Positions 1-42,446 of a DNA stretch of 42,446 bases are shown here, one piece after another. The position numbers and the translations under genes are program-made. The stretch comes from a virus. Numbering within the stretch: position 1 is the stretch's first letter; each line of letters begins with the position of its first letter. Location of the stretch: the IMG/VR virus record IMGVR_UViG_3300020183_000165, positions 1 through 42,446 of that record; one strand, 5' to 3'. The notes beneath the pieces were generated by a model that saw only the letters and a program-made list of their open reading frames with translations, searched no databases and had not been told where the DNA came from.

Positions 1-1599
1 GTCAATTTCGCATTTAGATCGATACCAGACCGGACGAAAACCCAATACAGCATCGGCGTACTGATCCTGAAGAGTTTCAATGTCTGTTTTGTATTTGGCG
101 GACGAAGTTGACCGATAAGTTGTTCCGTTTGAGTTGACTACAACGTTGGGTGCATCCCCGCCAGTTGTATTGTAGATCGGCATTGATTGAAAAAATCCAC
201 TTGATGTCAGGCGTAGCCGCTCCGTCGGAGAACTCGCCCCGTCGGCAGTAGTCGAGAACACTAACCTTGTTGGAAGGTCATCATTTCCACAGGCGCCATC
301 TGCTTGGGCTGCAATCATGGCGCCCTGCACAAACTTTGAGCCGTCTGAACCTACAAAAGAAAGTAAACCTAGATAGTTGTCTGCAGTAAGAGATGAAAAA
401 TTTAGTTTTGCAGTGCCTACTTCCAGCCGTGGAGCAAAAGGAGTGCTGGATACATTGTAAACCCCTAAACCTTGATCACCTGAATTAATAGAGTTGTAGA
501 ATTGAACAGTTCGCGTTTCTGCTGAGCCCAGCACAGCGCCGTTAACAGTAGTAGACGTGCCAACTAACAGGCGTCCGCTGGAGTCGATGCGGGCTTTTTC
601 AGTACCTGAAATACTAAACACATTGCTCGCACCATCTAGCGTGAGCTGTGTATAAGCTGCCACGCTTCTGTTATAACTAACAAGCACCGGTGCAGCGCTA
701 AATCCAGTTGGTTCAATCTCAAGACCCGCCGCGCCTCCGTTTGATACAACAAACTTAGTACTGGGACTCGTAGTGCCAATCCCTACTAGCCCTGCGCCTG
801 TAATGCGAACCTTTTCTGTGTTATTTGTGAGTAGTCTTATTGGGGCATTTGCTGCGTTGGTAACGTCAAGGGTGTTTGGAAGTGTGGAGTGCTGGGAACC
901 ATAAACGACAATCTGCCCAACACCATCGCTGGCATCATTGCCAATCTGAATACGATTAACGGCACTGGCGCCAGCACTGGTGTTTGAGAAGGTATGGGAA
1001 ATATACCCATTGCTGCTTGCGGTCACATGAATAGGACCACTGGGCGTTGAAGTCCCTATGCCTACGAGGCCAGCGGAGGTGATGCGGAGGCGTTCTGAAC
1101 CGTTTGTATTGAGCCCAAGAACACCATTAGCAGAAACAGTCATGTTCCCGCCCATTTTGATGTTGGTATTTGCGTTCGAACCCAAGATCGTTGATTCGTC
1201 TTCTGGTAGATGAATTGCTGCAACGCCACCAGAATTATTTTGGCGAATAACTAGCTTATGGGTAGGGGAACTTTCTCCCACTCCAACCCGACCACTGGAG
1301 TCAACAAACAATCTGCCAGACCCACCAGTGCTGATGGCTACGCTGTTTGCGGCAGGCAGATAAACTCCGTTTGACGGGACCGTGCTGCTGGTTGGGGACA
1401 GGCTGGCGCCCGTAACCGTGCCAGTGGTGGTGATGTTCTGGCTGCCGTTCTCGCGGAGCAAGGGCGTACCACCTGCTGTGCTGCCGTCATGCACCACCAC
1501 CGTCTTCTTGGTGGTGTCAACGGTCAGCTCGCCATTGGCACCCGTGAAAGTGCTGTGCTCGGCAGTAGTGCCGCGACGGTTCTGTACTTGGGTGGCCAT
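1..1599 (-). CDS. Tail fibre, N-terminal 533 residues (3' end beyond the left edge)
   Basis: ATG at 1599 overlaps the previous stop as TGATG, and the frame is open to base 1. The first residues (MATQVQNRRGTTAEH, then GELTVDTTKKTVVVHDG) match the N-terminal module of cyanophage fibres related to the Mtd/hyaluronidase type. The middle repeats units like 'ERLRITSAGLVGIGTSTPSG', typical of beta-rich phage fibres. The last visible residues (SAKYKTDIETLQDQYADAVLGFRPVWYRS) fit the start of an intramolecular chaperone of the Peptidase_S74 family. That domain is cut by the window edge, and its C-terminal end is found at 42315-42446. It should be a trimeric receptor-binding protein on the virion. The exact adsorption role is inferred. 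Confidence 0.85.
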   Translation of the reverse strand, partial: MATQVQNRRGTTAEHSTFTGANGELTVDTTKKTVVVHDGSTAGGTPLLRENGSQNITTTGTVTGASLSPTSSTVPSNGVYLPAANSVAISTGGSGRLFVDSSGRVGVGESSPTHKLVIRQNNSGGVAAIHLPEDESTILGSNANTNIKMGGNMTVSANGVLGLNTNGSERLRITSAGLVGIGTSTPSGPIHVTASSNGYISHTFSNTSAGASAVNRIQIGNDASDGVGQIVVYGSQHSTLPNTLDVTNAANAPIRLLTNNTEKVRITGAGLVGIGTTSPSTKFVVSNGGAAGLEIEPTGFSAAPVLVSYNRSVAAYTQLTLDGASNVFSISGTEKARIDSSGRLLVGTSTTVNGAVLGSAETRTVQFYNSINSGDQGLGVYNVSSTPFAPRLEVGTAKLNFSSLTADNYLGLLSFVGSDGSKFVQGAMIAAQADGACGNDDLPTRLVFSTTADGASSPTERLRLTSSGFFQSMPIYNTTGGDAPNVVVNSNGTTYRSTSSAKYKTDIETLQDQYADAVLGFRPVWYRSKCEID

Positions 1600-1823
1600 C
1601 AGGTAAGGGCGCCGTAGTCCAACGTCCCGCTGAAGCTACCCGTGATCAGCCCATAGTCCTGGTTCGCAAAAGCGATTCGCACGATCTCATCGCTGCCCTG
1701 ATTGCGCTTCATATAGAGAGCGCCGTCGTAGACATTGATGCCAAGCTCACGCAGCTCTAAGTCGCTGGTGGTTGGCACCTTGCCAGCGACTGCTGAACTC
1801 TTGAGTTTGATCGTGTTAGCCAT
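1599..1823 (-). CDS. Small fibre-associated protein with Mtd-like N-terminal module
   Basis: A 74-residue protein starting MANTIKLKSSAVAGKVP, followed by ELRELGINVYDGALYMKR. This pattern (NTIKLK, then a proline-containing turn, then DG-LY) is the short particle-attachment module found at the start of many phage fibres, including the neighbour at 1876-2940. Here it stands almost alone, without a shaft. The stop overlaps the ATG of the long fibre (TGATG), so translation is probably coupled. It may be a fibre adaptor or a remnant of a split fibre. Function inferred from family pattern and position only. Confidence 0.7.
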   Translation of the reverse strand: MANTIKLKSSAVAGKVPTTSDLELRELGINVYDGALYMKRNQGSDEIVRIAFANQDYGLITGSFSGTLDYGALT

Positions 1824-1875
1824 GTGGCCGTCCGAGTGGCTATCTAGCCGGACGAACTAAGTTGCCGGTCGCAGA

Positions 1876-2940
1876 TCAATACGAACCGCCGTCGATCTCG
1901 GAGCTGGGGCTGAGGTAATCGGTGCCGGCCACGGCTGCTGTGAAGGCGCTGGTGCCATTGCCTTTGAGCAAACCGGTCAGCGTGGTTGCCCCGGTGCCGC
2001 CGTAGGCCACGCTAATGCTGGTGGCATTCCAAATGCCGCTGGTGAGGGTGCCCACGCTGGTCAGGCTCGATCCGGTGACACCCGTGCCCAGGCTGCTGCC
2101 GCTGAGCACCGTGGTGCCGTTGACGCGGTAGACCTTGCCGCTAGCAACGTCGATGTCCTCGCTGGAAGTCCAGCTGTCGGTGGCGTTGCTCCAGCTAAAG
2201 GTCTTGTCCGTTGCACCCTTAAGGGTGAGGCCACCGCCGTCTGCTGTGCTGTCGGTTGGCGAGGCAATGTCGCCGAGGACAATGTTCTTGTCGTCAACAG
2301 CCAGGGTGGTGCTGTTGATGGTGGTAGTGGTGCCGTTGACCGTCAGGTCACCGCTGATGATTAAGTTGGAACTAATCGTGCCACCGGTGGTGGGCAGGTA
2401 AGTGGCAGACAGGTTAGGGAGGTCAGCCTCTACCAAAGCGCGGAATGTCGGTGTCGCCGCTGCACCGGTAGTCGGACCCGCCCACACGTAGTTGGCGGTC
2501 TGCGTGTCGAGCGTGGCGCTCAGGGTGCCGCTAGTGGTGACCGGCGAACCGGACACGTCAAAAATACTGGTGGGTAGGCTTAGGCCAACACTGGTGACCG
2601 AGCCGACGCCAAAGCCGCTGATGGCGCTCTGCACGAACGCCGTGGTTGCCACCTTTGTGCTGCTATCGCCGTTGGTTGGCGTAGTTGCGGTAGCCGCAGA
2701 GCCGAGGCTGACGCTGCCGCTAAACGTCTTGCTGCCTGTAACCGTTTGCGTGCCGCTCAGACCGACAAACGCACCTAAGCCCCCAATGGCAATGATGCTA
2801 GTAGCGGTTCCGCCTGCACCACCGGTGCCAGTGCCGTAGTACAGCGTCGCGGTGCCTTCTGCAAAGGCAATCTCTGCATTGGCCAAACTCGCAGGTGCGC
2901 TGCTCCCCGTAGAGCGCTTAATGCGGATGGTGTTAGGCAC
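1876..2940 (-). CDS. Tail fibre protein, 354 aa
   Basis: GTG start at 2940 (MPNTIRIKRSTGSSAPASL). The N-terminus shows the same attachment module as its neighbours, then a Gly/Ser/Thr-rich, low-complexity beta-structured shaft. The segment SGDLTVNGTTTTINSTTLAV near residues 196-215 is a signature common in phage fibres. No chaperone or enzymatic domain is visible at the C-terminus, which ends EIDGGSY. Gene order places it with the distal fibre cluster. The role as virion fibre is well supported by composition and context, while the receptor is unknown. Confidence 0.8.
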   Translation of the reverse strand: MPNTIRIKRSTGSSAPASLANAEIAFAEGTATLYYGTGTGGAGGTATSIIAIGGLGAFVGLSGTQTVTGSKTFSGSVSLGSAATATTPTNGDSSTKVATTAFVQSAISGFGVGSVTSVGLSLPTSIFDVSGSPVTTSGTLSATLDTQTANYVWAGPTTGAAATPTFRALVEADLPNLSATYLPTTGGTISSNLIISGDLTVNGTTTTINSTTLAVDDKNIVLGDIASPTDSTADGGGLTLKGATDKTFSWSNATDSWTSSEDIDVASGKVYRVNGTTVLSGSSLGTGVTGSSLTSVGTLTSGIWNATSISVAYGGTGATTLTGLLKGNGTSAFTAAVAGTDYLSPSSEIDGGSY

Positions 2941-2986
2941 GGCTACAGGCAGGACACTGCGTTGCGCCTAGGTTTCCGGTAACGTC

Positions 2987-3268
2987 TCAAAAATTCCCTC
3001 CGTCAGTAAGTGTGACCACAGTGTTGATGTCGTTCCCTTTCCACTTACCAGCAGTTGCGTCGTAGTACAAAACGCTGCCACCCACCTTGGCGGTGGTGTT
3101 CACATCGGTGAGGTCATTCAAGCCAAGCGTTGCCGTTGGGCCTTGCGGCCCGGCGGTTTGCACCTCAACCGTTAGCGGTGCGCTTGGTGCGGTGACCTCA
3201 ATCGCTTGCGCCGCAACCTCAGCAACAAGGACTTGACCGGTACTGCTGACTTCAACGATGTTCGTCAT
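2987..3268 (-). CDS. Small collagen-like tail protein
   Basis: 93 residues (MTNIVEVSSTGQVLVAEVAA). The middle holds a single G-P-Q-G-P collagen-like turn, followed by LNDLTDVNT and a G-SVLYYDATAGKWK segment that is frequent in phage fibre and tail-spike proteins. Its ATG overlaps the preceding stop (TAATG). It is likely a minor fibre or adaptor protein. The assignment rests on sequence pattern and on its place in the fibre operon. Confidence 0.65.
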   Translation of the reverse strand: MTNIVEVSSTGQVLVAEVAAQAIEVTAPSAPLTVEVQTAGPQGPTATLGLNDLTDVNTTAKVGGSVLYYDATAGKWKGNDINTVVTLTDGGNF

Positions 3269-3612
3269 TACGCCGGTGCTGTAAAGCCTTGGCTGGGCCG
3301 CACGATGCCCTCTAAATAGTATTCACGCAACCCGCTGGGATTGATCAGCATCACGTCATAGCGGCACTCATCAGGCAGGGTTGCCGTCACGGTATAAGGC
3401 AGCGTCAAGGTCACGTTGCCTGTAACCGCAGCGGTCACACTCACCGTGAAATCACCGTATTTCGTTGTCCGCGTCTTATCCCACACCTGGGCTAACACCG
3501 TCCAACCGGTGATGTTCAGGCCAGCGCCAGCGCTGGTCTTGAACTGCACCGCCAGCGGATAGTCAGCCCGGCGCTGCGGGCGGATGTTGTAGCTCGCCGG
3601 TGTGATCGCCAT
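3268..3612 (-). CDS. Baseplate/fibre adaptor, BppU-like N-terminal fold
   Basis: I chose ATG at 3612 (MAITPASYNIRPQRRADYPL), 114 aa. An in-frame TTG two codons upstream lies inside the repeated motif described at 3615-3627. The pattern of a short beta domain with LNITGWTVLAQV and ITGNV/LPDECRYDVML strands, ending in a EYYLEGIVRPSQG strand, resembles the upper-baseplate (BppU-type) domain of siphophages. It probably links fibres to the tail tip. No catalytic residues are visible. Family call is moderate. Confidence 0.6.
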   Translation of the reverse strand: MAITPASYNIRPQRRADYPLAVQFKTSAGAGLNITGWTVLAQVWDKTRTTKYGDFTVSVTAAVTGNVTLTLPYTVTATLPDECRYDVMLINPSGLREYYLEGIVRPSQGFTAPA

Positions 3613-3629
3613 ACCCAAGGTTTCCGGCG

Positions 3630-4019
3630 TTATGCCTCTGGATCGGTCTGGATGTCAACGCGCATCTGTGATCTCGGCCCCACACCACGCGGGACATTAA
3701 TCGCCACCGCATTGCTGCCGGGGTACTGCGCGATCAGCACACCGCCGACTTCTTGGAGGCTGGTGTCACCGCTCCAATCCACGAGGTACAGGGTCCAGCG
3801 GCTGAAGGCTTGCTCGCGGCTGTATTGCCGTACCGGCACCAGCTCCGGCTCGCGCAGGATCACAACCTCCAACCCACTGACGCGGGTGTTGGGTGGCAGG
3901 CTCTCACCAGCAGCACGCACCGAGATTGCTGCTGTCTTGGCACCGTTAGCGAGGGTGTAGGCGCCCAAGTAGTTGACCAGGACGGTCTCTAGCTCGGTGC
4001 GGAGGGTGAGCACGTCCAT
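3630..4019 (-). CDS. Virion-associated protein, 129 aa, unknown function
   Basis: ATG at 4019 follows TAGGTG, which can serve as a ribosome binding site. A GTG one codon upstream is also possible. The protein (MDVLTLRTELETVLVNYLGAY) is a mixed alpha/beta domain of the size of tail-terminator or tail-completion proteins: an N-terminal helix, a proline-rich loop, strands VVILREPELV and WTLYLVDW, and a C-terminal strand. I do not recognise a precise family. Operon position between the chaperone-like pair and the fibre adaptors supports a tail role. Confidence 0.6.
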   Translation of the reverse strand: MDVLTLRTELETVLVNYLGAYTLANGAKTAAISVRAAGESLPPNTRVSGLEVVILREPELVPVRQYSREQAFSRWTLYLVDWSGDTSLQEVGGVLIAQYPGSNAVAINVPRGVGPRSQMRVDIQTDPEA

Positions 4020-4022
4020 CAC

Positions 4023-4676
4023 CTATTTTTCCTGCGTGATAAGGAGACAGCCTGCTTCAATCCAGCCAAAACCGGGGCGTTCTGGCAGCTTGAAGGCAGT
4101 GCTCAACAGTGGCTTGTCCAAGTCCCGTAGGACGACGGTGCCGCTAATCCGCCCACGAACAAGCACCAATCCGCCGCGCACGTTGCTGCCTTCCCACTTC
4201 GGCGCCAGCACCCACACGTTGCCGTCATCGCTGTGCAGCGCTCTTTGGCTTGGCACCTTGGTGCCGTCTTTTATGCTGGCAAGCACCTGAGTCCAGCAGG
4301 TGATTAGCAGCGGCGGGGCCTTGTCCTCATGGCGCAGCTCTAGGGCGACCGCTGCCACCTCGGGACTTAACACGCTGTTGTCCTTGCGCTCCTCGGCAAA
4401 CAGGGTGAAGTCCTGCAGGCTAAAGGGCTTGCCCTTCTTGGGGTCGCGGTTGACGTTGGCCAGCAAGGCGGCCAACTGAGCGACGGGCAGCTCCTGCAGT
4501 TGCATCTGCTCGCGGCGGATGCGCTGCAACTCTTTCCACGCCCGCAGCACAACCACCCGCAACTCGTGGTTGTAGGTGTGCCTAGGGAACTGACCGGGGT
4601 AGCCGTGGGCTAGGTCGTAGAAGATCGCCGCCCAATCCGTTTCGCCCCGGCGCCATCCGCCGGCTGCTGCTTTCCC
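4023..4676 (-). CDS. -1 frame extension of the chaperone-like gene (GT-type fusion)
   Basis: This reading frame has no convincing start of its own. The protein-like part begins exactly where the upstream frame carries the heptamer GGGAAAG (4670-4676). A -1 slip there gives ...EEELGKAAAGGWRRGETDWAA and then about 200 further residues to 4023. The extension contains DWAAIFYDLAHGYPG, helices rich in Gln/Arg, and a C-terminal beta domain ending in GWIEAGCLLITQEK. Known family logic: in lambda and many siphophages, tail chaperones gpG and gpGT are made this way with the same heptamer. What is unusual is that this pair lies downstream of the tape measure gene rather than before it. Confidence 0.65.
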   Translation of the reverse strand, partial: GKAAAGGWRRGETDWAAIFYDLAHGYPGQFPRHTYNHELRVVVLRAWKELQRIRREQMQLQELPVAQLAALLANVNRDPKKGKPFSLQDFTLFAEERKDNSVLSPEVAAVALELRHEDKAPPLLITCWTQVLASIKDGTKVPSQRALHSDDGNVWVLAPKWEGSNVRGGLVLVRGRISGTVVLRDLDKPLLSTAFKLPERPGFGWIEAGCLLITQEK

Positions 4677-5194
4677 AGCTCTTCTTCTGTCGGTGGCTCG
4701 TTGGGCATCGCTTCGGCTTCTTGCTCTTCTTGCGCCAACGCCCAGATCGCGTTGAACAAAGCGCGGTGCATTTGCCGTGTGTCCTCCACAGCCCACTCGT
4801 TGAGGTTGCAGCGGCAGCGAATCAAAGCCGTAACGGTGGCCTCCATGTTGCGTTGACCGGCGCTGGCATACACCCGTGCCACCTGCTCAATTTGAGCTGC
4901 ATGGCGGGTGCGGATTGCTTCGGCTTTAGCCTCCAGCGCTTTGCCGCTGATCGCGCTTTCAATAATGCTGAACGCTTCTGAGATGCTGATCTCTTCGGCC
5001 TTGGCTATTGCGTCCGCGATCTGAGCACCCTTGACGAAGGCGCTCTGCTCGGCCGCCAGCATTTCGCTGACTACGGCCGACTCCCCAACGGTTAGACCGC
5101 CCAACACCGGCATCTCCAGAATACCGCTAGCTGCTGTGCCGAGCCGCCGCACGGTTGGTGTCTCCGGCGCTTGAACAAAGGGGAGAGTGGGCAT
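4610..5194 (-). CDS. Probable tail assembly chaperone (G-like), frameshift donor
   Basis: I chose ATG at 5194 (MPTLPFVQAPETPTVRRLG), 194 aa, 13 nt after the stop of the 38-aa gene. The frame also extends upstream to 5281, but that part overlaps the small gene. The protein is mostly helical: MPVLGGLTVGE, then AEQSAFVKGAQIADAIAKAE, then a Glu/Ala-rich C-terminus reaching PTEEELGKQQPADG before TAG at 4610. The slippery site sits about 20 codons before this stop, as in lambda gpG. The usual product would be the short form, with a minority of fused product. Family assignment is by architecture, not by detected homology. Confidence 0.65.
   Translation of the reverse strand: MPTLPFVQAPETPTVRRLGTAASGILEMPVLGGLTVGESAVVSEMLAAEQSAFVKGAQIADAIAKAEEISISEAFSIIESAISGKALEAKAEAIRTRHAAQIEQVARVYASAGQRNMEATVTALIRCRCNLNEWAVEDTRQMHRALFNAIWALAQEEQEAEAMPNEPPTEEELGKQQPADGAGAKRIGRRSSTT
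4670..4676 (-). other. Slippery heptamer GGGAAAG for -1 frameshifting
   Basis: On the minus strand the zero frame reads CTG GGA AAG CAG, so the site has the X XXY YYZ form G GGA AAG. After a -1 slip the frame is GGG AAA GCA, which is exactly the frame of the open region down to 4023. The same heptamer is used by lambda gene G. No clear downstream stimulatory structure was judged by eye. Confidence 0.75.
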
Positions 5195-5207
5195 ACGCGG
5201 AGTGTTG

Positions 5208-5324
5208 TTACTTAGAGGATAAAGCTTTATTGAGCAGTCGCTGCTCTTTTTCTTTGCGCAGCTGCGCTTGACGCACAGCACTTTGCACTTGCTGTATGCG
5301 AGTAATCAATTTGGACTTGGCCAT
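5208..5324 (-). CDS. Small coiled-coil protein, 38 aa
   Basis: ATG at 5324 overlaps an upstream stop (TGATG), and TAA lies at 5208-5210. The protein, MAKSKLITRIQQVQSAVRQA and onward, is highly charged and predicted to be one helix with heptad-like spacing (Gln/Arg/Lys/Glu). It is tightly packed between a virion gene and the chaperone-like gene with no spare sequence, which argues that it is real. Function unknown. Confidence 0.55.
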   Translation of the reverse strand: MAKSKLITRIQQVQSAVRQAQLRKEKEQRLLNKALSSK

Positions 5325-5410
5325 CACCACTTCACTCCAGCCTGCAGGGCATTTTTGGGGCCTGCTGGCTCAGCTTTTCGTGTTTTATGCAGGCGCTGTT
5401 CATAGGACAA
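5324..5410 (-). CDS. Possible 28-aa peptide with TTG start
   Basis: The frame reads SYEQRLHKTRKAEPAGPKNA and ends VKW with TGA at 5324-5326, which overlaps the ATG of the 38-aa gene. Its possible TTG start at 5410 overlaps the end of the 485-aa gene. The 75 bp between the two larger neighbours is otherwise unused, and both ends are tightly coupled. The peptide is basic. Evidence is only spacing and open frame, so this is a weak call. Confidence 0.35.
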   Translation of the reverse strand: MSYEQRLHKTRKAEPAGPKNALQAGVKW

Positions 5411-6857
5411 AATCTGCAGCCTTAAAGCCAAGCGCCAAGAGTCGGCGACGACAATACTGTTCTTTATCCCAATTCCACACGTAGGCCAGCTCTGATGCCG
5501 GTGCGCCGTTGGCCGGAAACTTGTACTGGCTAGTCCAGATGAAATCATCAAAGCTCATAGGTGTGCCCGTGTATTTCAGCGGTGCTTTTTTTGCAATGCC
5601 GAAGTTCTCTCGGTCGGGCCTGTAGGTGGGCGGAGGGTCGCTTGGGAACCCAGCGACACTGGTGATGTAGCGACCTGGGAAATCGGAGATGAGCGCTCTG
5701 ACATAGCTGTAGTCCATGCTCTCCTCTCTCGACAAGTCCATGGGCTTTGTCAGCCACTGGTAAACACTGCCGCTGAAATAGTCACGACTGGCGGTGCCGT
5801 GGGTGTTATCTAAAAGGCTGCCAATGCCAAACTGAATTGCTAGTCCCATGCCGGGGCCGGTGTACTCCGGGCGCCAGCTTGAAGATTGAAAGACCGGCAC
5901 ACTTTGATATGTGTACGTCGAAGGAATAGTAGTGACTGTTTGCGGTAGGTCAGTGGGGTTTGTCATAATCTCGTGAGTCTGATATGTTTCAACCGCAAGC
6001 ACCTGAGCGGTGCCATTCTTGGATGCCAACGGCCTGCGATTATAGAGTGCATCGGAGAAGCCGGAAGGGGTATCAAGCTTGCGCACTCCTTTAGGTGTAA
6101 CCAAGAAGCAAGCAATCTCCCGCACTACCTGAAAATCGTCGTTGTCGAAAACATAGGTGCTTGTGTAATTGTTTTCTCGGCTGTAGGTCGGATGGCTATA
6201 GATAGAGGTTTCTGTAACCGGATTGATGCGACGGGAGGCGCGTTCATTTGTTCGCAAAAACACCAGCTGGTGTCTTGCGTAGTGATAATCCATAACAAAT
6301 AACGTAGCCTTGTTGTTTAGAGGCAGGCACAAAGGTATACTTAGATTATATTCACGCTCATCATTAAAAGACTGATACTCAACGATTAAACCTGTCTCTT
6401 GATCAGCATTTGGAGGCACTGTTCCCAAGGTTGCCAAGCCAGGGTTTGGGCCACTTGCTGGCTCATAGACGGCTGGTGGCAGTGTAATATTTGTATTAGC
6501 GTTGGTTGTCGGAAATGCGGTAAAAGTGTATTGAGCTTGTTGAGCTAGCCCTGGCACGCCAACTGTTATTTTTCGCTCTCCAGAAGGTGCATTGCTAAAA
6601 TCAAAACGGTATTGGATGCCGACGATGGACGGCGTGCCTCGCTGAGCAGCAGGACGGCGGTTAATACTGGTATCTGGATTGCCACCAACTGGCCGTTGCG
6701 TTTGCTCAACTTGAGCAGTTACTTCCGTATCAAGCTGCGACTGCAACGCTGTGTCGCTCTCGCGCTGCAGTTGTGTTTCTCGGTTGGCCTGTTGCACCAG
6801 TTTCACGCGGTTCACCAAAGCGCCGGTGCCACTGGTGACCGTGATGTAGGTGCTCAT
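5400..6857 (-). CDS. Virion structural protein, 485 aa
   Basis: ATG at 6857, 3 nt after the preceding stop. Residues 1-50 form a helical, Gln-rich stretch (VKLVQQANRETQLQRESDTA). The rest is a large, aromatic-rich beta protein with many Tyr/Pro/Asn, including MDYHYARHQLVFLRTNE and RPEYTGPGMGLAIQFGIGS. No enzyme motif is evident. It follows two small conserved virion proteins and the tail-tip gene, so it is probably part of the tail tip or a fibre/baseplate component. I do not recognise a named family. Confidence 0.7.
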   Translation of the reverse strand: MSTYITVTSGTGALVNRVKLVQQANRETQLQRESDTALQSQLDTEVTAQVEQTQRPVGGNPDTSINRRPAAQRGTPSIVGIQYRFDFSNAPSGERKITVGVPGLAQQAQYTFTAFPTTNANTNITLPPAVYEPASGPNPGLATLGTVPPNADQETGLIVEYQSFNDEREYNLSIPLCLPLNNKATLFVMDYHYARHQLVFLRTNERASRRINPVTETSIYSHPTYSRENNYTSTYVFDNDDFQVVREIACFLVTPKGVRKLDTPSGFSDALYNRRPLASKNGTAQVLAVETYQTHEIMTNPTDLPQTVTTIPSTYTYQSVPVFQSSSWRPEYTGPGMGLAIQFGIGSLLDNTHGTASRDYFSGSVYQWLTKPMDLSREESMDYSYVRALISDFPGRYITSVAGFPSDPPPTYRPDRENFGIAKKAPLKYTGTPMSFDDFIWTSQYKFPANGAPASELAYVWNWDKEQYCRRRLLALGFKAADFVL

Positions 6858-6860
6858 GAA

Positions 6861-7265
6861 TCAGTCGTCCTGCACCAAGGTGATGACGTAGGACTTTGAC
6901 TGTCCGGCTGCCAGCGTGATCGCAGGAGATTCCGCAATAATGCTATGCAGATAGGTTTCTGGGCCGATGCGCACGCAGATTGTGTTGTAACTAAAGCCGC
7001 TACCGCTACTGGTGAAAGTGGCAGTGATTGAAGGCAGCTCATAGCGTGAGTTGCCACTGCTATAAGAACCGGTGCCAACGATGCCGGTGACCGCGGCGTA
7101 GCCGTTGGCTGAGGCCACTTCCACTGCTTGCCATGCGGCATAGGTGGAGTTGGCGGTAAGGCTGCCGCTATTGGTTGCCAAAAACACCTTATACGCTTTG
7201 GTTTCAAAAGCCAAAGTGGCTTGGCGCTGCAGCTCGTAGCGACTGATGGTAAGCGTGAGTGCCAT
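6861..7265 (-). CDS. Small virion protein, 134 aa
   Basis: ATG at 7265 overlaps the previous stop (TGATG). The protein (MALTLTISRYELQRQATLAF) has a short helical start and then Ser/Gly/Thr-rich beta strands, ending in SKSYVITLVQDD. Small proteins of this kind follow the tail-tip gene in many cyanobacterial siphoviruses. Function is unknown, and a tail decoration or tip role is inferred from context. Confidence 0.65.
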   Translation of the reverse strand: MALTLTISRYELQRQATLAFETKAYKVFLATNSGSLTANSTYAAWQAVEVASANGYAAVTGIVGTGSYSSGNSRYELPSITATFTSSGSGFSYNTICVRIGPETYLHSIIAESPAITLAAGQSKSYVITLVQDD

Positions 7266-7687
7266 CAGGCCAAGGTCAAAACGCCGGTGGTTGGATCAAA
7301 GTCAACGGTGAACGACTCACCGGAAGCTAGGGTGACGGCTGAGCCGTAGTCCCACCAGCCAATCAACTCATCATTGGTTGCGGTGTCGTTGTAAAGCACG
7401 GCATAGCGGAAGGGGCCAATGCTGCCGCCGCTAGCGGTCCAGGTCGTGGGGTCGCCCAACACCAGCTTGTAAGTACCTGAGGTCTGCGCCGAACTGGTAA
7501 CCGAGGCGGTGTTGCCGCCGGCGGTGTAGCCGTAGCCTGCAGAGATCTGAGTGATGTCTGCCCTGACGGTATTCGTCGCCAACGGGGCGGTGTTGGTGAG
7601 CATCACCTTCAAGGTGTCGCTGCCAAGGTTGTGAACCTTCTCTGCCAACGCCTCCACAAAGCTATTGAACTTGTTGAACGCGGCCAT
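7265..7687 (-). CDS. Conserved virion protein, 140 aa
   Basis: MAAFNKFNSFVEALAEKVHN at the N-terminus, followed by LMLTN-like strand (LKVMLTNTAPLATNTV), ITQISAGYGYTAGGNTA, and FRYAVLYNDTATNDELIGWW. This arrangement is widespread in tailed-phage structural operons as an unnamed minor virion protein. The C-terminal strands (ESFTVDFDPTTGVLTLA) complete a beta domain. The ATG at 7687 lies about 20 nt after one copy of the repeated boundary motif (7705-7716). Structural role is well supported, precise location is not. Confidence 0.75.
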   Translation of the reverse strand: MAAFNKFNSFVEALAEKVHNLGSDTLKVMLTNTAPLATNTVRADITQISAGYGYTAGGNTASVTSSAQTSGTYKLVLGDPTTWTASGGSIGPFRYAVLYNDTATNDELIGWWDYGSAVTLASGESFTVDFDPTTGVLTLA

Positions 7688-7719
7688 GTACGCAGGGCTT
7701 TGGGGCTAGGTTGCCTCCC

Positions 7720-10700
7720 TTAACGGAACGCCAGGTAGAAGTAAGAAACCCCGGAGCTATTGACGCTTGCTCCGCTTTCCAACGTAAAGCCGTCGCTGTC
7801 AAAGGTGATGTAATCGGTAGCCTGCTCAACTGCAGTGGTGTTGGCAAAGAAGCGTCCATCACGGCCGCTGGTGAACATCACCCAGTCACTGGTACCGCCG
7901 CTGTAGGACTTCACCATCACGAAGCTTGGGGGGAATCCAAGATTTGTGATTGCTTGCGTGGCGCTGCCGTTACCGGTAAAGGTGCCAATCTTGCTCATGC
8001 CGGGAGATGACGCAAATGCCCAGCCGTAGGCCCACGATGCCGCTGACCTGTTGACTCCTGGGTGGCTACCGATGCCAATCGTTGTGGAGCTAAACGATCT
8101 AAAGGTGCTGCTGTCAGAGGTGGCCGCTGCTGTGCTGTTATGCTCCAAGTAGTTGTTGTCTCCAATGACACTGCCTCCCACGTAGGTGCTGGCGCTGTAG
8201 CCCAGCACAAACGCAAACACCAACTCTGGCGTGACACCGAGGCCGTGGCCAATGGTGGTGTTTGAGCCGTTGGGGTCAAACTTGAACTGCGAGAACTTCA
8301 ACCCACTATTGACGCTAACTGTTGTGGCAAGGCTTCCGTCGGTGTTGGAAGTTGCAGCGGCACCCTCTTTCAAGCACAACGCCCAGTAGTTGACCGTATT
8401 GCTGTTGCTTGTTGAGCTTTTCCATGTAAATCCATCACTGTCGAAAGTCAGCCACTGGGCGCCATTTGAGTTGGAGCCAGAGCTGCTAATCGTCAAACCG
8501 TAGTAAGTATCATCGACGGCAATGGGGTTGGTAATGCGGTGATACAGCACATGCTGATCGGCACTGCCCGAAATCCGCTTGCTCCAAACCAGACCCGGCT
8601 TAAAGCCAACACCAGTAATGGCGTTCGTGCTTGTGCCATTACCGGTGTAGGTCAGGATCTTGACGTTGGGGGACACGTAGACCAGCGACGCACTTTGACC
8701 GCTTGCCGTCAGGGTGGCGACGCCAGCCGTAAGTACAAACGATTGCAACTTGCTGGCGCTCTGGCCGGTGAGTGCAAAGCTGCCTGCTGCCGCTAAAAGG
8801 TTGATGCCAACCCGTGTTTCGGAGGCTTGGCCGCTCAGCACAATGCTGCCGGCTGCGGCATTGAGCGGGCTGTAGCTGCGCGTTAGCAGGGCCGCTTGGC
8901 CGCCAAGGGCGAACGTCCCTGCATTGGTGCCGATGCCGTAGGTGCGCACGCTGCCTGCACCAAGACCAGTGGCGGCAAAGCTGCCTGCAGCACCGACAAG
9001 CTTGCGGATGTAGTTGCCGCCGGCGGCCTGCCCTGCCAGCACATAGCTAACAGCATCGGCCGTAAGCTTGCCGCCCACCAATACCTTGCTCTTGGTTGCT
9101 ACCACTTGGCTTTCGGTGCCACGGTTTAGTTGGTACGGGTATTCGACTAGCACCACCCTGCTGCGGCTGATTCCTTCGACCGCCAAGTTTTCCAAGTACG
9201 GCGGCAGCACCGTCGCCGGTGTAATTACTGCAGCAAACGCAGCGCCGGTCTCGGGGTCAACAGAACCTCCAGTGGGCGTATAGGGCAGCGGCAGGCTGGT
9301 GGTGCCCGGTGCCAACGGCACCCAGCTGCTGGCCAAGTTGGTGCCACTTGATGCACTCACCGCACCCCAGAGCAGAGCATCTGTAGAAGCAACGATGCCG
9401 CTGGCATCAAATGCCCAGCTGGTGCCATTCACCCGGTAACTGCCAGTGATGCCTTCTGCCTGCAGGTACAGCGGATCAAAGGGGCGTTTGGGCAGTTGCT
9501 CCGGTGCCAACTGCAAGCTCACCCCATTGCGGTTGCCCAAAAGCAATGCGTTCTGCACCCGCCCGTAGCGCATCGCCTTTTGATTGGCATCACTGGGTGT
9601 GCTGCTGAACGCGCCAGTGCTCTGATTCCAGCTGATCGCATCATCGGGGGCATAGGGCAGCGTGAACTCAGTGACGGCGGTGCTGGTGGGGCTGCCGGTG
9701 ATCCAAGTGATCTCTGCCTTGGATTCGCTGATCTGCGGCTTGCTGTTGGCTGTGTTGTTGCGGTCAGCCTCGCTCGGGCGCTTCTGCAGCCCGTATTCCC
9801 GTTGCGTGTGCAGGCTCGTCTCTGCGCCGACATACACCTGACGCCGAGCTAAGCCCAGCAGCGAGCTGATGCTGTTACTGAGGTTGGCCGTGTCTAGCTC
9901 CTGCGCACGGGTGGCTAGATCCTGCTGACCAGAAACCGTCTGCGAGCGTGACACCGAGCGCTTGGTGATCGTCTTGGAAGTGCCGGAGCTGCTATCGGTC
10001 TCGTATTCCACAATCACGGTGGAATCCAGCTCTGCGGCGATGGTGTCGAAGCTAACCAGTGAGCCAGCGTCACTGATGTAGCTGTCGATGTTGAGGCTGC
10101 CGGCCAGCTCCAGCTCGGAAAAGTAGTTGTAGGTGGTCTGCGACTTGACCACATCAGCGCCGTCTGGCACCTCTTCCTTGCAAAGGTTGGCTAGACCGCT
10201 ATGCGCTTCTGCAGCGCTGCTGAGCTGCGCTTTTACATAATCAGGGCCGACCCCGACCCCCTGCACGGAGGACAGGAGGTTGACGTTATTGGCAGCCGCC
10301 GCGCCCTTCACGTATTCGATGACTTCATGCACCAGGCGGGCGGTCGGAACATTCCAGGGCCGAGCCTTGCGGAACGCATCACTGGCCCAGCGGTTGTTGA
10401 TCTCCGCTGAAGAGACCAGATTTAGCGAGATTGACTCAATCTTGCGGTCCCACACGTCGTAGCGGGTGGCCGTGAAGCTGTAGGGGTAGAAAACGTCGTT
10501 GTCTATTTGCGTGGTGCCATTGTTGTCGGTGTAGCTGACGCTCACATCAGTCGGTGCGCCAAAAACTTCCTCAATCTCCCAGCTGCGCTCAAGGTACGCA
10601 TCGCCGTAAAGCTGATCCGGTGGCAGCAACCGCAGATTGCTCCAACGCACTACCACGCTTTCACCTGGCAGATCACCACTGCCAATCGGGCCAAGGTCCA

Positions 10701-11316
10701 CCACGTCAGCGGGTGTGATCACAGGCCCGGCGCTGGCAGCCTCCGTCAGATTTAGAAACTGCAGCGTCTCTTGGCTGTCTAGGTAGCTCGCGTAGCCCTC
10801 GCTTTGCAGCAGGTCGCTCATCACCTGCACGTAGCCAGGTGTCAAGTCAAACTTTTCAACCGAGAACTTGTTGGTAAGCGGGATGCTGTCGCTATTAAGG
10901 TCCAGCGCAGCAAGGCACTGCTGAAAAACGTACTCAGCGCTGATTGGTAGCGTCGCCTGCAGGAACACTCTGCACGGCACCGTGCTGTTTTCGTCCTTGC
11001 TGTTTGGGTTCTCAACCGGTGGTTTGCGGTTCTCCAGATAGGTGAGCTTGCAGCCCAGCTGCACCGTGGTCGTGCGGCGGAAGGGATCGGCAAAGCTGCT
11101 CAGCACCCGCAGCATCCTTGGAATGATGTAGGTCGTGCCGGCTTTGTTGTAGGTAAAGGTGACCTGAGTGCCAACCACCGGGGTTTGCGTGCCAGAGAGC
11201 ACCACCTCGCCACGAGTCTTGATCAGTCCGTTGCCCTGCAGGTAGTCATCGGCAAAGCTGCCGCTAATGACGGTGCCAAGGCTGCAACTGACCTCTGCGC
11301 GAATGTCAATGGCCAT
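7720..11316 (-). CDS. Large tail-tip/baseplate protein with repeat region and DUF7483-like C-terminus
   Basis: 1198 aa; ATG at 11316 overlaps the preceding stop (TAATG). Residues 1-520 look like a tail-hub module (early MAIDIRAEVSCSLGTVISG, then globular alpha/beta). Residues about 755-880 contain several imperfect copies of an [AGSFALTGQAA]-type unit. Residues about 883-1198 hold three units of the form GTFTGNGS-AITNLGF-P-FVMVK ... FDSDGFTL ... YFYLAFR, as in phage tail proteins with DUF7483-like domains. It is probably the distal tail-tip protein with display domains that can contact the host. Domain naming is from memory of the pattern, not a search. Confidence 0.75.
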   Translation of the reverse strand: MAIDIRAEVSCSLGTVISGSFADDYLQGNGLIKTRGEVVLSGTQTPVVGTQVTFTYNKAGTTYIIPRMLRVLSSFADPFRRTTTVQLGCKLTYLENRKPPVENPNSKDENSTVPCRVFLQATLPISAEYVFQQCLAALDLNSDSIPLTNKFSVEKFDLTPGYVQVMSDLLQSEGYASYLDSQETLQFLNLTEAASAGPVITPADVVDLGPIGSGDLPGESVVVRWSNLRLLPPDQLYGDAYLERSWEIEEVFGAPTDVSVSYTDNNGTTQIDNDVFYPYSFTATRYDVWDRKIESISLNLVSSAEINNRWASDAFRKARPWNVPTARLVHEVIEYVKGAAAANNVNLLSSVQGVGVGPDYVKAQLSSAAEAHSGLANLCKEEVPDGADVVKSQTTYNYFSELELAGSLNIDSYISDAGSLVSFDTIAAELDSTVIVEYETDSSSGTSKTITKRSVSRSQTVSGQQDLATRAQELDTANLSNSISSLLGLARRQVYVGAETSLHTQREYGLQKRPSEADRNNTANSKPQISESKAEITWITGSPTSTAVTEFTLPYAPDDAISWNQSTGAFSSTPSDANQKAMRYGRVQNALLLGNRNGVSLQLAPEQLPKRPFDPLYLQAEGITGSYRVNGTSWAFDASGIVASTDALLWGAVSASSGTNLASSWVPLAPGTTSLPLPYTPTGGSVDPETGAAFAAVITPATVLPPYLENLAVEGISRSRVVLVEYPYQLNRGTESQVVATKSKVLVGGKLTADAVSYVLAGQAAGGNYIRKLVGAAGSFAATGLGAGSVRTYGIGTNAGTFALGGQAALLTRSYSPLNAAAGSIVLSGQASETRVGINLLAAAGSFALTGQSASKLQSFVLTAGVATLTASGQSASLVYVSPNVKILTYTGNGTSTNAITGVGFKPGLVWSKRISGSADQHVLYHRITNPIAVDDTYYGLTISSSGSNSNGAQWLTFDSDGFTWKSSTSNSNTVNYWALCLKEGAAATSNTDGSLATTVSVNSGLKFSQFKFDPNGSNTTIGHGLGVTPELVFAFVLGYSASTYVGGSVIGDNNYLEHNSTAAATSDSSTFRSFSSTTIGIGSHPGVNRSAASWAYGWAFASSPGMSKIGTFTGNGSATQAITNLGFPPSFVMVKSYSGGTSDWVMFTSGRDGRFFANTTAVEQATDYITFDSDGFTLESGASVNSSGVSYFYLAFR

Positions 11317-12068
11317 TACTTCACTTCCGCAACGTCAACGGTGATCGTGTAAAGGGTGCTCTTGGCGCCGCCGCTGATGATCACCTCGGCATCGGCCTCA
11401 GGGGCTGAGATCGGATAGAAGTCGCCCACATTGGGCACTGAGGCCACGCTGGTTTCGTACCAACTGCGAACCGCTGTCCAACCGCTGCTATCGGTGGTGC
11501 CCCTGATACGGCGAACACGAGTGGCAGCCAGTGGGCCGTTAATCACATGAGTGCCGCTGGCGGTGAGCTGCAGCTGCGGTGTGTCTTGATAGGTCTCCAT
11601 TGGTTCCAGCAGCGTCAACGTGGCGGTGCCCAAGGTCACCGTGCCGAGGTTGGGCTTGGAGATTGCCTCGTTGCGTTGGCGGTTTTTCTCTTCCTGCCGC
11701 AGCAATACCGCAAGGGCTTGAGCAGCATCCACCAGTTCGCAGCTGGCTTGGATGTAGGGGCCAGCCTGTTCACCGCTCGGGGCAGTGGTGAACCAACAGG
11801 CCACACCGCTGACGCTGACGCCATTGGCGCTGGTGGTCAGGCTGACGGTGGTGCCAACGGTGGCGCTGCTGAGGGTGTCGGCATTGGTGAGCCGTGTGTC
11901 CCGCCAAGTGTTGTAGACGCTGAGCAACGACTGCCACTCGGCCGCTGTAAGCAGACCACTAACGCGCCAGAGGCGGGCGGTCAGGCCGTCGCGGGTGCTG
12001 GTCTCGTCGTAGCCAAAGGGCTGGGCGATTAGCTTGTTAGTGCTGAACGCGCCGATGGCAAGAGTCAT
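11316..12068 (-). CDS. Distal tail protein candidate, 250 aa
   Basis: MTLAIGAFSTNKLIAQPFGY, with WRVSGLLTAAEWQSLLSVYN near residue 35 and a C-terminal beta domain ending ISGGAKSTLYTITVDVAEVK. It lies directly between the tape measure (its ATG overlaps that stop, ATGA) and the large tail-tip gene, the place where Dit-type distal tail proteins sit in siphophages. The pattern 'replace a value along a path, then a local coordinate domain' is only suggestive. Context carries most of the weight. Confidence 0.65.
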   Translation of the reverse strand: MTLAIGAFSTNKLIAQPFGYDETSTRDGLTARLWRVSGLLTAAEWQSLLSVYNTWRDTRLTNADTLSSATVGTTVSLTTSANGVSVSGVACWFTTAPSGEQAGPYIQASCELVDAAQALAVLLRQEEKNRQRNEAISKPNLGTVTLGTATLTLLEPMETYQDTPQLQLTASGTHVINGPLAATRVRRIRGTTDSSGWTAVRSWYETSVASVPNVGDFYPISAPEADAEVIISGGAKSTLYTITVDVAEVK

Positions 12069-14407
12069 TGGAATACCTCCACGCCACGGGGCAGATCAGC
12101 AGTGGCTGCGGCGTTCACATAGACGTTCCAATCCTTGCTAGCGAGGTTGGCCGTTGCTTCAGCGAGCTGCGTGTTGATGTTTACCAAAGCGTCGTTGACG
12201 ACAGCAAGGTCGTTGTTGGCCTTGGCAAGGTTTTCGGTGTTGATGCGAATGTCTTCAGTGCCCCGCAGCTCTTGGCGGGCGGCATTGATGAACTCGGTAA
12301 GCTGGCTGTTGCGCTCGGTTAGACCACCAGTGAACGTGGCTGTAACATCAAGCTGATTGGCAAGCTGACTGGCCTCGCGGAACAGGTTTGCGTTGGCCGC
12401 TTCCTGACGGTCGAATGCCGACTGTGGGCCGATAAAGCGGTTAATGCCCTCAGCGCTACCGCGTGCAGCATTCAGCCCCGTGACGGCATCCTCAATGCCC
12501 CGACTGATGCTGCGCACCGCATCCTGCGCCGTCTTAAAGGCTTCTTGCAGGTCGGCCTTGGTTTTCGCCGCTGCCAGCTCCACGTTGGCAGCAGCTGCTT
12601 GAGAAGCGTTAAAGAGATCGGTGCTGCCAGGGTTAGCACGCAGCGCTGCCTGCGCATCCTGCTCGGCACGCTTGGCATCCTCCAGTGCCTTGACCGATTG
12701 CAAGGCGCCGATACCGGTGCCGGTGAGGCTGCCGCGCTGCTGCTGAATGGCGATCTCTTCTTGGATACTCTTGAGCTGATTGGCTGCAGCAATGCTTTCA
12801 GCAAAACGCTGGCCTTCAATTTGCCTTATTTGCTGATCTATTTCATAAATACGCAATGCAGTATCCTGTTCAATGCGCAGCCCGTCATTCGGAGTTGCAC
12901 GCAGTTGGGCCTTCTTCTCCTCAATAAGTAATTCTTTTTGACGCTCAAGCGTTAGACGTTCTTGACCCTGCGATGTTGCATCAATTAGTCGCTTCCGCGC
13001 CGACAACACCGCATTGTCCTTAAGTTGAGCTGCTGTGAGTTTTTCCTGAGCTATGACAGCATCAGCGGTTTTAGGTGCAAATTCTTCATTAGCTTGCTTA
13101 TTGGCCTCAAGAATGCCAAAGCCCTGCATGTTTAATTCACGGCGTCGGTTTTGAAAGGCCGTTCGATCTTCAGGACTCAGGCCAGCTTGGATTGCACGGG
13201 ACTGAGCTGCGACCCTTCCTGGCTCAAGGAGACGGTTAAAATTATTGATTAGGTCGGTGAGTGGTCCTTGCACTACTAAACCGATGCTTAGCCCAAGTTC
13301 AGCAAGGGAGCGCTGCATCTTGTCGCTCTCAGCTGCAAGTTGGTTGGCAGTGGCAGCATCCAGCCCGCGCTTGGCTAAGTCCTCACGGATCTTGGCTTCA
13401 GCTTCTGCAAAACGCCCCGCACTGATCAGGGCCTCAATGTTCTTTTCAAGCGAACGGCTGGATAGCACAGCGGCTTGCTGCAGCTCTTGGAATCGGCCAA
13501 TGGGGTCCTGCAGCGCTTGACTCAACTTGCCAAGATTGTCCGCCTGCTGGCCGATGGCGGTGCCAATTAGAGAGCCAGCAAAGCCGAAGCCGCCACCAAA
13601 AATTCCAAGCGCACCGCCTAGCGCACCACCAACACTCGCGCCCGCGCCTTGGCCAAATAAAGCAGGGAACGCGCCGCCGATCAAGGAAGAGCTGACTGCG
13701 TTACCAACTGCTGTATTACGTTTGTTCCGTTGTTGATCAAGCTGTGCAGCTTCTTGACGACGAGCCCTTGCTAGCTCAGCGATAGCTGCCTCAGACTCTT
13801 GCGCTTTAGCGCGAGCGCGGCTCTCTCGATCTGCCGGAGAACCCGGTATAACTCCACCGCCGGGCAAACGACCTGATATGGGGCTGGTATTCAAGCGGCC
13901 AATCTCTCGGCCCCGCGCTAACTCTTTATTTAGAGCCGACTCTGAAGTGGCTAAGGCTAAGTCCGCCTTTACGGTTTCTATCTCGGATAGAAACTTTGAC
14001 CAGCTGGTGCGAATGTTTAACTTATTGCCGCTGGAAATAAGCTGTAGGTCAGCATTGATCTGTTGAAGATCTGATAGTGCGGCGGTCCAACCCTGCTTCA
14101 AATTAAAATCTTGCCCTGCACCAATCAGCGCAAGGTCGCCATCTATCTCGTTAAGAGTCTGGACAGCCTTGCCCCAACTTGTGTTGATGTTTAGGTCTTT
14201 AGCTTTCTGTATAAACCGAGCTAGTTCTGGTGAAGGACCACTGCTACCTGAGCTGGAACGTGAGCTGCTGTTACTGCGTGTTGTCGGACGGGCAGTTGCG
14301 CTACCAAGTTCTTTATCAATTAAGGACTTTGCCTTTTGAAGGCTTGCTTCAAACGCAGATAGGTCAACCGTTAACCTTAGTTGGGCTTCGCCTAGGTTCT
14401 CCGCCAC
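12065..14407 (-). CDS. Tail tape measure protein
   Basis: GTG start at 14407; 780 aa. The first 40 residues (LGEAQLRLTVDLSAFEASLQ) are typical of tape measures. A Ser-rich linker follows, then long helices rich in Ala/Gln/Lys/Glu. Residues about 228-280 form a Gly/Ala hydrophobic segment (SSSLIGGAFPALFGQGAGAS, then GGALGIFGGGFGFAGS), a likely membrane-active part. The C-terminal 350 residues are coiled coil. It sets tail length and is ejected with the DNA. By the usual relation of about 1.5 angstrom per residue, a tail a little over 100 nm would be expected. Its start faces a plus-strand gene pair across a 48-bp divergent gap. Confidence 0.85.
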   Translation of the reverse strand: MAENLGEAQLRLTVDLSAFEASLQKAKSLIDKELGSATARPTTRSNSSSRSSSGSSGPSPELARFIQKAKDLNINTSWGKAVQTLNEIDGDLALIGAGQDFNLKQGWTAALSDLQQINADLQLISSGNKLNIRTSWSKFLSEIETVKADLALATSESALNKELARGREIGRLNTSPISGRLPGGGVIPGSPADRESRARAKAQESEAAIAELARARRQEAAQLDQQRNKRNTAVGNAVSSSLIGGAFPALFGQGAGASVGGALGGALGIFGGGFGFAGSLIGTAIGQQADNLGKLSQALQDPIGRFQELQQAAVLSSRSLEKNIEALISAGRFAEAEAKIREDLAKRGLDAATANQLAAESDKMQRSLAELGLSIGLVVQGPLTDLINNFNRLLEPGRVAAQSRAIQAGLSPEDRTAFQNRRRELNMQGFGILEANKQANEEFAPKTADAVIAQEKLTAAQLKDNAVLSARKRLIDATSQGQERLTLERQKELLIEEKKAQLRATPNDGLRIEQDTALRIYEIDQQIRQIEGQRFAESIAAANQLKSIQEEIAIQQQRGSLTGTGIGALQSVKALEDAKRAEQDAQAALRANPGSTDLFNASQAAAANVELAAAKTKADLQEAFKTAQDAVRSISRGIEDAVTGLNAARGSAEGINRFIGPQSAFDRQEAANANLFREASQLANQLDVTATFTGGLTERNSQLTEFINAARQELRGTEDIRINTENLAKANNDLAVVNDALVNINTQLAEATANLASKDWNVYVNAAATADLPRGVEVFQ

Positions 14408-14455
14408 GGTCGCTGACTTGCCCTATCCCCGAGATTGCCGGGGGAAACCTTGGGT

Positions 14456-14848
14456 ATGGCTACCGCACTCAGCGCACTCTCGAACGCCACCGCCACCTTT
14501 AAGGTCGCAGCAACTGGGGTGGTGACCGACCCCGTTACTGGCAATGTCAAACCTGCTGAGGCGTCAGTGCAGGTTGAACTGTTTCTTAAAGCAAACAGAC
14601 AATCCGGTGTGGCGTTTCCCGGCGTTGAAGTGGCGGAGACGCTGTTTGAGGGGTACGCCCTAGATGCGCTTGACGTGAGGATTGCCGAAGGAACAGGGGG
14701 CACCCTTACCTTTGCCGGTGAAGCTGCACTCTCCGTTGAGGTCGTAAGCCTTCGCCTTCCCTACGGCAAAACTGGTTTGCTTGGCACCACACTGAATACC
14801 GCGCTTGGCGAACGAATCATCCTTAAAACGCAAGAGCAAGTGGGATGA
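14456..14848 (+). CDS. Head-tail joining/tail completion candidate, 130 aa (plus strand)
   Basis: I chose ATG at 14456 (MATALSALSNATATFKVAAT) because it is preceded by GGGGGAAACC at a good distance. A TTG seven codons upstream is possible. The protein is all-beta looking: TDPVTGNVKPAEASVQVELF, then VAETLFEGYALDALDVRIAE, ending ERIILKTQEQVG. The size and character fit small neck proteins. It is coded opposite to the surrounding late genes and overlaps the next gene by ATGA, so the two form a unit. Function inferred from position between tail tube and tape measure. Confidence 0.65.
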   Translation: MATALSALSNATATFKVAATGVVTDPVTGNVKPAEASVQVELFLKANRQSGVAFPGVEVAETLFEGYALDALDVRIAEGTGGTLTFAGEAALSVEVVSLRLPYGKTGLLGTTLNTALGERIILKTQEQVG

Positions 14849-15279
14849 GTTCTGTTCGCATCACCCGCTGGAATGCTGACAAGCTGCTGCAGCGCATTCC
14901 CGTAATCCTAGCCAACTACGGCAACAAGCTCACGCCGTTGCTGCAGGAGTCAATCAAAGCCACGATCTACGACTGGCCGGTGGCAACACGCAGAAAGGTC
15001 GGCGTGTACTCCGGGAAGTTTGTCCCGGCAGGACTGCGTGACATTGTGGATACGGGCACGCTGCTCCGCTCGCAGAGCGCACCCCAGCTAACGAAAAACA
15101 CGCTCACCATCCGCTGGAGCGCACCATATTCCGGGGAGGTGCTGCGCGGCGATTATATGGTGGGAACCAACCGTGATGCCTACATAGCACCAGAGCGCGA
15201 TTGGATCACGCCGGTGCTTAAAGCAGAAGAACCAATGAGGTTCTTTGTGGCTGAGTGGCGGAGGATTGGTGGCCCCTAG
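14845..15279 (+). CDS. HK97 gp10-like neck/tail completion candidate (plus strand)
   Basis: 144 aa, MSSVRITRWNADKLLQRIPV. The pattern is an N-terminal helix that contains LLQRIPVILANYGNKLTPLL, a basic region (PVATRRKVGVYSGKFV), DIVDTGTLLRSQ, then a beta part with WSAPYSGEVLRGDY and a C-terminal RDWITPVLKAEEP. The sequence 'DTG-L--S' followed by 'Y----H/GD' is characteristic of gp10-like head-tail proteins. The stop codon lies inside the stem of the terminator at 15273-15301. It is unusual in being opposite to the rest of the virion operon. Confidence 0.65.
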   Translation: MSSVRITRWNADKLLQRIPVILANYGNKLTPLLQESIKATIYDWPVATRRKVGVYSGKFVPAGLRDIVDTGTLLRSQSAPQLTKNTLTIRWSAPYSGEVLRGDYMVGTNRDAYIAPERDWITPVLKAEEPMRFFVAEWRRIGGP

Positions 15280-15301
15280 CGCAACCACCAAACGCTAGGG
15301 G
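15273..15301. terminator. Bidirectional hairpin between convergent genes
   Basis: CCCCTAGCG (15273-15281) pairs perfectly with CGCTAGGGG (15293-15301) around an 11-nt loop. It lies between the plus-strand pair ending at 15279 and the minus-strand tail tube gene ending at 15320. There is no long T run on either side, so termination strength is uncertain. Confidence 0.6.
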
Positions 15302-15319
15302 TCATCAACCTTCTGGAGA

Positions 15320-15799
15320 TCAGGCGTTGGTTTCAGCGCTCCAGGTGTAGGCGCCGTAGCCGGTCAGAGTGAAGGTCACAGCAGCCACGTTACCTGCAGC
15401 AATCGACTCCGAGAAGTCGGTCACCCATGCCACACCCGAGTGGTACTCAGGGGCGCCAACCGCGCTCATCTCAGGAGATTCCCGATACCACTGAACAGTC
15501 ACACCGGTGGCAGCGTTCATGGCAGCATTCTTGAGAACCAAATAACCTGCGTCATTCAGGTTCAAGTTCATCTGCATGGGAATGCTGTAGCTCTGACGCT
15601 GCACAATCGTGGCGGTAAAGCCAAGACTGCTGCCGTAGTCAAGAACGTCTTGGGTTTCGGTAGAACCTTGGATGCCGGCCTCAGTCAACGACAGCACCTC
15701 AGTCATGCCGGTGTTGTTGGTTGGGGTGGTGCTGGCAGTAGTGCCTGCCTTCACCCAGAAGCGATACCCAAGGCTATTGAAAAACGCACCCGTAGCCAT
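15320..15799 (-). CDS. Major tail tube protein
   Basis: 159 aa, MATGAFFNSLGYRFWVKAGT. A compact beta protein with GSTETQDVLDYGSSLGFTAT and QRQSYSIPMQMNLNLNDAGY, followed by WVTDFSESIAAGNVAAVTFT and a C-terminal LTGYGAYTWS strand. This is the size and pattern of siphovirus tail tube subunits, and it sits between head-completion genes and the tape measure. A closing strand in which a 'G-----W' element appears is common in the family. It should be among the most abundant virion proteins. Confidence 0.8.
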   Translation of the reverse strand: MATGAFFNSLGYRFWVKAGTTASTTPTNNTGMTEVLSLTEAGIQGSTETQDVLDYGSSLGFTATIVQRQSYSIPMQMNLNLNDAGYLVLKNAAMNAATGVTVQWYRESPEMSAVGAPEYHSGVAWVTDFSESIAAGNVAAVTFTLTGYGAYTWSAETNA

Positions 15800-15823
15800 T
15801 GAACTGTGAAGCGGTGGTTGTCA

Positions 15824-16375
15824 CTAGGTTTCCTCAGCTTCCAGTAGCTCGTAGGGAGTGGGGCGGGGGCAAACGTGGAGGTCAAAGCCGCGAATGTCGT
15901 GGTCCGTGGGGCTGGTGGCGACGAGAGCCAGCTTTAACGCCTCCTCAGTGATCTCTAGATGTTGCAACACCTCTTCGCGGCTGTGGCCTTTGTCGAGCAG
16001 CTTGCGGGCAAGCTGGCCGTTACGGCGCACAGCGCCTGGAGCCTTTACAAGCCAGTTGTGGTCGCGAATAAAGTGCAGTACGTCACCCTCGGCAAAAACC
16101 GTAAGCAAGGTCGAGAAGGTCCCCTTGGCGGGTTGCCAAGCGCGACAGGTTTTGATGAACGCCTGATCAATGCAGCTGAATACGTCCTCAGCGCTGACAA
16201 ACGGGTACTTGCGGCACAACTTGCGCCCCATTAGGCGCAGTAATCCTTGGTGCTCGCGGTACATCGCCGCAATACGGCGTTGCTCTTCACGCGATAACGG
16301 CGTCGCCAAGTAGCCGGTGCGGGGGCGATGCCGCGCCGGCGTAGCCGATGCCGGTTGGTAGGCAACCTGAGCCAT
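15824..16375 (-). CDS. Small sigma-factor-like protein (region 2/3)
   Basis: 183 aa; ATG at 16375. Residues about 30-105 follow the sigma-70 region 2 pattern: REEQRRIAAMYREHQGLLRL, then SAEDVFSCIDQAFIKTCRAW, then PAKGTFSTLLTVFAEGDVLH and FIRDH. After that comes a basic VKAPGAVRRNGQLARKLL segment in the place of region 3, and a weak HTH-like stretch (SREEVLQHLEITEEALKLAL). There is no clear region 4. It lies inside the late operon between connector and tail tube genes. A role as late-stage sigma factor or sigma antagonist is inferred. The CCTACATAAG operator variant lies 24 nt upstream of its start. Its stop codon falls inside one copy of the boundary motif. Confidence 0.6.
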   Translation of the reverse strand: MAQVAYQPASATPARHRPRTGYLATPLSREEQRRIAAMYREHQGLLRLMGRKLCRKYPFVSAEDVFSCIDQAFIKTCRAWQPAKGTFSTLLTVFAEGDVLHFIRDHNWLVKAPGAVRRNGQLARKLLDKGHSREEVLQHLEITEEALKLALVATSPTDHDIRGFDLHVCPRPTPYELLEAEET

Positions 16376-16426
16376 GTGCTCAGTGTAGACCTACCCCACC
16401 TACATAAGGATTTATGCAGTATTGAC

Positions 16427-16990
16427 CTAGCTGCGTTGGATAGCGACCGCACCGCCAAGGCCGCCGCGAGTGGTGCTAGTGGTAAGACAGCCCAAGACTG
16501 TCGCTAAGTGAGGCAGCACAGTCAGGGGTGTCACAGCCTCAGTAGTCGAGTTGCCTACGTCTGTCCGCCACTCAAGCTCCATCACATCTAGCTTCAGGCG
16601 TTTGAGGTCACGATTGGGCACGCCAGTCACCAATGCTTTTGAGCTGGCGCTACTGCGCAAGATTGTCGGGTCCCCCAGCAAAGCGTTGGCCAGGTCAAAC
16701 GTTCCTAATTCCACCTCGCGGGGAATCTGGCTTGCTGTATAGCTCTTGTCTCCACATTTGGCATCCTTGCGTGGCCAAGCCAATGCCTGAGTTGTTGTGG
16801 CACGGCTGCCGACCCAACCCAACGTCTCCAAACCGTTGGTTGCCGTGATCAGTGCGCGGATCTTGTTGTCACTGGTTGCAGTGCTCCACGTCAAGGTGCC
16901 CACCATCCCGTCAGCAATGCTGTCAGCACTGGCAACGCTCAAGTAGCTGTTGGCGTTACTCGCTCCGACAGTCGCAACAAGGGTGGGCAC
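16427..16990 (-). CDS. Head-tail connector (head completion), 187 aa
   Basis: GTG start at 16990 (MPTLVATVGASNANSYLSVA). The signature NSYLSVASADSIADGM, DNKIRALITATNGLETLGWV and ALAWPR matches the head-completion group sometimes annotated as DnaT-like. In these proteins the N-terminus 'ANSY-S--EAD' and the 'LAWPR' element recur. A C-terminal Thr/Gly tail follows. It acts at the portal to close the filled head. Its gene is divergent from the plus-strand gene at 17051, with the repeated motif in the shared gap. Confidence 0.7.
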   Translation of the reverse strand: MPTLVATVGASNANSYLSVASADSIADGMVGTLTWSTATSDNKIRALITATNGLETLGWVGSRATTTQALAWPRKDAKCGDKSYTASQIPREVELGTFDLANALLGDPTILRSSASSKALVTGVPNRDLKRLKLDVMELEWRTDVGNSTTEAVTPLTVLPHLATVLGCLTTSTTRGGLGGAVAIQRS

Positions 16991-17007
16991 TGGCTTCTGC
17001 GCGATTG

Positions 17008-17020
17008 CCTAGGTTTCCGG
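17008..17020. promoter_or_regulatory. Repeated 13-bp boundary motif, reference copy of nine
   Basis: CCTAGGTTTCCGG here reads CCGGAAACCTAGG on the minus strand. Related copies lie at 1857-1868, 2967-2979, 3615-3627, 7705-7716, 14443-14453, 15824-15833, 21700-21710 and 41623-41635. The consensus is CCGGMAACYTAGG. All are at gene boundaries, most just after a stop and 3-45 nt before a start. They lie only in the structural and lysis block. Whether it is a promoter element, an RNA signal or a recombination linker is not known. Confidence 0.6.
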
Positions 17021-17050
17021 GGCAACTTTGGGTGTACCCGCACATTCAAA

Positions 17051-17347
17051 GTGAGCGAAGCCGCCGAAGAACTGCAATCCACAGCCAGCGAAGTCAAACC
17101 GGCGCGTAAAAAGGCCGCAAAAGACTCCGAATCTGTCTCCGCTAATTCCCCGCGCAAATGGGAGGATGTGGTGCCGCAAATCCGGGAACTCAAGGAAGCA
17201 GGTGCAAATGTCCCTGAGATCGCAGACAAACTTGAGCTGAGCTACGTGCTTGTCAATCAAGTCATGCTGCAAAGCTACAAGATGACGGTTGACACCATCG
17301 GCGTGTTTGAGCGCCAAGAAAAGATGCGACTCGGCATTGAAGCCTGA
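17051..17347 (+). CDS. Small HTH-like protein inside the late block (plus strand)
   Basis: GTG start at 17051, 98 aa. The first 35 residues are Ala/Lys/Glu/Ser-rich and probably disordered. Residues about 37-85 (WEDVVPQIRELKEAGANVPE, then IADKLELSYVLVNQVMLQSY) form an HTH of the 'waiting for cue, then recognition helix' type. The C-terminus is charged. It lies opposite to its neighbours, between the connector and the capsid gene, and ends at a strong bidirectional terminator. A transcription or packaging regulator is plausible, and a capsid accessory role is the alternative. Function not established. Confidence 0.6.
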   Translation: MSEAAEELQSTASEVKPARKKAAKDSESVSANSPRKWEDVVPQIRELKEAGANVPEIADKLELSYVLVNQVMLQSYKMTVDTIGVFERQEKMRLGIEA

Positions 17348-17354
17348 GCAAAAG

Positions 17355-17382
17355 AAAAGCCCCCTGCTGGAGGGGGCTTTTT
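17355..17382. terminator. Strong bidirectional rho-independent terminator
   Basis: AAAAGCCCCCT (17355-17365), loop GCTGG, then AGGGGGCTTTT (17371-17381) followed by another T: an 11-bp perfect stem with A/T tails on both sides. It separates the plus-strand HTH gene from the convergent capsid gene and should stop both transcripts. Confidence 0.9.
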
Positions 17383-17396
17383 AGTGGCCTTATGGC

Positions 17397-18485
17397 TCAG
17401 GCATAAACGCCGGAGTCATAGGGTGTATTGACGAGCAGACGCACCATGGGCACGTTCTTGGCGCTGTTGTAGGCCAGGCTCCAAGAGCTGGTGGCAGCCA
17501 AGTTGCCGGAACTAGAGGCGTTGGTGGGGTTGTCGCCGTTGGCGTTCCACTTGGTTCCACTGACGTGGAAACCATAGTGGTAGTCGCAGATCAGCAGATC
17601 CTGGAAGCTGGACTTGTTGCGGTCCACTTCCACGCGCAGATCCTGCTGCATACCCTCACCGATGCAACCGCTGCCAAACAGGTAGACCGGATACTTGTTC
17701 AGGTGGGTGGCAGTGCCACCAGCGATGACGCCGATCTGATCGTCGATTACGACGTTCAGGCCAGCAAAGCGACCCACTTGGCCAGAACCAAGACCAGCGC
17801 CCACACCGCCACCGGCGTAGACAGAACCACCAGCAGATTGGACCTGCAGGTAACCGGTCTCCTCCAGATAGGCAGCCACGTTGCTGTGCATGGCGATGCC
17901 AGACAGCTCATAGCCACGCTCACCCAGAACCTGCTTGGCAGCTACCACGTTGGCAGCAGTCAGGTAGTTGGCAGCGGTAGCGGTGGTAGTGCCGGTCTTG
18001 TTGACGGTGTTGGCACCCAGAACGCCAGAACCAGCGATGTTGCCAAACAAACCGCTTAGTTGAGCGTTCAGGGTGGCAGTCTTCAGCTTGTTGATCGCAG
18101 CAGCCAGCTGGTCACGAACGTGGCTGAGGGGGTCAGCACCGGAACCCAGCTTGCTGAGGTCGTCAGTTGCGTACTGGAAGCCGCGATGCAGAACAGTCAT
18201 AATCTGCTCGGCAGCAGTGACGTTCTGGCTGGTCAGATAACCAGCGCCGCTAGTGCCCCAAGTGTTACCAGAGGTGATCACCTCTTCGGTGGGGTTGATC
18301 TTGTCAAAGAAAGGAACACGAACGCGGGTGCCACCCTCACGGGCGTCAAGAGCGCTGTTGCGCTGCACAATGCCGGCGCGGATAAACGCCGACTGCTCAA
18401 AAATGCGCTCCGAGGTGTAGCTAAGAAACTCGGGGCGGGTGATCAGGTTGGAGAGGAAAGTTCCTCCCATGTTCTGTTGGGCCAT
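17397..18485 (-). CDS. Major capsid protein
   Basis: 362 aa, ATG at 18485, preceded by AGAGAA. The order of elements (FLSYTSERIFEQSAFIRAGI, VRVPFFDKINPTEEVITSGN, ITVLHRGFQYATDDLSKLGS with variations, then AAYLEETGYLQVQSAGGSVY, GLNVVIDDQIGV and FLFGSGCIG-like strand PVYLFGSGCIGEGMQQDLRV, then C-terminal HPYG-like ICDYHYGFHVSGTKW) is that of HK97-fold capsid proteins from phages with a separate scaffold. Scaffold lies directly upstream, and portal and MuF before that. There is no sign of an internal protease domain. Confidence 0.88.
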   Translation of the reverse strand: MAQQNMGGTFLSNLITRPEFLSYTSERIFEQSAFIRAGIVQRNSALDAREGGTRVRVPFFDKINPTEEVITSGNTWGTSGAGYLTSQNVTAAEQIMTVLHRGFQYATDDLSKLGSGADPLSHVRDQLAAAINKLKTATLNAQLSGLFGNIAGSGVLGANTVNKTGTTTATAANYLTAANVVAAKQVLGERGYELSGIAMHSNVAAYLEETGYLQVQSAGGSVYAGGGVGAGLGSGQVGRFAGLNVVIDDQIGVIAGGTATHLNKYPVYLFGSGCIGEGMQQDLRVEVDRNKSSFQDLLICDYHYGFHVSGTKWNANGDNPTNASSSGNLAATSSWSLAYNSAKNVPMVRLLVNTPYDSGVYA

Positions 18486-18513
18486 TTCTCTAAAATGCGG
18501 GGTTTACCGTGAG

Positions 18514-19242
18514 TTACCCGCGACCTGCTTCAGCCTTAAGAGCTTTGGCAAGGTCTGGGTTTTCTGTTTCTAACCTCATTGCTTCCGTCAAGTTGAAGGT
18601 CTCTTGCTTGTACGGATTGACGACTCCAGGAAGGCCGGTGGCACTAGGCGCACTGCCCATTCCCATGGCTCCAGAACTGCGGAAGTGATGCTCCCAGCCA
18701 GAGCCGGGGTTGCGGAGCTGTGTCAAATATGCGTTCAGCGGTTGCTCGATGCCGTTGATAATGACCGCAGGGCCGCCATCACTGCCTCGTAGCTGGTGCT
18801 GCAGCAACCCGTAAAGCTGTTCGGGTGCAAGGGCGTTGGCCTGACCGATCTGTTGGACCGCCTGGGCCCGGAGACGCTCGGCACTCGCTTCTGCGTCCTT
18901 CGCCTGAAGCGCGGCTTCAAGCTCTCCGATCCGTTGCTGGAGACGAGCGTTATCTGCGTTCGCCTCTTCCCACAGCTTCTTGTACTCACCGCTGGCGGCG
19001 AGCTGTTGCTGTTTGCCTGACTTCAGCTCGGTCTCACGTTCCCGTAGGGCTTTCTCCAGTTCACCAAGCCGTTCATTCAGCTTGCGATTGGCCTCGCCTT
19101 TGCTGAGATTGTCCTGCTGGACAAGCTCTAACTTTCGGCGTAAAGCACCTGCGTCGTCGGAGACGGTGGTCGCTTCGGGTTGTTGATTCACGGAATCAAC
19201 TTGCTCCCCCGCTAAGGGAACACCCATGACTTCATCAGTCAT
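18514..19242 (-). CDS. Capsid scaffolding protein
   Basis: 242 aa, acidic and helical. Residues about 30-130 form a coiled coil (LRRKLELVQQDNLSKGEANR, then KLNERLGELEKALRERETEL, and onward), and the C-terminus has a charged capsid-binding type tail (LTEAMRLETENPDLAKALKA). Location directly before the capsid gene is the standard place. No protease motif is visible, so it may be removed by the host or leave intact. Confidence 0.8.
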   Translation of the reverse strand: MTDEVMGVPLAGEQVDSVNQQPEATTVSDDAGALRRKLELVQQDNLSKGEANRKLNERLGELEKALRERETELKSGKQQQLAASGEYKKLWEEANADNARLQQRIGELEAALQAKDAEASAERLRAQAVQQIGQANALAPEQLYGLLQHQLRGSDGGPAVIINGIEQPLNAYLTQLRNPGSGWEHHFRSSGAMGMGSAPSATGLPGVVNPYKQETFNLTEAMRLETENPDLAKALKAEAGRG

Positions 19243-19278
19243 GCAATAAGGTGAAACTACACCCGAGATTGCCTTTAC

Positions 19279-20109
19279 TTACGTCAATTCAGGAATGAGA
19301 ACGCAGCGGCATCGCGGGTGTATCGGTGGCGGGCCTTGAGGGAAGTCCTCAGGATCTGCTTCAGTCCTGCCGTGCAAAGGGCGGCAGACCGGGCAAGTGC
19401 GTGGGTCCAACAGCGCGTTCCAGCGCCATTGCAAGAGCTGAGGAACGCTTGGCGTTTGCGCGGCTGCCGCAGCTGCCCGATTAATCGCCGGTTGCACCGT
19501 GCTCCATAACGCCGCAGCCACAATCGACTGCACCCGCTCCCTCCAGTTGTTTGCCACCGTCCCCTTTGATGGCACCGGCACCTGACGACCAACGCTGGTG
19601 CGCACTCCAATCACCTTCGCCGCTACTTCCTCTGCAGAGGGGTCGGTGAAAAACATCCCCACTACGCTTCTCTCCAAAAGCTGCAGCAGCTGAGTCACAA
19701 ACGGGGAAACGCCAGTACGAGGGTTTCTTAGGAACAACCTTGATACTGGAACCCCTACAACACGGGTAATGTCCAACACCTCTGTTAGCTGTCGTGGTGC
19801 CACGGTCCCAACGGGGAGCTGAAAATAGCGTCGGGCTACGTCGCTCACCAACGACTCTGTGGCCGCTAAACGGTTGTAGAGCTTTTGGGCCAGCAGATCG
19901 TTGATCCCCAACAGCTCCAGTGTGATGCGGGTGCGCAGCTGGCTCCAACGCATACTCCTCTCCAATCGACCCTCAGGCAGCTCCCGCAGCAGCAGCGCGT
20001 AGATCCGCAGCGCCAACTCAAACAACACATCACGGGTCTCCTCATCGTTGAGGTCCTCCTGCTGCGTGATCGCCTGCGCTAACTCGCGTAGGTACTCATC
20101 TGGGGTCAT
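19279..20109 (-). CDS. MuF/SPP1 gp7-like minor head protein
   Basis: 276 aa; ATG at 20109 overlaps the portal stop (TGATG). The C-terminal motif W-NALLDPRTCPVCRPLHG, then PPIHPRCRCVL, holds the conserved cysteines and the IHPRCRC element of MuF-domain proteins. The N-terminal 200 residues are helical. Such proteins are injected or bound at the portal, and help head assembly and DNA ejection. Family assignment is strong from the motif and from the gene order portal-MuF-scaffold-capsid. Confidence 0.85.
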   Translation of the reverse strand: MTPDEYLRELAQAITQQEDLNDEETRDVLFELALRIYALLLRELPEGRLERSMRWSQLRTRITLELLGINDLLAQKLYNRLAATESLVSDVARRYFQLPVGTVAPRQLTEVLDITRVVGVPVSRLFLRNPRTGVSPFVTQLLQLLERSVVGMFFTDPSAEEVAAKVIGVRTSVGRQVPVPSKGTVANNWRERVQSIVAAALWSTVQPAINRAAAAAAQTPSVPQLLQWRWNALLDPRTCPVCRPLHGRTEADPEDFPQGPPPIHPRCRCVLIPELT

Positions 20110-21674
20110 CAGCTGGCGTTACGGCCAGGGCGCATTGGTGTAGGCAACGTTTGGCTGTTGAGCGACTCGCCTTGGCCCGCATTGTCCGCAGGTGCTTGGA
20201 ACGCCATGTCGGGGCCGCTCATGGCAAGACGCTCCATTGCCTGCTGCTCCTCAAGCCGCTCAGCCGTTAGGCTCAACTCTTCATCCAAATCAACCGTGGG
20301 TGGTAACACCTCGCCGTCCTGCAAGATCTTCAGCAGCGTCTGCTGGCTGATCGCGTTCTGCATGTAAAGCTGCAGATACGCCGTAATCTGGTTGCCGTCA
20401 ATCAACCGGTTCTCGTAGTCACGCGAGATGCTCACAGTCGGTGGCTCAATACCCACATACTCCGCTGCTAACTCAAAGATTTGAGCGATGGTGCGCTCCA
20501 GGTCACCGCTGATCACCGCCATGATTGAGTCGCTGTCGATCCTGTCGATGCGACGGGCCTCGGCAGCAGCGTTGGTGAGGTTGGACTGACTTAGCGTGTT
20601 CACGCCAAGCCGGCCAATCTGATCCTCCAGCTCCTTCAGGCACTTCAGCTGGCTATCAAATGCCTCGCTGGTGGGCTGCACATACTCCGCACCACCATCA
20701 GGTGGAAGCAACAGAGCCGTGTTGACGCTGATTCCTAACGGGGTATCGCTATCAGGGTCAAAGCCCCTCAGCACTAACATCGGGTTCGCACCGACGTGGA
20801 TTGCGTGGTGGAAGTCGCAGAAGCGCTGGGCGTAGGCGATGCACAGATACGCCACCTCCATTAGCGGAGGCACGCTCAGCAAGTTGCCGGTGCGGTTGCT
20901 GTAGACCGTCACCATCGGAATCCGGTTCAGGCTGGTTCGGCCCTGCTTCTCCAACTCCCACTTAGGTGCAGTCGTCAGGCCAGTGGTGGCAGGCGTACGC
21001 CAGATCTCATAGCGACCGGGCTCCATTACTCGGATCTGATCGACAAGCGCCTCTCCATAAGCTCCCTTGCTGGTCACCACCCTTTCCTTGATTCGCACTT
21101 GGGCTAGATCGCTGCTGGTGCTGTCGTTGGCAGTCCGCCAACCCAACACTTGGTTGGGAGCAATCGGAACGAGGTACGGCTTACGGCGTAGACGACGCTC
21201 CTCAGCCAACGTGCGGGCTGTGGTGTCGTTGGCATAGTCCACAACCGTGCTGCTGTGCCCATACAGCAGTGCCGTGACCAGCTGACGACGGGCGTACTCG
21301 TTCAGGGTCGTGCCATCACCCGTTACGTCCTTGATCCAGTCTTCCCAATACTCGTCACCCTCGATCTGGATGCCCTTGCGCAGAATGATCCCAGCGGCTT
21401 GCGATGCCAGACGGTTAAGGAACGGCGGCATCGTTGCGTGGAAGATGCGGCGCTCGTAGCTGTCCTTGGCTTCACTGGGCTCCCGAGGTATCAGCTTCTC
21501 AGCATTGGCTCGCAATACTCGGGTGCCACCGACGCACACATCAATCGGCTCCCAGTTCGGGATCATCTGCAGCACTGCGCTGCTGATGACGCTGGGATCC
21601 TCACTGCTGCCGTACTGCAAAGGCAGCGGCGCTGGCGATACAACACGCTGGGGGTAGGTGCTGTTATCGGCCAC
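20109..21674 (-). CDS. Portal protein (DUF4055-like)
   Basis: GTG start at 21674, 521 aa. The early region (SSAVLQMIPNWEPIDVCVGG) and YERRIFHATMPPFLNRLASQ, then ITVLLYGHSSTVVDYAND-like text, plus the C-terminal helices rich in Gln/Glu (LTAERLEEQQAMERLAMSGP), match portals of the DUF4055 type. It forms the dodecameric DNA channel at one head vertex. Between the 114-aa gene and this start lies one copy of the boundary motif (21700-21710). Confidence 0.85.
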   Translation of the reverse strand: MADNSTYPQRVVSPAPLPLQYGSSEDPSVISSAVLQMIPNWEPIDVCVGGTRVLRANAEKLIPREPSEAKDSYERRIFHATMPPFLNRLASQAAGIILRKGIQIEGDEYWEDWIKDVTGDGTTLNEYARRQLVTALLYGHSSTVVDYANDTTARTLAEERRLRRKPYLVPIAPNQVLGWRTANDSTSSDLAQVRIKERVVTSKGAYGEALVDQIRVMEPGRYEIWRTPATTGLTTAPKWELEKQGRTSLNRIPMVTVYSNRTGNLLSVPPLMEVAYLCIAYAQRFCDFHHAIHVGANPMLVLRGFDPDSDTPLGISVNTALLLPPDGGAEYVQPTSEAFDSQLKCLKELEDQIGRLGVNTLSQSNLTNAAAEARRIDRIDSDSIMAVISGDLERTIAQIFELAAEYVGIEPPTVSISRDYENRLIDGNQITAYLQLYMQNAISQQTLLKILQDGEVLPPTVDLDEELSLTAERLEEQQAMERLAMSGPDMAFQAPADNAGQGESLNSQTLPTPMRPGRNAS

Positions 21675-21716
21675 TGCTACGCCAAATAGGAGTCGTCATC
21701 TAGGTTTCCGCCACCC

Positions 21717-22061
21717 TTAAATAACAGTCTTGGTGGCAAAGTTGGGATCGCTCTCATTGAGGGCGTCAGCCTCAGGGCCAAACCCCGTCGCCAACAACTC
21801 CTTACTCATTGCCTCTTGGGGCAGGTGCTCACGCTTGGCCTCATGCTCCATGTCCATTGCCTCAAGTGCGGCAAGCCAGTTATCCAATGACTCCCTCGAT
21901 GAAATGCCCTTTGGGACCTTGAGGAACCTTCGCAGGTCCTTATGGTCGCGGATAAATAAGCTTGCACCGTTTAAGTAGGCGATATAAAACCGCCCATTCC
22001 AGTCGCGGCCCGTCTCGATGGTCTGATACGGGCTCAGGTGTAATCGGTCGCGCTTGGCCAT
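21717..22061 (-). CDS. Unknown 114-aa protein between terminase and portal
   Basis: ATG at 22061 overlaps the TerL stop (TAATG). MAKRDRLHLSPYQTIETGRD, then WNGRFYIAYLNGASLFIRDH and a helical C-terminus rich in Glu. No known motif. The charged, mixed alpha/beta character and location suggest a packaging or head-assembly helper. Function not established. Confidence 0.65.
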   Translation of the reverse strand: MAKRDRLHLSPYQTIETGRDWNGRFYIAYLNGASLFIRDHKDLRRFLKVPKGISSRESLDNWLAALEAMDMEHEAKREHLPQEAMSKELLATGFGPEADALNESDPNFATKTVI

Positions 22062-23416
22062 TAGTAGGTGCGGAACGAAGAACCACCAGTCGCCCAGCGG
22101 CGTAACGGTGCCAAATACGTGATCCCGTAACCCAAGGCATCCACAGGACCCGAAATGTCGTCCAAACCTCCAATCCCCTTGGTGGGCTTGCCCGACTTGT
22201 CGTAGGTCTGCTGCTCTAACGACTTGATTAAGTATTTACACCTGTTGTGGATCTTTAGGCGATCCGCCAACAGCAGCACGTTCACTGCGTTCACCCGGTC
22301 TGCAATCTGAGGGTTGGCGCTCTGGGTCTTCACCACAAATCCGCCCTTCTTCAGTAGTGAAAGGTCCGACTCCGCAGCGTTAGTGGTGGTCCGCTGCCGT
22401 GACGCAGCATCCGGTATTACTACCAAATCACCGCGCTCTACAAAGTCCCCGTATTTCTCCTGCAATAACGCCACCACCGCAGGGGTGTCCTTCGGGTGGT
22501 GCTCATCAATAACGTGGAACTCGTCTCCGCGTCGAACCATTACTTCGCAGAAGCACGCGCCTACGTTAAAGTCCATAGACACGAACACCCGATCCTCAGG
22601 TGTGATCTCCGTGTCGCACCAATGGCGATCCCTGTCGAACGGGTGGTACACCGTCGTGTTGGCCAGGTTGGTAAACTCACCCTCGATATAACTGGCAACC
22701 AGTTGACTGTCGTAGTTCTGATACAACGAGTCAACGAATCCGACGGGGAGGTAGGGGTTGTCGGTGGTCTTGGCTTTGATTAAACGGCGGTCGGGATTGT
22801 CACCTTGTTCGACGAAGGTGCGGTAGAGATATTTATAGCCTTCTGGAGTAGAAGCCAGTGCCAGCTGGGGTTTTTGGCCTCCACGGAGACGCGCTAGCAT
22901 CATCTCTGCGGCCTTTTGTGCTACCTCCATTGGTGAGGTGTCAATCTCGTCGGCTAAAACAAACGAGAGGTTTTGTCCACGAATACGGTTAAATGTTTCT
23001 GTGGCGCGGCACAGCAGTGTGACGGGGCCATGGGGTAGGTGCAGCACATATTCGGGCTGCGGGGACACGCGGAAGTCGTGCTGGATGTTGTATTTCTCCA
23101 AAAATTGGTCAAAGGAACGCATCCAAACGTCCCTCAACATGATGTTGGTGGGCTCAAATACTGCTGCAGTTGTGTTTGGGTTGTCCATACCCAAAAATAT
23201 ACTTTTGACGCACAATGCAAATGTCTTGCCGGCACCAAACCCGGCGCAATACCCCAAGATCTTGTGGTCCGTGTCGTCTACAAACTGCTTTTGGGGCTCC
23301 AGCAGATCCTTGTAGATGCGTTTTCGTAAGCTCTCGTAGCTCTCTGTGCAGCGCGTGGCCGTACGTTGCGGCTTCTCCAGCACCTTCCCGCCCGCAATCA
23401 CGCTCAGAATCGACAT
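22061..23416 (-). CDS. terL: Terminase large subunit
   Basis: 451 aa; ATG at 23416. Walker A GFGAGKT at residues 59-65, Walker B VLADEID around 153-159, and the RNaseH-like nuclease begins with VFVSMDFNVG (Asp282). A second acidic site with VIPDAA (about residues 334-339) fits the nuclease metal pocket. It pumps DNA into the head and makes the packaging cuts. Unusually, 538 bp with no convincing gene separate it from the small subunit. Confidence 0.92.
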   Translation of the reverse strand: MSILSVIAGGKVLEKPQRTATRCTESYESLRKRIYKDLLEPQKQFVDDTDHKILGYCAGFGAGKTFALCVKSIFLGMDNPNTTAAVFEPTNIMLRDVWMRSFDQFLEKYNIQHDFRVSPQPEYVLHLPHGPVTLLCRATETFNRIRGQNLSFVLADEIDTSPMEVAQKAAEMMLARLRGGQKPQLALASTPEGYKYLYRTFVEQGDNPDRRLIKAKTTDNPYLPVGFVDSLYQNYDSQLVASYIEGEFTNLANTTVYHPFDRDRHWCDTEITPEDRVFVSMDFNVGACFCEVMVRRGDEFHVIDEHHPKDTPAVVALLQEKYGDFVERGDLVVIPDAASRQRTTTNAAESDLSLLKKGGFVVKTQSANPQIADRVNAVNVLLLADRLKIHNRCKYLIKSLEQQTYDKSGKPTKGIGGLDDISGPVDALGYGITYLAPLRRWATGGSSFRTY

Positions 23417-23567
23417 CCAGGGGAAGGTGGGCTACTTAACTAGGGTAGCGACCTCGACAGAAACCCCGCAGGGCGGGGCAGGGTCCCTTGATCCTTGACG
23501 CCCCGTTCCACCGCAGCACCTCAAGCCTACCCACCTATTTAGGTGCTTCAGCTTTTCTCTAGGCCCT

Positions 23568-23599
23568 GGGGGTGGGGATAGGGGGAGGTGGGGTAAGGG
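23568..23599 (+). other. Potential G-quadruplex
   Basis: Four tracts GGGGG, GGGG, GGGGG and GGGG are separated by loops of 1, 3 and 4 nt, followed by TAAGGG. This satisfies the usual G4 rule on the plus strand, i.e. the non-template strand for a plus-strand transcript and the template strand for the large terminase message. Folding is inferred only. Confidence 0.55.
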
Positions 23600-23801
23600 T
23601 ATTGGGTTATGTGACGTAAGGGTATTAGGGGTGGGGGAAGGGTTACTTAAGGGTGCCGTTTTAGGGGGTTCGATGAGGGAGGCGCGGGGTATTGCGGCTC
23701 ACTGTGCGCTCGTTTGGTGGGGGGTAGGGCTGCCTTGGTAGGCGGCCCACCCTCTGCAGCATTACGCCCAATCAGTAATGTTGCGCCCCTACTGCAGCGG
23801 C

Positions 23802-23920
23802 GCGGGTTTGGCGGCTGCTGGGGGTGACGGGGGGTTGCGTTATGTGGAAGAGATCAGCGGAATCTGCCCCTGCTGTTTGTCACCAGCTGACCCGCTATCT
23901 GATCACTCCGCCAAACCCGC
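23802..23920. repeat. 13-bp perfect inverted repeat with 93-bp spacer
   Basis: GCGGGTTTGGCGG at 23802-23814 and CCGCCAAACCCGC at 23908-23920. The arms flank the start of the terminase small-subunit 3' side. A long spacer makes a simple terminator unlikely. It may be a protein binding pair, for example in the packaging site. Confidence 0.6.
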
Positions 23921-23954
23921 TAACTGCGGCTGGCCCTGGTGGCCGTGGCCTGTA

Positions 23955-24287
23955 TTAGTTCCGGGGTGCGTCAGCCCCTACGGTTCGCAGGATTGCACAA
24001 GCTGCACCAACTGCGGCGCTGTATTGGCGCTCTTTAGTTGCTAGGTCTGCGATGTGCTCAAGCCGCGCCAACTGCCGCGCTACAAACTCGTTGCGCTTTT
24101 GATCGAAGGTGGCCGCGATTCGTGCAGTTGCCTTCTGTATGTAATGGTCCATGGAGCGGTCACTCAGCCCCCACCCCTCCTCTGCCGCAAATCGCAGGAT
24201 TCGCCAACGGGCAGCGCCTTGGCTAAGCAGCTCTTCAACGGCTGAGATCCGCTGCTCGACGACTGCCTTATTTGCCTTTACTGCCAC
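23955..24287 (-). CDS. terS: Terminase small subunit candidate
   Basis: GTG start at 24287, 110 aa. Residues about 8-55 (VVEQRISAVEELLSQGAARW, then RILRFAAEEGWGLSDRSMDH) form an N-terminal HTH followed by YIQKATARIAATFDQKRNEF. The C-terminus is a helical oligomerisation segment. This arrangement is common to small terminase subunits of cyanobacterial phages, and TerL follows on the same strand. The exact CTTACATAAG operator lies three bases upstream of the GTG start, so transcription may be nearly leaderless and regulated. Confidence 0.7.
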   Translation of the reverse strand: MAVKANKAVVEQRISAVEELLSQGAARWRILRFAAEEGWGLSDRSMDHYIQKATARIAATFDQKRNEFVARQLARLEHIADLATKERQYSAAVGAACAILRTVGADAPRN

Positions 24288-24290
24288 GTA

Positions 24291-24378
24291 CTTACATAAG
24301 GAACACTCATCTAGTTTGCCGCCCTTTTGCGGGTGCGGCGCTTGTTTATCTAACTTACATAAGGCACAATAGGGTTAA
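24291..24378. promoter_or_regulatory. Divergent control region with two exact CTTACATAAG operators
   Basis: Identical operators at 24291-24300 and 24354-24363 are 63 bp apart, close to six helical turns. The second sits in the spacer of a plausible plus-strand promoter, TTGTTT - 17 bp - CACAAT, that would serve the accessory genes from 24420. The first abuts the TerS start on the other strand. The geometry would allow a DNA loop. Promoter boxes are weak (4 of 6 each). Confidence 0.6.
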
Positions 24379-24419
24379 GGCTCGAAAGGGCCCTACTTCT
24401 TACCCCTTCACTTAACCCT

Positions 24420-24611
24420 ATGGCCACCACATTTGCCGCCATTTTGCTGGCAGCCCTTTTGTTCCCTCTTTTGTTCCTGCTGTGGGCGTCTGAGTCCCGC
24501 GAGCAGCGGATCCGCCGCTGGCGGTGCGCAGGGGCATCGCAGCAGCAAATCGCAGACCGCATTGGCTGCAGCCGTTCAACTGTGCGCCGCGTTCTAGGGG
24601 CAGGCTGCTGA
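24420..24611 (+). CDS. Membrane-anchored HTH microprotein, 63 aa
   Basis: ATG at 24420, following the C/T-rich leader. Residues 4-22 (TFAAILLAALLFPLLFLLW) form one hydrophobic segment. Residues 28-60 (EQRIRRWRCAGASQQQIADR, then IGCSRSTVRRVL) form a complete helix-turn-helix of the resolvase/HTH_38 type. A one-pass membrane protein with a DNA-binding head is unusual for a phage of this size. It overlaps the next gene (TGATG). Target DNA and function are unknown. Confidence 0.6.
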   Translation: MATTFAAILLAALLFPLLFLLWASESREQRIRRWRCAGASQQQIADRIGCSRSTVRRVLGAGC

Positions 24612-24739
24612 TGGTGCGCTACTCCTTCGGCGTTCTGGCGTGGGTTGCCGCTGCCCTGATCTGGGCGGATGCTCTGGCGCCCGGCTCTCCGATCCTTCGG
24701 CCCGTCACACAAGCGGCCGCCGGTGTTGTGCGCCGTTAG
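24611..24739 (+). CDS. Small membrane protein, 42 aa
   Basis: ATG at 24611 overlaps the preceding stop (TGATG). MVRYSFGVLAWVAAALIWAD has one hydrophobic span (residues 5-20), then a Pro/Ala-rich tail with basic end. Translational coupling to the HTH membrane protein suggests they act together. Function unknown. Confidence 0.5.
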   Translation: MVRYSFGVLAWVAAALIWADALAPGSPILRPVTQAAAGVVRR

Positions 24740-24781
24740 TTCACCTCACCCCGTTACCCCTACCCCTTACCTCTTTAAACA

Positions 24782-25135
24782 ATGATCAGCACAAATCGCA
24801 CCGAAACCGAGACCCGTTATTTCACCGGCGCCTCTGGCACCGAGCCTCGCGTCGATTTTGAAACCCGCCACGTCTTCAGCGGTTCTGGCCGCTTGTCGGT
24901 TTGTCGTGGTGCAATCGAGTTTGGCGACCGTTACGGCGCAGACAATCGCCAGACCGTGACTCTTTGGTTTGATGGTGATGAAGTGGCTTCCGCTGTGGTG
25001 GATTGGCTGGCCGCGTTGCATAACGGCGCCATCAATGAAGCCAATGCGAACAGCCGCGAAACCTGCCGCGAAACTCTGGCCCGGTTTGCCGGTGCAATGG
25101 GTCTCGATTATTTGGCAGAACTGCCGGCCGCCTGA
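24782..25135 (+). CDS. Accessory protein, 117 aa, unknown
   Basis: ATG at 24782, behind a leader that reads CCCCGTTACCCCTACCCCTT. The protein (MISTNRTETETRYFTGASGT) looks like a mixed alpha/beta domain: SGRLSVCRGAIEFGDRYG, TVTLWFDGDEVASAVVDWLA, and a helical end. It stands directly before ardA. No known family recognised. Confidence 0.6.
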   Translation: MISTNRTETETRYFTGASGTEPRVDFETRHVFSGSGRLSVCRGAIEFGDRYGADNRQTVTLWFDGDEVASAVVDWLAALHNGAINEANANSRETCRETLARFAGAMGLDYLAELPAA

Positions 25136-25166
25136 TCAATTCCGTTACTTCTACTCCCTACCTGCC

Positions 25167-25751
25167 ATGCAAACTCAAACCCTGCCCGTGGGCTACGTGA
25201 CCGCCGGTGTGCCCAATGTCGGCGCCTACTTCGCTTGCCTTGCTTCGTACAACTCTGGCACCCTGCACGGCTGCTGGGTTGATCTCAGCCCAATGGGTGC
25301 CACTACGGCCGACGAGATCAACGATTGCATCGCGGCCATGCTGGCCAGCTCATCCGAACCCGGAGCCGAAGAGTGGGCCATGCACGACTCGTCAGGTTTA
25401 CCTTCCTTTCTTGCTGGCAACGAGTGGCCAGACCTTGCGACCCTTGCCGAGTTTGCTGAGACCCTTTCAGAACTGCACGCCGACGAAGAGGCCCCCTACC
25501 TGATGGTGTGCAACGACTGCGGCGCAGTGGTGAGCGCTGACACGTTCCGCGATGCCTTTTGCGGCGTTTTCGATTCCCCAGAGACTTACGCGGAAGAACT
25601 GGCGGAAGATTTGGGCATCGATTTCAGCAAGTGCGATTGGCCTCTGCGCCACATCGACTGGGCCTCAGCTTGGCGTGAACTGAAGTGCGACGGCTACCAC
25701 GCCGAATACAGCAGCGAGGCCGGCGGCTATGTGATCACCCGCCCCGTTTGA
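25167..25751 (+). CDS. ardA: ArdA antirestriction protein
   Basis: I chose ATG at 25167, giving 194 aa, because the family starts there and a C/T-rich leader precedes it. The motif YFACLASYNSGTLHGCWVDL (residues about 20-39) is the hallmark of ArdA, followed by EEWAMHDSSGLPSFL and a helical AEFAETLSELHADEE region, then FRDAFCGVFDSPETYAEELA and the C-terminal IDWASAWRELKCDGYH. The protein is strongly acidic, as expected for a DNA mimic that occupies type I restriction enzymes. It is somewhat longer than typical members (about 165-170 aa). The insert around residues 115-128 contains CNDCG, which is not part of the common core. Confidence 0.88.
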   Translation: MQTQTLPVGYVTAGVPNVGAYFACLASYNSGTLHGCWVDLSPMGATTADEINDCIAAMLASSSEPGAEEWAMHDSSGLPSFLAGNEWPDLATLAEFAETLSELHADEEAPYLMVCNDCGAVVSADTFRDAFCGVFDSPETYAEELAEDLGIDFSKCDWPLRHIDWASAWRELKCDGYHAEYSSEAGGYVITRPV

Positions 25752-25801
25752 CCCGATCCAACCTAACCCCGTTACCCCGTCATAGCTACCCCTTCCTTTC
25801 C

Positions 25802-26068
25802 ATGAAACACACCACCTACCGCTTCCCTGAGCAGCTGCGTTTCAAGCACTTAGCCCGCCATGAACTGTTCATATTTCCGGCTGGCAACAGCACGCCGGCT
25901 ATGGGCCCATACATGAAGCTGAGCGCTCGCCGTTACGTGCCGGTCCGTGTGGAGCTTGTGGGAGAGCGGATTATCCCTCACATTCAAGCGGCGCCGGTGC
26001 TTCACGTCGGTTCGATTAACGCTGCTGTCTCGGATCGAATCACTGATCACATCGTTGCAAACTGGTGA
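25802..26068 (+). CDS. Accessory protein, 88 aa, unknown
   Basis: ATG at 25802, behind the C/T-rich leader (CTACCCCTTCCTTTCC). The protein (MKHTTYRFPEQLRFKHLARH) is a small alpha/beta domain with ELFIFPAGNSTPAMGPYMKL and VPVRVELVGERIIPHIQA. Its stop overlaps the next ATG (TGATG). No family recognised. Confidence 0.6.
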   Translation: MKHTTYRFPEQLRFKHLARHELFIFPAGNSTPAMGPYMKLSARRYVPVRVELVGERIIPHIQAAPVLHVGSINAAVSDRITDHIVANW

Positions 26069-26496
26069 TGACCGACCCCACTACCCCCCGAGCCACCAAC
26101 GCCGAACTAACTGAGCGGGTCAGCATTGCGGCGATGCTTCGTCTGCAGGGTGCAACCCCTAGTGTCATTCTCTCCCGGCTGGTGACTGATTACGGCGTGT
26201 CAGTCCGTCAAGCCCGTCGGTATCTGGCCTTGGCCAACGATGAAATCAGAGAAGATGGCATCGGCCCGGCTGCAGATCCCTTTAGCGAGACTGCATCTAT
26301 GGCACTGCAACGCCTGCAGCTGCAGATGCTGGACGCTACCCCTAGCGAATTGCCCCGGCTGATCTCAGCCCTGGCAAAGCTCCGGGAGGTTATGGCGACG
26401 GGTCCGAGCCTCTCAGACTCTGAACTGATCAACCGGGCCGCGTTTGAGGGTGGCTTGTCTGCCCTTGGTGCCCGTGAGGGCCCCGAATCCCGGTAA
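26068..26496 (+). CDS. TerS-like HTH protein, second copy
   Basis: ATG at 26068, overlapping the preceding stop. An in-frame GTG is one codon upstream. 142 aa. Residues about 14-60 (LTERVSIAAMLRLQGATPSV, then ILSRLVTDYGVSVRQARRYL) show the same HTH layout as the TerS candidate at 23955-24287 (helix - glycine turn - GVS/GLS-R - RY/HYI). It continues with a helical domain (SMALQRLQLQMLDATPSELP). It may be a paralogue used for regulation or an alternative DNA-recognition subunit. Role inferred only. Confidence 0.55.
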   Translation: MTDPTTPRATNAELTERVSIAAMLRLQGATPSVILSRLVTDYGVSVRQARRYLALANDEIREDGIGPAADPFSETASMALQRLQLQMLDATPSELPRLISALAKLREVMATGPSLSDSELINRAAFEGGLSALGAREGPESR

Positions 26497-26519
26497 GCGT
26501 TACCCCTATTGATCTCCTT

Positions 26520-26711
26520 ATGACCCTTGATGAGATAAAAGCCGCAGTATCGGCCGGCCAAACCGTTTGCTGGCAGAACCGCTCCTATGTAGTGGAACTG
26601 GCGCCAGTTGGTTACGTGATACGGTGCCTTTCAAACGAAAACGCAATCGGACTCACTTGGCGTGATGGTGTGACCCTTAACGGCCGGGAGGATGAATTTT
26701 TTATCGCCTAA
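26520..26711 (+). CDS. Small unknown protein, 63 aa
   Basis: ATG at 26520, leader GTTACCCCTATTGATCTCCTT. MTLDEIKAAVSAGQTVCWQN, then YVVELAPVGYVIRC and a beta hairpin ending REDEFFIA. It looks like a compact beta-rich domain. No known family. It is the last gene before a strong terminator. Confidence 0.5.
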   Translation: MTLDEIKAAVSAGQTVCWQNRSYVVELAPVGYVIRCLSNENAIGLTWRDGVTLNGREDEFFIA

Positions 26712-26734
26712 CCACTACCCTCACCGATCCCACT

Positions 26735-26767
26735 GCCCCCCGGCCCGTAAGGGTTCGGGGGCTTTTT
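26735..26767 (+). terminator. Rho-independent terminator of the accessory operon
   Basis: GCCCCC pairs with GGGGGC around a smaller CCC-GTAA-GGG hairpin, followed by TTTTT. It ends the operon that starts at 24420. Confidence 0.75.
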
Positions 26768-26840
26768 ATGTCACACGGTCACAAAAGCCCCCAGTGATCT
26801 CAGGGCTTCTCAGCCGTTCGGCGGTGCTTTTTATGTCACA
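26761..26840. repeat. 15-bp direct repeat around terminators
   Basis: GCTTTTTATGTCACA occurs at 26761-26775 and 26826-26840. The second copy follows a GCC-GTTC-GGC hairpin, so this looks like a duplicated terminator tail. Otherwise the 212 bp up to the next gene hold nothing recognisable. Confidence 0.55.
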
Positions 26841-26922
26841 ACCCCTAGCGGCTGGTGGTTTGGCCGTTTAGGGTGGGTCAGCTGGCAGCAGTGCTAGCGA
26901 CTCTCACAAAAGGACTCACACT

Positions 26923-27084
26923 ATGGAACCCCTTACCCCTGCGGAACGGGTGCGCTTTGCTCTGTCGGTGCTGGAGGGTCTGCCAGATTGGCCGGCTATC
27001 TCTGCCACTTATGGCCATTTCACTGACCACCTAGAGGATCTGCTCGCTGATCTTGAGGGTGACCGAAACCACCGGCTGACCTGA
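26923..27084 (+). CDS. Small acidic protein, 53 aa, own ribosome binding site
   Basis: ATG at 26923, with AAAGGA 9 nt upstream, one of the few clear Shine-Dalgarno sites in this block. The protein MEPLTPAERVRFALSVLEGL continues as DWPAISATYGHFTDHLEDLL and ends NHRLT. Amphipathic helices, acidic. It lies alone between two terminators, so it is a separate unit. Function unknown. Confidence 0.55.
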   Translation: MEPLTPAERVRFALSVLEGLPDWPAISATYGHFTDHLEDLLADLEGDRNHRLT

Positions 27085-27110
27085 CCCCTGACCCCTGTTG
27101 ATCACACTTG

Positions 27111-27138
27111 GAGGGCCAGCTGGCCCTCTTTCCTTTTG
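27111..27138 (+). terminator. Terminator with an 18-bp palindromic stem
   Basis: GAGGGCCAGCTGGCCCTC (27111-27128) is a perfect palindrome followed by TTTCCTTTT. Ends the 53-aa gene. The following 150 bp hold only one weak operator variant, GTAACGTAAG (27184-27193). Confidence 0.75.
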
Positions 27139-27284
27139 CCTATGGCCCCATCACCCCCAGGTCCCCCCAGGGGAGCGCCAGGGGTAACGTAAGTACGGCG
27201 GTCGGCACTACCCGTAAGGCTGTGCGCGGTGTCACTGGTTTGTGAGCTGGTGGCTGAAACCGTACTGGAGGCCGCCACCCCCCT

Positions 27285-27632
27285 TGAATGCGATTTTTGG
27301 CCATGAATGGCCTAATGAATGGCGTTTTGAGGCCCCTTGAATGGCATTTCGTGTCTCATGAGTCTCACCCAATCCTGCAGTAACGCCCCTATCTCCTTGA
27401 ATGGCCTACCCCAACGTGGGGGTGCTGGTGATGCTGTAGGCCAGCGCCATTGCATCCCCCAGGCTGCTGGCCCATAACACCCCAACAGTCCCCGCTAGCA
27501 GCACTTTGTACTCGCCGTTAGGGGTGCGGTAAATCGAGGCCATCAATCCCCCTTGAATGGCGTTTGCAGCCTCTATGAATGGCTCCATGAATGGCCTTTT
27601 GAATGTTGGTGGTGAGTAACCCCTTGAATGGC
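27285..27632 (+). repeat. TGAATGGC direct repeats
   Basis: Eight perfect TGAATGGC units in one orientation: 27304, 27316, 27338, 27398, 27554, 27576, 27588 and 27625. Degenerate copies lie at 27285 and 27600, and an extra perfect copy at 28950. Many are preceded by CCCCT, so on the minus strand they read GCCATTCAAGGGG. Repeats also lie inside the end of the 48-aa gene and upstream of the 45-aa gene. They may be protein binding sites, an origin element, or mobile repeat units. Confidence 0.75.
27406..27543 (-). CDS. Small hypothetical protein, 45 aa
   Basis: I chose ATG at 27543, since AAGGGGGA precedes it at 5-12 nt. The longer frame to 27588 would run through repeat sequence. The product, MASIYRTPNGEYKVLLAGTV, looks like a short beta domain with an Ala-rich helix. 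The ribosome binding site is itself made by the TGAATGGC repeat read in reverse. Function unknown. Confidence 0.5.
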   Translation of the reverse strand: MASIYRTPNGEYKVLLAGTVGVLWASSLGDAMALAYSITSTPTLG

Positions 27633-27719
27633 CTTTTTCTCCCTCTCGTAGGTGGCTCCTACATGTAGCCCCGCTGCATACACCGCCACCAACAGCCCAA
27701 GTTCAAGCAGAATTGACAT
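27573..27719 (-). CDS. Small single-pass membrane protein, 48 aa, repeat-derived tail
   Basis: ATG at 27719 lies inside the end of the 89-aa gene. MSILLELGLLVAVYAAGLHV gives one membrane span. The C-terminal HHQHSKGHSWSHS is coded by three copies of the repeat in reverse (GGCCATTCA), so the repeat array has grown into the gene or the gene was extended by it. Function unknown. Confidence 0.45.
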   Translation of the reverse strand: MSILLELGLLVAVYAAGLHVGATYEREKKAIQGVTHHQHSKGHSWSHS

Positions 27720-27972
27720 TAAGGACCAGATTGATCTCTTCACCCCACTCTCTGTCACCGTCTTGCCAGACGACTTCACAGATGGGGTCAAACTCTTCGT
27801 CGTAATACTCCTGGACGAGAGGTTCCAGCACTCCAAGCAGGGTTTCATCGACCCACAGACCTTGCAGATTGTGGATGATGGGGTCGTCGCTGTCATTGCG
27901 ATGGAGAACGATGGTGGTGTGCTTTTGAGACGAATTAGGGTTGGGGCGTGTGAGCCGCTCAAGCCATGACAT
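27703..27972 (-). CDS. Acidic unknown protein, 89 aa
   Basis: I chose ATG at 27972, which overlaps the nuclease stop by 14 nt. MSWLERLTRPNPNSSQKHTT, then HRNDSDDPIIHNLQGLWV and acidic EEFDPICEVVWQDGDREWGE. Very acidic overall (about a quarter Asp/Glu). Such small acidic proteins are at times DNA mimics or inhibitors, but nothing specific can be shown. Confidence 0.55.
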   Translation of the reverse strand: MSWLERLTRPNPNSSQKHTTIVLHRNDSDDPIIHNLQGLWVDETLLGVLEPLVQEYYDEEFDPICEVVWQDGDREWGEEINLVLNVNSA

Positions 27973-28657
27973 GACGGTGTGCCTCCTGATAAAGCTGAAG
28001 GCGATGAAAGAACTCCGCTTCACATTCATCCAGTAGTTGCTGATCTAGACGAAATACATTGGCAGGACCAATTTGACGAGCAACAACCAGCAGAGCGCTA
28101 TCCACTTCAACTCCGTAGGTCCACCTGATTCCCGCACGATAAGCAGCCAGTTGAACGAAGTAACCACCCCTCATCATTTCTTGATTGGGGTCAAGAGGTG
28201 CTGTACCCTTACGGGTCTTCCAGTCAATCAGTTGAATGTTGGTGGAATCGTAGGTCCAGCCAACGCAATCTGCGGTGCCGCTAAAGCCCGCTGGATGCCA
28301 GCAAGGGAACTCCACACCCAGGGCTGAATGAAAGTTGGCTTGTAGCCACCCCTCCAATGACCTCCAGAACCCCCCGAACACCAAATGGTTGGTGGTGGGG
28401 CGTCCTTGAATCCAGTTCTCCGCTTGAGTGTGTAGGTAGGTGCCTCTGGTACGGGCTGCCAGGGAGCGTTGTTCTGCTCCAGGGCGATCCAGCCACGCTT
28501 GAAGAGCCTTTTTAGCGGCCTCGGATTTTGTCTCCCCAACGATGGTGGTGATGCTGGGGAGTTTGCCAACGGGTGTGATGTAGCCGGTCTTGTCCTCACA
28601 CCGCTTGACGTAGCCCTTAGGGGTGGGCAGTTGAGCGGTGGAGGTGGGTTTGATCAC
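27959..28657 (-). CDS. PD-(D/E)XK exonuclease, RecB/Cas4-like
   Basis: GTG at 28657 overlaps the preceding stop (GTGA), 232 aa. The core shows the pattern of the superfamily: G-FSGTADCVGWTYDSTNIQL followed by IDWKTRKG, with the catalytic D of GTAD and the DWKT lysine. An upstream helix (TRGTYLHTQAENWIQGR) contains the typical histidine, and a downstream Gln/Tyr-rich helix (YFVQLAAYRAGIRW) follows. It probably acts in DNA replication or recombination, near the ssDNA-binding protein of the same operon. It could also be a nuclease used against host DNA. Confidence 0.8.
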   Translation of the reverse strand: MIKPTSTAQLPTPKGYVKRCEDKTGYITPVGKLPSITTIVGETKSEAAKKALQAWLDRPGAEQRSLAARTRGTYLHTQAENWIQGRPTTNHLVFGGFWRSLEGWLQANFHSALGVEFPCWHPAGFSGTADCVGWTYDSTNIQLIDWKTRKGTAPLDPNQEMMRGGYFVQLAAYRAGIRWTYGVEVDSALLVVARQIGPANVFRLDQQLLDECEAEFFHRLQLYQEAHRHVMA

Positions 28658-28896
28658 GCGCTAACGTTTGAGTAGGTGGCTTGAATACGTTGGGCATCGG
28701 GTGAGACCAGCACCTCAACGGGGAGCACGTCCTCACAACGAAGTTGCCAGTGCAGGTATGCCGCAGCCTTAGCTGCATCAAGGTCTACCCAGAGGTGAGC
28801 TTCTTGGAGGTGAGTGCTCCATTCGGTGGCGTCCAGATTGTGGGGGTGCTTGAACCAGCGCCCATCTGCCCTCATCAGGGCGTAGCGGGTGTGCAT
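28654..28896 (-). CDS. Small unknown protein, 80 aa
   Basis: ATG at 28896. MHTRYALMRADGRWFKHPHN, then EWSTHLQEAHLWVDLDAAKA, with a likely Trp/His-rich core and Ala-rich helix. Overlaps the nuclease gene, suggesting coupling. No known family. Confidence 0.5.
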   Translation of the reverse strand: MHTRYALMRADGRWFKHPHNLDATEWSTHLQEAHLWVDLDAAKAAAYLHWQLRCEDVLPVEVLVSPDAQRIQATYSNVSA

Positions 28897-28979
28897 CGCT
28901 TTTAGCGGTAGGTGGGTTTAGTAACGCAGTTGAGGGAGCCCTACATGCCTGAATGGCTCTGAGAGGCTCCCCTGAGGGC

Positions 28980-29588
28980 CTAGAAGGGCATCTTGGTGGG
29001 GTCACCGCCTGTCAGGAGGGCCTCCAGGTTGTAGCCCTCTGCAACGCACTCTTCCCACGCTGCGTTGACCTGAGCAGCGACGGTGCCTTTGCGTTTACCA
29101 GGCTTCAACACCACCGTATAGCGGGTGTCCATCCCGGTGCCGGTGCGGTTCAGCTCAAAATCCCAACCAGATGGATCACTGGCCACGTCCTCGTCACTGA
29201 AGAGGGCAGCAAGGGTGTCGAGGATCGACACTTGGCTGGCTTGAAACAACTGAACGCTGTTGGTGGTGTAGTTCCACACCCAGAAGGCCAACGCTTGCTT
29301 GAGGCGGGTGGGCTGACCCTTCTGGTCAATCAGTTGGACACCCTCATCGGCTGCGCGGTCGTTGAGTTCTTTGGTGGTGGGCTCCTCAGAGAAGCGCAGA
29401 CACTTGGGGCGACCTTCAGAGCTGCGACCCCAGATCTCGTAGAAGTCGAGGGACTTGTCGCCTACAGGGGAGAAGCGAACGCTGTCCCCATCACTGAGGG
29501 AACCGGGATTTAGAAAGAGGTCGGTGCCACCAGAAGAGGACTTCTTCTCTTTGATGGCGGTGACGAAGCGATCAGAAACGAAAGGCAT
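28980..29588 (-). CDS. Single-stranded DNA-binding protein candidate, 202 aa
   Basis: ATG at 29588. The start MPFVSDRFVTAIKEKKSSSG and the segment FLNPGSLSDGDSVRFSPVGD, then DFYEIWGRSSEGRPKCLRFS, resemble the gp32/T7 gp2.5-like ssDNA-binding proteins found in cyanophages with family A polymerases. A long AEFGYNL-type tail (EGYNLEALLTGGDPTKMPF) closes it. An acidic C-terminus typical of SSBs is not evident, so the call is moderate. The gene follows a regulated promoter and is followed by the nuclease cluster. Confidence 0.6.
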   Translation of the reverse strand: MPFVSDRFVTAIKEKKSSSGGTDLFLNPGSLSDGDSVRFSPVGDKSLDFYEIWGRSSEGRPKCLRFSEEPTTKELNDRAADEGVQLIDQKGQPTRLKQALAFWVWNYTTNSVQLFQASQVSILDTLAALFSDEDVASDPSGWDFELNRTGTGMDTRYTVVLKPGKRKGTVAAQVNAAWEECVAEGYNLEALLTGGDPTKMPF

Positions 29589-29622
29589 GTCGGTGGGCTG
29601 CGCCGTTGACCTACCTAGCCTA

Positions 29623-29645
29623 CTGAGTTACTTAGGTAAGTCAAC
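29623..29645 (-). promoter_or_regulatory. Promoter with CTTAGGTAAG operator for the minus-strand operon
   Basis: TTGACT at 29640-29645 (minus strand) lies in a GGGGTTGAC context also seen at the 36948 promoter. CTTAGGTAAG (29631-29640) fits the operator consensus and lies directly between the -35 box and the start region of the ssDNA-binding gene. A good -10 box is not obvious (TAGGCT after 16 bp). Confidence 0.5.
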
Positions 29646-29886
29646 CCCTTGAGGTGGTGGGCATCAGGTCGCTGAGCAACCCTGTCCGTAGGTGCAGCAC
29701 ATCTAGCTGGCTAACGCTGCGGGCCATCACCTCAAACAGCTCACTCCGGTTCACTCCTGCTTTCATCGCAGCAGCGGTCCAGAGTTCCCATGCCTCGTCG
29801 GTGATGCTGATGGTGCGCTGCACCTTGCTAGACCCCCACGGTGTGTGAGGGGTGCGACCTCCCATGGGGCGTGACAATGCGGGCAT
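29641..29886 (-). CDS. Ribbon-helix-helix DNA-binding protein
   Basis: ATG at 29886, 81 aa. A basic N-terminal arm leads to VQRTISITDEAWELW (beta strand then helix A) and NRSELFEVMARSVSQL (helix B), the ribbon-helix-helix order. An alternative ATG lies seven codons in. Exact operators CTTACCTAAG (29901-29910, 14 nt upstream of the start) and CTTAGGTAAG (29631-29640) flank the gene on both sides. It is therefore a candidate for the regulator of the whole CTTANNTAAG set. DNA target not shown. Confidence 0.7.
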   Translation of the reverse strand: MPALSRPMGGRTPHTPWGSSKVQRTISITDEAWELWTAAAMKAGVNRSELFEVMARSVSQLDVLHLRTGLLSDLMPTTSRG

Positions 29887-29898
29887 CTCTGCGGTGCT

Positions 29899-29929
29899 GA
29901 CTTACCTAAGTCTAACGCAAATACCTAAG
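29899..29929. promoter_or_regulatory. Operator pair upstream of the RHH gene
   Basis: GACTTACCTAAGTC (29899-29912) is an inverted repeat with 6-bp arms and 2-bp centre, containing the exact CTTACCTAAG. A second weaker site, ATACCTAAG, lies at 29921-29929. The first is 13 nt from the RHH start, so it could allow autoregulation. Confidence 0.6.
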
Positions 29930-29933
29930 ACAG

Positions 29934-30602
29934 TTACTCGGCCTTGGTGAGGATGTGAAGGTGTTCTTGGATCACGTCCCAGCACTCCCCCTCCTCCACA
30001 CCCAGCTCTGCTGCAATTACAGGCAGATCCTTCACCAGCTGCTCCCCCTTCACCGTCTTCCCCGATAGCAGCCCCTTAAAGCTGTCCGCAGCCTTTACTA
30101 ACCGCTGGTGGGCCTCCACCACAAAATCAACCCCCCTGCCAGCGAGGGTGAGCCTCACCCACTTCCCAAACATCGCAGAGACGCTCTCCTCATGCTCCAA
30201 GGGGATCTCCTTGGCATTGCTCAACCCCAGGTCCAGAGCCCCCACAAAGGCCAAGAACATCTCCGCAGGGCCCATCACACCACCACTGGGTGTGCGCATC
30301 ACCTCACGGTCCTTCCAGTGGCCACTGAGGGTCTCTGGTAGCTCCCCGTTGGCCAGAGCCTCATTAAACACACCAAGGGCGTACAGAACCTTTGGGGCTG
30401 GATCCTTGAGGGTGCCCGTGGCAAAGCCGCTGATCTGACTTGAATGGATCACGTTGTCCTTGAGGGCAGCCGTAGCCAGCTTCATGAACTGAGGCTGACT
30501 CCACTGCCGGGAGAAAGCCTTGAAAGCTTTGCGGAACTGCTCACGCCCCTGAAGGCAGCTGGTGGTGATCGGCCCTGGGGGGAACTGGCTTGGCTTACCC
30601 AT
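29934..30602 (-). CDS. HTH-like regulator candidate, 222 aa
   Basis: I chose ATG at 30602 (MGKPSQFPPGPITTSCLQGR). A start at 30653 would add residues that look like a shadow of the operator region. Residues about 25-85 (REQFRKAFKAFSRQWSQPQF, then HSSQISGFATGTLKDPAPKV) fit an XRE-type HTH with an extended turn. The rest is a helical domain without a known motif. The operator variant CTTACGTAAC sits 4 nt upstream of the ATG. Repressor function is an inference. It also borders the iteron cluster, so a replication role cannot be excluded. Confidence 0.6.
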   Translation of the reverse strand: MGKPSQFPPGPITTSCLQGREQFRKAFKAFSRQWSQPQFMKLATAALKDNVIHSSQISGFATGTLKDPAPKVLYALGVFNEALANGELPETLSGHWKDREVMRTPSGGVMGPAEMFLAFVGALDLGLSNAKEIPLEHEESVSAMFGKWVRLTLAGRGVDFVVEAHQRLVKAADSFKGLLSGKTVKGEQLVKDLPVIAAELGVEEGECWDVIQEHLHILTKAE

Positions 30603-30606
30603 GATA

Positions 30607-30624
30607 CTTACGTAACTACCTAAG
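30607..30624. promoter_or_regulatory. Two operator half-matches at the HTH gene start
   Basis: CTTACGTAAC (30607-30616) and ACTACCTAAG (30615-30624) overlap by two bases, giving 1 and 2 differences from CTTANNTAAG. The first lies 4 nt upstream of the ATG at 30602. Such tandem weak sites are usual for cooperative binding. Confidence 0.5.
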
Positions 30625-30715
30625 TCATAGCACTCGTAGAGAGTGGCCGTCACTCAGGTAGGGGATCAGCTTCACTGAGTTGCTTGGACTTGTGAGACTC
30701 AAGGCTGACAAGCCA

Positions 30716-30992
30716 ACTGTCGAACAACTGTCGAACAACTGTCGAAACCCTTTCGACAGTTACTTTTATAGTCATACCAAGGGTTTTAACCCTCTAAAAC
30801 CTCCAACTGTCGAACTGTCGAACACTTTCAATTCCTTGTCTCATATCTGTCTCACTTCTCTCACCCTCCAAAACCCTCTTTTCAAAAACCTTTCGACAGT
30901 TCGACAGTTGCCCCACTCCCCCTCCCCCGCAGGGGATCCAACTGTCGAAACAACTGTCGAACAACTGTCGAAGTCCAATTTTTTTCGACAGT
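30716..30992. other. Iteron cluster, candidate replication origin
   Basis: Twelve copies of ACTGTCGA in 277 bp: forward at 30716, 30727, 30738, 30806, 30814, 30941, 30953 and 30964, and reverse at 30753, 30893, 30901 and 30985. Forward copies are often 11 bp apart, so they lie on the same helix face. Two AT-rich stretches, with an AGGGTTTTAACCCT hairpin, sit between. The primase-helicase gene starts its 3' end just beyond. Initiator protein is unknown. Confidence 0.75.
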
Positions 30993-31003
30993 TGCTCAAC
31001 CCC

Positions 31004-33376
31004 CTACACAGGCAGCTCCCACCACACCTGATCCACCCTTGGGCTCTTCAGCAAACGCCCTAAACCGTAGTCCCCAACTAGCTTCTGCAACATCCCCTTC
31101 GCCTCTTCACCGTTCTCCGCCCACTTCCTCCTCACCAAGTCGCGGGCTGTTACCTGCTGATTCTCACGTGTCTTAGCCAGCTCCACTACCTTCACCACCC
31201 ACCCCGGTAGCTCACCACCTCCCACCTGGGGGGCTAACACGTCGAACTGGTTCAAGAAAAACTGACACAGCACCGTCGCCCGCTCCATCACCTCCCGACT
31301 GATTGGCCCCCGATCTCCAATCGTCCTCATCTCATGCCCCGCACATACGTGATCTAACGCCCACAGCAACCCCGCTGCCCTCGCCAAATACCCGTGCAGC
31401 TTCATCAAAAACGCACTCCTGCTCGCATATGTGTTCTCCGCTTCCTCCGTAAACCTGTTAGCCGTCTGCTCAAACACCTCCCACGCCCCGTCACTCAAAT
31501 CCACTACCACCGTCTGCTGGGGTGCCATCGCATCCAATAAATCCACCAGCTCCAACAGCTCCTGATTGATTTCCACACCATCCCGCATCACCCTCGGTTT
31601 CACGTAAGGCGGTGAGACCCATAAGAATCGACTCCAGAATCCATCACCACTCCTCGCTGTCGCGTCATCCCCGTGCAGCAGGTCCGTCAACTTGTCCTGC
31701 TGAATCGCTCCAAATAACGACACCGCTGTCTTGGCGATCCGTATCGGCTCACTTCCCTTTCGCAGGATGTTGATGGCACCCCCACTCCACATCGACAACC
31801 ACGCCGCTCTGTCACTCGCATTGCGCCGGTACTTATCCATCGAACCAATGAACCCGCTCAGCTCGTCGTGGAAGCTCACAACCCCAGGCACGTCCTCGCG
31901 GTTCAACAGCGAACACAACGCCTCCAACGTCGCGTCCATTACTACCCGCTGCCGGGGGTAATTCGGTGGTGCTTTGTCCCCAGGACCTGCCTTCCACTCC
32001 CGCAGCTGCTCCCGATACGTCTCGTACTCAGCGCGATCTCGTTGCTCTAAAGGCCATAAAAACTGGTTGGCCACTGGCGTCTTCTTGCTACCCGCAGGCG
32101 CCACAGTCCCCATCCAGAAGATGCAGGGCTCCTTCCAACCCTTCGCTACCTGTACCCAATACCGCTTACCCAACACCGAGGCCAGTGTCGTCATAAACGG
32201 TGCTAACAAAGCGTTCTCCGACACAGGAAATGCTTTCGCTCGATCTACCAACAGATCGGCTAGCTGCTTCGGAAAGACGCTGCTCAAAGTAAAGGCTGCT
32301 GCACGGGCTTCTGCCCACTGCCAGTAACTCCGCTGACGGAGTTCCTTCACCAGTGGGTCATTCTCATTCTCGGACTCCTTTGACCGAACTTCACGCTCAA
32401 GTGGCCATGGGCACACCCAACCCTTCCGCTGCGCCTCCCGAAACAAGTGCCAAATCGTCTTGCGCTGCTCTGGTGCATCCACCAACGACATCGCAACCCT
32501 CTTCAACTCCCAGTGCTGTTGGCCCCAACCCGCTGCCTTCGCCAGCTCAGCAGCAACGTCTGGGCCAAACTCATGCACCATCGCCGCTAATACATCCCGC
32601 GCTGCCTCATACGTCCCACTTCCTGGTGCCTCACGCTCAGGGCAGAACCGCAGCGCCTCCTGCACCACCTGCCTCTTCTCTACCGCCGTCATCCGTTCGT
32701 AGTGCTTGCCCCGCTGCGCATGTGGCAAGTCCTCATCGCTTGGCTCAGTGCGCAGCACACTCTCCGCTGGCCGCACTAGCGCCATTAACTGCGGCAGCTC
32801 AAACCGCTCACCCGTGGTGCTCATCACCCGCGACTGCTCACCCGTCTTCGGATGCACCCCGCCTGCAAGTCTGAGCACTTGGCAAGGCTTACTCAGTGAG
32901 GTGTCTACCTTTACCCCCTCAAGGAACCTCTCAACGTGCTTGAACAGCATTTTCTGCGCTGCCGTGAACGCAGTCGTGCTGCAGGGCGCCCGCAGAAACC
33001 AGTAATTATGCACTGACTTACCACCAGTCCACAGCTGAAGCGATGGCCTCGGCAGACCGCAAACCTCCCACTGCGACAGCTTTTCCTCCAAGGGCGCTGG
33101 CCCGTCGTCCTCGTAGAACAGCGCCCGGCAAAACTTAATGTCGTCGTTCTTGGTGCCTCCTGGGTTCAGCAGGAATCCCAGTGACAGGTCAGCGTTGTGA
33201 ACCATCGCCGCCTCCACCGCTGATCGCGCATCCTCGGGCAAAGCCCCGACCGTGTTGACGTGGATGCAGGTGCCCCTCTCCTTAGGGAACAGCGCCAGAA
33301 TCACCGGCTCGTCAGGCTTGATACCAGAAAGAAACAGGTGGTCCTGCGCCTGCAGCCAGTCGATCATCGGGGGCAC
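31004..33376 (-). CDS. Primase-polymerase/helicase fusion (AEP + DUF3987-like)
   Basis: GTG at 33376 (790 aa), or ATG three codons in. Residues 80-160 show the archaeo-eukaryotic primase pattern: FYEDD (Glu89/Asp91), SVH (residues 121-123) and later D158 in VKVDTSLSKP. The C-terminal half is a DUF3987-type helicase domain: degenerate Walker A in GTVAPAGSKKTP (residues about 423-434), then VVSFHDELSGF near 500 as Walker B, and the conserved WSRFLWVSPP later. It should unwind and prime at the origin. Host-free replication fits with the phage-encoded polymerase. Confidence 0.75.
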   Translation of the reverse strand: MPPMIDWLQAQDHLFLSGIKPDEPVILALFPKERGTCIHVNTVGALPEDARSAVEAAMVHNADLSLGFLLNPGGTKNDDIKFCRALFYEDDGPAPLEEKLSQWEVCGLPRPSLQLWTGGKSVHNYWFLRAPCSTTAFTAAQKMLFKHVERFLEGVKVDTSLSKPCQVLRLAGGVHPKTGEQSRVMSTTGERFELPQLMALVRPAESVLRTEPSDEDLPHAQRGKHYERMTAVEKRQVVQEALRFCPEREAPGSGTYEAARDVLAAMVHEFGPDVAAELAKAAGWGQQHWELKRVAMSLVDAPEQRKTIWHLFREAQRKGWVCPWPLEREVRSKESENENDPLVKELRQRSYWQWAEARAAAFTLSSVFPKQLADLLVDRAKAFPVSENALLAPFMTTLASVLGKRYWVQVAKGWKEPCIFWMGTVAPAGSKKTPVANQFLWPLEQRDRAEYETYREQLREWKAGPGDKAPPNYPRQRVVMDATLEALCSLLNREDVPGVVSFHDELSGFIGSMDKYRRNASDRAAWLSMWSGGAINILRKGSEPIRIAKTAVSLFGAIQQDKLTDLLHGDDATARSGDGFWSRFLWVSPPYVKPRVMRDGVEINQELLELVDLLDAMAPQQTVVVDLSDGAWEVFEQTANRFTEEAENTYASRSAFLMKLHGYLARAAGLLWALDHVCAGHEMRTIGDRGPISREVMERATVLCQFFLNQFDVLAPQVGGGELPGWVVKVVELAKTRENQQVTARDLVRRKWAENGEEAKGMLQKLVGDYGLGRLLKSPRVDQVWWELPV

Positions 33377-33472
33377 CCTCGGAACTTCAACCTAGATAAG
33401 GTGGCCACCCTCGGCGCCACAATCAAGGATTCCAGCCCGTCGCTTTGCGACCTAAGGTGAGACCCTTACTCA

Positions 33473-33482
33473 GTTACTTAAC
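33473..33482. promoter_or_regulatory. Operator variant GTTACTTAAC
   Basis: It lies directly next to the ATG at 33483 and differs from CTTANNTAAG in the two outer bases. Upstream CCTTACTCAG may be another half site. It sits in the 106-bp divergent region between primase-helicase and the 105-aa gene. Confidence 0.45.
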
Positions 33483-33800
33483 ATGATGACCCGCGACCGC
33501 TACGAATCCGAGGCGCAGGAGTTCTTTCGGCGTAACCCCCATGTCTATGACGCCTTCAGGCTGCTCGCTTACAAGGCCATTGCTGCTGGTAAAACACGCT
33601 GCTCGCAGCGTCTGCTTTGGGAGCGACTGCGCTGGGAGCTTTACATCAGCAGCGATGCCAACGTGGCGGATTACGCCCTAAACAACAACTTCGTGCGCTT
33701 CGCCGCCAAGCAGCTTGAGGCTGAGGGCGAGCTGCCAAGTGGGTTTTTTCAGTTCCGCGAGCGCCATCACCTGCTGGATTCGGTTGACCTGGGGGCGTAA
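33483..33800 (+). CDS. Conserved phage protein, 105 aa
   Basis: ATG at 33483 or 33486. The pattern EAQEFFRRNPHVYDAFRLLA, then AGKTRCSQRLLWERLRWEL, FVRFAAKQLEAEGELPSG and FRERHHLLDSVDLGA recurs in phage and prophage replication regions as an unnamed family. Length fits. It is basic and could bind DNA. Possible leaderless start with the operator directly before it. Confidence 0.55.
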   Translation: MMTRDRYESEAQEFFRRNPHVYDAFRLLAYKAIAAGKTRCSQRLLWERLRWELYISSDANVADYALNNNFVRFAAKQLEAEGELPSGFFQFRERHHLLDSVDLGA

Positions 33801-33856
33801 AGGCAGTACCTTATCTGAGTAAGGGTCTCGCATTAGGCCCGCTACCCCTAGTACCT

Positions 33857-34228
33857 ATGGACAGTCGCTACAGGAACCTCTCAAAACCCACAATTCCCTA
33901 CATCGTCAGCCGCTATCTCGGGCACACCGTCTACCTCGACGAACTGGCTGACCTAACTGACCGCGAATTGGGCCTTCTTGAAACGGAGGTGCATGGCCTC
34001 CACTCCGAGTGCTCGCAGACGTTGGGCAAACGACTAGATCAGCCAGCTGAACTGGGCGCTATTGAAAAGCTCCTTCGTACCTCCGGGCGCTTTGCTCACG
34101 CCATTGAGCGGGAGATGCACGTCAGGCAGCGCAAGGTCTCGATCCTCGACATCCTTGATCAACTCAAGGCAGTCACGTCAGAGCGGGACTCTCTCCGCAC
34201 TCAAGTTGACCACCTGCTGGCCCAATGA
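33857..34228 (+). CDS. Coiled-coil protein, 123 aa, unknown
   Basis: ATG at 33857 behind a CTACCCC leader; operator variant CTTATCTGAG lies at 33810-33819. The protein (MDSRYRNLSKPTIPYIVSRY) has a helical core with LGLLETEVHGLHSECSQTLG and a C-terminal coiled coil (DQLKAVTSERDSLRTQVDHL). Overlaps the next gene (ATGA). Unknown function in the replication region. Confidence 0.55.
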   Translation: MDSRYRNLSKPTIPYIVSRYLGHTVYLDELADLTDRELGLLETEVHGLHSECSQTLGKRLDQPAELGAIEKLLRTSGRFAHAIEREMHVRQRKVSILDILDQLKAVTSERDSLRTQVDHLLAQ

Positions 34229-34461
34229 CGCACTTACCCCGCTCTCCCTGGTTAACAGGGCGCCTTTACAACTTGGACGACTTGCACACCACAGCGCTGG
34301 TCTGCATGGACCGCCGGGAGGTGGTGCTTAAGGAGCTTCTTAACCAGTTCCGTCATCTCTCCGACGACGATATTAAAAGCGTTGTTCGTAACGCGGAGTT
34401 TCTCTACACCTGCAACGAGGCCATGTTCAACCAGTACCGCCAACGACAGGGGGTTGCATGA
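34225..34461 (+). CDS. Small unknown protein, 78 aa
   Basis: ATG at 34225 overlaps the preceding stop (ATGA). MTHLPRSPWLTGRLYNLDDL, then VVLKELLNQFRHLSDDDIKS with a helical C-terminus. No known family. Its stop overlaps the next gene's ATG, so the four genes up to the polymerase are coupled. Confidence 0.55.
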   Translation: MTHLPRSPWLTGRLYNLDDLHTTALVCMDRREVVLKELLNQFRHLSDDDIKSVVRNAEFLYTCNEAMFNQYRQRQGVA

Positions 34462-34628
34462 AAACCCTCAAACCCTCATCACCGCGCACTTATCGCGTCA
34501 CTACTTCCCTGAGATCTTTTGTTGTGATGGCCAGCAGCGTGGCTGCAGCCATATTGACCGCCAAAGAGTTGTACCCAGCTGAGACCGTCATCTCAGTCCT
34601 TAATTCGCCCGAGTGGCTGGATGATTGA
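34458..34628 (+). CDS. Small protein with hydrophobic helix, 56 aa
   Basis: ATG at 34458 overlaps the preceding stop (ATGA), and its TGA overlaps the polymerase ATG (TGATG). MKTLKPSSPRTYRVTTSLRS, then FVVMASSVAAAILTAKELYP (hydrophobic segment) and an acidic tail ending PEWLDD. Tight coupling on both sides argues that it is real. Confidence 0.6.
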   Translation: MKTLKPSSPRTYRVTTSLRSFVVMASSVAAAILTAKELYPAETVISVLNSPEWLDD

Positions 34629-36436
34629 TGGCACTCCTGGAATCTTTCAAGGAGCTGGGCAAAACAATTTGCTTGGACATGGAGACCGCCATGGCTCCAA
34701 TGTCATTCAAGGGCAGAGAGCATGTGCGCCTTCTGCAGCTTCTCTCTGATGAAGGTGAGCTTTGGTACGACCTAGCCACCTTCACTGAGCCCGATTGGAT
34801 GGAGCTGACGGTGCTGCTCCAAGACCCCACTATTACTTGGGTTGGCCAGAACATCGCCTACGACTACCGATGCCTCCTTGGTTGCGGCATCCGTCTTGTG
34901 GGTCGGTTGGAAGACACCATGATCCAGTCGGCCTTGCTGAACAACGGGCTGCCCAACGTCTCCAACTCCCTTGAGGCCATTGCGCTGAGGGTGCTCAAGA
35001 TTCAACTCGATAAGACTCTGCAGAAGCAGGACTGGATGAGTGCCGAGCTGAACGAGGCCGACCTCGCCTACGCCATGGGTGACGTTCGCATCACATGGCA
35101 GGCGTGGCGTCAGCAGCAAGCTGAGATTAAGAACGCTGGCCTGCAGCGCGTCTACGACTTGGAGTGCACTCTCATCCCCGCCGTTGTGGAGATGGAGCAC
35201 ACCGGCATGTTGGTGGATCAGCAGCACGCCCTCACAGCCATCGCACAGCTAGAAGAGGAGATTTGCCTTAGCAAAGGCGAGTTCCTGGAGCTGCTCGATT
35301 CCCAACTGCGGGAACTTCACGGCGATGGCCTACCCCGTGATGACGACGGCAGCTACAACCTTCGTGCAAAAAAGGAACTTAAACGGGAAGGTGGCAGACC
35401 TGCGGGTTTCAACATCAACAGTCCTACGCAGGTGCTAGGTCATCTGGTCTCCATCGGTCTAGACCCGCGAGATCCCAAAACAAACAAGCTCACTACCGAC
35501 AAAAAAATTCTCAGGCCCCTGGCCGACAACCCAGTAGTGTTCAGCCTCTTGGCCTACAAGCGAGCCGAGAAGCGACGCTCAATGATTCAAACTATCTTGG
35601 ACAAACACATCCAAGATGATGGGCGGATTCATCCCCGATTTGCACCTTTGCAAACTGGTACAGGTAGGTTCAGTAGTTCAAATCCTAATGCACAGCAGTT
35701 TCCTCGTGAAGCATTTATTAGGGACATTATTGTTGCTGCACATGCGTATGAACTGGTGGTGATGGATGTTAAAAACATGGAGATGGGTGTGGCGTGTTCG
35801 GAACCCATCGCCAATGAGTCAATCATGCAGAGCGCTTTGCGTGATCAGACTGACCTACACACCCTCACCGGCCACCTGATCTTTCACATCCCCATGGAGG
35901 AAGTGGGTAAAGAGCAGCGTCAGCGGGCCAAGAGTTGCAACTTTGGTTTGCTCTACGGCTCAGGTGCCCTTGGCCTCAAGGAATACTTCGCCAGCTTCGG
36001 CAACTTCATCACTGAAGACGAAGCTAAAGAGTTCCGTAACGCTTGGCTGAACGCTTACCCCGGCATGGCCAAATGGCACGCCTGGGCTAAGCGGGAAGTT
36101 GAGGGTGGTGAGGTGCGGATGGTTGATGGCCGCCGTAGGTGGCTAGTGGACGACATGGCCCGCCACACCGTCTTGCTCAACAACATCGTCCAAGGCACCG
36201 CCGCTTCCATTGTCAAACAAGCCATGGTTGGGATCTGGTCGCGTTTACCTAACGGAGCACGGCTTGTCGCTCAGATCCATGACGAATTGATCGTTGAAGC
36301 ACCTGAGGGCGCTGGTGAAGAGGTGCTTGAAATCATGCAACGCCAGCTTCTTCTTGCTGGGCGACTGATCATTGGCGACTCCGTTGACATGGTTGGCGAG
36401 GGCTCCGTGGCGAAGTCATGGGGTCAAGCCAAATAG
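34628..36436 (+). CDS. polA: Family A DNA polymerase with 3'-5' exonuclease domain
   Basis: ATG at 34628, 602 aa; no 5' nuclease domain. Exonuclease residues: D17-x-E19 in CLDMETA, N75...D79 in GQNIAYDY, and Y148...D152 in YAMGDV. Polymerase: motif A is DVKNME (Asp380, Glu385) in place of the usual DYSQIE; motif B gives R431-x-R-A-K435-SCNF439GLLY443; motif C is H551-D-E553 in QIHDEL. F at 439 fits discrimination against dideoxynucleotides. Replicates the phage genome together with the AEP-helicase. The motif A change is discussed as a finding. Confidence 0.92.
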   Translation: MALLESFKELGKTICLDMETAMAPMSFKGREHVRLLQLLSDEGELWYDLATFTEPDWMELTVLLQDPTITWVGQNIAYDYRCLLGCGIRLVGRLEDTMIQSALLNNGLPNVSNSLEAIALRVLKIQLDKTLQKQDWMSAELNEADLAYAMGDVRITWQAWRQQQAEIKNAGLQRVYDLECTLIPAVVEMEHTGMLVDQQHALTAIAQLEEEICLSKGEFLELLDSQLRELHGDGLPRDDDGSYNLRAKKELKREGGRPAGFNINSPTQVLGHLVSIGLDPRDPKTNKLTTDKKILRPLADNPVVFSLLAYKRAEKRRSMIQTILDKHIQDDGRIHPRFAPLQTGTGRFSSSNPNAQQFPREAFIRDIIVAAHAYELVVMDVKNMEMGVACSEPIANESIMQSALRDQTDLHTLTGHLIFHIPMEEVGKEQRQRAKSCNFGLLYGSGALGLKEYFASFGNFITEDEAKEFRNAWLNAYPGMAKWHAWAKREVEGGEVRMVDGRRRWLVDDMARHTVLLNNIVQGTAASIVKQAMVGIWSRLPNGARLVAQIHDELIVEAPEGAGEEVLEIMQRQLLLAGRLIIGDSVDMVGEGSVAKSWGQAK

Positions 36437-36448
36437 AACTACACACAC

Positions 36449-36673
36449 ATGAAAGACAACGACCCCATCAGCCCTGACCACTACCGCTCTGGCGGCATAG
36501 AGTGTGTGGAGGCTATTCGGGCCTCGCTAGGTGACGACCGTTTCTGTGACTACTGCCAAGGGAACGTTCAAAAGTACGTCTGGAGGTGGCGCCATAAGAA
36601 CGGCGTTGAAGACCTAAAAAAGGCAAGCGTCTACCTCAACTGGCTTATTGAGGCCGCCGAGTCTCAGCGGTAG
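36449..36673 (+). CDS. DUF3310 family protein
   Basis: 74 aa with the typical order: DPISPDHYRSGGIECVEAIR, then LGDDRFCDYCQGNVQKYVWR and a WRHKNGVEDLKKASVYLNWL segment. DUF3310 (SaV-like) proteins are common in phages, often near polymerase genes, and are suspected to touch nucleotide or replication enzymes. Function is not known for sure. Confidence 0.8.
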   Translation: MKDNDPISPDHYRSGGIECVEAIRASLGDDRFCDYCQGNVQKYVWRWRHKNGVEDLKKASVYLNWLIEAAESQR

Positions 36674-36699
36674 ACTGGGCTTACTTACTTGAGTAACGA

Positions 36700-36912
36700 G
36701 TGGACGATGCCGCTCACCTAAGGCAGCAGGCTATGGCCAAGCTGCGGGCGGCTGTCTCGTTTGCTACTGCGGGTGAGTTGCATCGTGCTGCCGAGTTCCT
36801 CGATTTTGCACGCGAGGTTCGCTCCGGCAAGCGAAGACTCAGGGCGGCCACTCGCGCTGACAGCAGACGGAAGGCAGTGGATCGTTACGGTTACTACGGT
36901 ACTGACCGCTGA
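36700..36912 (+). CDS. Small basic protein, 70 aa
   Basis: GTG at 36700, or ATG at 36733. MDDAAHLRQQAMAKLRAAVS, then ELHRAAEFLDFAREVRSGKR and a very basic C-terminus with ADSRRKAVDRYG. Operator variant CTTACTTGAG lies at 36684-36693, just before the start. Might bind nucleic acid. No known family. Confidence 0.5.
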   Translation: MDDAAHLRQQAMAKLRAAVSFATAGELHRAAEFLDFAREVRSGKRRLRAATRADSRRKAVDRYGYYGTDR

Positions 36913-36947
36913 GACCAACGGGACTCGGTAAAAGTGCTAGAAAGGGG

Positions 36948-36976
36948 TTGACCCTTACTTAAGGATTCCATACGAT
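36948..36976 (+). promoter_or_regulatory. Sigma-70 promoter with CTTACTTAAG operator in the spacer (integrase unit)
   Basis: TTGACC (36948-36953), 17 bp, TACGAT (36971-36976). The exact operator CTTACTTAAG covers 36954-36963, directly next to the -35 box. Predicted start of transcription is near 36983, about 20 nt before the GTG at 37003. A repressor bound here would block RNA polymerase. This is the best supported case that the motif is an operator. Confidence 0.7.
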
Positions 36977-37002
36977 TCGCCCGACCTTAGTCAGAGCGCT
37001 TA

Positions 37003-37224
37003 GTGCCGCACGTAAACCCCGAGCAGGTTCAAACCCTGCACGAGCTGATTAATGAGGCTGCAAACGCAGCGACCGGCATCGCTGAGAACCTGGCCTCCTT
37101 TGGAGACTTCGACGAAGCTGACCCTGAACTAGAAATGACGTTTCGGGTCAACACGACGAAAGCTTTATGGATCAGGGACGAACTTGTATCCATCCTTAAC
37201 TCTTTACTCAATGACCCTTCTTGA
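37003..37224 (+). CDS. Small protein before integrase, 73 aa
   Basis: GTG at 37003. MPHVNPEQVQTLHELINEAA, then ATGIAENLASFGDFDEADPE and a helix ending NSLLNDPS. Acidic and helical. Overlaps the integrase ATG by 14 nt, so it is coupled. It may be a recombination directionality factor or a partner of integrase by position, but the sequence shows no HTH; unknown. Confidence 0.5.
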   Translation: MPHVNPEQVQTLHELINEAANAATGIAENLASFGDFDEADPELEMTFRVNTTKALWIRDELVSILNSLLNDPS

Positions 37225-38065
37225 GCTTTGGCAAGCCTTTAAGTCTGAGCGGGCTCTTTCAGTCGCACCTACAAGCACCACCTCCACTTGGACGCAGGTA
37301 ACGCACTACTTGGAACGCTGTCCGTTTCAGGACCCCGAGCAAGCCCGTCTGGCCATGGTCTGGATCCTGAAGCAGCAGCCACCGAAATCGGCAAAAGCGG
37401 TAGCTCAGTACGTCAAAACGCTTTTTCGCTGGGCATCCAGCGAGGACGTAGCGCTGGTTAGCCGCAACCCAGTGGCCAGCTTCCGCCTACCCAAGGAAGA
37501 GCAGAGGCCAGAGCCCGTGGTCATCCCCAAGCCCATGCAGGACGACGTGATGGCCTCGCTGCAACTGACATCCATTCATGAGGCCAAGTGGCATCTGGTG
37601 GCCAAATTTCAGCTACAACTGGGCTTGCGTACTGCGGAGCTGTTTGGCCTGCAGTGGGAAGACGTGGACTGGGAGAGCCGGCGCTGCCGAATCCACCAGA
37701 ACATGACGCTCACCCATGGCCTGCAAGGCCGCACCAAGACAGGCAAAGAGCGGTGGGTGCCTCTAAACCAGATCGCCTACGACATCCTGCAAAGTATGCA
37801 GAAACTGCATACCGAACTGTTCGTTTTCCCTTGGCCTAGGCAGACCTACCAAACATCATTTCGCAGCGCTATGCAGCGTCTCTACAACAAAGGCGTGATC
37901 AAGCATCGCTACCGCCCTTACGACCTAAGGCACACCTTCATCAGTTCGCTGCTGGAGCAAGGCATCCCAGTGACGCAGGTGGCTAAGTGGGCTGGCAACT
38001 CACCTAAGACCTGCTGGGAGCACTATGCCGGCATTACAGGCTCTTACGACATGCCTCTTGTGTAG
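37211..38065 (+). CDS. int: Tyrosine recombinase (integrase)
   Basis: I chose ATG at 37211, 284 aa. N-terminal SAM-like core-binding region, then the catalytic domain: R140 in LGLRTAEL, lysine at about 176-179 in TKTGKERWVPL, the YDLRHTF box with R240, and the nucleophile Y272 in CWEHYAG. The box III histidine, usually in GHS, is replaced by asparagine (AGNS, residue 263). That change occurs in a few active recombinases but deserves a check. It integrates the genome into the host, and the attP site was not identified. Confidence 0.88.
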   Translation: MTLLELWQAFKSERALSVAPTSTTSTWTQVTHYLERCPFQDPEQARLAMVWILKQQPPKSAKAVAQYVKTLFRWASSEDVALVSRNPVASFRLPKEEQRPEPVVIPKPMQDDVMASLQLTSIHEAKWHLVAKFQLQLGLRTAELFGLQWEDVDWESRRCRIHQNMTLTHGLQGRTKTGKERWVPLNQIAYDILQSMQKLHTELFVFPWPRQTYQTSFRSAMQRLYNKGVIKHRYRPYDLRHTFISSLLEQGIPVTQVAKWAGNSPKTCWEHYAGITGSYDMPLV

Positions 38066-38079
38066 AGGGAACCTCGGTA

Positions 38080-38093
38080 GGAGCTTCGGCTCC
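38080..38093 (+). terminator. Weak hairpin with UUCG loop after integrase
   Basis: GGAGC-TTCG-GCTCC, followed after some 15 bases by TTCTTTTT. A UUCG loop stabilises the hairpin, but the T run is too far for a strong terminator. The region between here and 38120 is where attP could lie. Confidence 0.4.
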
Positions 38094-38119
38094 CGATCTT
38101 CCAATTCTTTTTACGGCAA

Positions 38120-38299
38120 GTGACCACCCAACTCAGTTACGTAAATCAGTGCAACCCGGTTGAGCAGCAAGCGCGGCAAGACCTGCTTGAGGACCTGTAC
38201 CGCAGGTCTGGCAGGGCTGAGCTGCCTTACGGCCACCCGCTGCACAGCACCTACACCGGCCTTTGGCAGGAATACACCCAACCCCAGCCCGTCCAATGA
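38120..38299 (+). CDS. Small protein, 59 aa
   Basis: GTG at 38120, TGA overlaps the next ATG (ATGA). MTTQLSYVNQCNPVEQQARQ, then DLLEDLYRRSGRAELPYGHP and TYTGLWQEY. It carries GTTACGTAAA (38136-38145), an operator-like match within coding sequence. Unknown function. Confidence 0.5.
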   Translation: MTTQLSYVNQCNPVEQQARQDLLEDLYRRSGRAELPYGHPLHSTYTGLWQEYTQPQPVQ

Positions 38300-38469
38300 G
38301 CAGCACCTACGAAACCCGCATTGGCAATCTTTTTGACGCTTGGTGGAAGGATTCTTTTCCTTTTGCACCAGTTAACAAGCAGACACGCGAAAACTTCATC
38401 GCGTTTGGGAGCCATCTTCTAAACGACTACGACACGATTCTTAAAGGTGGGGATGCCTCAGCGGCCTGA
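38296..38469 (+). CDS. Small protein, 57 aa
   Basis: ATG at 38296 overlaps the preceding stop. MSSTYETRIGNLFDAWWKDS, then FPFAPVNKQTRENFIAFGSH and acidic end. Aromatic-rich, and probably a small globular domain. Unknown. Confidence 0.5.
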   Translation: MSSTYETRIGNLFDAWWKDSFPFAPVNKQTRENFIAFGSHLLNDYDTILKGGDASAA

Positions 38470-38803
38470 AACCTGGGAGGACAAGGCCCTCGCTGCGTTC
38501 TGGGCGCCGGAGTTTAAGGACGAAACTTTGGAGTCCCACGCCCGTATCCGTGCGGCTGTCTCGGCAGCAACTTGTTTTCTCATTCACACCTACACCGACA
38601 CTTACTCCGGCAATGGCTCGACGGGAAACCAAAAACAGCGCGATGGACGCTTACATGGAGAACATCGCAAAGATCCCGCTAATGACAGCCCAGGAGGAGA
38701 TCCTTCTGGGCAAGTTGGTGCGGCGAATGATGGCTCTAAAACAGCTAGATCGGGAACTAACCCGCAAGGAAAAGAGAGAGGTGTTAATGGGAGAGCGAGC
38801 TAA
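38453..38803 (+). CDS. Overlapping small gene upstream of the sigma factor
   Basis: ATG at 38453 follows AAAGGTGGGG, a good ribosome binding site. The first 60 residues (MPQRPETWEDKALAAFWAPE, then FKDETLESHARIRAAVSAAT) look protein-like. The rest, past the sigma ATG at 38613, is Gly/Asn/Asp-rich and reads like a shadow of the sigma gene's other frame. Either a real long overlap of 191 bp, or a frameshift or shorter gene. Function unknown. Confidence 0.45.
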   Translation: MPQRPETWEDKALAAFWAPEFKDETLESHARIRAAVSAATCFLIHTYTDTYSGNGSTGNQKQRDGRLHGEHRKDPANDSPGGDPSGQVGAANDGSKTARSGTNPQGKERGVNGRAS

Positions 38804-39668
38804 GGCTCGCTTTGTCCAAGCCAACCTCCGCCTTGTCGTCTACATCGTCAAGCGCAACCTCCGCAGAAGCTTTTTTCTTGACAGCTTAGATCTAATTCAA
38901 GAATGTACCATCGGACTGATCCGTGCTGTCGAGATGTTTGATCCTCAGCGCGGCTACAAGTTTTCAACCTACGCTTACTGGTGGTGTCGCCAAGCAATCA
39001 GCCGCACCTACACCGCCCAGGAGCGTGCAATCCGCAGGCCCGTCTCCGTTGGAGATATGGCTGCCAAGGTCGAGAAAATCTGCAGCGCTGAGACTGAGCG
39101 ACTTGGCCGTAGCCCAACCTTGGATGAGTTGTCTCTGGCTTCCAACGTAAAACGCAGCGAGCTTGAGCTGCTCTCTACGCGAGGATTCTATTGCCTTTCG
39201 CTCGATGCGCTTGCGGCTGGTGAGGACTCAAGCAGCCTGTTGGAACTTATCGCTGACGACCGCAACCTGTCTGGCGATGAGCTATTTGACGCCATGGACC
39301 TGAGCTTGGATGTTGAGCGGATGCTTGGCCTGCTACACCGCCTTAGCGAACAAGAACGTCGGTTGGTGGTACGCCGTTATGGGTTAGACGGGCAGGCTTC
39401 AGCGACCCTTGCTGACCTAGGCAAAGAGCTTGGTGTTACCCGTGAACGTGCAAGACAGCTCACTGCAGCGGCGCTGGTGAAACTTCGTCTTTACATGAGC
39501 GGTCAACAAGAAAAGAAGAAGGTGGAAAAAGTCGAACCACCTGTCGTAGCACCCAAGGCATCCCCGAAATCACGCAAACGCCCTTCTTGCAAGCCCCATC
39601 AGATTGACTCTGTGGTGCTTGAGGAGGCGATAAAAGCGCGGTCATTTCCAGCTCTGCAATCCGCTTAG
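38613..39668 (+). CDS. Full-length sigma-70 family factor
   Basis: ATG at 38613, 351 aa. Region 1.2-like start (MDAYMENIAKIPLMTAQEEI), region 2 with ARFVQANLRLVVYIVKRNLR, DLIQECTIGLIRAVEMFDPQ and YKFSTYAYWWCRQAISR (residues 62-131), region 3 around 150-215, and region 4 with RLSEQERRLVVRRYGLDGQ and the HTH TLADLGKELGVTRERARQLT (about 243-290). This is the pattern of cyanobacterial group 1/2 sigma factors. A 55-residue basic C-terminal tail is extra. It should redirect host RNA polymerase to phage promoters. Placed next to integrase, it might act in induction or early control. Confidence 0.88.
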   Translation: MARRETKNSAMDAYMENIAKIPLMTAQEEILLGKLVRRMMALKQLDRELTRKEKREVLMGERAKARFVQANLRLVVYIVKRNLRRSFFLDSLDLIQECTIGLIRAVEMFDPQRGYKFSTYAYWWCRQAISRTYTAQERAIRRPVSVGDMAAKVEKICSAETERLGRSPTLDELSLASNVKRSELELLSTRGFYCLSLDALAAGEDSSSLLELIADDRNLSGDELFDAMDLSLDVERMLGLLHRLSEQERRLVVRRYGLDGQASATLADLGKELGVTRERARQLTAAALVKLRLYMSGQQEKKKVEKVEPPVVAPKASPKSRKRPSCKPHQIDSVVLEEAIKARSFPALQSA

Positions 39669-39948
39669 TCGCCTTGCGCATTATTGACTGATACAGAAAA
39701 GCCTGCTCCATTGCCGAACATGCCAGTTCAATTACTTTTTCAGTATTTTGCCCTGCGTGGGTGCGGATAATCCTCTTACTGTTCTCCAGCTCGACAGCAG
39801 CGCTGATACTTAACTCAGGCACCATCCAATCGGAAAATGTCATAAATACACCGAGCAACCTAGCGCTATGCCAAGGTTGCCTACCCTCAATGTCTGCCCC
39901 CAGTTTTGAGCAATACAGCACTCCGTGCGGGGTTGTGTATTCCGTCAC
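39460..39948 (-). CDS. Unknown protein convergent with the sigma gene
   Basis: GTG at 39948 (MTEYTTPHGVLYCSKLGADI), then GRQPWHSARLLGVFMTFSDW, a helix-rich section (VIELACSAMEQAFLYQSIMR) and a C-terminal part antisense to the sigma tail. The first 93 residues cover otherwise empty sequence between sigma and endolysin, so that part is more credible than the last 69. It might be longer or shorter than shown. Contains inverted copies of a motif-like GGCAACCTTGG near 39880. Confidence 0.4.
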   Translation of the reverse strand: MTEYTTPHGVLYCSKLGADIEGRQPWHSARLLGVFMTFSDWMVPELSISAAVELENSKRIIRTHAGQNTEKVIELACSAMEQAFLYQSIMRKATKRIAELEMTALLSPPQAPQSQSDGACKKGVCVISGMPWVLRQVVRLFPPSSFLVDRSCKDEVSPAPLQ

Positions 39949-40033
39949 CTATGCCGGAATGACCCGTTTTTTTCGGCGGGACTGGCAGGCGTTATGGGTC
40001 TACGAGCTGGCAAAGGTGATGTACTGCGCCCAC

Positions 40034-41185
40034 CTAGCGGTCCGCCAGAATCGCCCATCCTGACTTGGGTCCCTCGACTAGCCACCTGGGACCCCAGTTC
40101 TTGCGGCTGTATGCCTGCTTGGCCCCTCGACTACTCAGGTAGGTGCCGTTCACAACATCCATCTCTCCAAATGGGTCGTGAACGATGACAGCCCCACCTC
40201 CCTCGGTAGGCTTGGTGTAGCCAATAACGGTCAGCCAATGCCCGCCGCCCGAAGGGGCAGCACTCGTCCCGTGATGTAAAAAGCCGCAGGGTATCGGTAT
40301 TTGTTTGTCGAGCTGGCGGGTAAGCTCCTCCCAACCGAGGTTTTGCACAAAACGTGCCTTAATGCCGTAGTACGCCAGAGCCTTGATTTGGGCCGCAGCA
40401 TCCGTGGTGTCGCCGTACTGCAGCACCTGCTTCAGATACACGTCGTCAGCGGCGGCGCCCCGTAACTCGTTGGGTCGTAGGTAGGCGGCCAGCATGGCGC
40501 AGCTGGAACTGAAGCACATCCGCATCGCTTGGCCAGCGACTGTCGAATCCCGCTGCGAGAAGTACGGCACCTTCTCAATCAGCGCACCGTTTTGTTGCAC
40601 CGCAGGTGCTTTGGGCAGAGGCGCCTGCTGGTTCATCAGATGGATCAGCTTCTCGGCGTACTTCGGGTCGGTGGCGTAGCCCTGCTTTACCAGTTCCATG
40701 GCCGCCTCGTCGCGGTTAGGCGCGTTGTTCACGCCCTTGTGTTCCTTCCAGTCGCGGTGCCAGCGGTCTACCAGATAGGCGACGCACTGCTCTAGGTCGC
40801 GGAAATCCAAGAACTCAGCGGTGATCGTGATCGTCTTGCCGTTGATCACTTCCTGTGTTTTGACGCTGGTGCCCGGTCCCTTTAGTCCGAAGTAGTTATT
40901 GACGCCGCTGGTGTGCTTACCCCAGCCGCTTTCTAGCGCCCACTGCGCTGCTACCAACTGTGGGTATCGAGCACCTGCGCGGCGGGCGCACTCAGCTACG
41001 CCGATCCAAGTGTTTTCAACCACTAAGGGCTTTGGTTTGGGGGTGGCCCTGTAGGTCACTACCCAGTCAGCATCACTTTTGAGAAGTGACTCGGGCATCT
41101 GGCTCTGCAACAGATCAATCGCTGCGGCTTGGTGTGGCTGGTCTTGGTAGTGACGAAAAAAGTCGCGGAGCTTGATTTTTGTCAC
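40034..41185 (-). CDS. Two-domain endolysin: glucosaminidase + C39-like peptidase
   Basis: GTG at 41185 overlaps the upstream stop (GTGA). Residues about 55-180: GH73-type lysozyme-like region with ARYPQLVAAQWALESGWGKH (Glu85 as catalytic acid) and NNYFGLKG. Residues about 205-383: papain-like C39 fold (VPYFSQRDSTVAGQAMRMCF with cysteines 224 and 229, GGGHWLTVIGY with His316, VHDPFGE with Asp337). Cuts peptidoglycan at host lysis. Combination of a sugar-cleaving and a peptide-cleaving domain is good for a thick cyanobacterial wall. Confidence 0.85.
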   Translation of the reverse strand: MTKIKLRDFFRHYQDQPHQAAAIDLLQSQMPESLLKSDADWVVTYRATPKPKPLVVENTWIGVAECARRAGARYPQLVAAQWALESGWGKHTSGVNNYFGLKGPGTSVKTQEVINGKTITITAEFLDFRDLEQCVAYLVDRWHRDWKEHKGVNNAPNRDEAAMELVKQGYATDPKYAEKLIHLMNQQAPLPKAPAVQQNGALIEKVPYFSQRDSTVAGQAMRMCFSSSCAMLAAYLRPNELRGAAADDVYLKQVLQYGDTTDAAAQIKALAYYGIKARFVQNLGWEELTRQLDKQIPIPCGFLHHGTSAAPSGGGHWLTVIGYTKPTEGGGAVIVHDPFGEMDVVNGTYLSSRGAKQAYSRKNWGPRWLVEGPKSGWAILADR

Positions 41186-41424
41186 ATTTGTACCTCAAGT
41201 TTTGTTAGACGCTGCTCAATCGAATTGAGCCGTGGAAACAGTTCTTGCCGGTCTTCTTTGATTTCCTGCCTAAGAAGCGAAACTTCACCAGCGATGTGCT
41301 CAACGGCGGCAGTCAGGCGTATTACAGCCTTTGATGCCTCGTCATCTCGCTTAATGAACGCACCAACACCACTGGCAGCAATGCCAACAACAGCACCGGT
41401 GATCGCGGCTACGACCTCAACCAT
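41182..41424 (-). CDS. Membrane-anchored coiled-coil protein (holin/spanin candidate)
   Basis: I chose ATG at 41424, 80 aa. Residues 4-24 (VVAAITGAVVGIAASGVGAF) form a membrane span, then VIRLTAAVEHIAGEVSLLRQ and IKEDRQELFPRLNSIEQRLT form a coiled coil. This layout fits small lysis proteins of the DUF-holin or spanin type. The stop overlaps the endolysin start. Role in lysis is inferred from position. Confidence 0.6.
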   Translation of the reverse strand: MVEVVAAITGAVVGIAASGVGAFIKRDDEASKAVIRLTAAVEHIAGEVSLLRQEIKEDRQELFPRLNSIEQRLTKLEVQM

Positions 41425-41429
41425 TGCCC

Positions 41430-41603
41430 TCAGTGGCGACGCTTCTTGTTTTTTTCGGCTTCTTGTGCCGCTGCCGAGATCCCCCGAAGGGATGCAAGGA
41501 TCAGCTGCACCCATCCGTTGGCTTTAACGCCAGGGATGTAGCTAAGCAGCTCGCTGCCCGCTAACAACGCCACGGCTAAGCCCGCAATTTCTTCTGGCGT
41601 CAT
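41430..41603 (-). CDS. Small membrane protein of the lysis cluster
   Basis: I chose ATG at 41603, 57 aa: MTPEEIAGLAVALLAGSELL, then SYIPGVKANGWVQLILASLR and a basic tail. It is hydrophobic over residues 5-25, and the 'GSELLSYIP' plus 'ANGWVQLIL' elements are shared by small lysis-region proteins of cyanophages. It may be the holin. One boundary motif lies 20 nt upstream (41623-41635). Confidence 0.6.
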   Translation of the reverse strand: MTPEEIAGLAVALLAGSELLSYIPGVKANGWVQLILASLRGISAAAQEAEKNKKRRH

Positions 41604-41623
41604 AAGGGGCAGGTGTGCTGCAC

Positions 41624-41824
41624 CTAAGTTGCCGGCACTACTTGCTCCTCTGCAGTTCTTGAAGCAAGTGTTGGCGCGTGGTCTTCGGCGGACCGGGCTG
41701 GTCCTCGATCCGCACGGGTCAGGCGGTTGCACCGGCGCTGGGCCACTCCATGCCTAGCACAACGCTCGCAGCGTAGAAGACCGCGACTACGCGGCCTGAG
41801 CGATCCACGGGAGGCCCTGCGCAC
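41624..41824 (-). CDS. Possible zinc-ribbon-like microprotein, 66 aa
   Basis: GTG at 41824, overlapping the 3' end of the upstream gene by 38 nt. The sequence has CERCARHGVAQRRCNRLTRA, where Cys-x2-Cys and a later Cys/His pattern could bind zinc, plus many arginines. The stop codon falls inside one copy of the boundary motif. It fills an otherwise empty stretch. Real coding use is uncertain. Confidence 0.4.
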   Translation of the reverse strand: MRRASRGSLRPRSRGLLRCERCARHGVAQRRCNRLTRADRGPARSAEDHAPTLASRTAEEQVVPAT

Positions 41825-42116
41825 GGCTTGGGCTTATTTGTTCCGAGATCTGGCTGTCGAGTGCGGTCTGGATTTCTTCAACCTTCTCGGGGCCGAACTT
41901 GGATTGCAGCCAGCCGATCACATCAGCCTCAGTTACATCTGCAAACGGGATCATGGTGTCGGGATCTGCAGGGTCAAGGCCAAAGCTCCCATAGGCACCA
42001 GCGGTGTACTGATCATTTTCGCTGCGTGCATTAACCGTGTAGTGCACCGTTTGGATTTCGCCTGTCTCGCAGACCCTCTCCAGTTGCGAGACATTCCAGG
42101 TGTAAGTGTTGGCCAT
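41787..42116 (-). CDS. Conserved cyanophage protein (DUF7936-like), 109 aa
   Basis: ATG at 42116. MANTYTWNVSQLERVCETGE, then VHYTVNARSENDQYTAGAYG and FADVTEADVIGWLQSKFGPE. This small protein with the MANTYTW start is widely seen near fibre genes in cyanophages and may act as virion or fibre accessory. Function unknown. Confidence 0.7.
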   Translation of the reverse strand: MANTYTWNVSQLERVCETGEIQTVHYTVNARSENDQYTAGAYGSFGLDPADPDTMIPFADVTEADVIGWLQSKFGPEKVEEIQTALDSQISEQISPSRAQGLPWIAQAA

Positions 42117-42297
42117 GAGTCAGGTGGTGGTAGGTGAAATGTAGCAGTTTTGGGGAGTTGTGACTAACTTCCCGGTGAGTAGTGAAGAGCTGTTCATCAT
42201 CAACAAGAGGCGCCGGCACTGGATCGCCAACATCGTCCTGATTGCTCAGATCAAGGCTGGCTTTGCAGTATTCCTCGTAGGCAGTGGTGTCAGACAT
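42031..42297 (-). CDS. Small acidic protein after the fibre gene, 88 aa
   Basis: ATG at 42297. MSDTTAYEEYCKASLDLSNQ, then DDVGDPVPAPLVDDEQLFTT. The first 60 residues are outside any other gene, and the last 28 overlap the start of the next gene in another frame. The fibre stop is 17 nt upstream. Possibly a fibre-associated helper, or a shorter gene with a frameshift at its end. Confidence 0.5.
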   Translation of the reverse strand: MSDTTAYEEYCKASLDLSNQDDVGDPVPAPLVDDEQLFTTHREVSHNSPKLLHFTYHHLTHGQHLHLECLATGEGLRDRRNPNGALHG

Positions 42298-42314
42298 AGA
42301 AGAGAAGGGGACTA

Positions 42315-42446
42315 CGCGCTCTCAAGGGCAGATAGGCGAGCTTCCATCGCTTCGATCTGCTCCTTCTGCCGCTTGATCAGGTTCAGGAGGTGAGGCACGA
42401 AGCGGTCGTATTGGACACCTTCTGGCTCTGGAGTTTCTAGCGGAGT
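42315..42446 (-). CDS. Tail fibre C-terminus, S74-type chaperone end (5' part missing)
   Basis: The frame is open to the right window edge, ending with TAG at 42315-42317. The last 43 residues include EPEGVQYDRFVPHLLNLIKR and QKEQIEAMEARLSALESA, which is the closing helix of the S74 autoproteolytic chaperone found in many fibres. It matches the domain that begins at the left window edge (1-1599). The central segment with the catalytic residues seems to lie in unseen sequence. Confidence 0.75.

Follow-up and report, generated by a model that had tools for sequence, protein, structure and literature searches.

Dispersed palindromes as putative operators of a phage-encoded repressor in a probable temperate cyanophage

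In cluster A mycobacteriophages (L5, Bxb1), as described in the available excerpt of PMC6550527, one repressor acts at many stoperators across the genome, and the word varies with the repressor by group; these sites, present in 20-30 copies, are 13-14 bp long, lack dyad symmetry, are bound by monomers, lie mostly off promoters and are oriented with transcription. The Sulfolobus spindle-shaped virus SSV1 encodes F55, a small ribbon-helix-helix (RHH) protein that represses in the carrier state and whose word recurs in several copies in early promoters and in F55's own promoter (excerpt of PMC9608457). In Anabaena, the site of the RHH autorepressor TrcR overlaps the -10 boxes of several promoters (excerpt of PMC10272220). 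Here we analyse a 42,446-nt stretch of viral DNA (the window) from a probable temperate phage of picocyanobacteria.

A palindromic word at operon heads

The exact word CTTANNTAAG occurs five times in the window, at 24291, 24354, 29631, 29901 and 36954, just where a previous sequence-only reading had placed it; 0.22 copies are expected, in line with that reading's estimate of less than one. None of 100 shuffles reached five copies, and the reversed control pattern has none. When all palindromes of the form W-Nk-rc(W) with gaps of 0-8 were ranked over six pooled records, the window included, CTTA-NN-TAAG came first among those with four-base arms (21 versus 0.79 expected), and the spacing of CTTA-Nk-TAAG peaked at k=2 (21), 6 (9), 10 (4), 14 (5) and 18 (4), each against 0.79 expected. 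Allowing up to one mismatch gave 21 matches in the window (5 exact and 16 one-mismatch) versus 8.1 expected, with one-mismatch matches inside called genes at 13370, 18055, 22223, 35267 and 37999. A site matrix trained on the 21 exact sites of the six records, the window's five among them, scored 15 window sites above 10 against 2.3 expected. Eleven of these 15 strong sites lie in non-coding DNA, which makes up 12% of the window (binomial 6e-8; recounted with corrected gene calls, gene 39460-39948 included), so the word is not equally common in coding sequence, as it would have been in the outcome that the earlier reading had named as fatal to its proposal.

The putative operators and the genes that they accompany are as follows.

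16399..16408: operator-like CCTACATAAG, preceding the small sigma-like gene; support weak
23435..23444: operator-like CTTAACTAGG, ~19 bp before the terminase large subunit gene TerL (23416, minus strand); conserved at a similar offset in relatives
23642..23651: operator-like GTTACTTAAG, ~225-235 bp before TerL and equally placed in L017 (G001), L022 (G002) and L021
24291..24300: putative operator CTTACATAAG, exact, 3 bp upstream of the start of the TerS-like gene (24287, minus strand); relatives have sites at the matching TerL offset
24354..24363: putative operator CTTACATAAG, exact, in TTGTTT-17-CACAAT ahead of the 63-aa HTH gene (24420, plus strand)
29631..29640: putative operator CTTAGGTAAG, exact, in the spacer of TTGACT-16-TAGGCT before the SSB-like gene (29588, minus strand)
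29901..29910: putative operator CTTACCTAAG, exact, before the RHH gene (29886, minus strand), within the 14-bp palindrome GACTTACCTAAGTC
30607..30624: putative double operator CTTACGTAAC + ACTACCTAAG, 8 bp apart, in ATGACT-16-TATCAT immediately before the 222-aa HTH start (30602, minus strand)
33391..33400: operator-like CCTAGATAAG, ~15 bp before the primase/helicase start (33376, minus strand), divergent from 33483; conservation assessed through 33483 orthologues only
33810..33823: putative operator CTTATCTGAGTAAG, CTTA-N6-TAAG variant, before gene 33857
36684..36697: putative operator CTTACTTGAGTAAC, CTTA-N6-TAAC variant, before gene 36733
36954..36963: putative operator CTTACTTAAG, exact, in the spacer of TTGACC-17-TACGAT (36948-36976) at the head of the integrase block; also in G001 and G002
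38136..38145: weak site GTTACGTAAA, with the score as its sole support

15824..16375, minus strand: small sigma-like protein (Sigma70_r2, 24.3 bits, cut-off 24)
22061..23416, minus strand: terminase large subunit
23955..24287, minus strand: probable terminase small subunit, assigned from its position and matching no family
24420..24611, plus strand: HTH_38 protein, 63 aa
28980..29588, minus strand: SSB-like protein, third gene of its unit (phrog_1192, E 4.4e-6; no Pfam match)
29641..29886, minus strand: putative RHH protein, 81 aa, the favoured candidate binder
29934..30602, minus strand: XRE/lambda-repressor-like HTH protein, 222 aa, partner or rival candidate binder
31004..33376, minus strand: DUF3987 primase/helicase-like protein
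37211..38065, plus strand: tyrosine integrase (PF00589 at 37577-38026, E 1.2e-20)

Sites head the terminase, SSB-like, RHH, XRE-like HTH and primase operons and the polymerase and integrase blocks; those at 24291 and 24354 are 63 bp apart in a divergent promoter region, and several fall between the -35 and -10 boxes of sequences that resemble promoters. The sequence-only reading had put nearly all copies within 60 bp of a start codon, which is true of all five exact copies and of four of the five one-mismatch copies it named, but not of 23642. These five (16399, 23642, 30607, 33810 and 36684) do exist, yet they are only five of 16 such matches, and the list was therefore selective. Two well-placed one-mismatch sites, 23435 and 33391, were absent from it. 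The promoter boxes around 36954 are likewise present, but promoter-like matches in the region show no excess over chance (4 versus 4.7).

Conservation of the sites and of an HTH-RHH-SSB-like unit

Orthologues of window genes with a site within 110 bp upstream had a site in 32 of 40 cases, against 1 of 83 for orthologues of genes without one (Fisher 7e-21), although these cases are not fully independent because the records are related. Operator offsets at the terminase are conserved in relatives. In a survey that took the best fit per locus without a chance control, CTTA- or CCTA-type boxes occupied the spacer of TTGACN-16/17-TANNNT before the SSB-like gene at 11 of 28 loci, and two further loci had a CGTA-type spacer. 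The 16399 site was said to link the small sigma gene to the set; a Sigma70_r2 gene does lie behind it, but the site was not kept at equal strength in four of four orthologues.

Other lineages carry CCTANN[TC]AGG in the same places instead of CTTANNTAAG. With up to one mismatch, G029 has nine CCTANNTAGG-type and three CTTANNTAAG-type sites and G001 has 11 and 24; the two types are about equal in G027 (one mismatch allowed), and neither is clearly present in G026. In five pooled CRS-type records CCTANNTAGG occurs five times versus 0.52 expected, yet it is not the top palindrome. One word thus recurs in several copies, before several operons, and is kept in relatives, as in a dispersed operator set. 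That the sites form one set, which would serve one trans-acting protein, is well supported because their operon-head places are conserved, their context is promoter-like and another word takes the same places elsewhere. This much of the earlier reading is supported; its claim that all these genes are held silent is too wide, as the 110 bp upstream of the large sigma and endolysin genes contain no site, and the integrase gene has none of its own in that range, only its block head at 37003 having one.

Each gene of the HTH-RHH-SSB-like unit is preceded by a putative operator. The HTH gene directly precedes the RHH gene in 33 of 35 RHH loci examined, relatives of both occur in the same 13 of 24 records, and all 18 records having RHH or HTH have an SSB-like gene no more than ~1 kb from the unit. 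Record G024 (30,960 bp, partial) has the RHH protein (E 7e-32) and no HTH relative; it keeps the sites before the RHH gene, before the SSB-like gene and at the place of the relatives' HTH promoter, and has a further site 12 bp before called gene 22944. Locus L238 has an RHH relative with neither HTH nor adjoining SSB-like gene, and no CTTA- or CCTA-type palindrome within its 6.8 kb.

The 81-aa protein scored 13.0 bits with Pfam RHH_1 (E 0.11), under the 20.5 cut-off, and its relative L236 15.0 bits. Its AlphaFold2 model (pLDDT 84.5) has helices at 30-43 and 47-58 after the presumed strand, where the monomer shows no strand of at least three residues. Fold-search matches were mostly RHH proteins (Rv0298, MazE6, Arc, MatP, NikA, PutA and ORF56), all with E of at least 0.22; in a profile search of the PDB, designed helical repeats came best, with MazE6, Rv0298 and CopG only at 0.018-0.38. 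For the 222-aa HTH protein no Pfam family was found, and the best Foldseek matches were ClgR, the XRE family and C.BclI (probability at most 0.97, best E 0.49).

A candidate global repressor and competing readings

From these sites and this gene unit we infer repression by a candidate binder and a role in lysogeny. It is moderately probable that a single repressor encoded by the phage, most likely the RHH protein, uses the palindromes as its operators. RHH dimers would bind M-CTTA-NN-TAAG-K boxes, often overlapping by 4- or 8-bp steps, that cover the -35 and -10 elements of operon-head promoters or the gap separating them, and the bound dimers would block RNA polymerase. MetJ-type RHH dimers bind tandem short palindromic boxes, and the 4-bp register would suit arrays of such dimers. 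The unit would control its own expression, given the operator before each of its genes, and RHH probably has a partner or modulator in the XRE-like HTH protein, whose gene is next upstream. A phage-made binder, whether RHH or HTH, is supported by the conserved two-gene unit with its operators and by eight possible host genomes nearly without copies. The RHH protein is favoured because G024, a single and partial record, keeps it together with the sites in the absence of HTH, because of the 4-bp register and because its fold matches, weak in E value, are mostly RHH proteins.

Silencing of a lysogen is a plausible function. The repressor would silence the prophage globally and confer immunity, both released on induction, a likely role since the regulon covers replication, packaging and integrase operons and an integrase is carried. 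The integrase gene is as expected of a temperate phage; this record has one of the tyrosine type, and of 19 records examined 10 showed a tyrosine integrase and nine did not. A lytic-cycle temporal switch (early shut-off or late-gene delay) in place of a lysogeny system seems to us somewhat unlikely. Two of the integrase-less records, G027 and G028 (46-48 kb), do carry the unit and sites, and the constant nearness of the SSB-like gene would fit, but those records may be incomplete and the search covered the tyrosine type only. Sites on early, late and integrase blocks alike suit global silencing better, and the window and its nearest relatives have an integrase whose block itself has an operator. 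A pattern scan of genome contigs found no HTH relative, and no prophage of this phage family turned up in the genome collection scanned (terminases at most 38% identical among the best 80 of 195), which is weak evidence against temperate life.

As for the binder, it is unlikely that the 222-aa protein is an operator-binding, cI-like repressor with RHH as accessory factor or antagonist. Its predicted XRE/lambda-like fold, albeit with weak E values, points that way, and restriction-modification C proteins of XRE-like fold bind short palindromes. At the presumed recognition helix the phage proteins conserve HSSQ or a close variant, where the host relatives that were read conserve HNSQ; distant relatives occur in 52 of 388 cyanobacterial genomes, and in most groups, though with exceptions, a helix residue is T where the word is CTTA and K where it is CCTA. 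The RHH strand, for its part, reads KRQRT with CTTA-type and also CGTA-type words, and KTQRT with CCTA-type; its residues are no clean predictor of the word, which the HTH helix residue follows about equally well. Against HTH stand G024 and the 4-bp register, which better matches RHH arrays, and, as weak evidence, ten host relatives whose upstream 200 bp contain no CTTANNTAAG.

That a phage sigma factor recognises the word as part of its promoters is very improbable. The window encodes a full sigma-70 protein besides the small sigma-like one, and the palindrome halves overlap -35/-10 boxes; yet the sites are palindromic, vary in distance to starts and also lie directly at start codons (24291, 30607), none precedes the sigma gene, and G027 and G028, possibly incomplete, combine the unit and enriched sites with no Sigma70_r2 match. 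Full-sigma relatives were found by tblastn in 9 of 25 records, making it a common family gene; the Sigma70_r2 profile also matched 9 of 25, a somewhat different set, and 15 of 25 have relatives of the small sigma-like protein. Host factors are indeed borrowed by phages, but a host transcription factor is extremely improbable here: MCTTANNTAAGK has 7 copies in ~22 Mb from eight possible host genomes against 75 for the reversed control, a scarcity for which base and codon composition may account in part, no host regulon using this word was seen, and from one phage lineage to another the word changes together with the RHH/HTH unit. That the sites reflect chance, base composition or a dispersed partition or packaging signal is next to negligible, for although mismatched copies alone are only ~2x chance, the exact-copy excess, the relatives, the operon-head conservation and the controls all speak against it.

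Building on the RHH repressor, we tentatively suggest that temperate siphoviruses of picocyanobacteria possess a bipartite immunity system, in which RHH and an XRE-like partner, with the SSB-like gene, would govern most operon heads through a palindrome lattice of 4-bp steps. The operator word, varying by lineage (CTTANNTAAG, CCTANN[TC]AGG, CTAGCTAG, CGTA-type), would define separate immunity groups. The system was not found in the named phages searched, where HTH had no match at E 0.01 and RHH only five marginal ones (E 0.6-0.8).

Comparison with described systems

Picocyanobacterial lysogeny is an old puzzle, for which there are now a candidate repressor, a candidate partner and about a dozen testable sites. 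As of 2018, according to the available part of PMC6157547, no inducible prophages had been found in Synechococcus or Prochlorococcus isolates, though integrase-bearing cyanosiphoviruses exist. The word may predict immunity groups in metagenomes; if so, those of uncultured cyanophages could be read from sequence alone, and the system would offer a tractable genome-wide case of regulator-operator co-evolution. Operators dispersed over a phage genome are a known kind, as are RHH repressors, while the HTH-RHH unit and the lineage word change appear undescribed: no report of the word, or, judging by titles, of a cyanophage RHH repressor, was found in a literature collection with few subscription journals and preprints.

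By terminase, the nearest named phages (~40% identity) are the cyanosiphoviruses KBS-S-2A, S-H1, P-HS2/MED4-184 and MED4-117, which differ from the window in having no HTH or RHH-like match. Arc and Mnt of P22, MetJ and CopG would share their fold with the 81-aa protein (Arc as a weak fold match, CopG as a weak profile match), and no close sequence relation to them was found. The main lysogeny repressor of P22 is, to our knowledge, not Arc. TrcR, as far as the excerpt describes it, shares the proposed RHH autorepression and sites overlapping promoter boxes, but is a host gene with an 8-bp word resembling TGTAGTAT and a translation-related regulon. SSV1 F55, compared by description, is a small RHH protein, as the 81-aa protein probably is, with a repeated word found in its own promoter too; it differs in belonging to an archaeal virus, in its 11-nt word ATAGATAGAGT and in that the excerpted description contains no XRE partner. 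With cluster A, as excerpted, the window shares a single proposed phage repressor, a genome-wide word and a word that differs by group. Its sites are not asymmetric 13-14 bp elements mostly off promoters, but palindromes at operon heads, about a dozen in number, accompanied by an RHH/XRE pair.

Palindrome copies in the window and in related viral records

The genes referred to below are the following:
15824-16375 (-), small sigma-like gene
22061-23416 (-), terminase gene (TerL)
28980-29588 (-), SSB-like gene
29641-29886 (-), RHH, an 81-aa putative ribbon-helix-helix protein
29934-30602 (-), HTH, a 222-aa XRE-like protein
31004-33376 (-), primase
37211-38065 (+), tyrosine integrase
38550-39668, full sigma-70 gene

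The window comprises one entire IMG/VR virus record (42,446 bases). The sequence-only reading had proposed that CTTANNTAAG, a CTTA-N2-TAAG palindrome, forms a genome-wide operator set. We recovered its five exact copies at 24291, 24354, 29631, 29901 and 36954, against 0.22 expected in dinucleotide shuffles; the reversed pattern, used as a control, has no copy in the window. The mismatched copies that it named are also present, yet they make up just five of the 16 one-mismatch matches. With at most one mismatch allowed, 21 matches were found in total versus 8.1 expected, so the exact copies lie far above chance and the mismatched ones need case-by-case judging. A site matrix was built on 21 exact sites from six records. 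It scored 15 window sites above 10 (2.3 expected), of which the five exact ones match by construction, since the window was partly in the training set, and the other ten are informative. The non-coding 12% of the window holds 11 of these 15 sites. Relatives give some support to the sites at 30607, 36684, 33810, 33391 and 23435, as well as to 23642, whose matrix score is below 10. The 16399 site is weak, and those at 22223, 35267 and 39809 lie inside called genes, the window gene calls having been made by hand.

RHH, HTH, terminase and polymerase proteins served as queries in the scans that gathered related viral contigs. In a census of every four-base gapped palindrome with gaps of 0-8, CTTA-N2-TAAG ranked first across six pooled records (the window, G001, G002, G003, G010 and G017; 211,111 bases), with 21 copies against 0.79 expected, and CTTA-N6-TAAG reached nine against 0.79. 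Record by record, CTTA-N2-TAAG was first in the window, G001 and G002, second in G017, and not top in G003 (two copies) or G010 (one copy). Seven partial, mostly structural-gene records in which RHH was not found (161,187 bases) held no copy of CTTA-N2-TAAG and three of CTTA-N6-TAAG (0.49 expected). The primase query found no relatives among the viral contigs, the three contigs that matched a group-specific SSB promoter pattern were all already in the set, and the phage collection gave no nucleotide match to window 20000-42446.

The word itself differs between lineages. CCTANNTAG and CCTANNCAGG occupy the corresponding places in other lineages together with the RHH strand KRCRS; in G027, CCTANNTAGG takes these places with the strand KRTRN and outranks every other palindrome (4 versus 0.17 expected). 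In five pooled KRCRS records, CCTANNTAGG reached 5 versus 0.52, yet was not among the top palindromes. CTTATATAAG occurs with a diverged RHH in G028, a record with ten CTTA-N2-TAAG copies against 1.66 expected, and CTAGCTAG occurs in G024 (4 versus 0.09). With up to one mismatch, G029 has nine CCTA-type sites (seven non-coding) and three CTTA-type sites (none non-coding), while G001 has 11 (seven non-coding) and 24 (15 non-coding), respectively; G027 (18 and 19) and G026 (6 and 1) are less clear. Because the word differs at many places of a genome at once, the comparison implies that one trans-acting protein would read the operator set.

Positions of the proposed operators before genes and their conservation

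In the 110 bp upstream of each of 50 window genes, the best match was compared with that of orthologues in five other records, a good site being one with at most one core mismatch. Twelve window genes carried a good upstream site. Their orthologues had one in 32 of 40 cases and those of the remaining window genes in 1 of 83, counts that are not fully independent because the records are related (terminase identity to the window is 80-96% in the four having terminase). The sole exception among the 83, at 24611 in G002, lies behind a gene for which G002 yielded no relative. The eight misses fall on the small sigma-like gene (four), terminase (two), the SSB-like gene (one) and HTH (one). Primase had no orthologue in the five compared records, and its site is common to the divergent gene 33483. 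A 15-base inverted repeat, GAGACCCTTACTCAG (33459-33473 and 33815-33829), connects a pair of operator regions, on opposite strands, that flank gene 33483-33800.

Of 21 loci whose upstream sequence is long enough, 11 have exact sites 850-1015 bases ahead of the terminase gene; if partners with one mismatch are included, these sites often form pairs spaced 63-65 bp. In 12 of 22 loci, a site carrying no more than one mismatch starts 21-29 bases before the terminase start. Upstream of terminase, at 23440-23700, the window also has a G-rich region containing runs that resemble GGGTTA/GGGGTAAGGG. Before the SSB-like gene, TTGACN-16/17-TANNNT overlaps the site region in 13 of 28 loci (best fit chosen, without a chance control). 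The spacer is filled by CTTA- or CCTA-type boxes in 11 of these 13 and is of the CGTA type in two (L228 and L229); in the rest of the 28 loci the -35 is weaker or was not detected. Scanning 15 kb of the window for promoters gave four promoter-like sites versus 4.7 by chance, hence no excess, and two of the four, 30628 and 36948, have an operator in the spacer.

The RHH/HTH unit and the putative binding protein

Each protein was searched for in 24 records; 13 of them have relatives of RHH, and the same 13 have relatives of HTH. HTH lies directly upstream of RHH in 33 of the 35 RHH loci examined (36 found), and RHH lies downstream of HTH in 23 of 24 HTH loci, the remaining locus ending inside the HTH gene; these counts include several near-copies of one another. 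An SSB-like gene is found within about 1 kb in all 18 records with RHH or HTH, and operators precede HTH, RHH and the SSB-like gene in most loci read. NCBIfam has no family for either protein. In the phage collection, HTH matched no record and RHH gave marginal matches only.

Between the HTH gene and primase, at 30713-30994, the window contains a 13-nt repeat (core AACTGTCGAA) in eight direct and many inverted copies, bordering a sharp dip in GC skew; we regard this region as a candidate replication origin with iterons. In two other family members (loci L236 and L234), the short repeats before the unit differ, being AAAGTGCGGC and AACAGTT as judged by eye, and the iteron word thus seems to change between lineages too. 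Rfam gave no family at gathering score in the window, and no tRNA was found there.

The main alternative to RHH as binder is the HTH protein, whose structural model matched XRE-type repressors, weakly. Fold matches of the RHH model were mostly RHH proteins, all weak, and its sequence profile returned designed helical repeats first, with RHH antitoxins and CopG weak. Residue-word covariation, tabulated for 35 loci, gave no decision between the two. The best single fact on which protein may bind comes from G024, which has RHH (E 7e-32) and sites, and in whose 30,960 bases no HTH relative was found at E up to 10, nor at 50, the record being partial and a distant HTH copy possible. With the HTH search model, E values of 1e-83 to 1e-88 were obtained for HTH in three other records, which are themselves part of the model. 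In G024, RHH and the SSB-like gene are each preceded by sites; others lie where relatives have the HTH promoter and 12 bp before called gene 22944. A short tail before RHH resembles, by our own reading, the HTH C terminus. The place upstream of RHH that HTH takes in relatives is filled in G024 (locus L236) by an unrelated frame of about 80 residues, which has a repeated motif and several cysteines. L238, the other RHH locus lacking HTH, differs in its setting and contains no CTTA- or CCTA-type palindromes.

CTTA-Nk-TAAG spacings peak at k = 2, 6, 10, 14 and 18, a 4-bp register, although each peak beyond k = 6 has 4-5 counts, a count of 4 is also reached at other gaps such as 21 and 29, and orthologous sites were counted repeatedly. 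We rank RHH first as the probable binder and HTH as its probable partner, and hold the reading as a whole, in which the palindromes are operators of one phage repressor, most likely RHH, to be somewhat favoured on balance.

Proposed regulatory role, host and known systems

Boxes lie inside promoters, ahead of the putative repressor's own gene and of the replication, packaging and integrase blocks, a placement that matches the needs of a global silencing repressor. Binding, repression and lysogeny are all three what we infer, and for the role, the main alternative is a lytic-phase regulator instead of lysogeny silencing. Ten of the 19 records tested encode a tyrosine integrase. In genome contigs, no prophage of this phage family was found, a pattern scan found no HTH relative, and terminases were distant only, among the best 80 of 195 loci.

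The nearest named terminases are those of Synechococcus and Prochlorococcus siphoviruses (about 40% identity), which points indirectly to a host on that side. Among 388 cyanobacterial genomes belonging to the class of a Pantanalinema assembly, 52 have distant HTH relatives, and all 52 measure 1.6-3.7 Mb; loci in such small genomes (L270-L279) carry a conserved, uncharacterised host protein of the same family as the phage HTH, and Pfam gave no family above cut-off for the two of these proteins scanned. RHH matches in this genome set come from larger genomes (3.8-8.9 Mb) and often sit in long open frames; in loci such as L283, L284 and L287-L289 the RHH-profile matches lie in frames of about 1,200-1,900 residues. 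That the sites belong to a host transcription factor is disfavoured: MCTTANNTAAGK occurs seven times in eight HTH-bearing cyanobacterial genomes (about 22 Mb) versus 75 for the reversed control and five in the 42-kb window, so the operator set is unlike a host regulon, and four host places with the word had no match to window proteins at E 1e-3.

The small sigma-like gene has region 2 only and lies inside the late block, with relatives in 15 of 25 records; the full sigma-70 gene lies near the integrase. Relatives of the latter are not rare (9 of 25 records, and again 9 of 25 by Sigma70_r2 profile search, in a somewhat different set), yet a promoter element read by a phage sigma factor is an unlikely account of the word, since sigma and site type are not simply coupled: G022 and G029 have sigma with CCTA-type sites, whereas the sites of G027 and G028 occur without any sigma match.

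The family, its RHH/XRE unit and a palindromic word at operon heads that changes between lineages appear to be new. For the phage-repressor reading, parallels can be drawn with two known systems. In Cluster A mycobacteriophages (PMC6550527), many copies of one word stand under one phage repressor, and this is the likeness to the present operator set. SSV1 (PMC9608457) has an RHH repressor whose sites recur across viral promoters, and it is in both of these features that SSV1 resembles the arrangement proposed here.

Follow-up and report, generated by a model that had tools for sequence, protein, structure and literature searches.

The window analysed here, a stretch of viral DNA of 42,446 nt, contains a dense cluster of short repeats between a primase-helicase gene and a gene for a protein of helix-turn-helix (HTH)-like appearance. 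The cluster raises the question of whether it is a replication origin and, if so, which of the two neighbouring proteins reads it.

Twelve perfect iterons lie directly downstream of a replicase gene

The 8-mer ACTGTCGA occurred 14 times in the window, and 12 of these copies were clustered at 30716-30992. Eight were on the plus strand (30716, 30727, 30738, 30806, 30814, 30941, 30953, and 30964) and four on the minus strand (30753, 30893, 30901, and 30985), as the original prediction had stated. The other two copies (8437 and 40539) were solitary and did not carry the flanking bases of the array type. Shuffles of the whole window contained 0.9 copies on average and 4 at most. The densest 8-mer per 400 bp reached 12 copies in the array, compared with 3-4 at most in 20 shuffles. 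All 12 clustered copies extended to the perfect 10-mer AACTGTCGAA, which is the true repeat unit and was preceded by C in most cases.

30715..30993, both strands: iteron array of 12 perfect AACTGTCGAA copies, from word counts and shuffles
30715+, 30726+, 30737+, 30752-, 30805+, 30813+: starts of the first six 10-mers
30892-, 30900-, 30940+, 30952+, 30963+, 30984-: starts of the last six 10-mers
30823..30891: 69-bp central gap between inverted doublets, purine-rich on the replicase-sense (minus) strand, 41% GC

The array was situated downstream of the replicase gene P0002 and upstream of the HTH-like gene P0001, both on the minus strand, with the first iteron 10 bp past the P0002 stop codon; its predicted location between these genes was thus confirmed. 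Spacings of 11 or 12 bp occurred four times, in line with the claim that several copies lie 11 bp apart, and 8-bp spacings occurred twice. The gaps had also been described as AT-rich, which was partly correct: the array had 47% GC in a genome of 57%, and one inter-iteron gap was G-rich. Read in the replicase sense and counted from the stop codon, the sites were located at 11>, 32<, 43<, 55<, 95>, 103>, 182<, 190<, 243>, 258<, 269<, and 280<. Two outer groups with the pattern '> <<<' and steps of 11-12 bp therefore enclosed two inverted doublets (8-bp steps) that faced each other over the central gap. As far as layout alone goes, two inverted iteron sets flanking a gap of this composition are what an origin of this kind requires, and the gap may be the region that is opened. 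Predicted DNA folding of the array had a z of -8, mainly caused by the inverted iterons, and was therefore set aside as evidence. GC skew showed no simple switch at the array, a point against an origin there, and a strong skew was found within the replicase cassette itself.

31004..33376, minus strand: replicase P0002, 790 aa, proposed initiator, from domain searches
31007..31207, minus strand: codons for the final 67 residues of P0002, a putative DNA-binding winged helix and proposed iteron reader, from weak structural similarity and covariation
29934..30653, minus strand: HTH-like protein P0001, encoded downstream of the array; relatives conserve the ATG at 30602 as start codon

P0002 comprised an S-2L-PrimPol-like AEP domain (residues 68-199), a DUF3987 helicase (~470-712), and a putative C-terminal winged helix. 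Its AEP domain proved to be a homologue of 6zp9, the S-2L PrimPol domain of known structure (E 1.9e-21), and DUF3987 has been predicted to be a helicase (PMC5862659). A VirE-type C-terminal helicase as in S-2L was not found in P0002, the helicase being DUF3987. The cyanobacterial initiators CyRepA and CyRepX have domains other than those of P0002: CyRepA is defined by DUF3854 and DEXDc (PMC10079941), and in the Pfam searches DUF3987 was the sole domain identified in P0002. Neither P0001 nor P0002 contained the Pfam families Rep_3 or RepA_N, so that neither is a classical iteron-plasmid initiator. P0001 had no family match in the domain searches and is HTH-like by appearance. Genes for an SSB-like protein, an exonuclease, a family A DNA polymerase (34625-36436), and an integrase were also found near the array.

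The array and the replicase are exchanged as one cassette

A search with P0001 identified three related viral contigs (L004-L006, with genomes G001-G003), which at the same place carried a different replicase (Prim-Pol + AAA_25 helicase) and different iterons. No significant similarity was detected between P0002 and P0009, the Prim-Pol + AAA_25-type replicase of these relatives. In the nucleotide alignment, G003 was 89% identical to the window at 28979-30698, showed no similarity at 30699-33754, and was 86% identical from 33755; G001 gave the same pattern with edges at 30701 and 33741. Across these two relatives the flanks were 85-89% identical to the left of the cassette and 80-86% to the right, and G002 was more distant. 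The cassette edge lay ~15 bp beyond the outermost iteron.

30699..33754: swapped cassette of array, replicase and the region upstream of the replicase, dissimilar in nucleotide sequence to G001/G003

An unrelated replicase together with unrelated iterons between conserved flanks indicates that the array is transferred jointly with the replicase, in a single cassette. The exchange also bears on the choice between the two binders named by the original prediction, the HTH-like protein and the primase-helicase. P0001 adjoins the array and looks HTH-like, as would be expected if it bound the iterons and acted as initiator. However, it lies outside the swapped cassette, and in the two closer relatives its identity remains at 86-90% despite their completely different iterons; the array therefore accompanies the replicase rather than P0001. 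Moreover, the stretches examined around loci L046 and L051 yielded no homologue of P0001, although arrays of the same type occur there. These comparisons argue against P0001 as the iteron binder, and we rejected it, its chance of being the initiator being practically nil. The other named candidate fared better, since the array was exchanged jointly with the primase-helicase and the motif tracks the C-terminus of the latter (see below). The accompanying statement that no known initiator was obvious is therefore superseded: P0002 itself is most likely the initiator.

Iteron sequence covaries with the C-terminus of the replicase

Among 27 dereplicated loci, iteron similarity was compared with the similarity of different replicase parts, giving correlations of 0.50 for the last 95 residues, 0.40 for the N-terminal 42%, and 0.33 for the helicase part, a covariation between motif and C-terminus that is partly phylogenetic. 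The partial rank correlation in these 27 loci was 0.43 for the C-terminus given the N-terminus but only 0.06 for the helicase given the C-terminus. Within helicase classes it was 0.47 for the C-terminus given the helicase and 0.13 for the N-terminus given the C-terminus, and relabelling within these classes reached the observed C-terminus values in 0 of 1000 trials. Two natural experiments point the same way. The primase of S-LBS1 is of the Prim-Pol type and related to P0009, while its C-terminus and iteron (AGGTTAGGCAG versus AGGTTGGACAG) resemble those of S-2L-type replicases such as L098 (AGGTTGGACA). Among AAA_25-type replicases, the recognition helix reads HRGSVERVVK in L005, L006, and L034, which also have the iteron word AACCAACA in common; L004 and L036 differ from them in both. 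The iterons of L004 and L005 differ, while their primase parts are very similar (0.77).

In an AlphaFold model, the C-terminus of P0009 formed a clear winged helix (pLDDT 82), in which HRGSVERVVK is predicted to fall within helix 2 of the helix-turn-helix. The model of the P0002 C-terminus contained three helices at pLDDT 66-82 (59 overall) and no wing, and its MarR-like fold matches were weak, all with E > 1; it thus points weakly to a winged helix. Profile comparison detected no homology between the C-terminal domains of P0002 and P0009. Judging from these sequence comparisons, the putative winged-helix domain at the C-terminus of P0002 most likely recognizes the iterons, and C-terminal domain and iteron apparently co-evolve. 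For another PrimPol, origin recognition through a C-terminal winged helix has been put forward as a speculation (PMC5862659), and the covariation, as a sequence-based argument, is evidence for this idea in the present replicase family.

A second element, CCCTTGGTATGAC, was detected inside the array.

30771..30783, minus strand: CCCTTGGTATGAC, unique in the window when up to 2 mismatches are allowed

The element was exact in the arrays of the window and of L006 (G003), though the L006 replicase is unrelated, and both G003 copies (0 and 1 mismatch) fell inside the array. It was found with 1 mismatch in L049 and L004, 2 in L046 and L050, and 3 in L005 and L034, whereas the best match in control stretches of the same loci never had fewer than 3 mismatches. 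The arrays of L048, L051, and L036 contained no good match. In L050, the element as read from the sequence is able to form a hairpin (CCCTTGCTACGACAAGGG). CCCTTGGTATGAC may be a hairpin at which the primase starts or a site for a host factor.

Similar arrays are found at the ends of related replicase genes

To find related loci, a profile of the AEP domain was needed, because a direct search of viral contigs with P0002 gave no close relatives; with this profile 80 viral and 43 genome loci were found, and polA as bait gave few additional ones. When a cluster was defined as five or more copies of one 8-mer per 400 bp, 54 of the 80 usable viral loci, which include the window and its relatives, had one, located at the replicase 3' end in 48 cases and elsewhere in 6; the remaining 26 had no such cluster. 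In the genome collection, 26 loci, nearly all cyanobacterial, had an ORF of at least 900 aa, and in 17 of them the array lay inside the last 30% of the ORF. Plasmid examples agreed with an iteron array at the end of the replicase gene. In these cyanobacterial AEP replicase genes, iterons in the coding tail were translated as repetitive stretches (L130, L133, L140, L148, L157, L161, L162, L164, and others).

The iterons of the closest relatives of P0002 were AACTGTTAG (L049), AACYGCTG (L050), AACCCGTGA (L046 and L051), and AAAGGTGAA (L048). Sites flanking the largest gap were inverted in 25 of 28 arrays, the other 3 breaking the rule, in a set of loci that are not independent of each other; the median largest gap in these arrays was 98.5 bp. 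In L051, extra tandem repeats CTTACGCAGCTAAGCCCCTTGGCA occupied the ~250 bp that follow the stop codon of the replicase (from position 8287), displacing the iteron array ~380 bp from the stop.

Other roles of the array

The array could be an origin in which the iterons serve as single-stranded templates where the PrimPol domain starts primers, rather than as duplex sites for the C-terminus. P0002 has an AEP domain, NrS-1 PrimPol starts at TTTGGTTA (PMC8718748), and CCPol-MP primes within SCCmec iterons (PMC7581432). This explanation fits less well because the motif follows the C-terminus and not the N-terminal primase half, as the similar primases and different iterons of L004 and L005 illustrate, and the sites occupy both strands in an ordered inverted layout; we give it a small chance. 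That the array is an operator instead of an origin, through which the replicase or another factor regulates transcription of P0001 and further downstream genes, would suit its position on the promoter side of P0001. Autoregulation is also common among initiators. Nevertheless, the array follows the replicase gene in all these loci, persists in L046 and L051 without a following P0001 homologue, and lies inside the rep gene in cyanobacterial plasmids, and twelve ordered sites round a central gap are more than a simple operator needs, so that a purely regulatory role is hardly likely.

A further candidate for the true origin, leaving the ACTGTCGA array with some other role, was a repeat array at 27301-27632. 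This is a second strong cluster (~8 copies of GCCATTCA) in a non-coding stretch and is conserved in G003. It remained unchanged when the replicase was replaced, whereas the ACTGTCGA array changed with it; its repeats all point in one direction, and no such array was found beside the replicases of other families. We therefore regard it as a very improbable origin; it is possibly a partition, regulatory, or packaging site.

Proposed mode of action and comparison with known systems

In our judgement it is highly probable that the AACTGTCGAA array is the origin and that P0002 binds it via its C-terminal domain, opens and primes it after loading, and is exchanged with it as a cassette. The sequences themselves show the array and where it lies, the exchange of the cassette, the coupling of the motif to the C-terminus, and the inverted geometry; the molecular steps that follow are inferred. 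The original prediction of a likely replication origin has good comparative support, short of proof, and replication may be of the theta type, for which that prediction took such iterons to be typical. The C-terminal domain of P0002 would bind the iterons just downstream of its own gene, and the protein would assemble on the two oppositely oriented iteron groups and open the ~70-bp purine-rich stretch that separates them. It would then load there as helicase and prime the first strands, presumably in both directions, after which synthesis would pass to the DNA polymerase of the phage (34625-36436) and its SSB-like protein. As the binder adjoins its binding site, the pair can be exchanged between phages as one cassette.

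P0002 and its array would work like the SaPI Rep-ori and the P4 alpha protein, a likeness of working and not family membership. In satellite phage P4, the alpha protein with ori/crr is a single polypeptide that acts as primase and helicase and also binds the origin, as proposed for P0002. P4 alpha differs from P0002 in its primase-helicase pairing, and its second site (crr) lies apart from ori. SaPI Rep is a helicase initiator whose C-terminal domain recognizes multiple short iterons directly downstream of its own gene, according to PMC7581432, citing Ubeda 2007. P0002 is likewise a helicase-type protein with an iteron array directly downstream and proposed C-terminal recognition. Unlike SaPI Rep, it has a PrimPol primase fused in front and a DUF3987 helicase, and belongs to a cyanophage-like virus in which the iteron varies among relatives with the C-terminal domain. 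In SCCmec, the helicase Cch2 binds direct repeats downstream of the operon and CCPol-MP provides a priming function in the same system, but the primase is a separate protein pair and there are only three short iterons (PMC7581432).

The AEP domain of S-2L PrimPol is homologous to that of P0002, whereas its helicase part is VirE/SF3-like (PMC8065100). No 8-mer cluster of at least 5 exact copies followed the S-2L PrimPol gene, only degenerate GGCACAG-like words. S-LBS1 carried 11 exact copies of AGGTTAGG directly after the primase-polymerase gene, as the array follows P0002, although its primase is Prim-Pol-like. The relevant passages of the S-2L and S-LBS1 papers do not describe repeats. The DUF3987 proteins of Calothrix sp. 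PCC 7716 Cal7716_p5 and Anabaena sp. 90 pANA03 combine AEP and DUF3987 like P0002, and in such cyanobacterial plasmid genes the array comes just after the part encoding helicase and C-terminal domain; unlike in the window, it lies within the 3' coding tail of the gene.

From these sequence comparisons, the array is very probably a real, functional origin and a variant of the known arrangement of an initiator helicase with an adjacent iteron origin. What sets it apart is that unrelated replicases replace one another as cassettes and that the iteron apparently co-evolves with the C-terminal domain. A wider reading, held tentatively and at less than an even chance, is that this is a portable single-protein replicon common to cyanophage-like viruses and cyanobacterial plasmids. 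One polypeptide would recognize, open, and prime an origin at the end of its own gene, and origin specificity would be re-coded by joint change of the C-terminal winged helix and the iterons. The inverted layout, the ~100-bp gap, and in several cases CCCTTGGTATGAC, perhaps a priming hairpin, would be kept, CCCTTGGTATGAC even across unrelated replicases. Among the open-access papers searched, none combined DUF3987, replication, and iterons; subscription journals may hold earlier descriptions.

The comparison yields dozens of predicted origins with probable binding proteins, and DUF3987 genes that had been anonymous become initiator candidates open to testing. Because the recognition words differ among these natural replicase/origin pairs, an origin-recognition code could be probed by domain swaps, and the pairs could serve as orthogonal replicons for cyanobacteria. 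A binder and site that travel together would also explain the wholesale exchange of a phage replication module.

Additional repeats and genes

Most GCCATTCA copies in the array at 27301-27632 extended to GCCATTCA[A/T]GG, all on the minus strand and round a small ORF; this array was also present in G003, though the replicase there differs. The candidate motif TGAGNCTCA had 3 copies versus 0.8 expected. ACTGTCGA triplets in viral contigs L007-L011 were rejected as belonging to a different system; in the stretches read, they are mostly coding-sequence repeats. TGAGAC/GTCTCA half-sites and the palindrome TGAGTCTCA occurred at several non-coding places, among them the proposed origin core and the left cassette edge. 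Across the whole window TGAGAC was not enriched, and these sites could be operators of a regulator.

27353-27367, 30693-30701, 30838-30854, 33458, 34580, 36910: TGAGAC/GTCTCA half-sites and TGAGTCTCA

Judged from the relatives of P0002, the host is probably a cyanobacterium. The window also encodes a putative anti-restriction protein (phrog_2059; 24969-25751) and a sigma-70-type factor (38550-39668) with Pfam regions 1.2, 2, and 4, plus region 3 below the cut-off.
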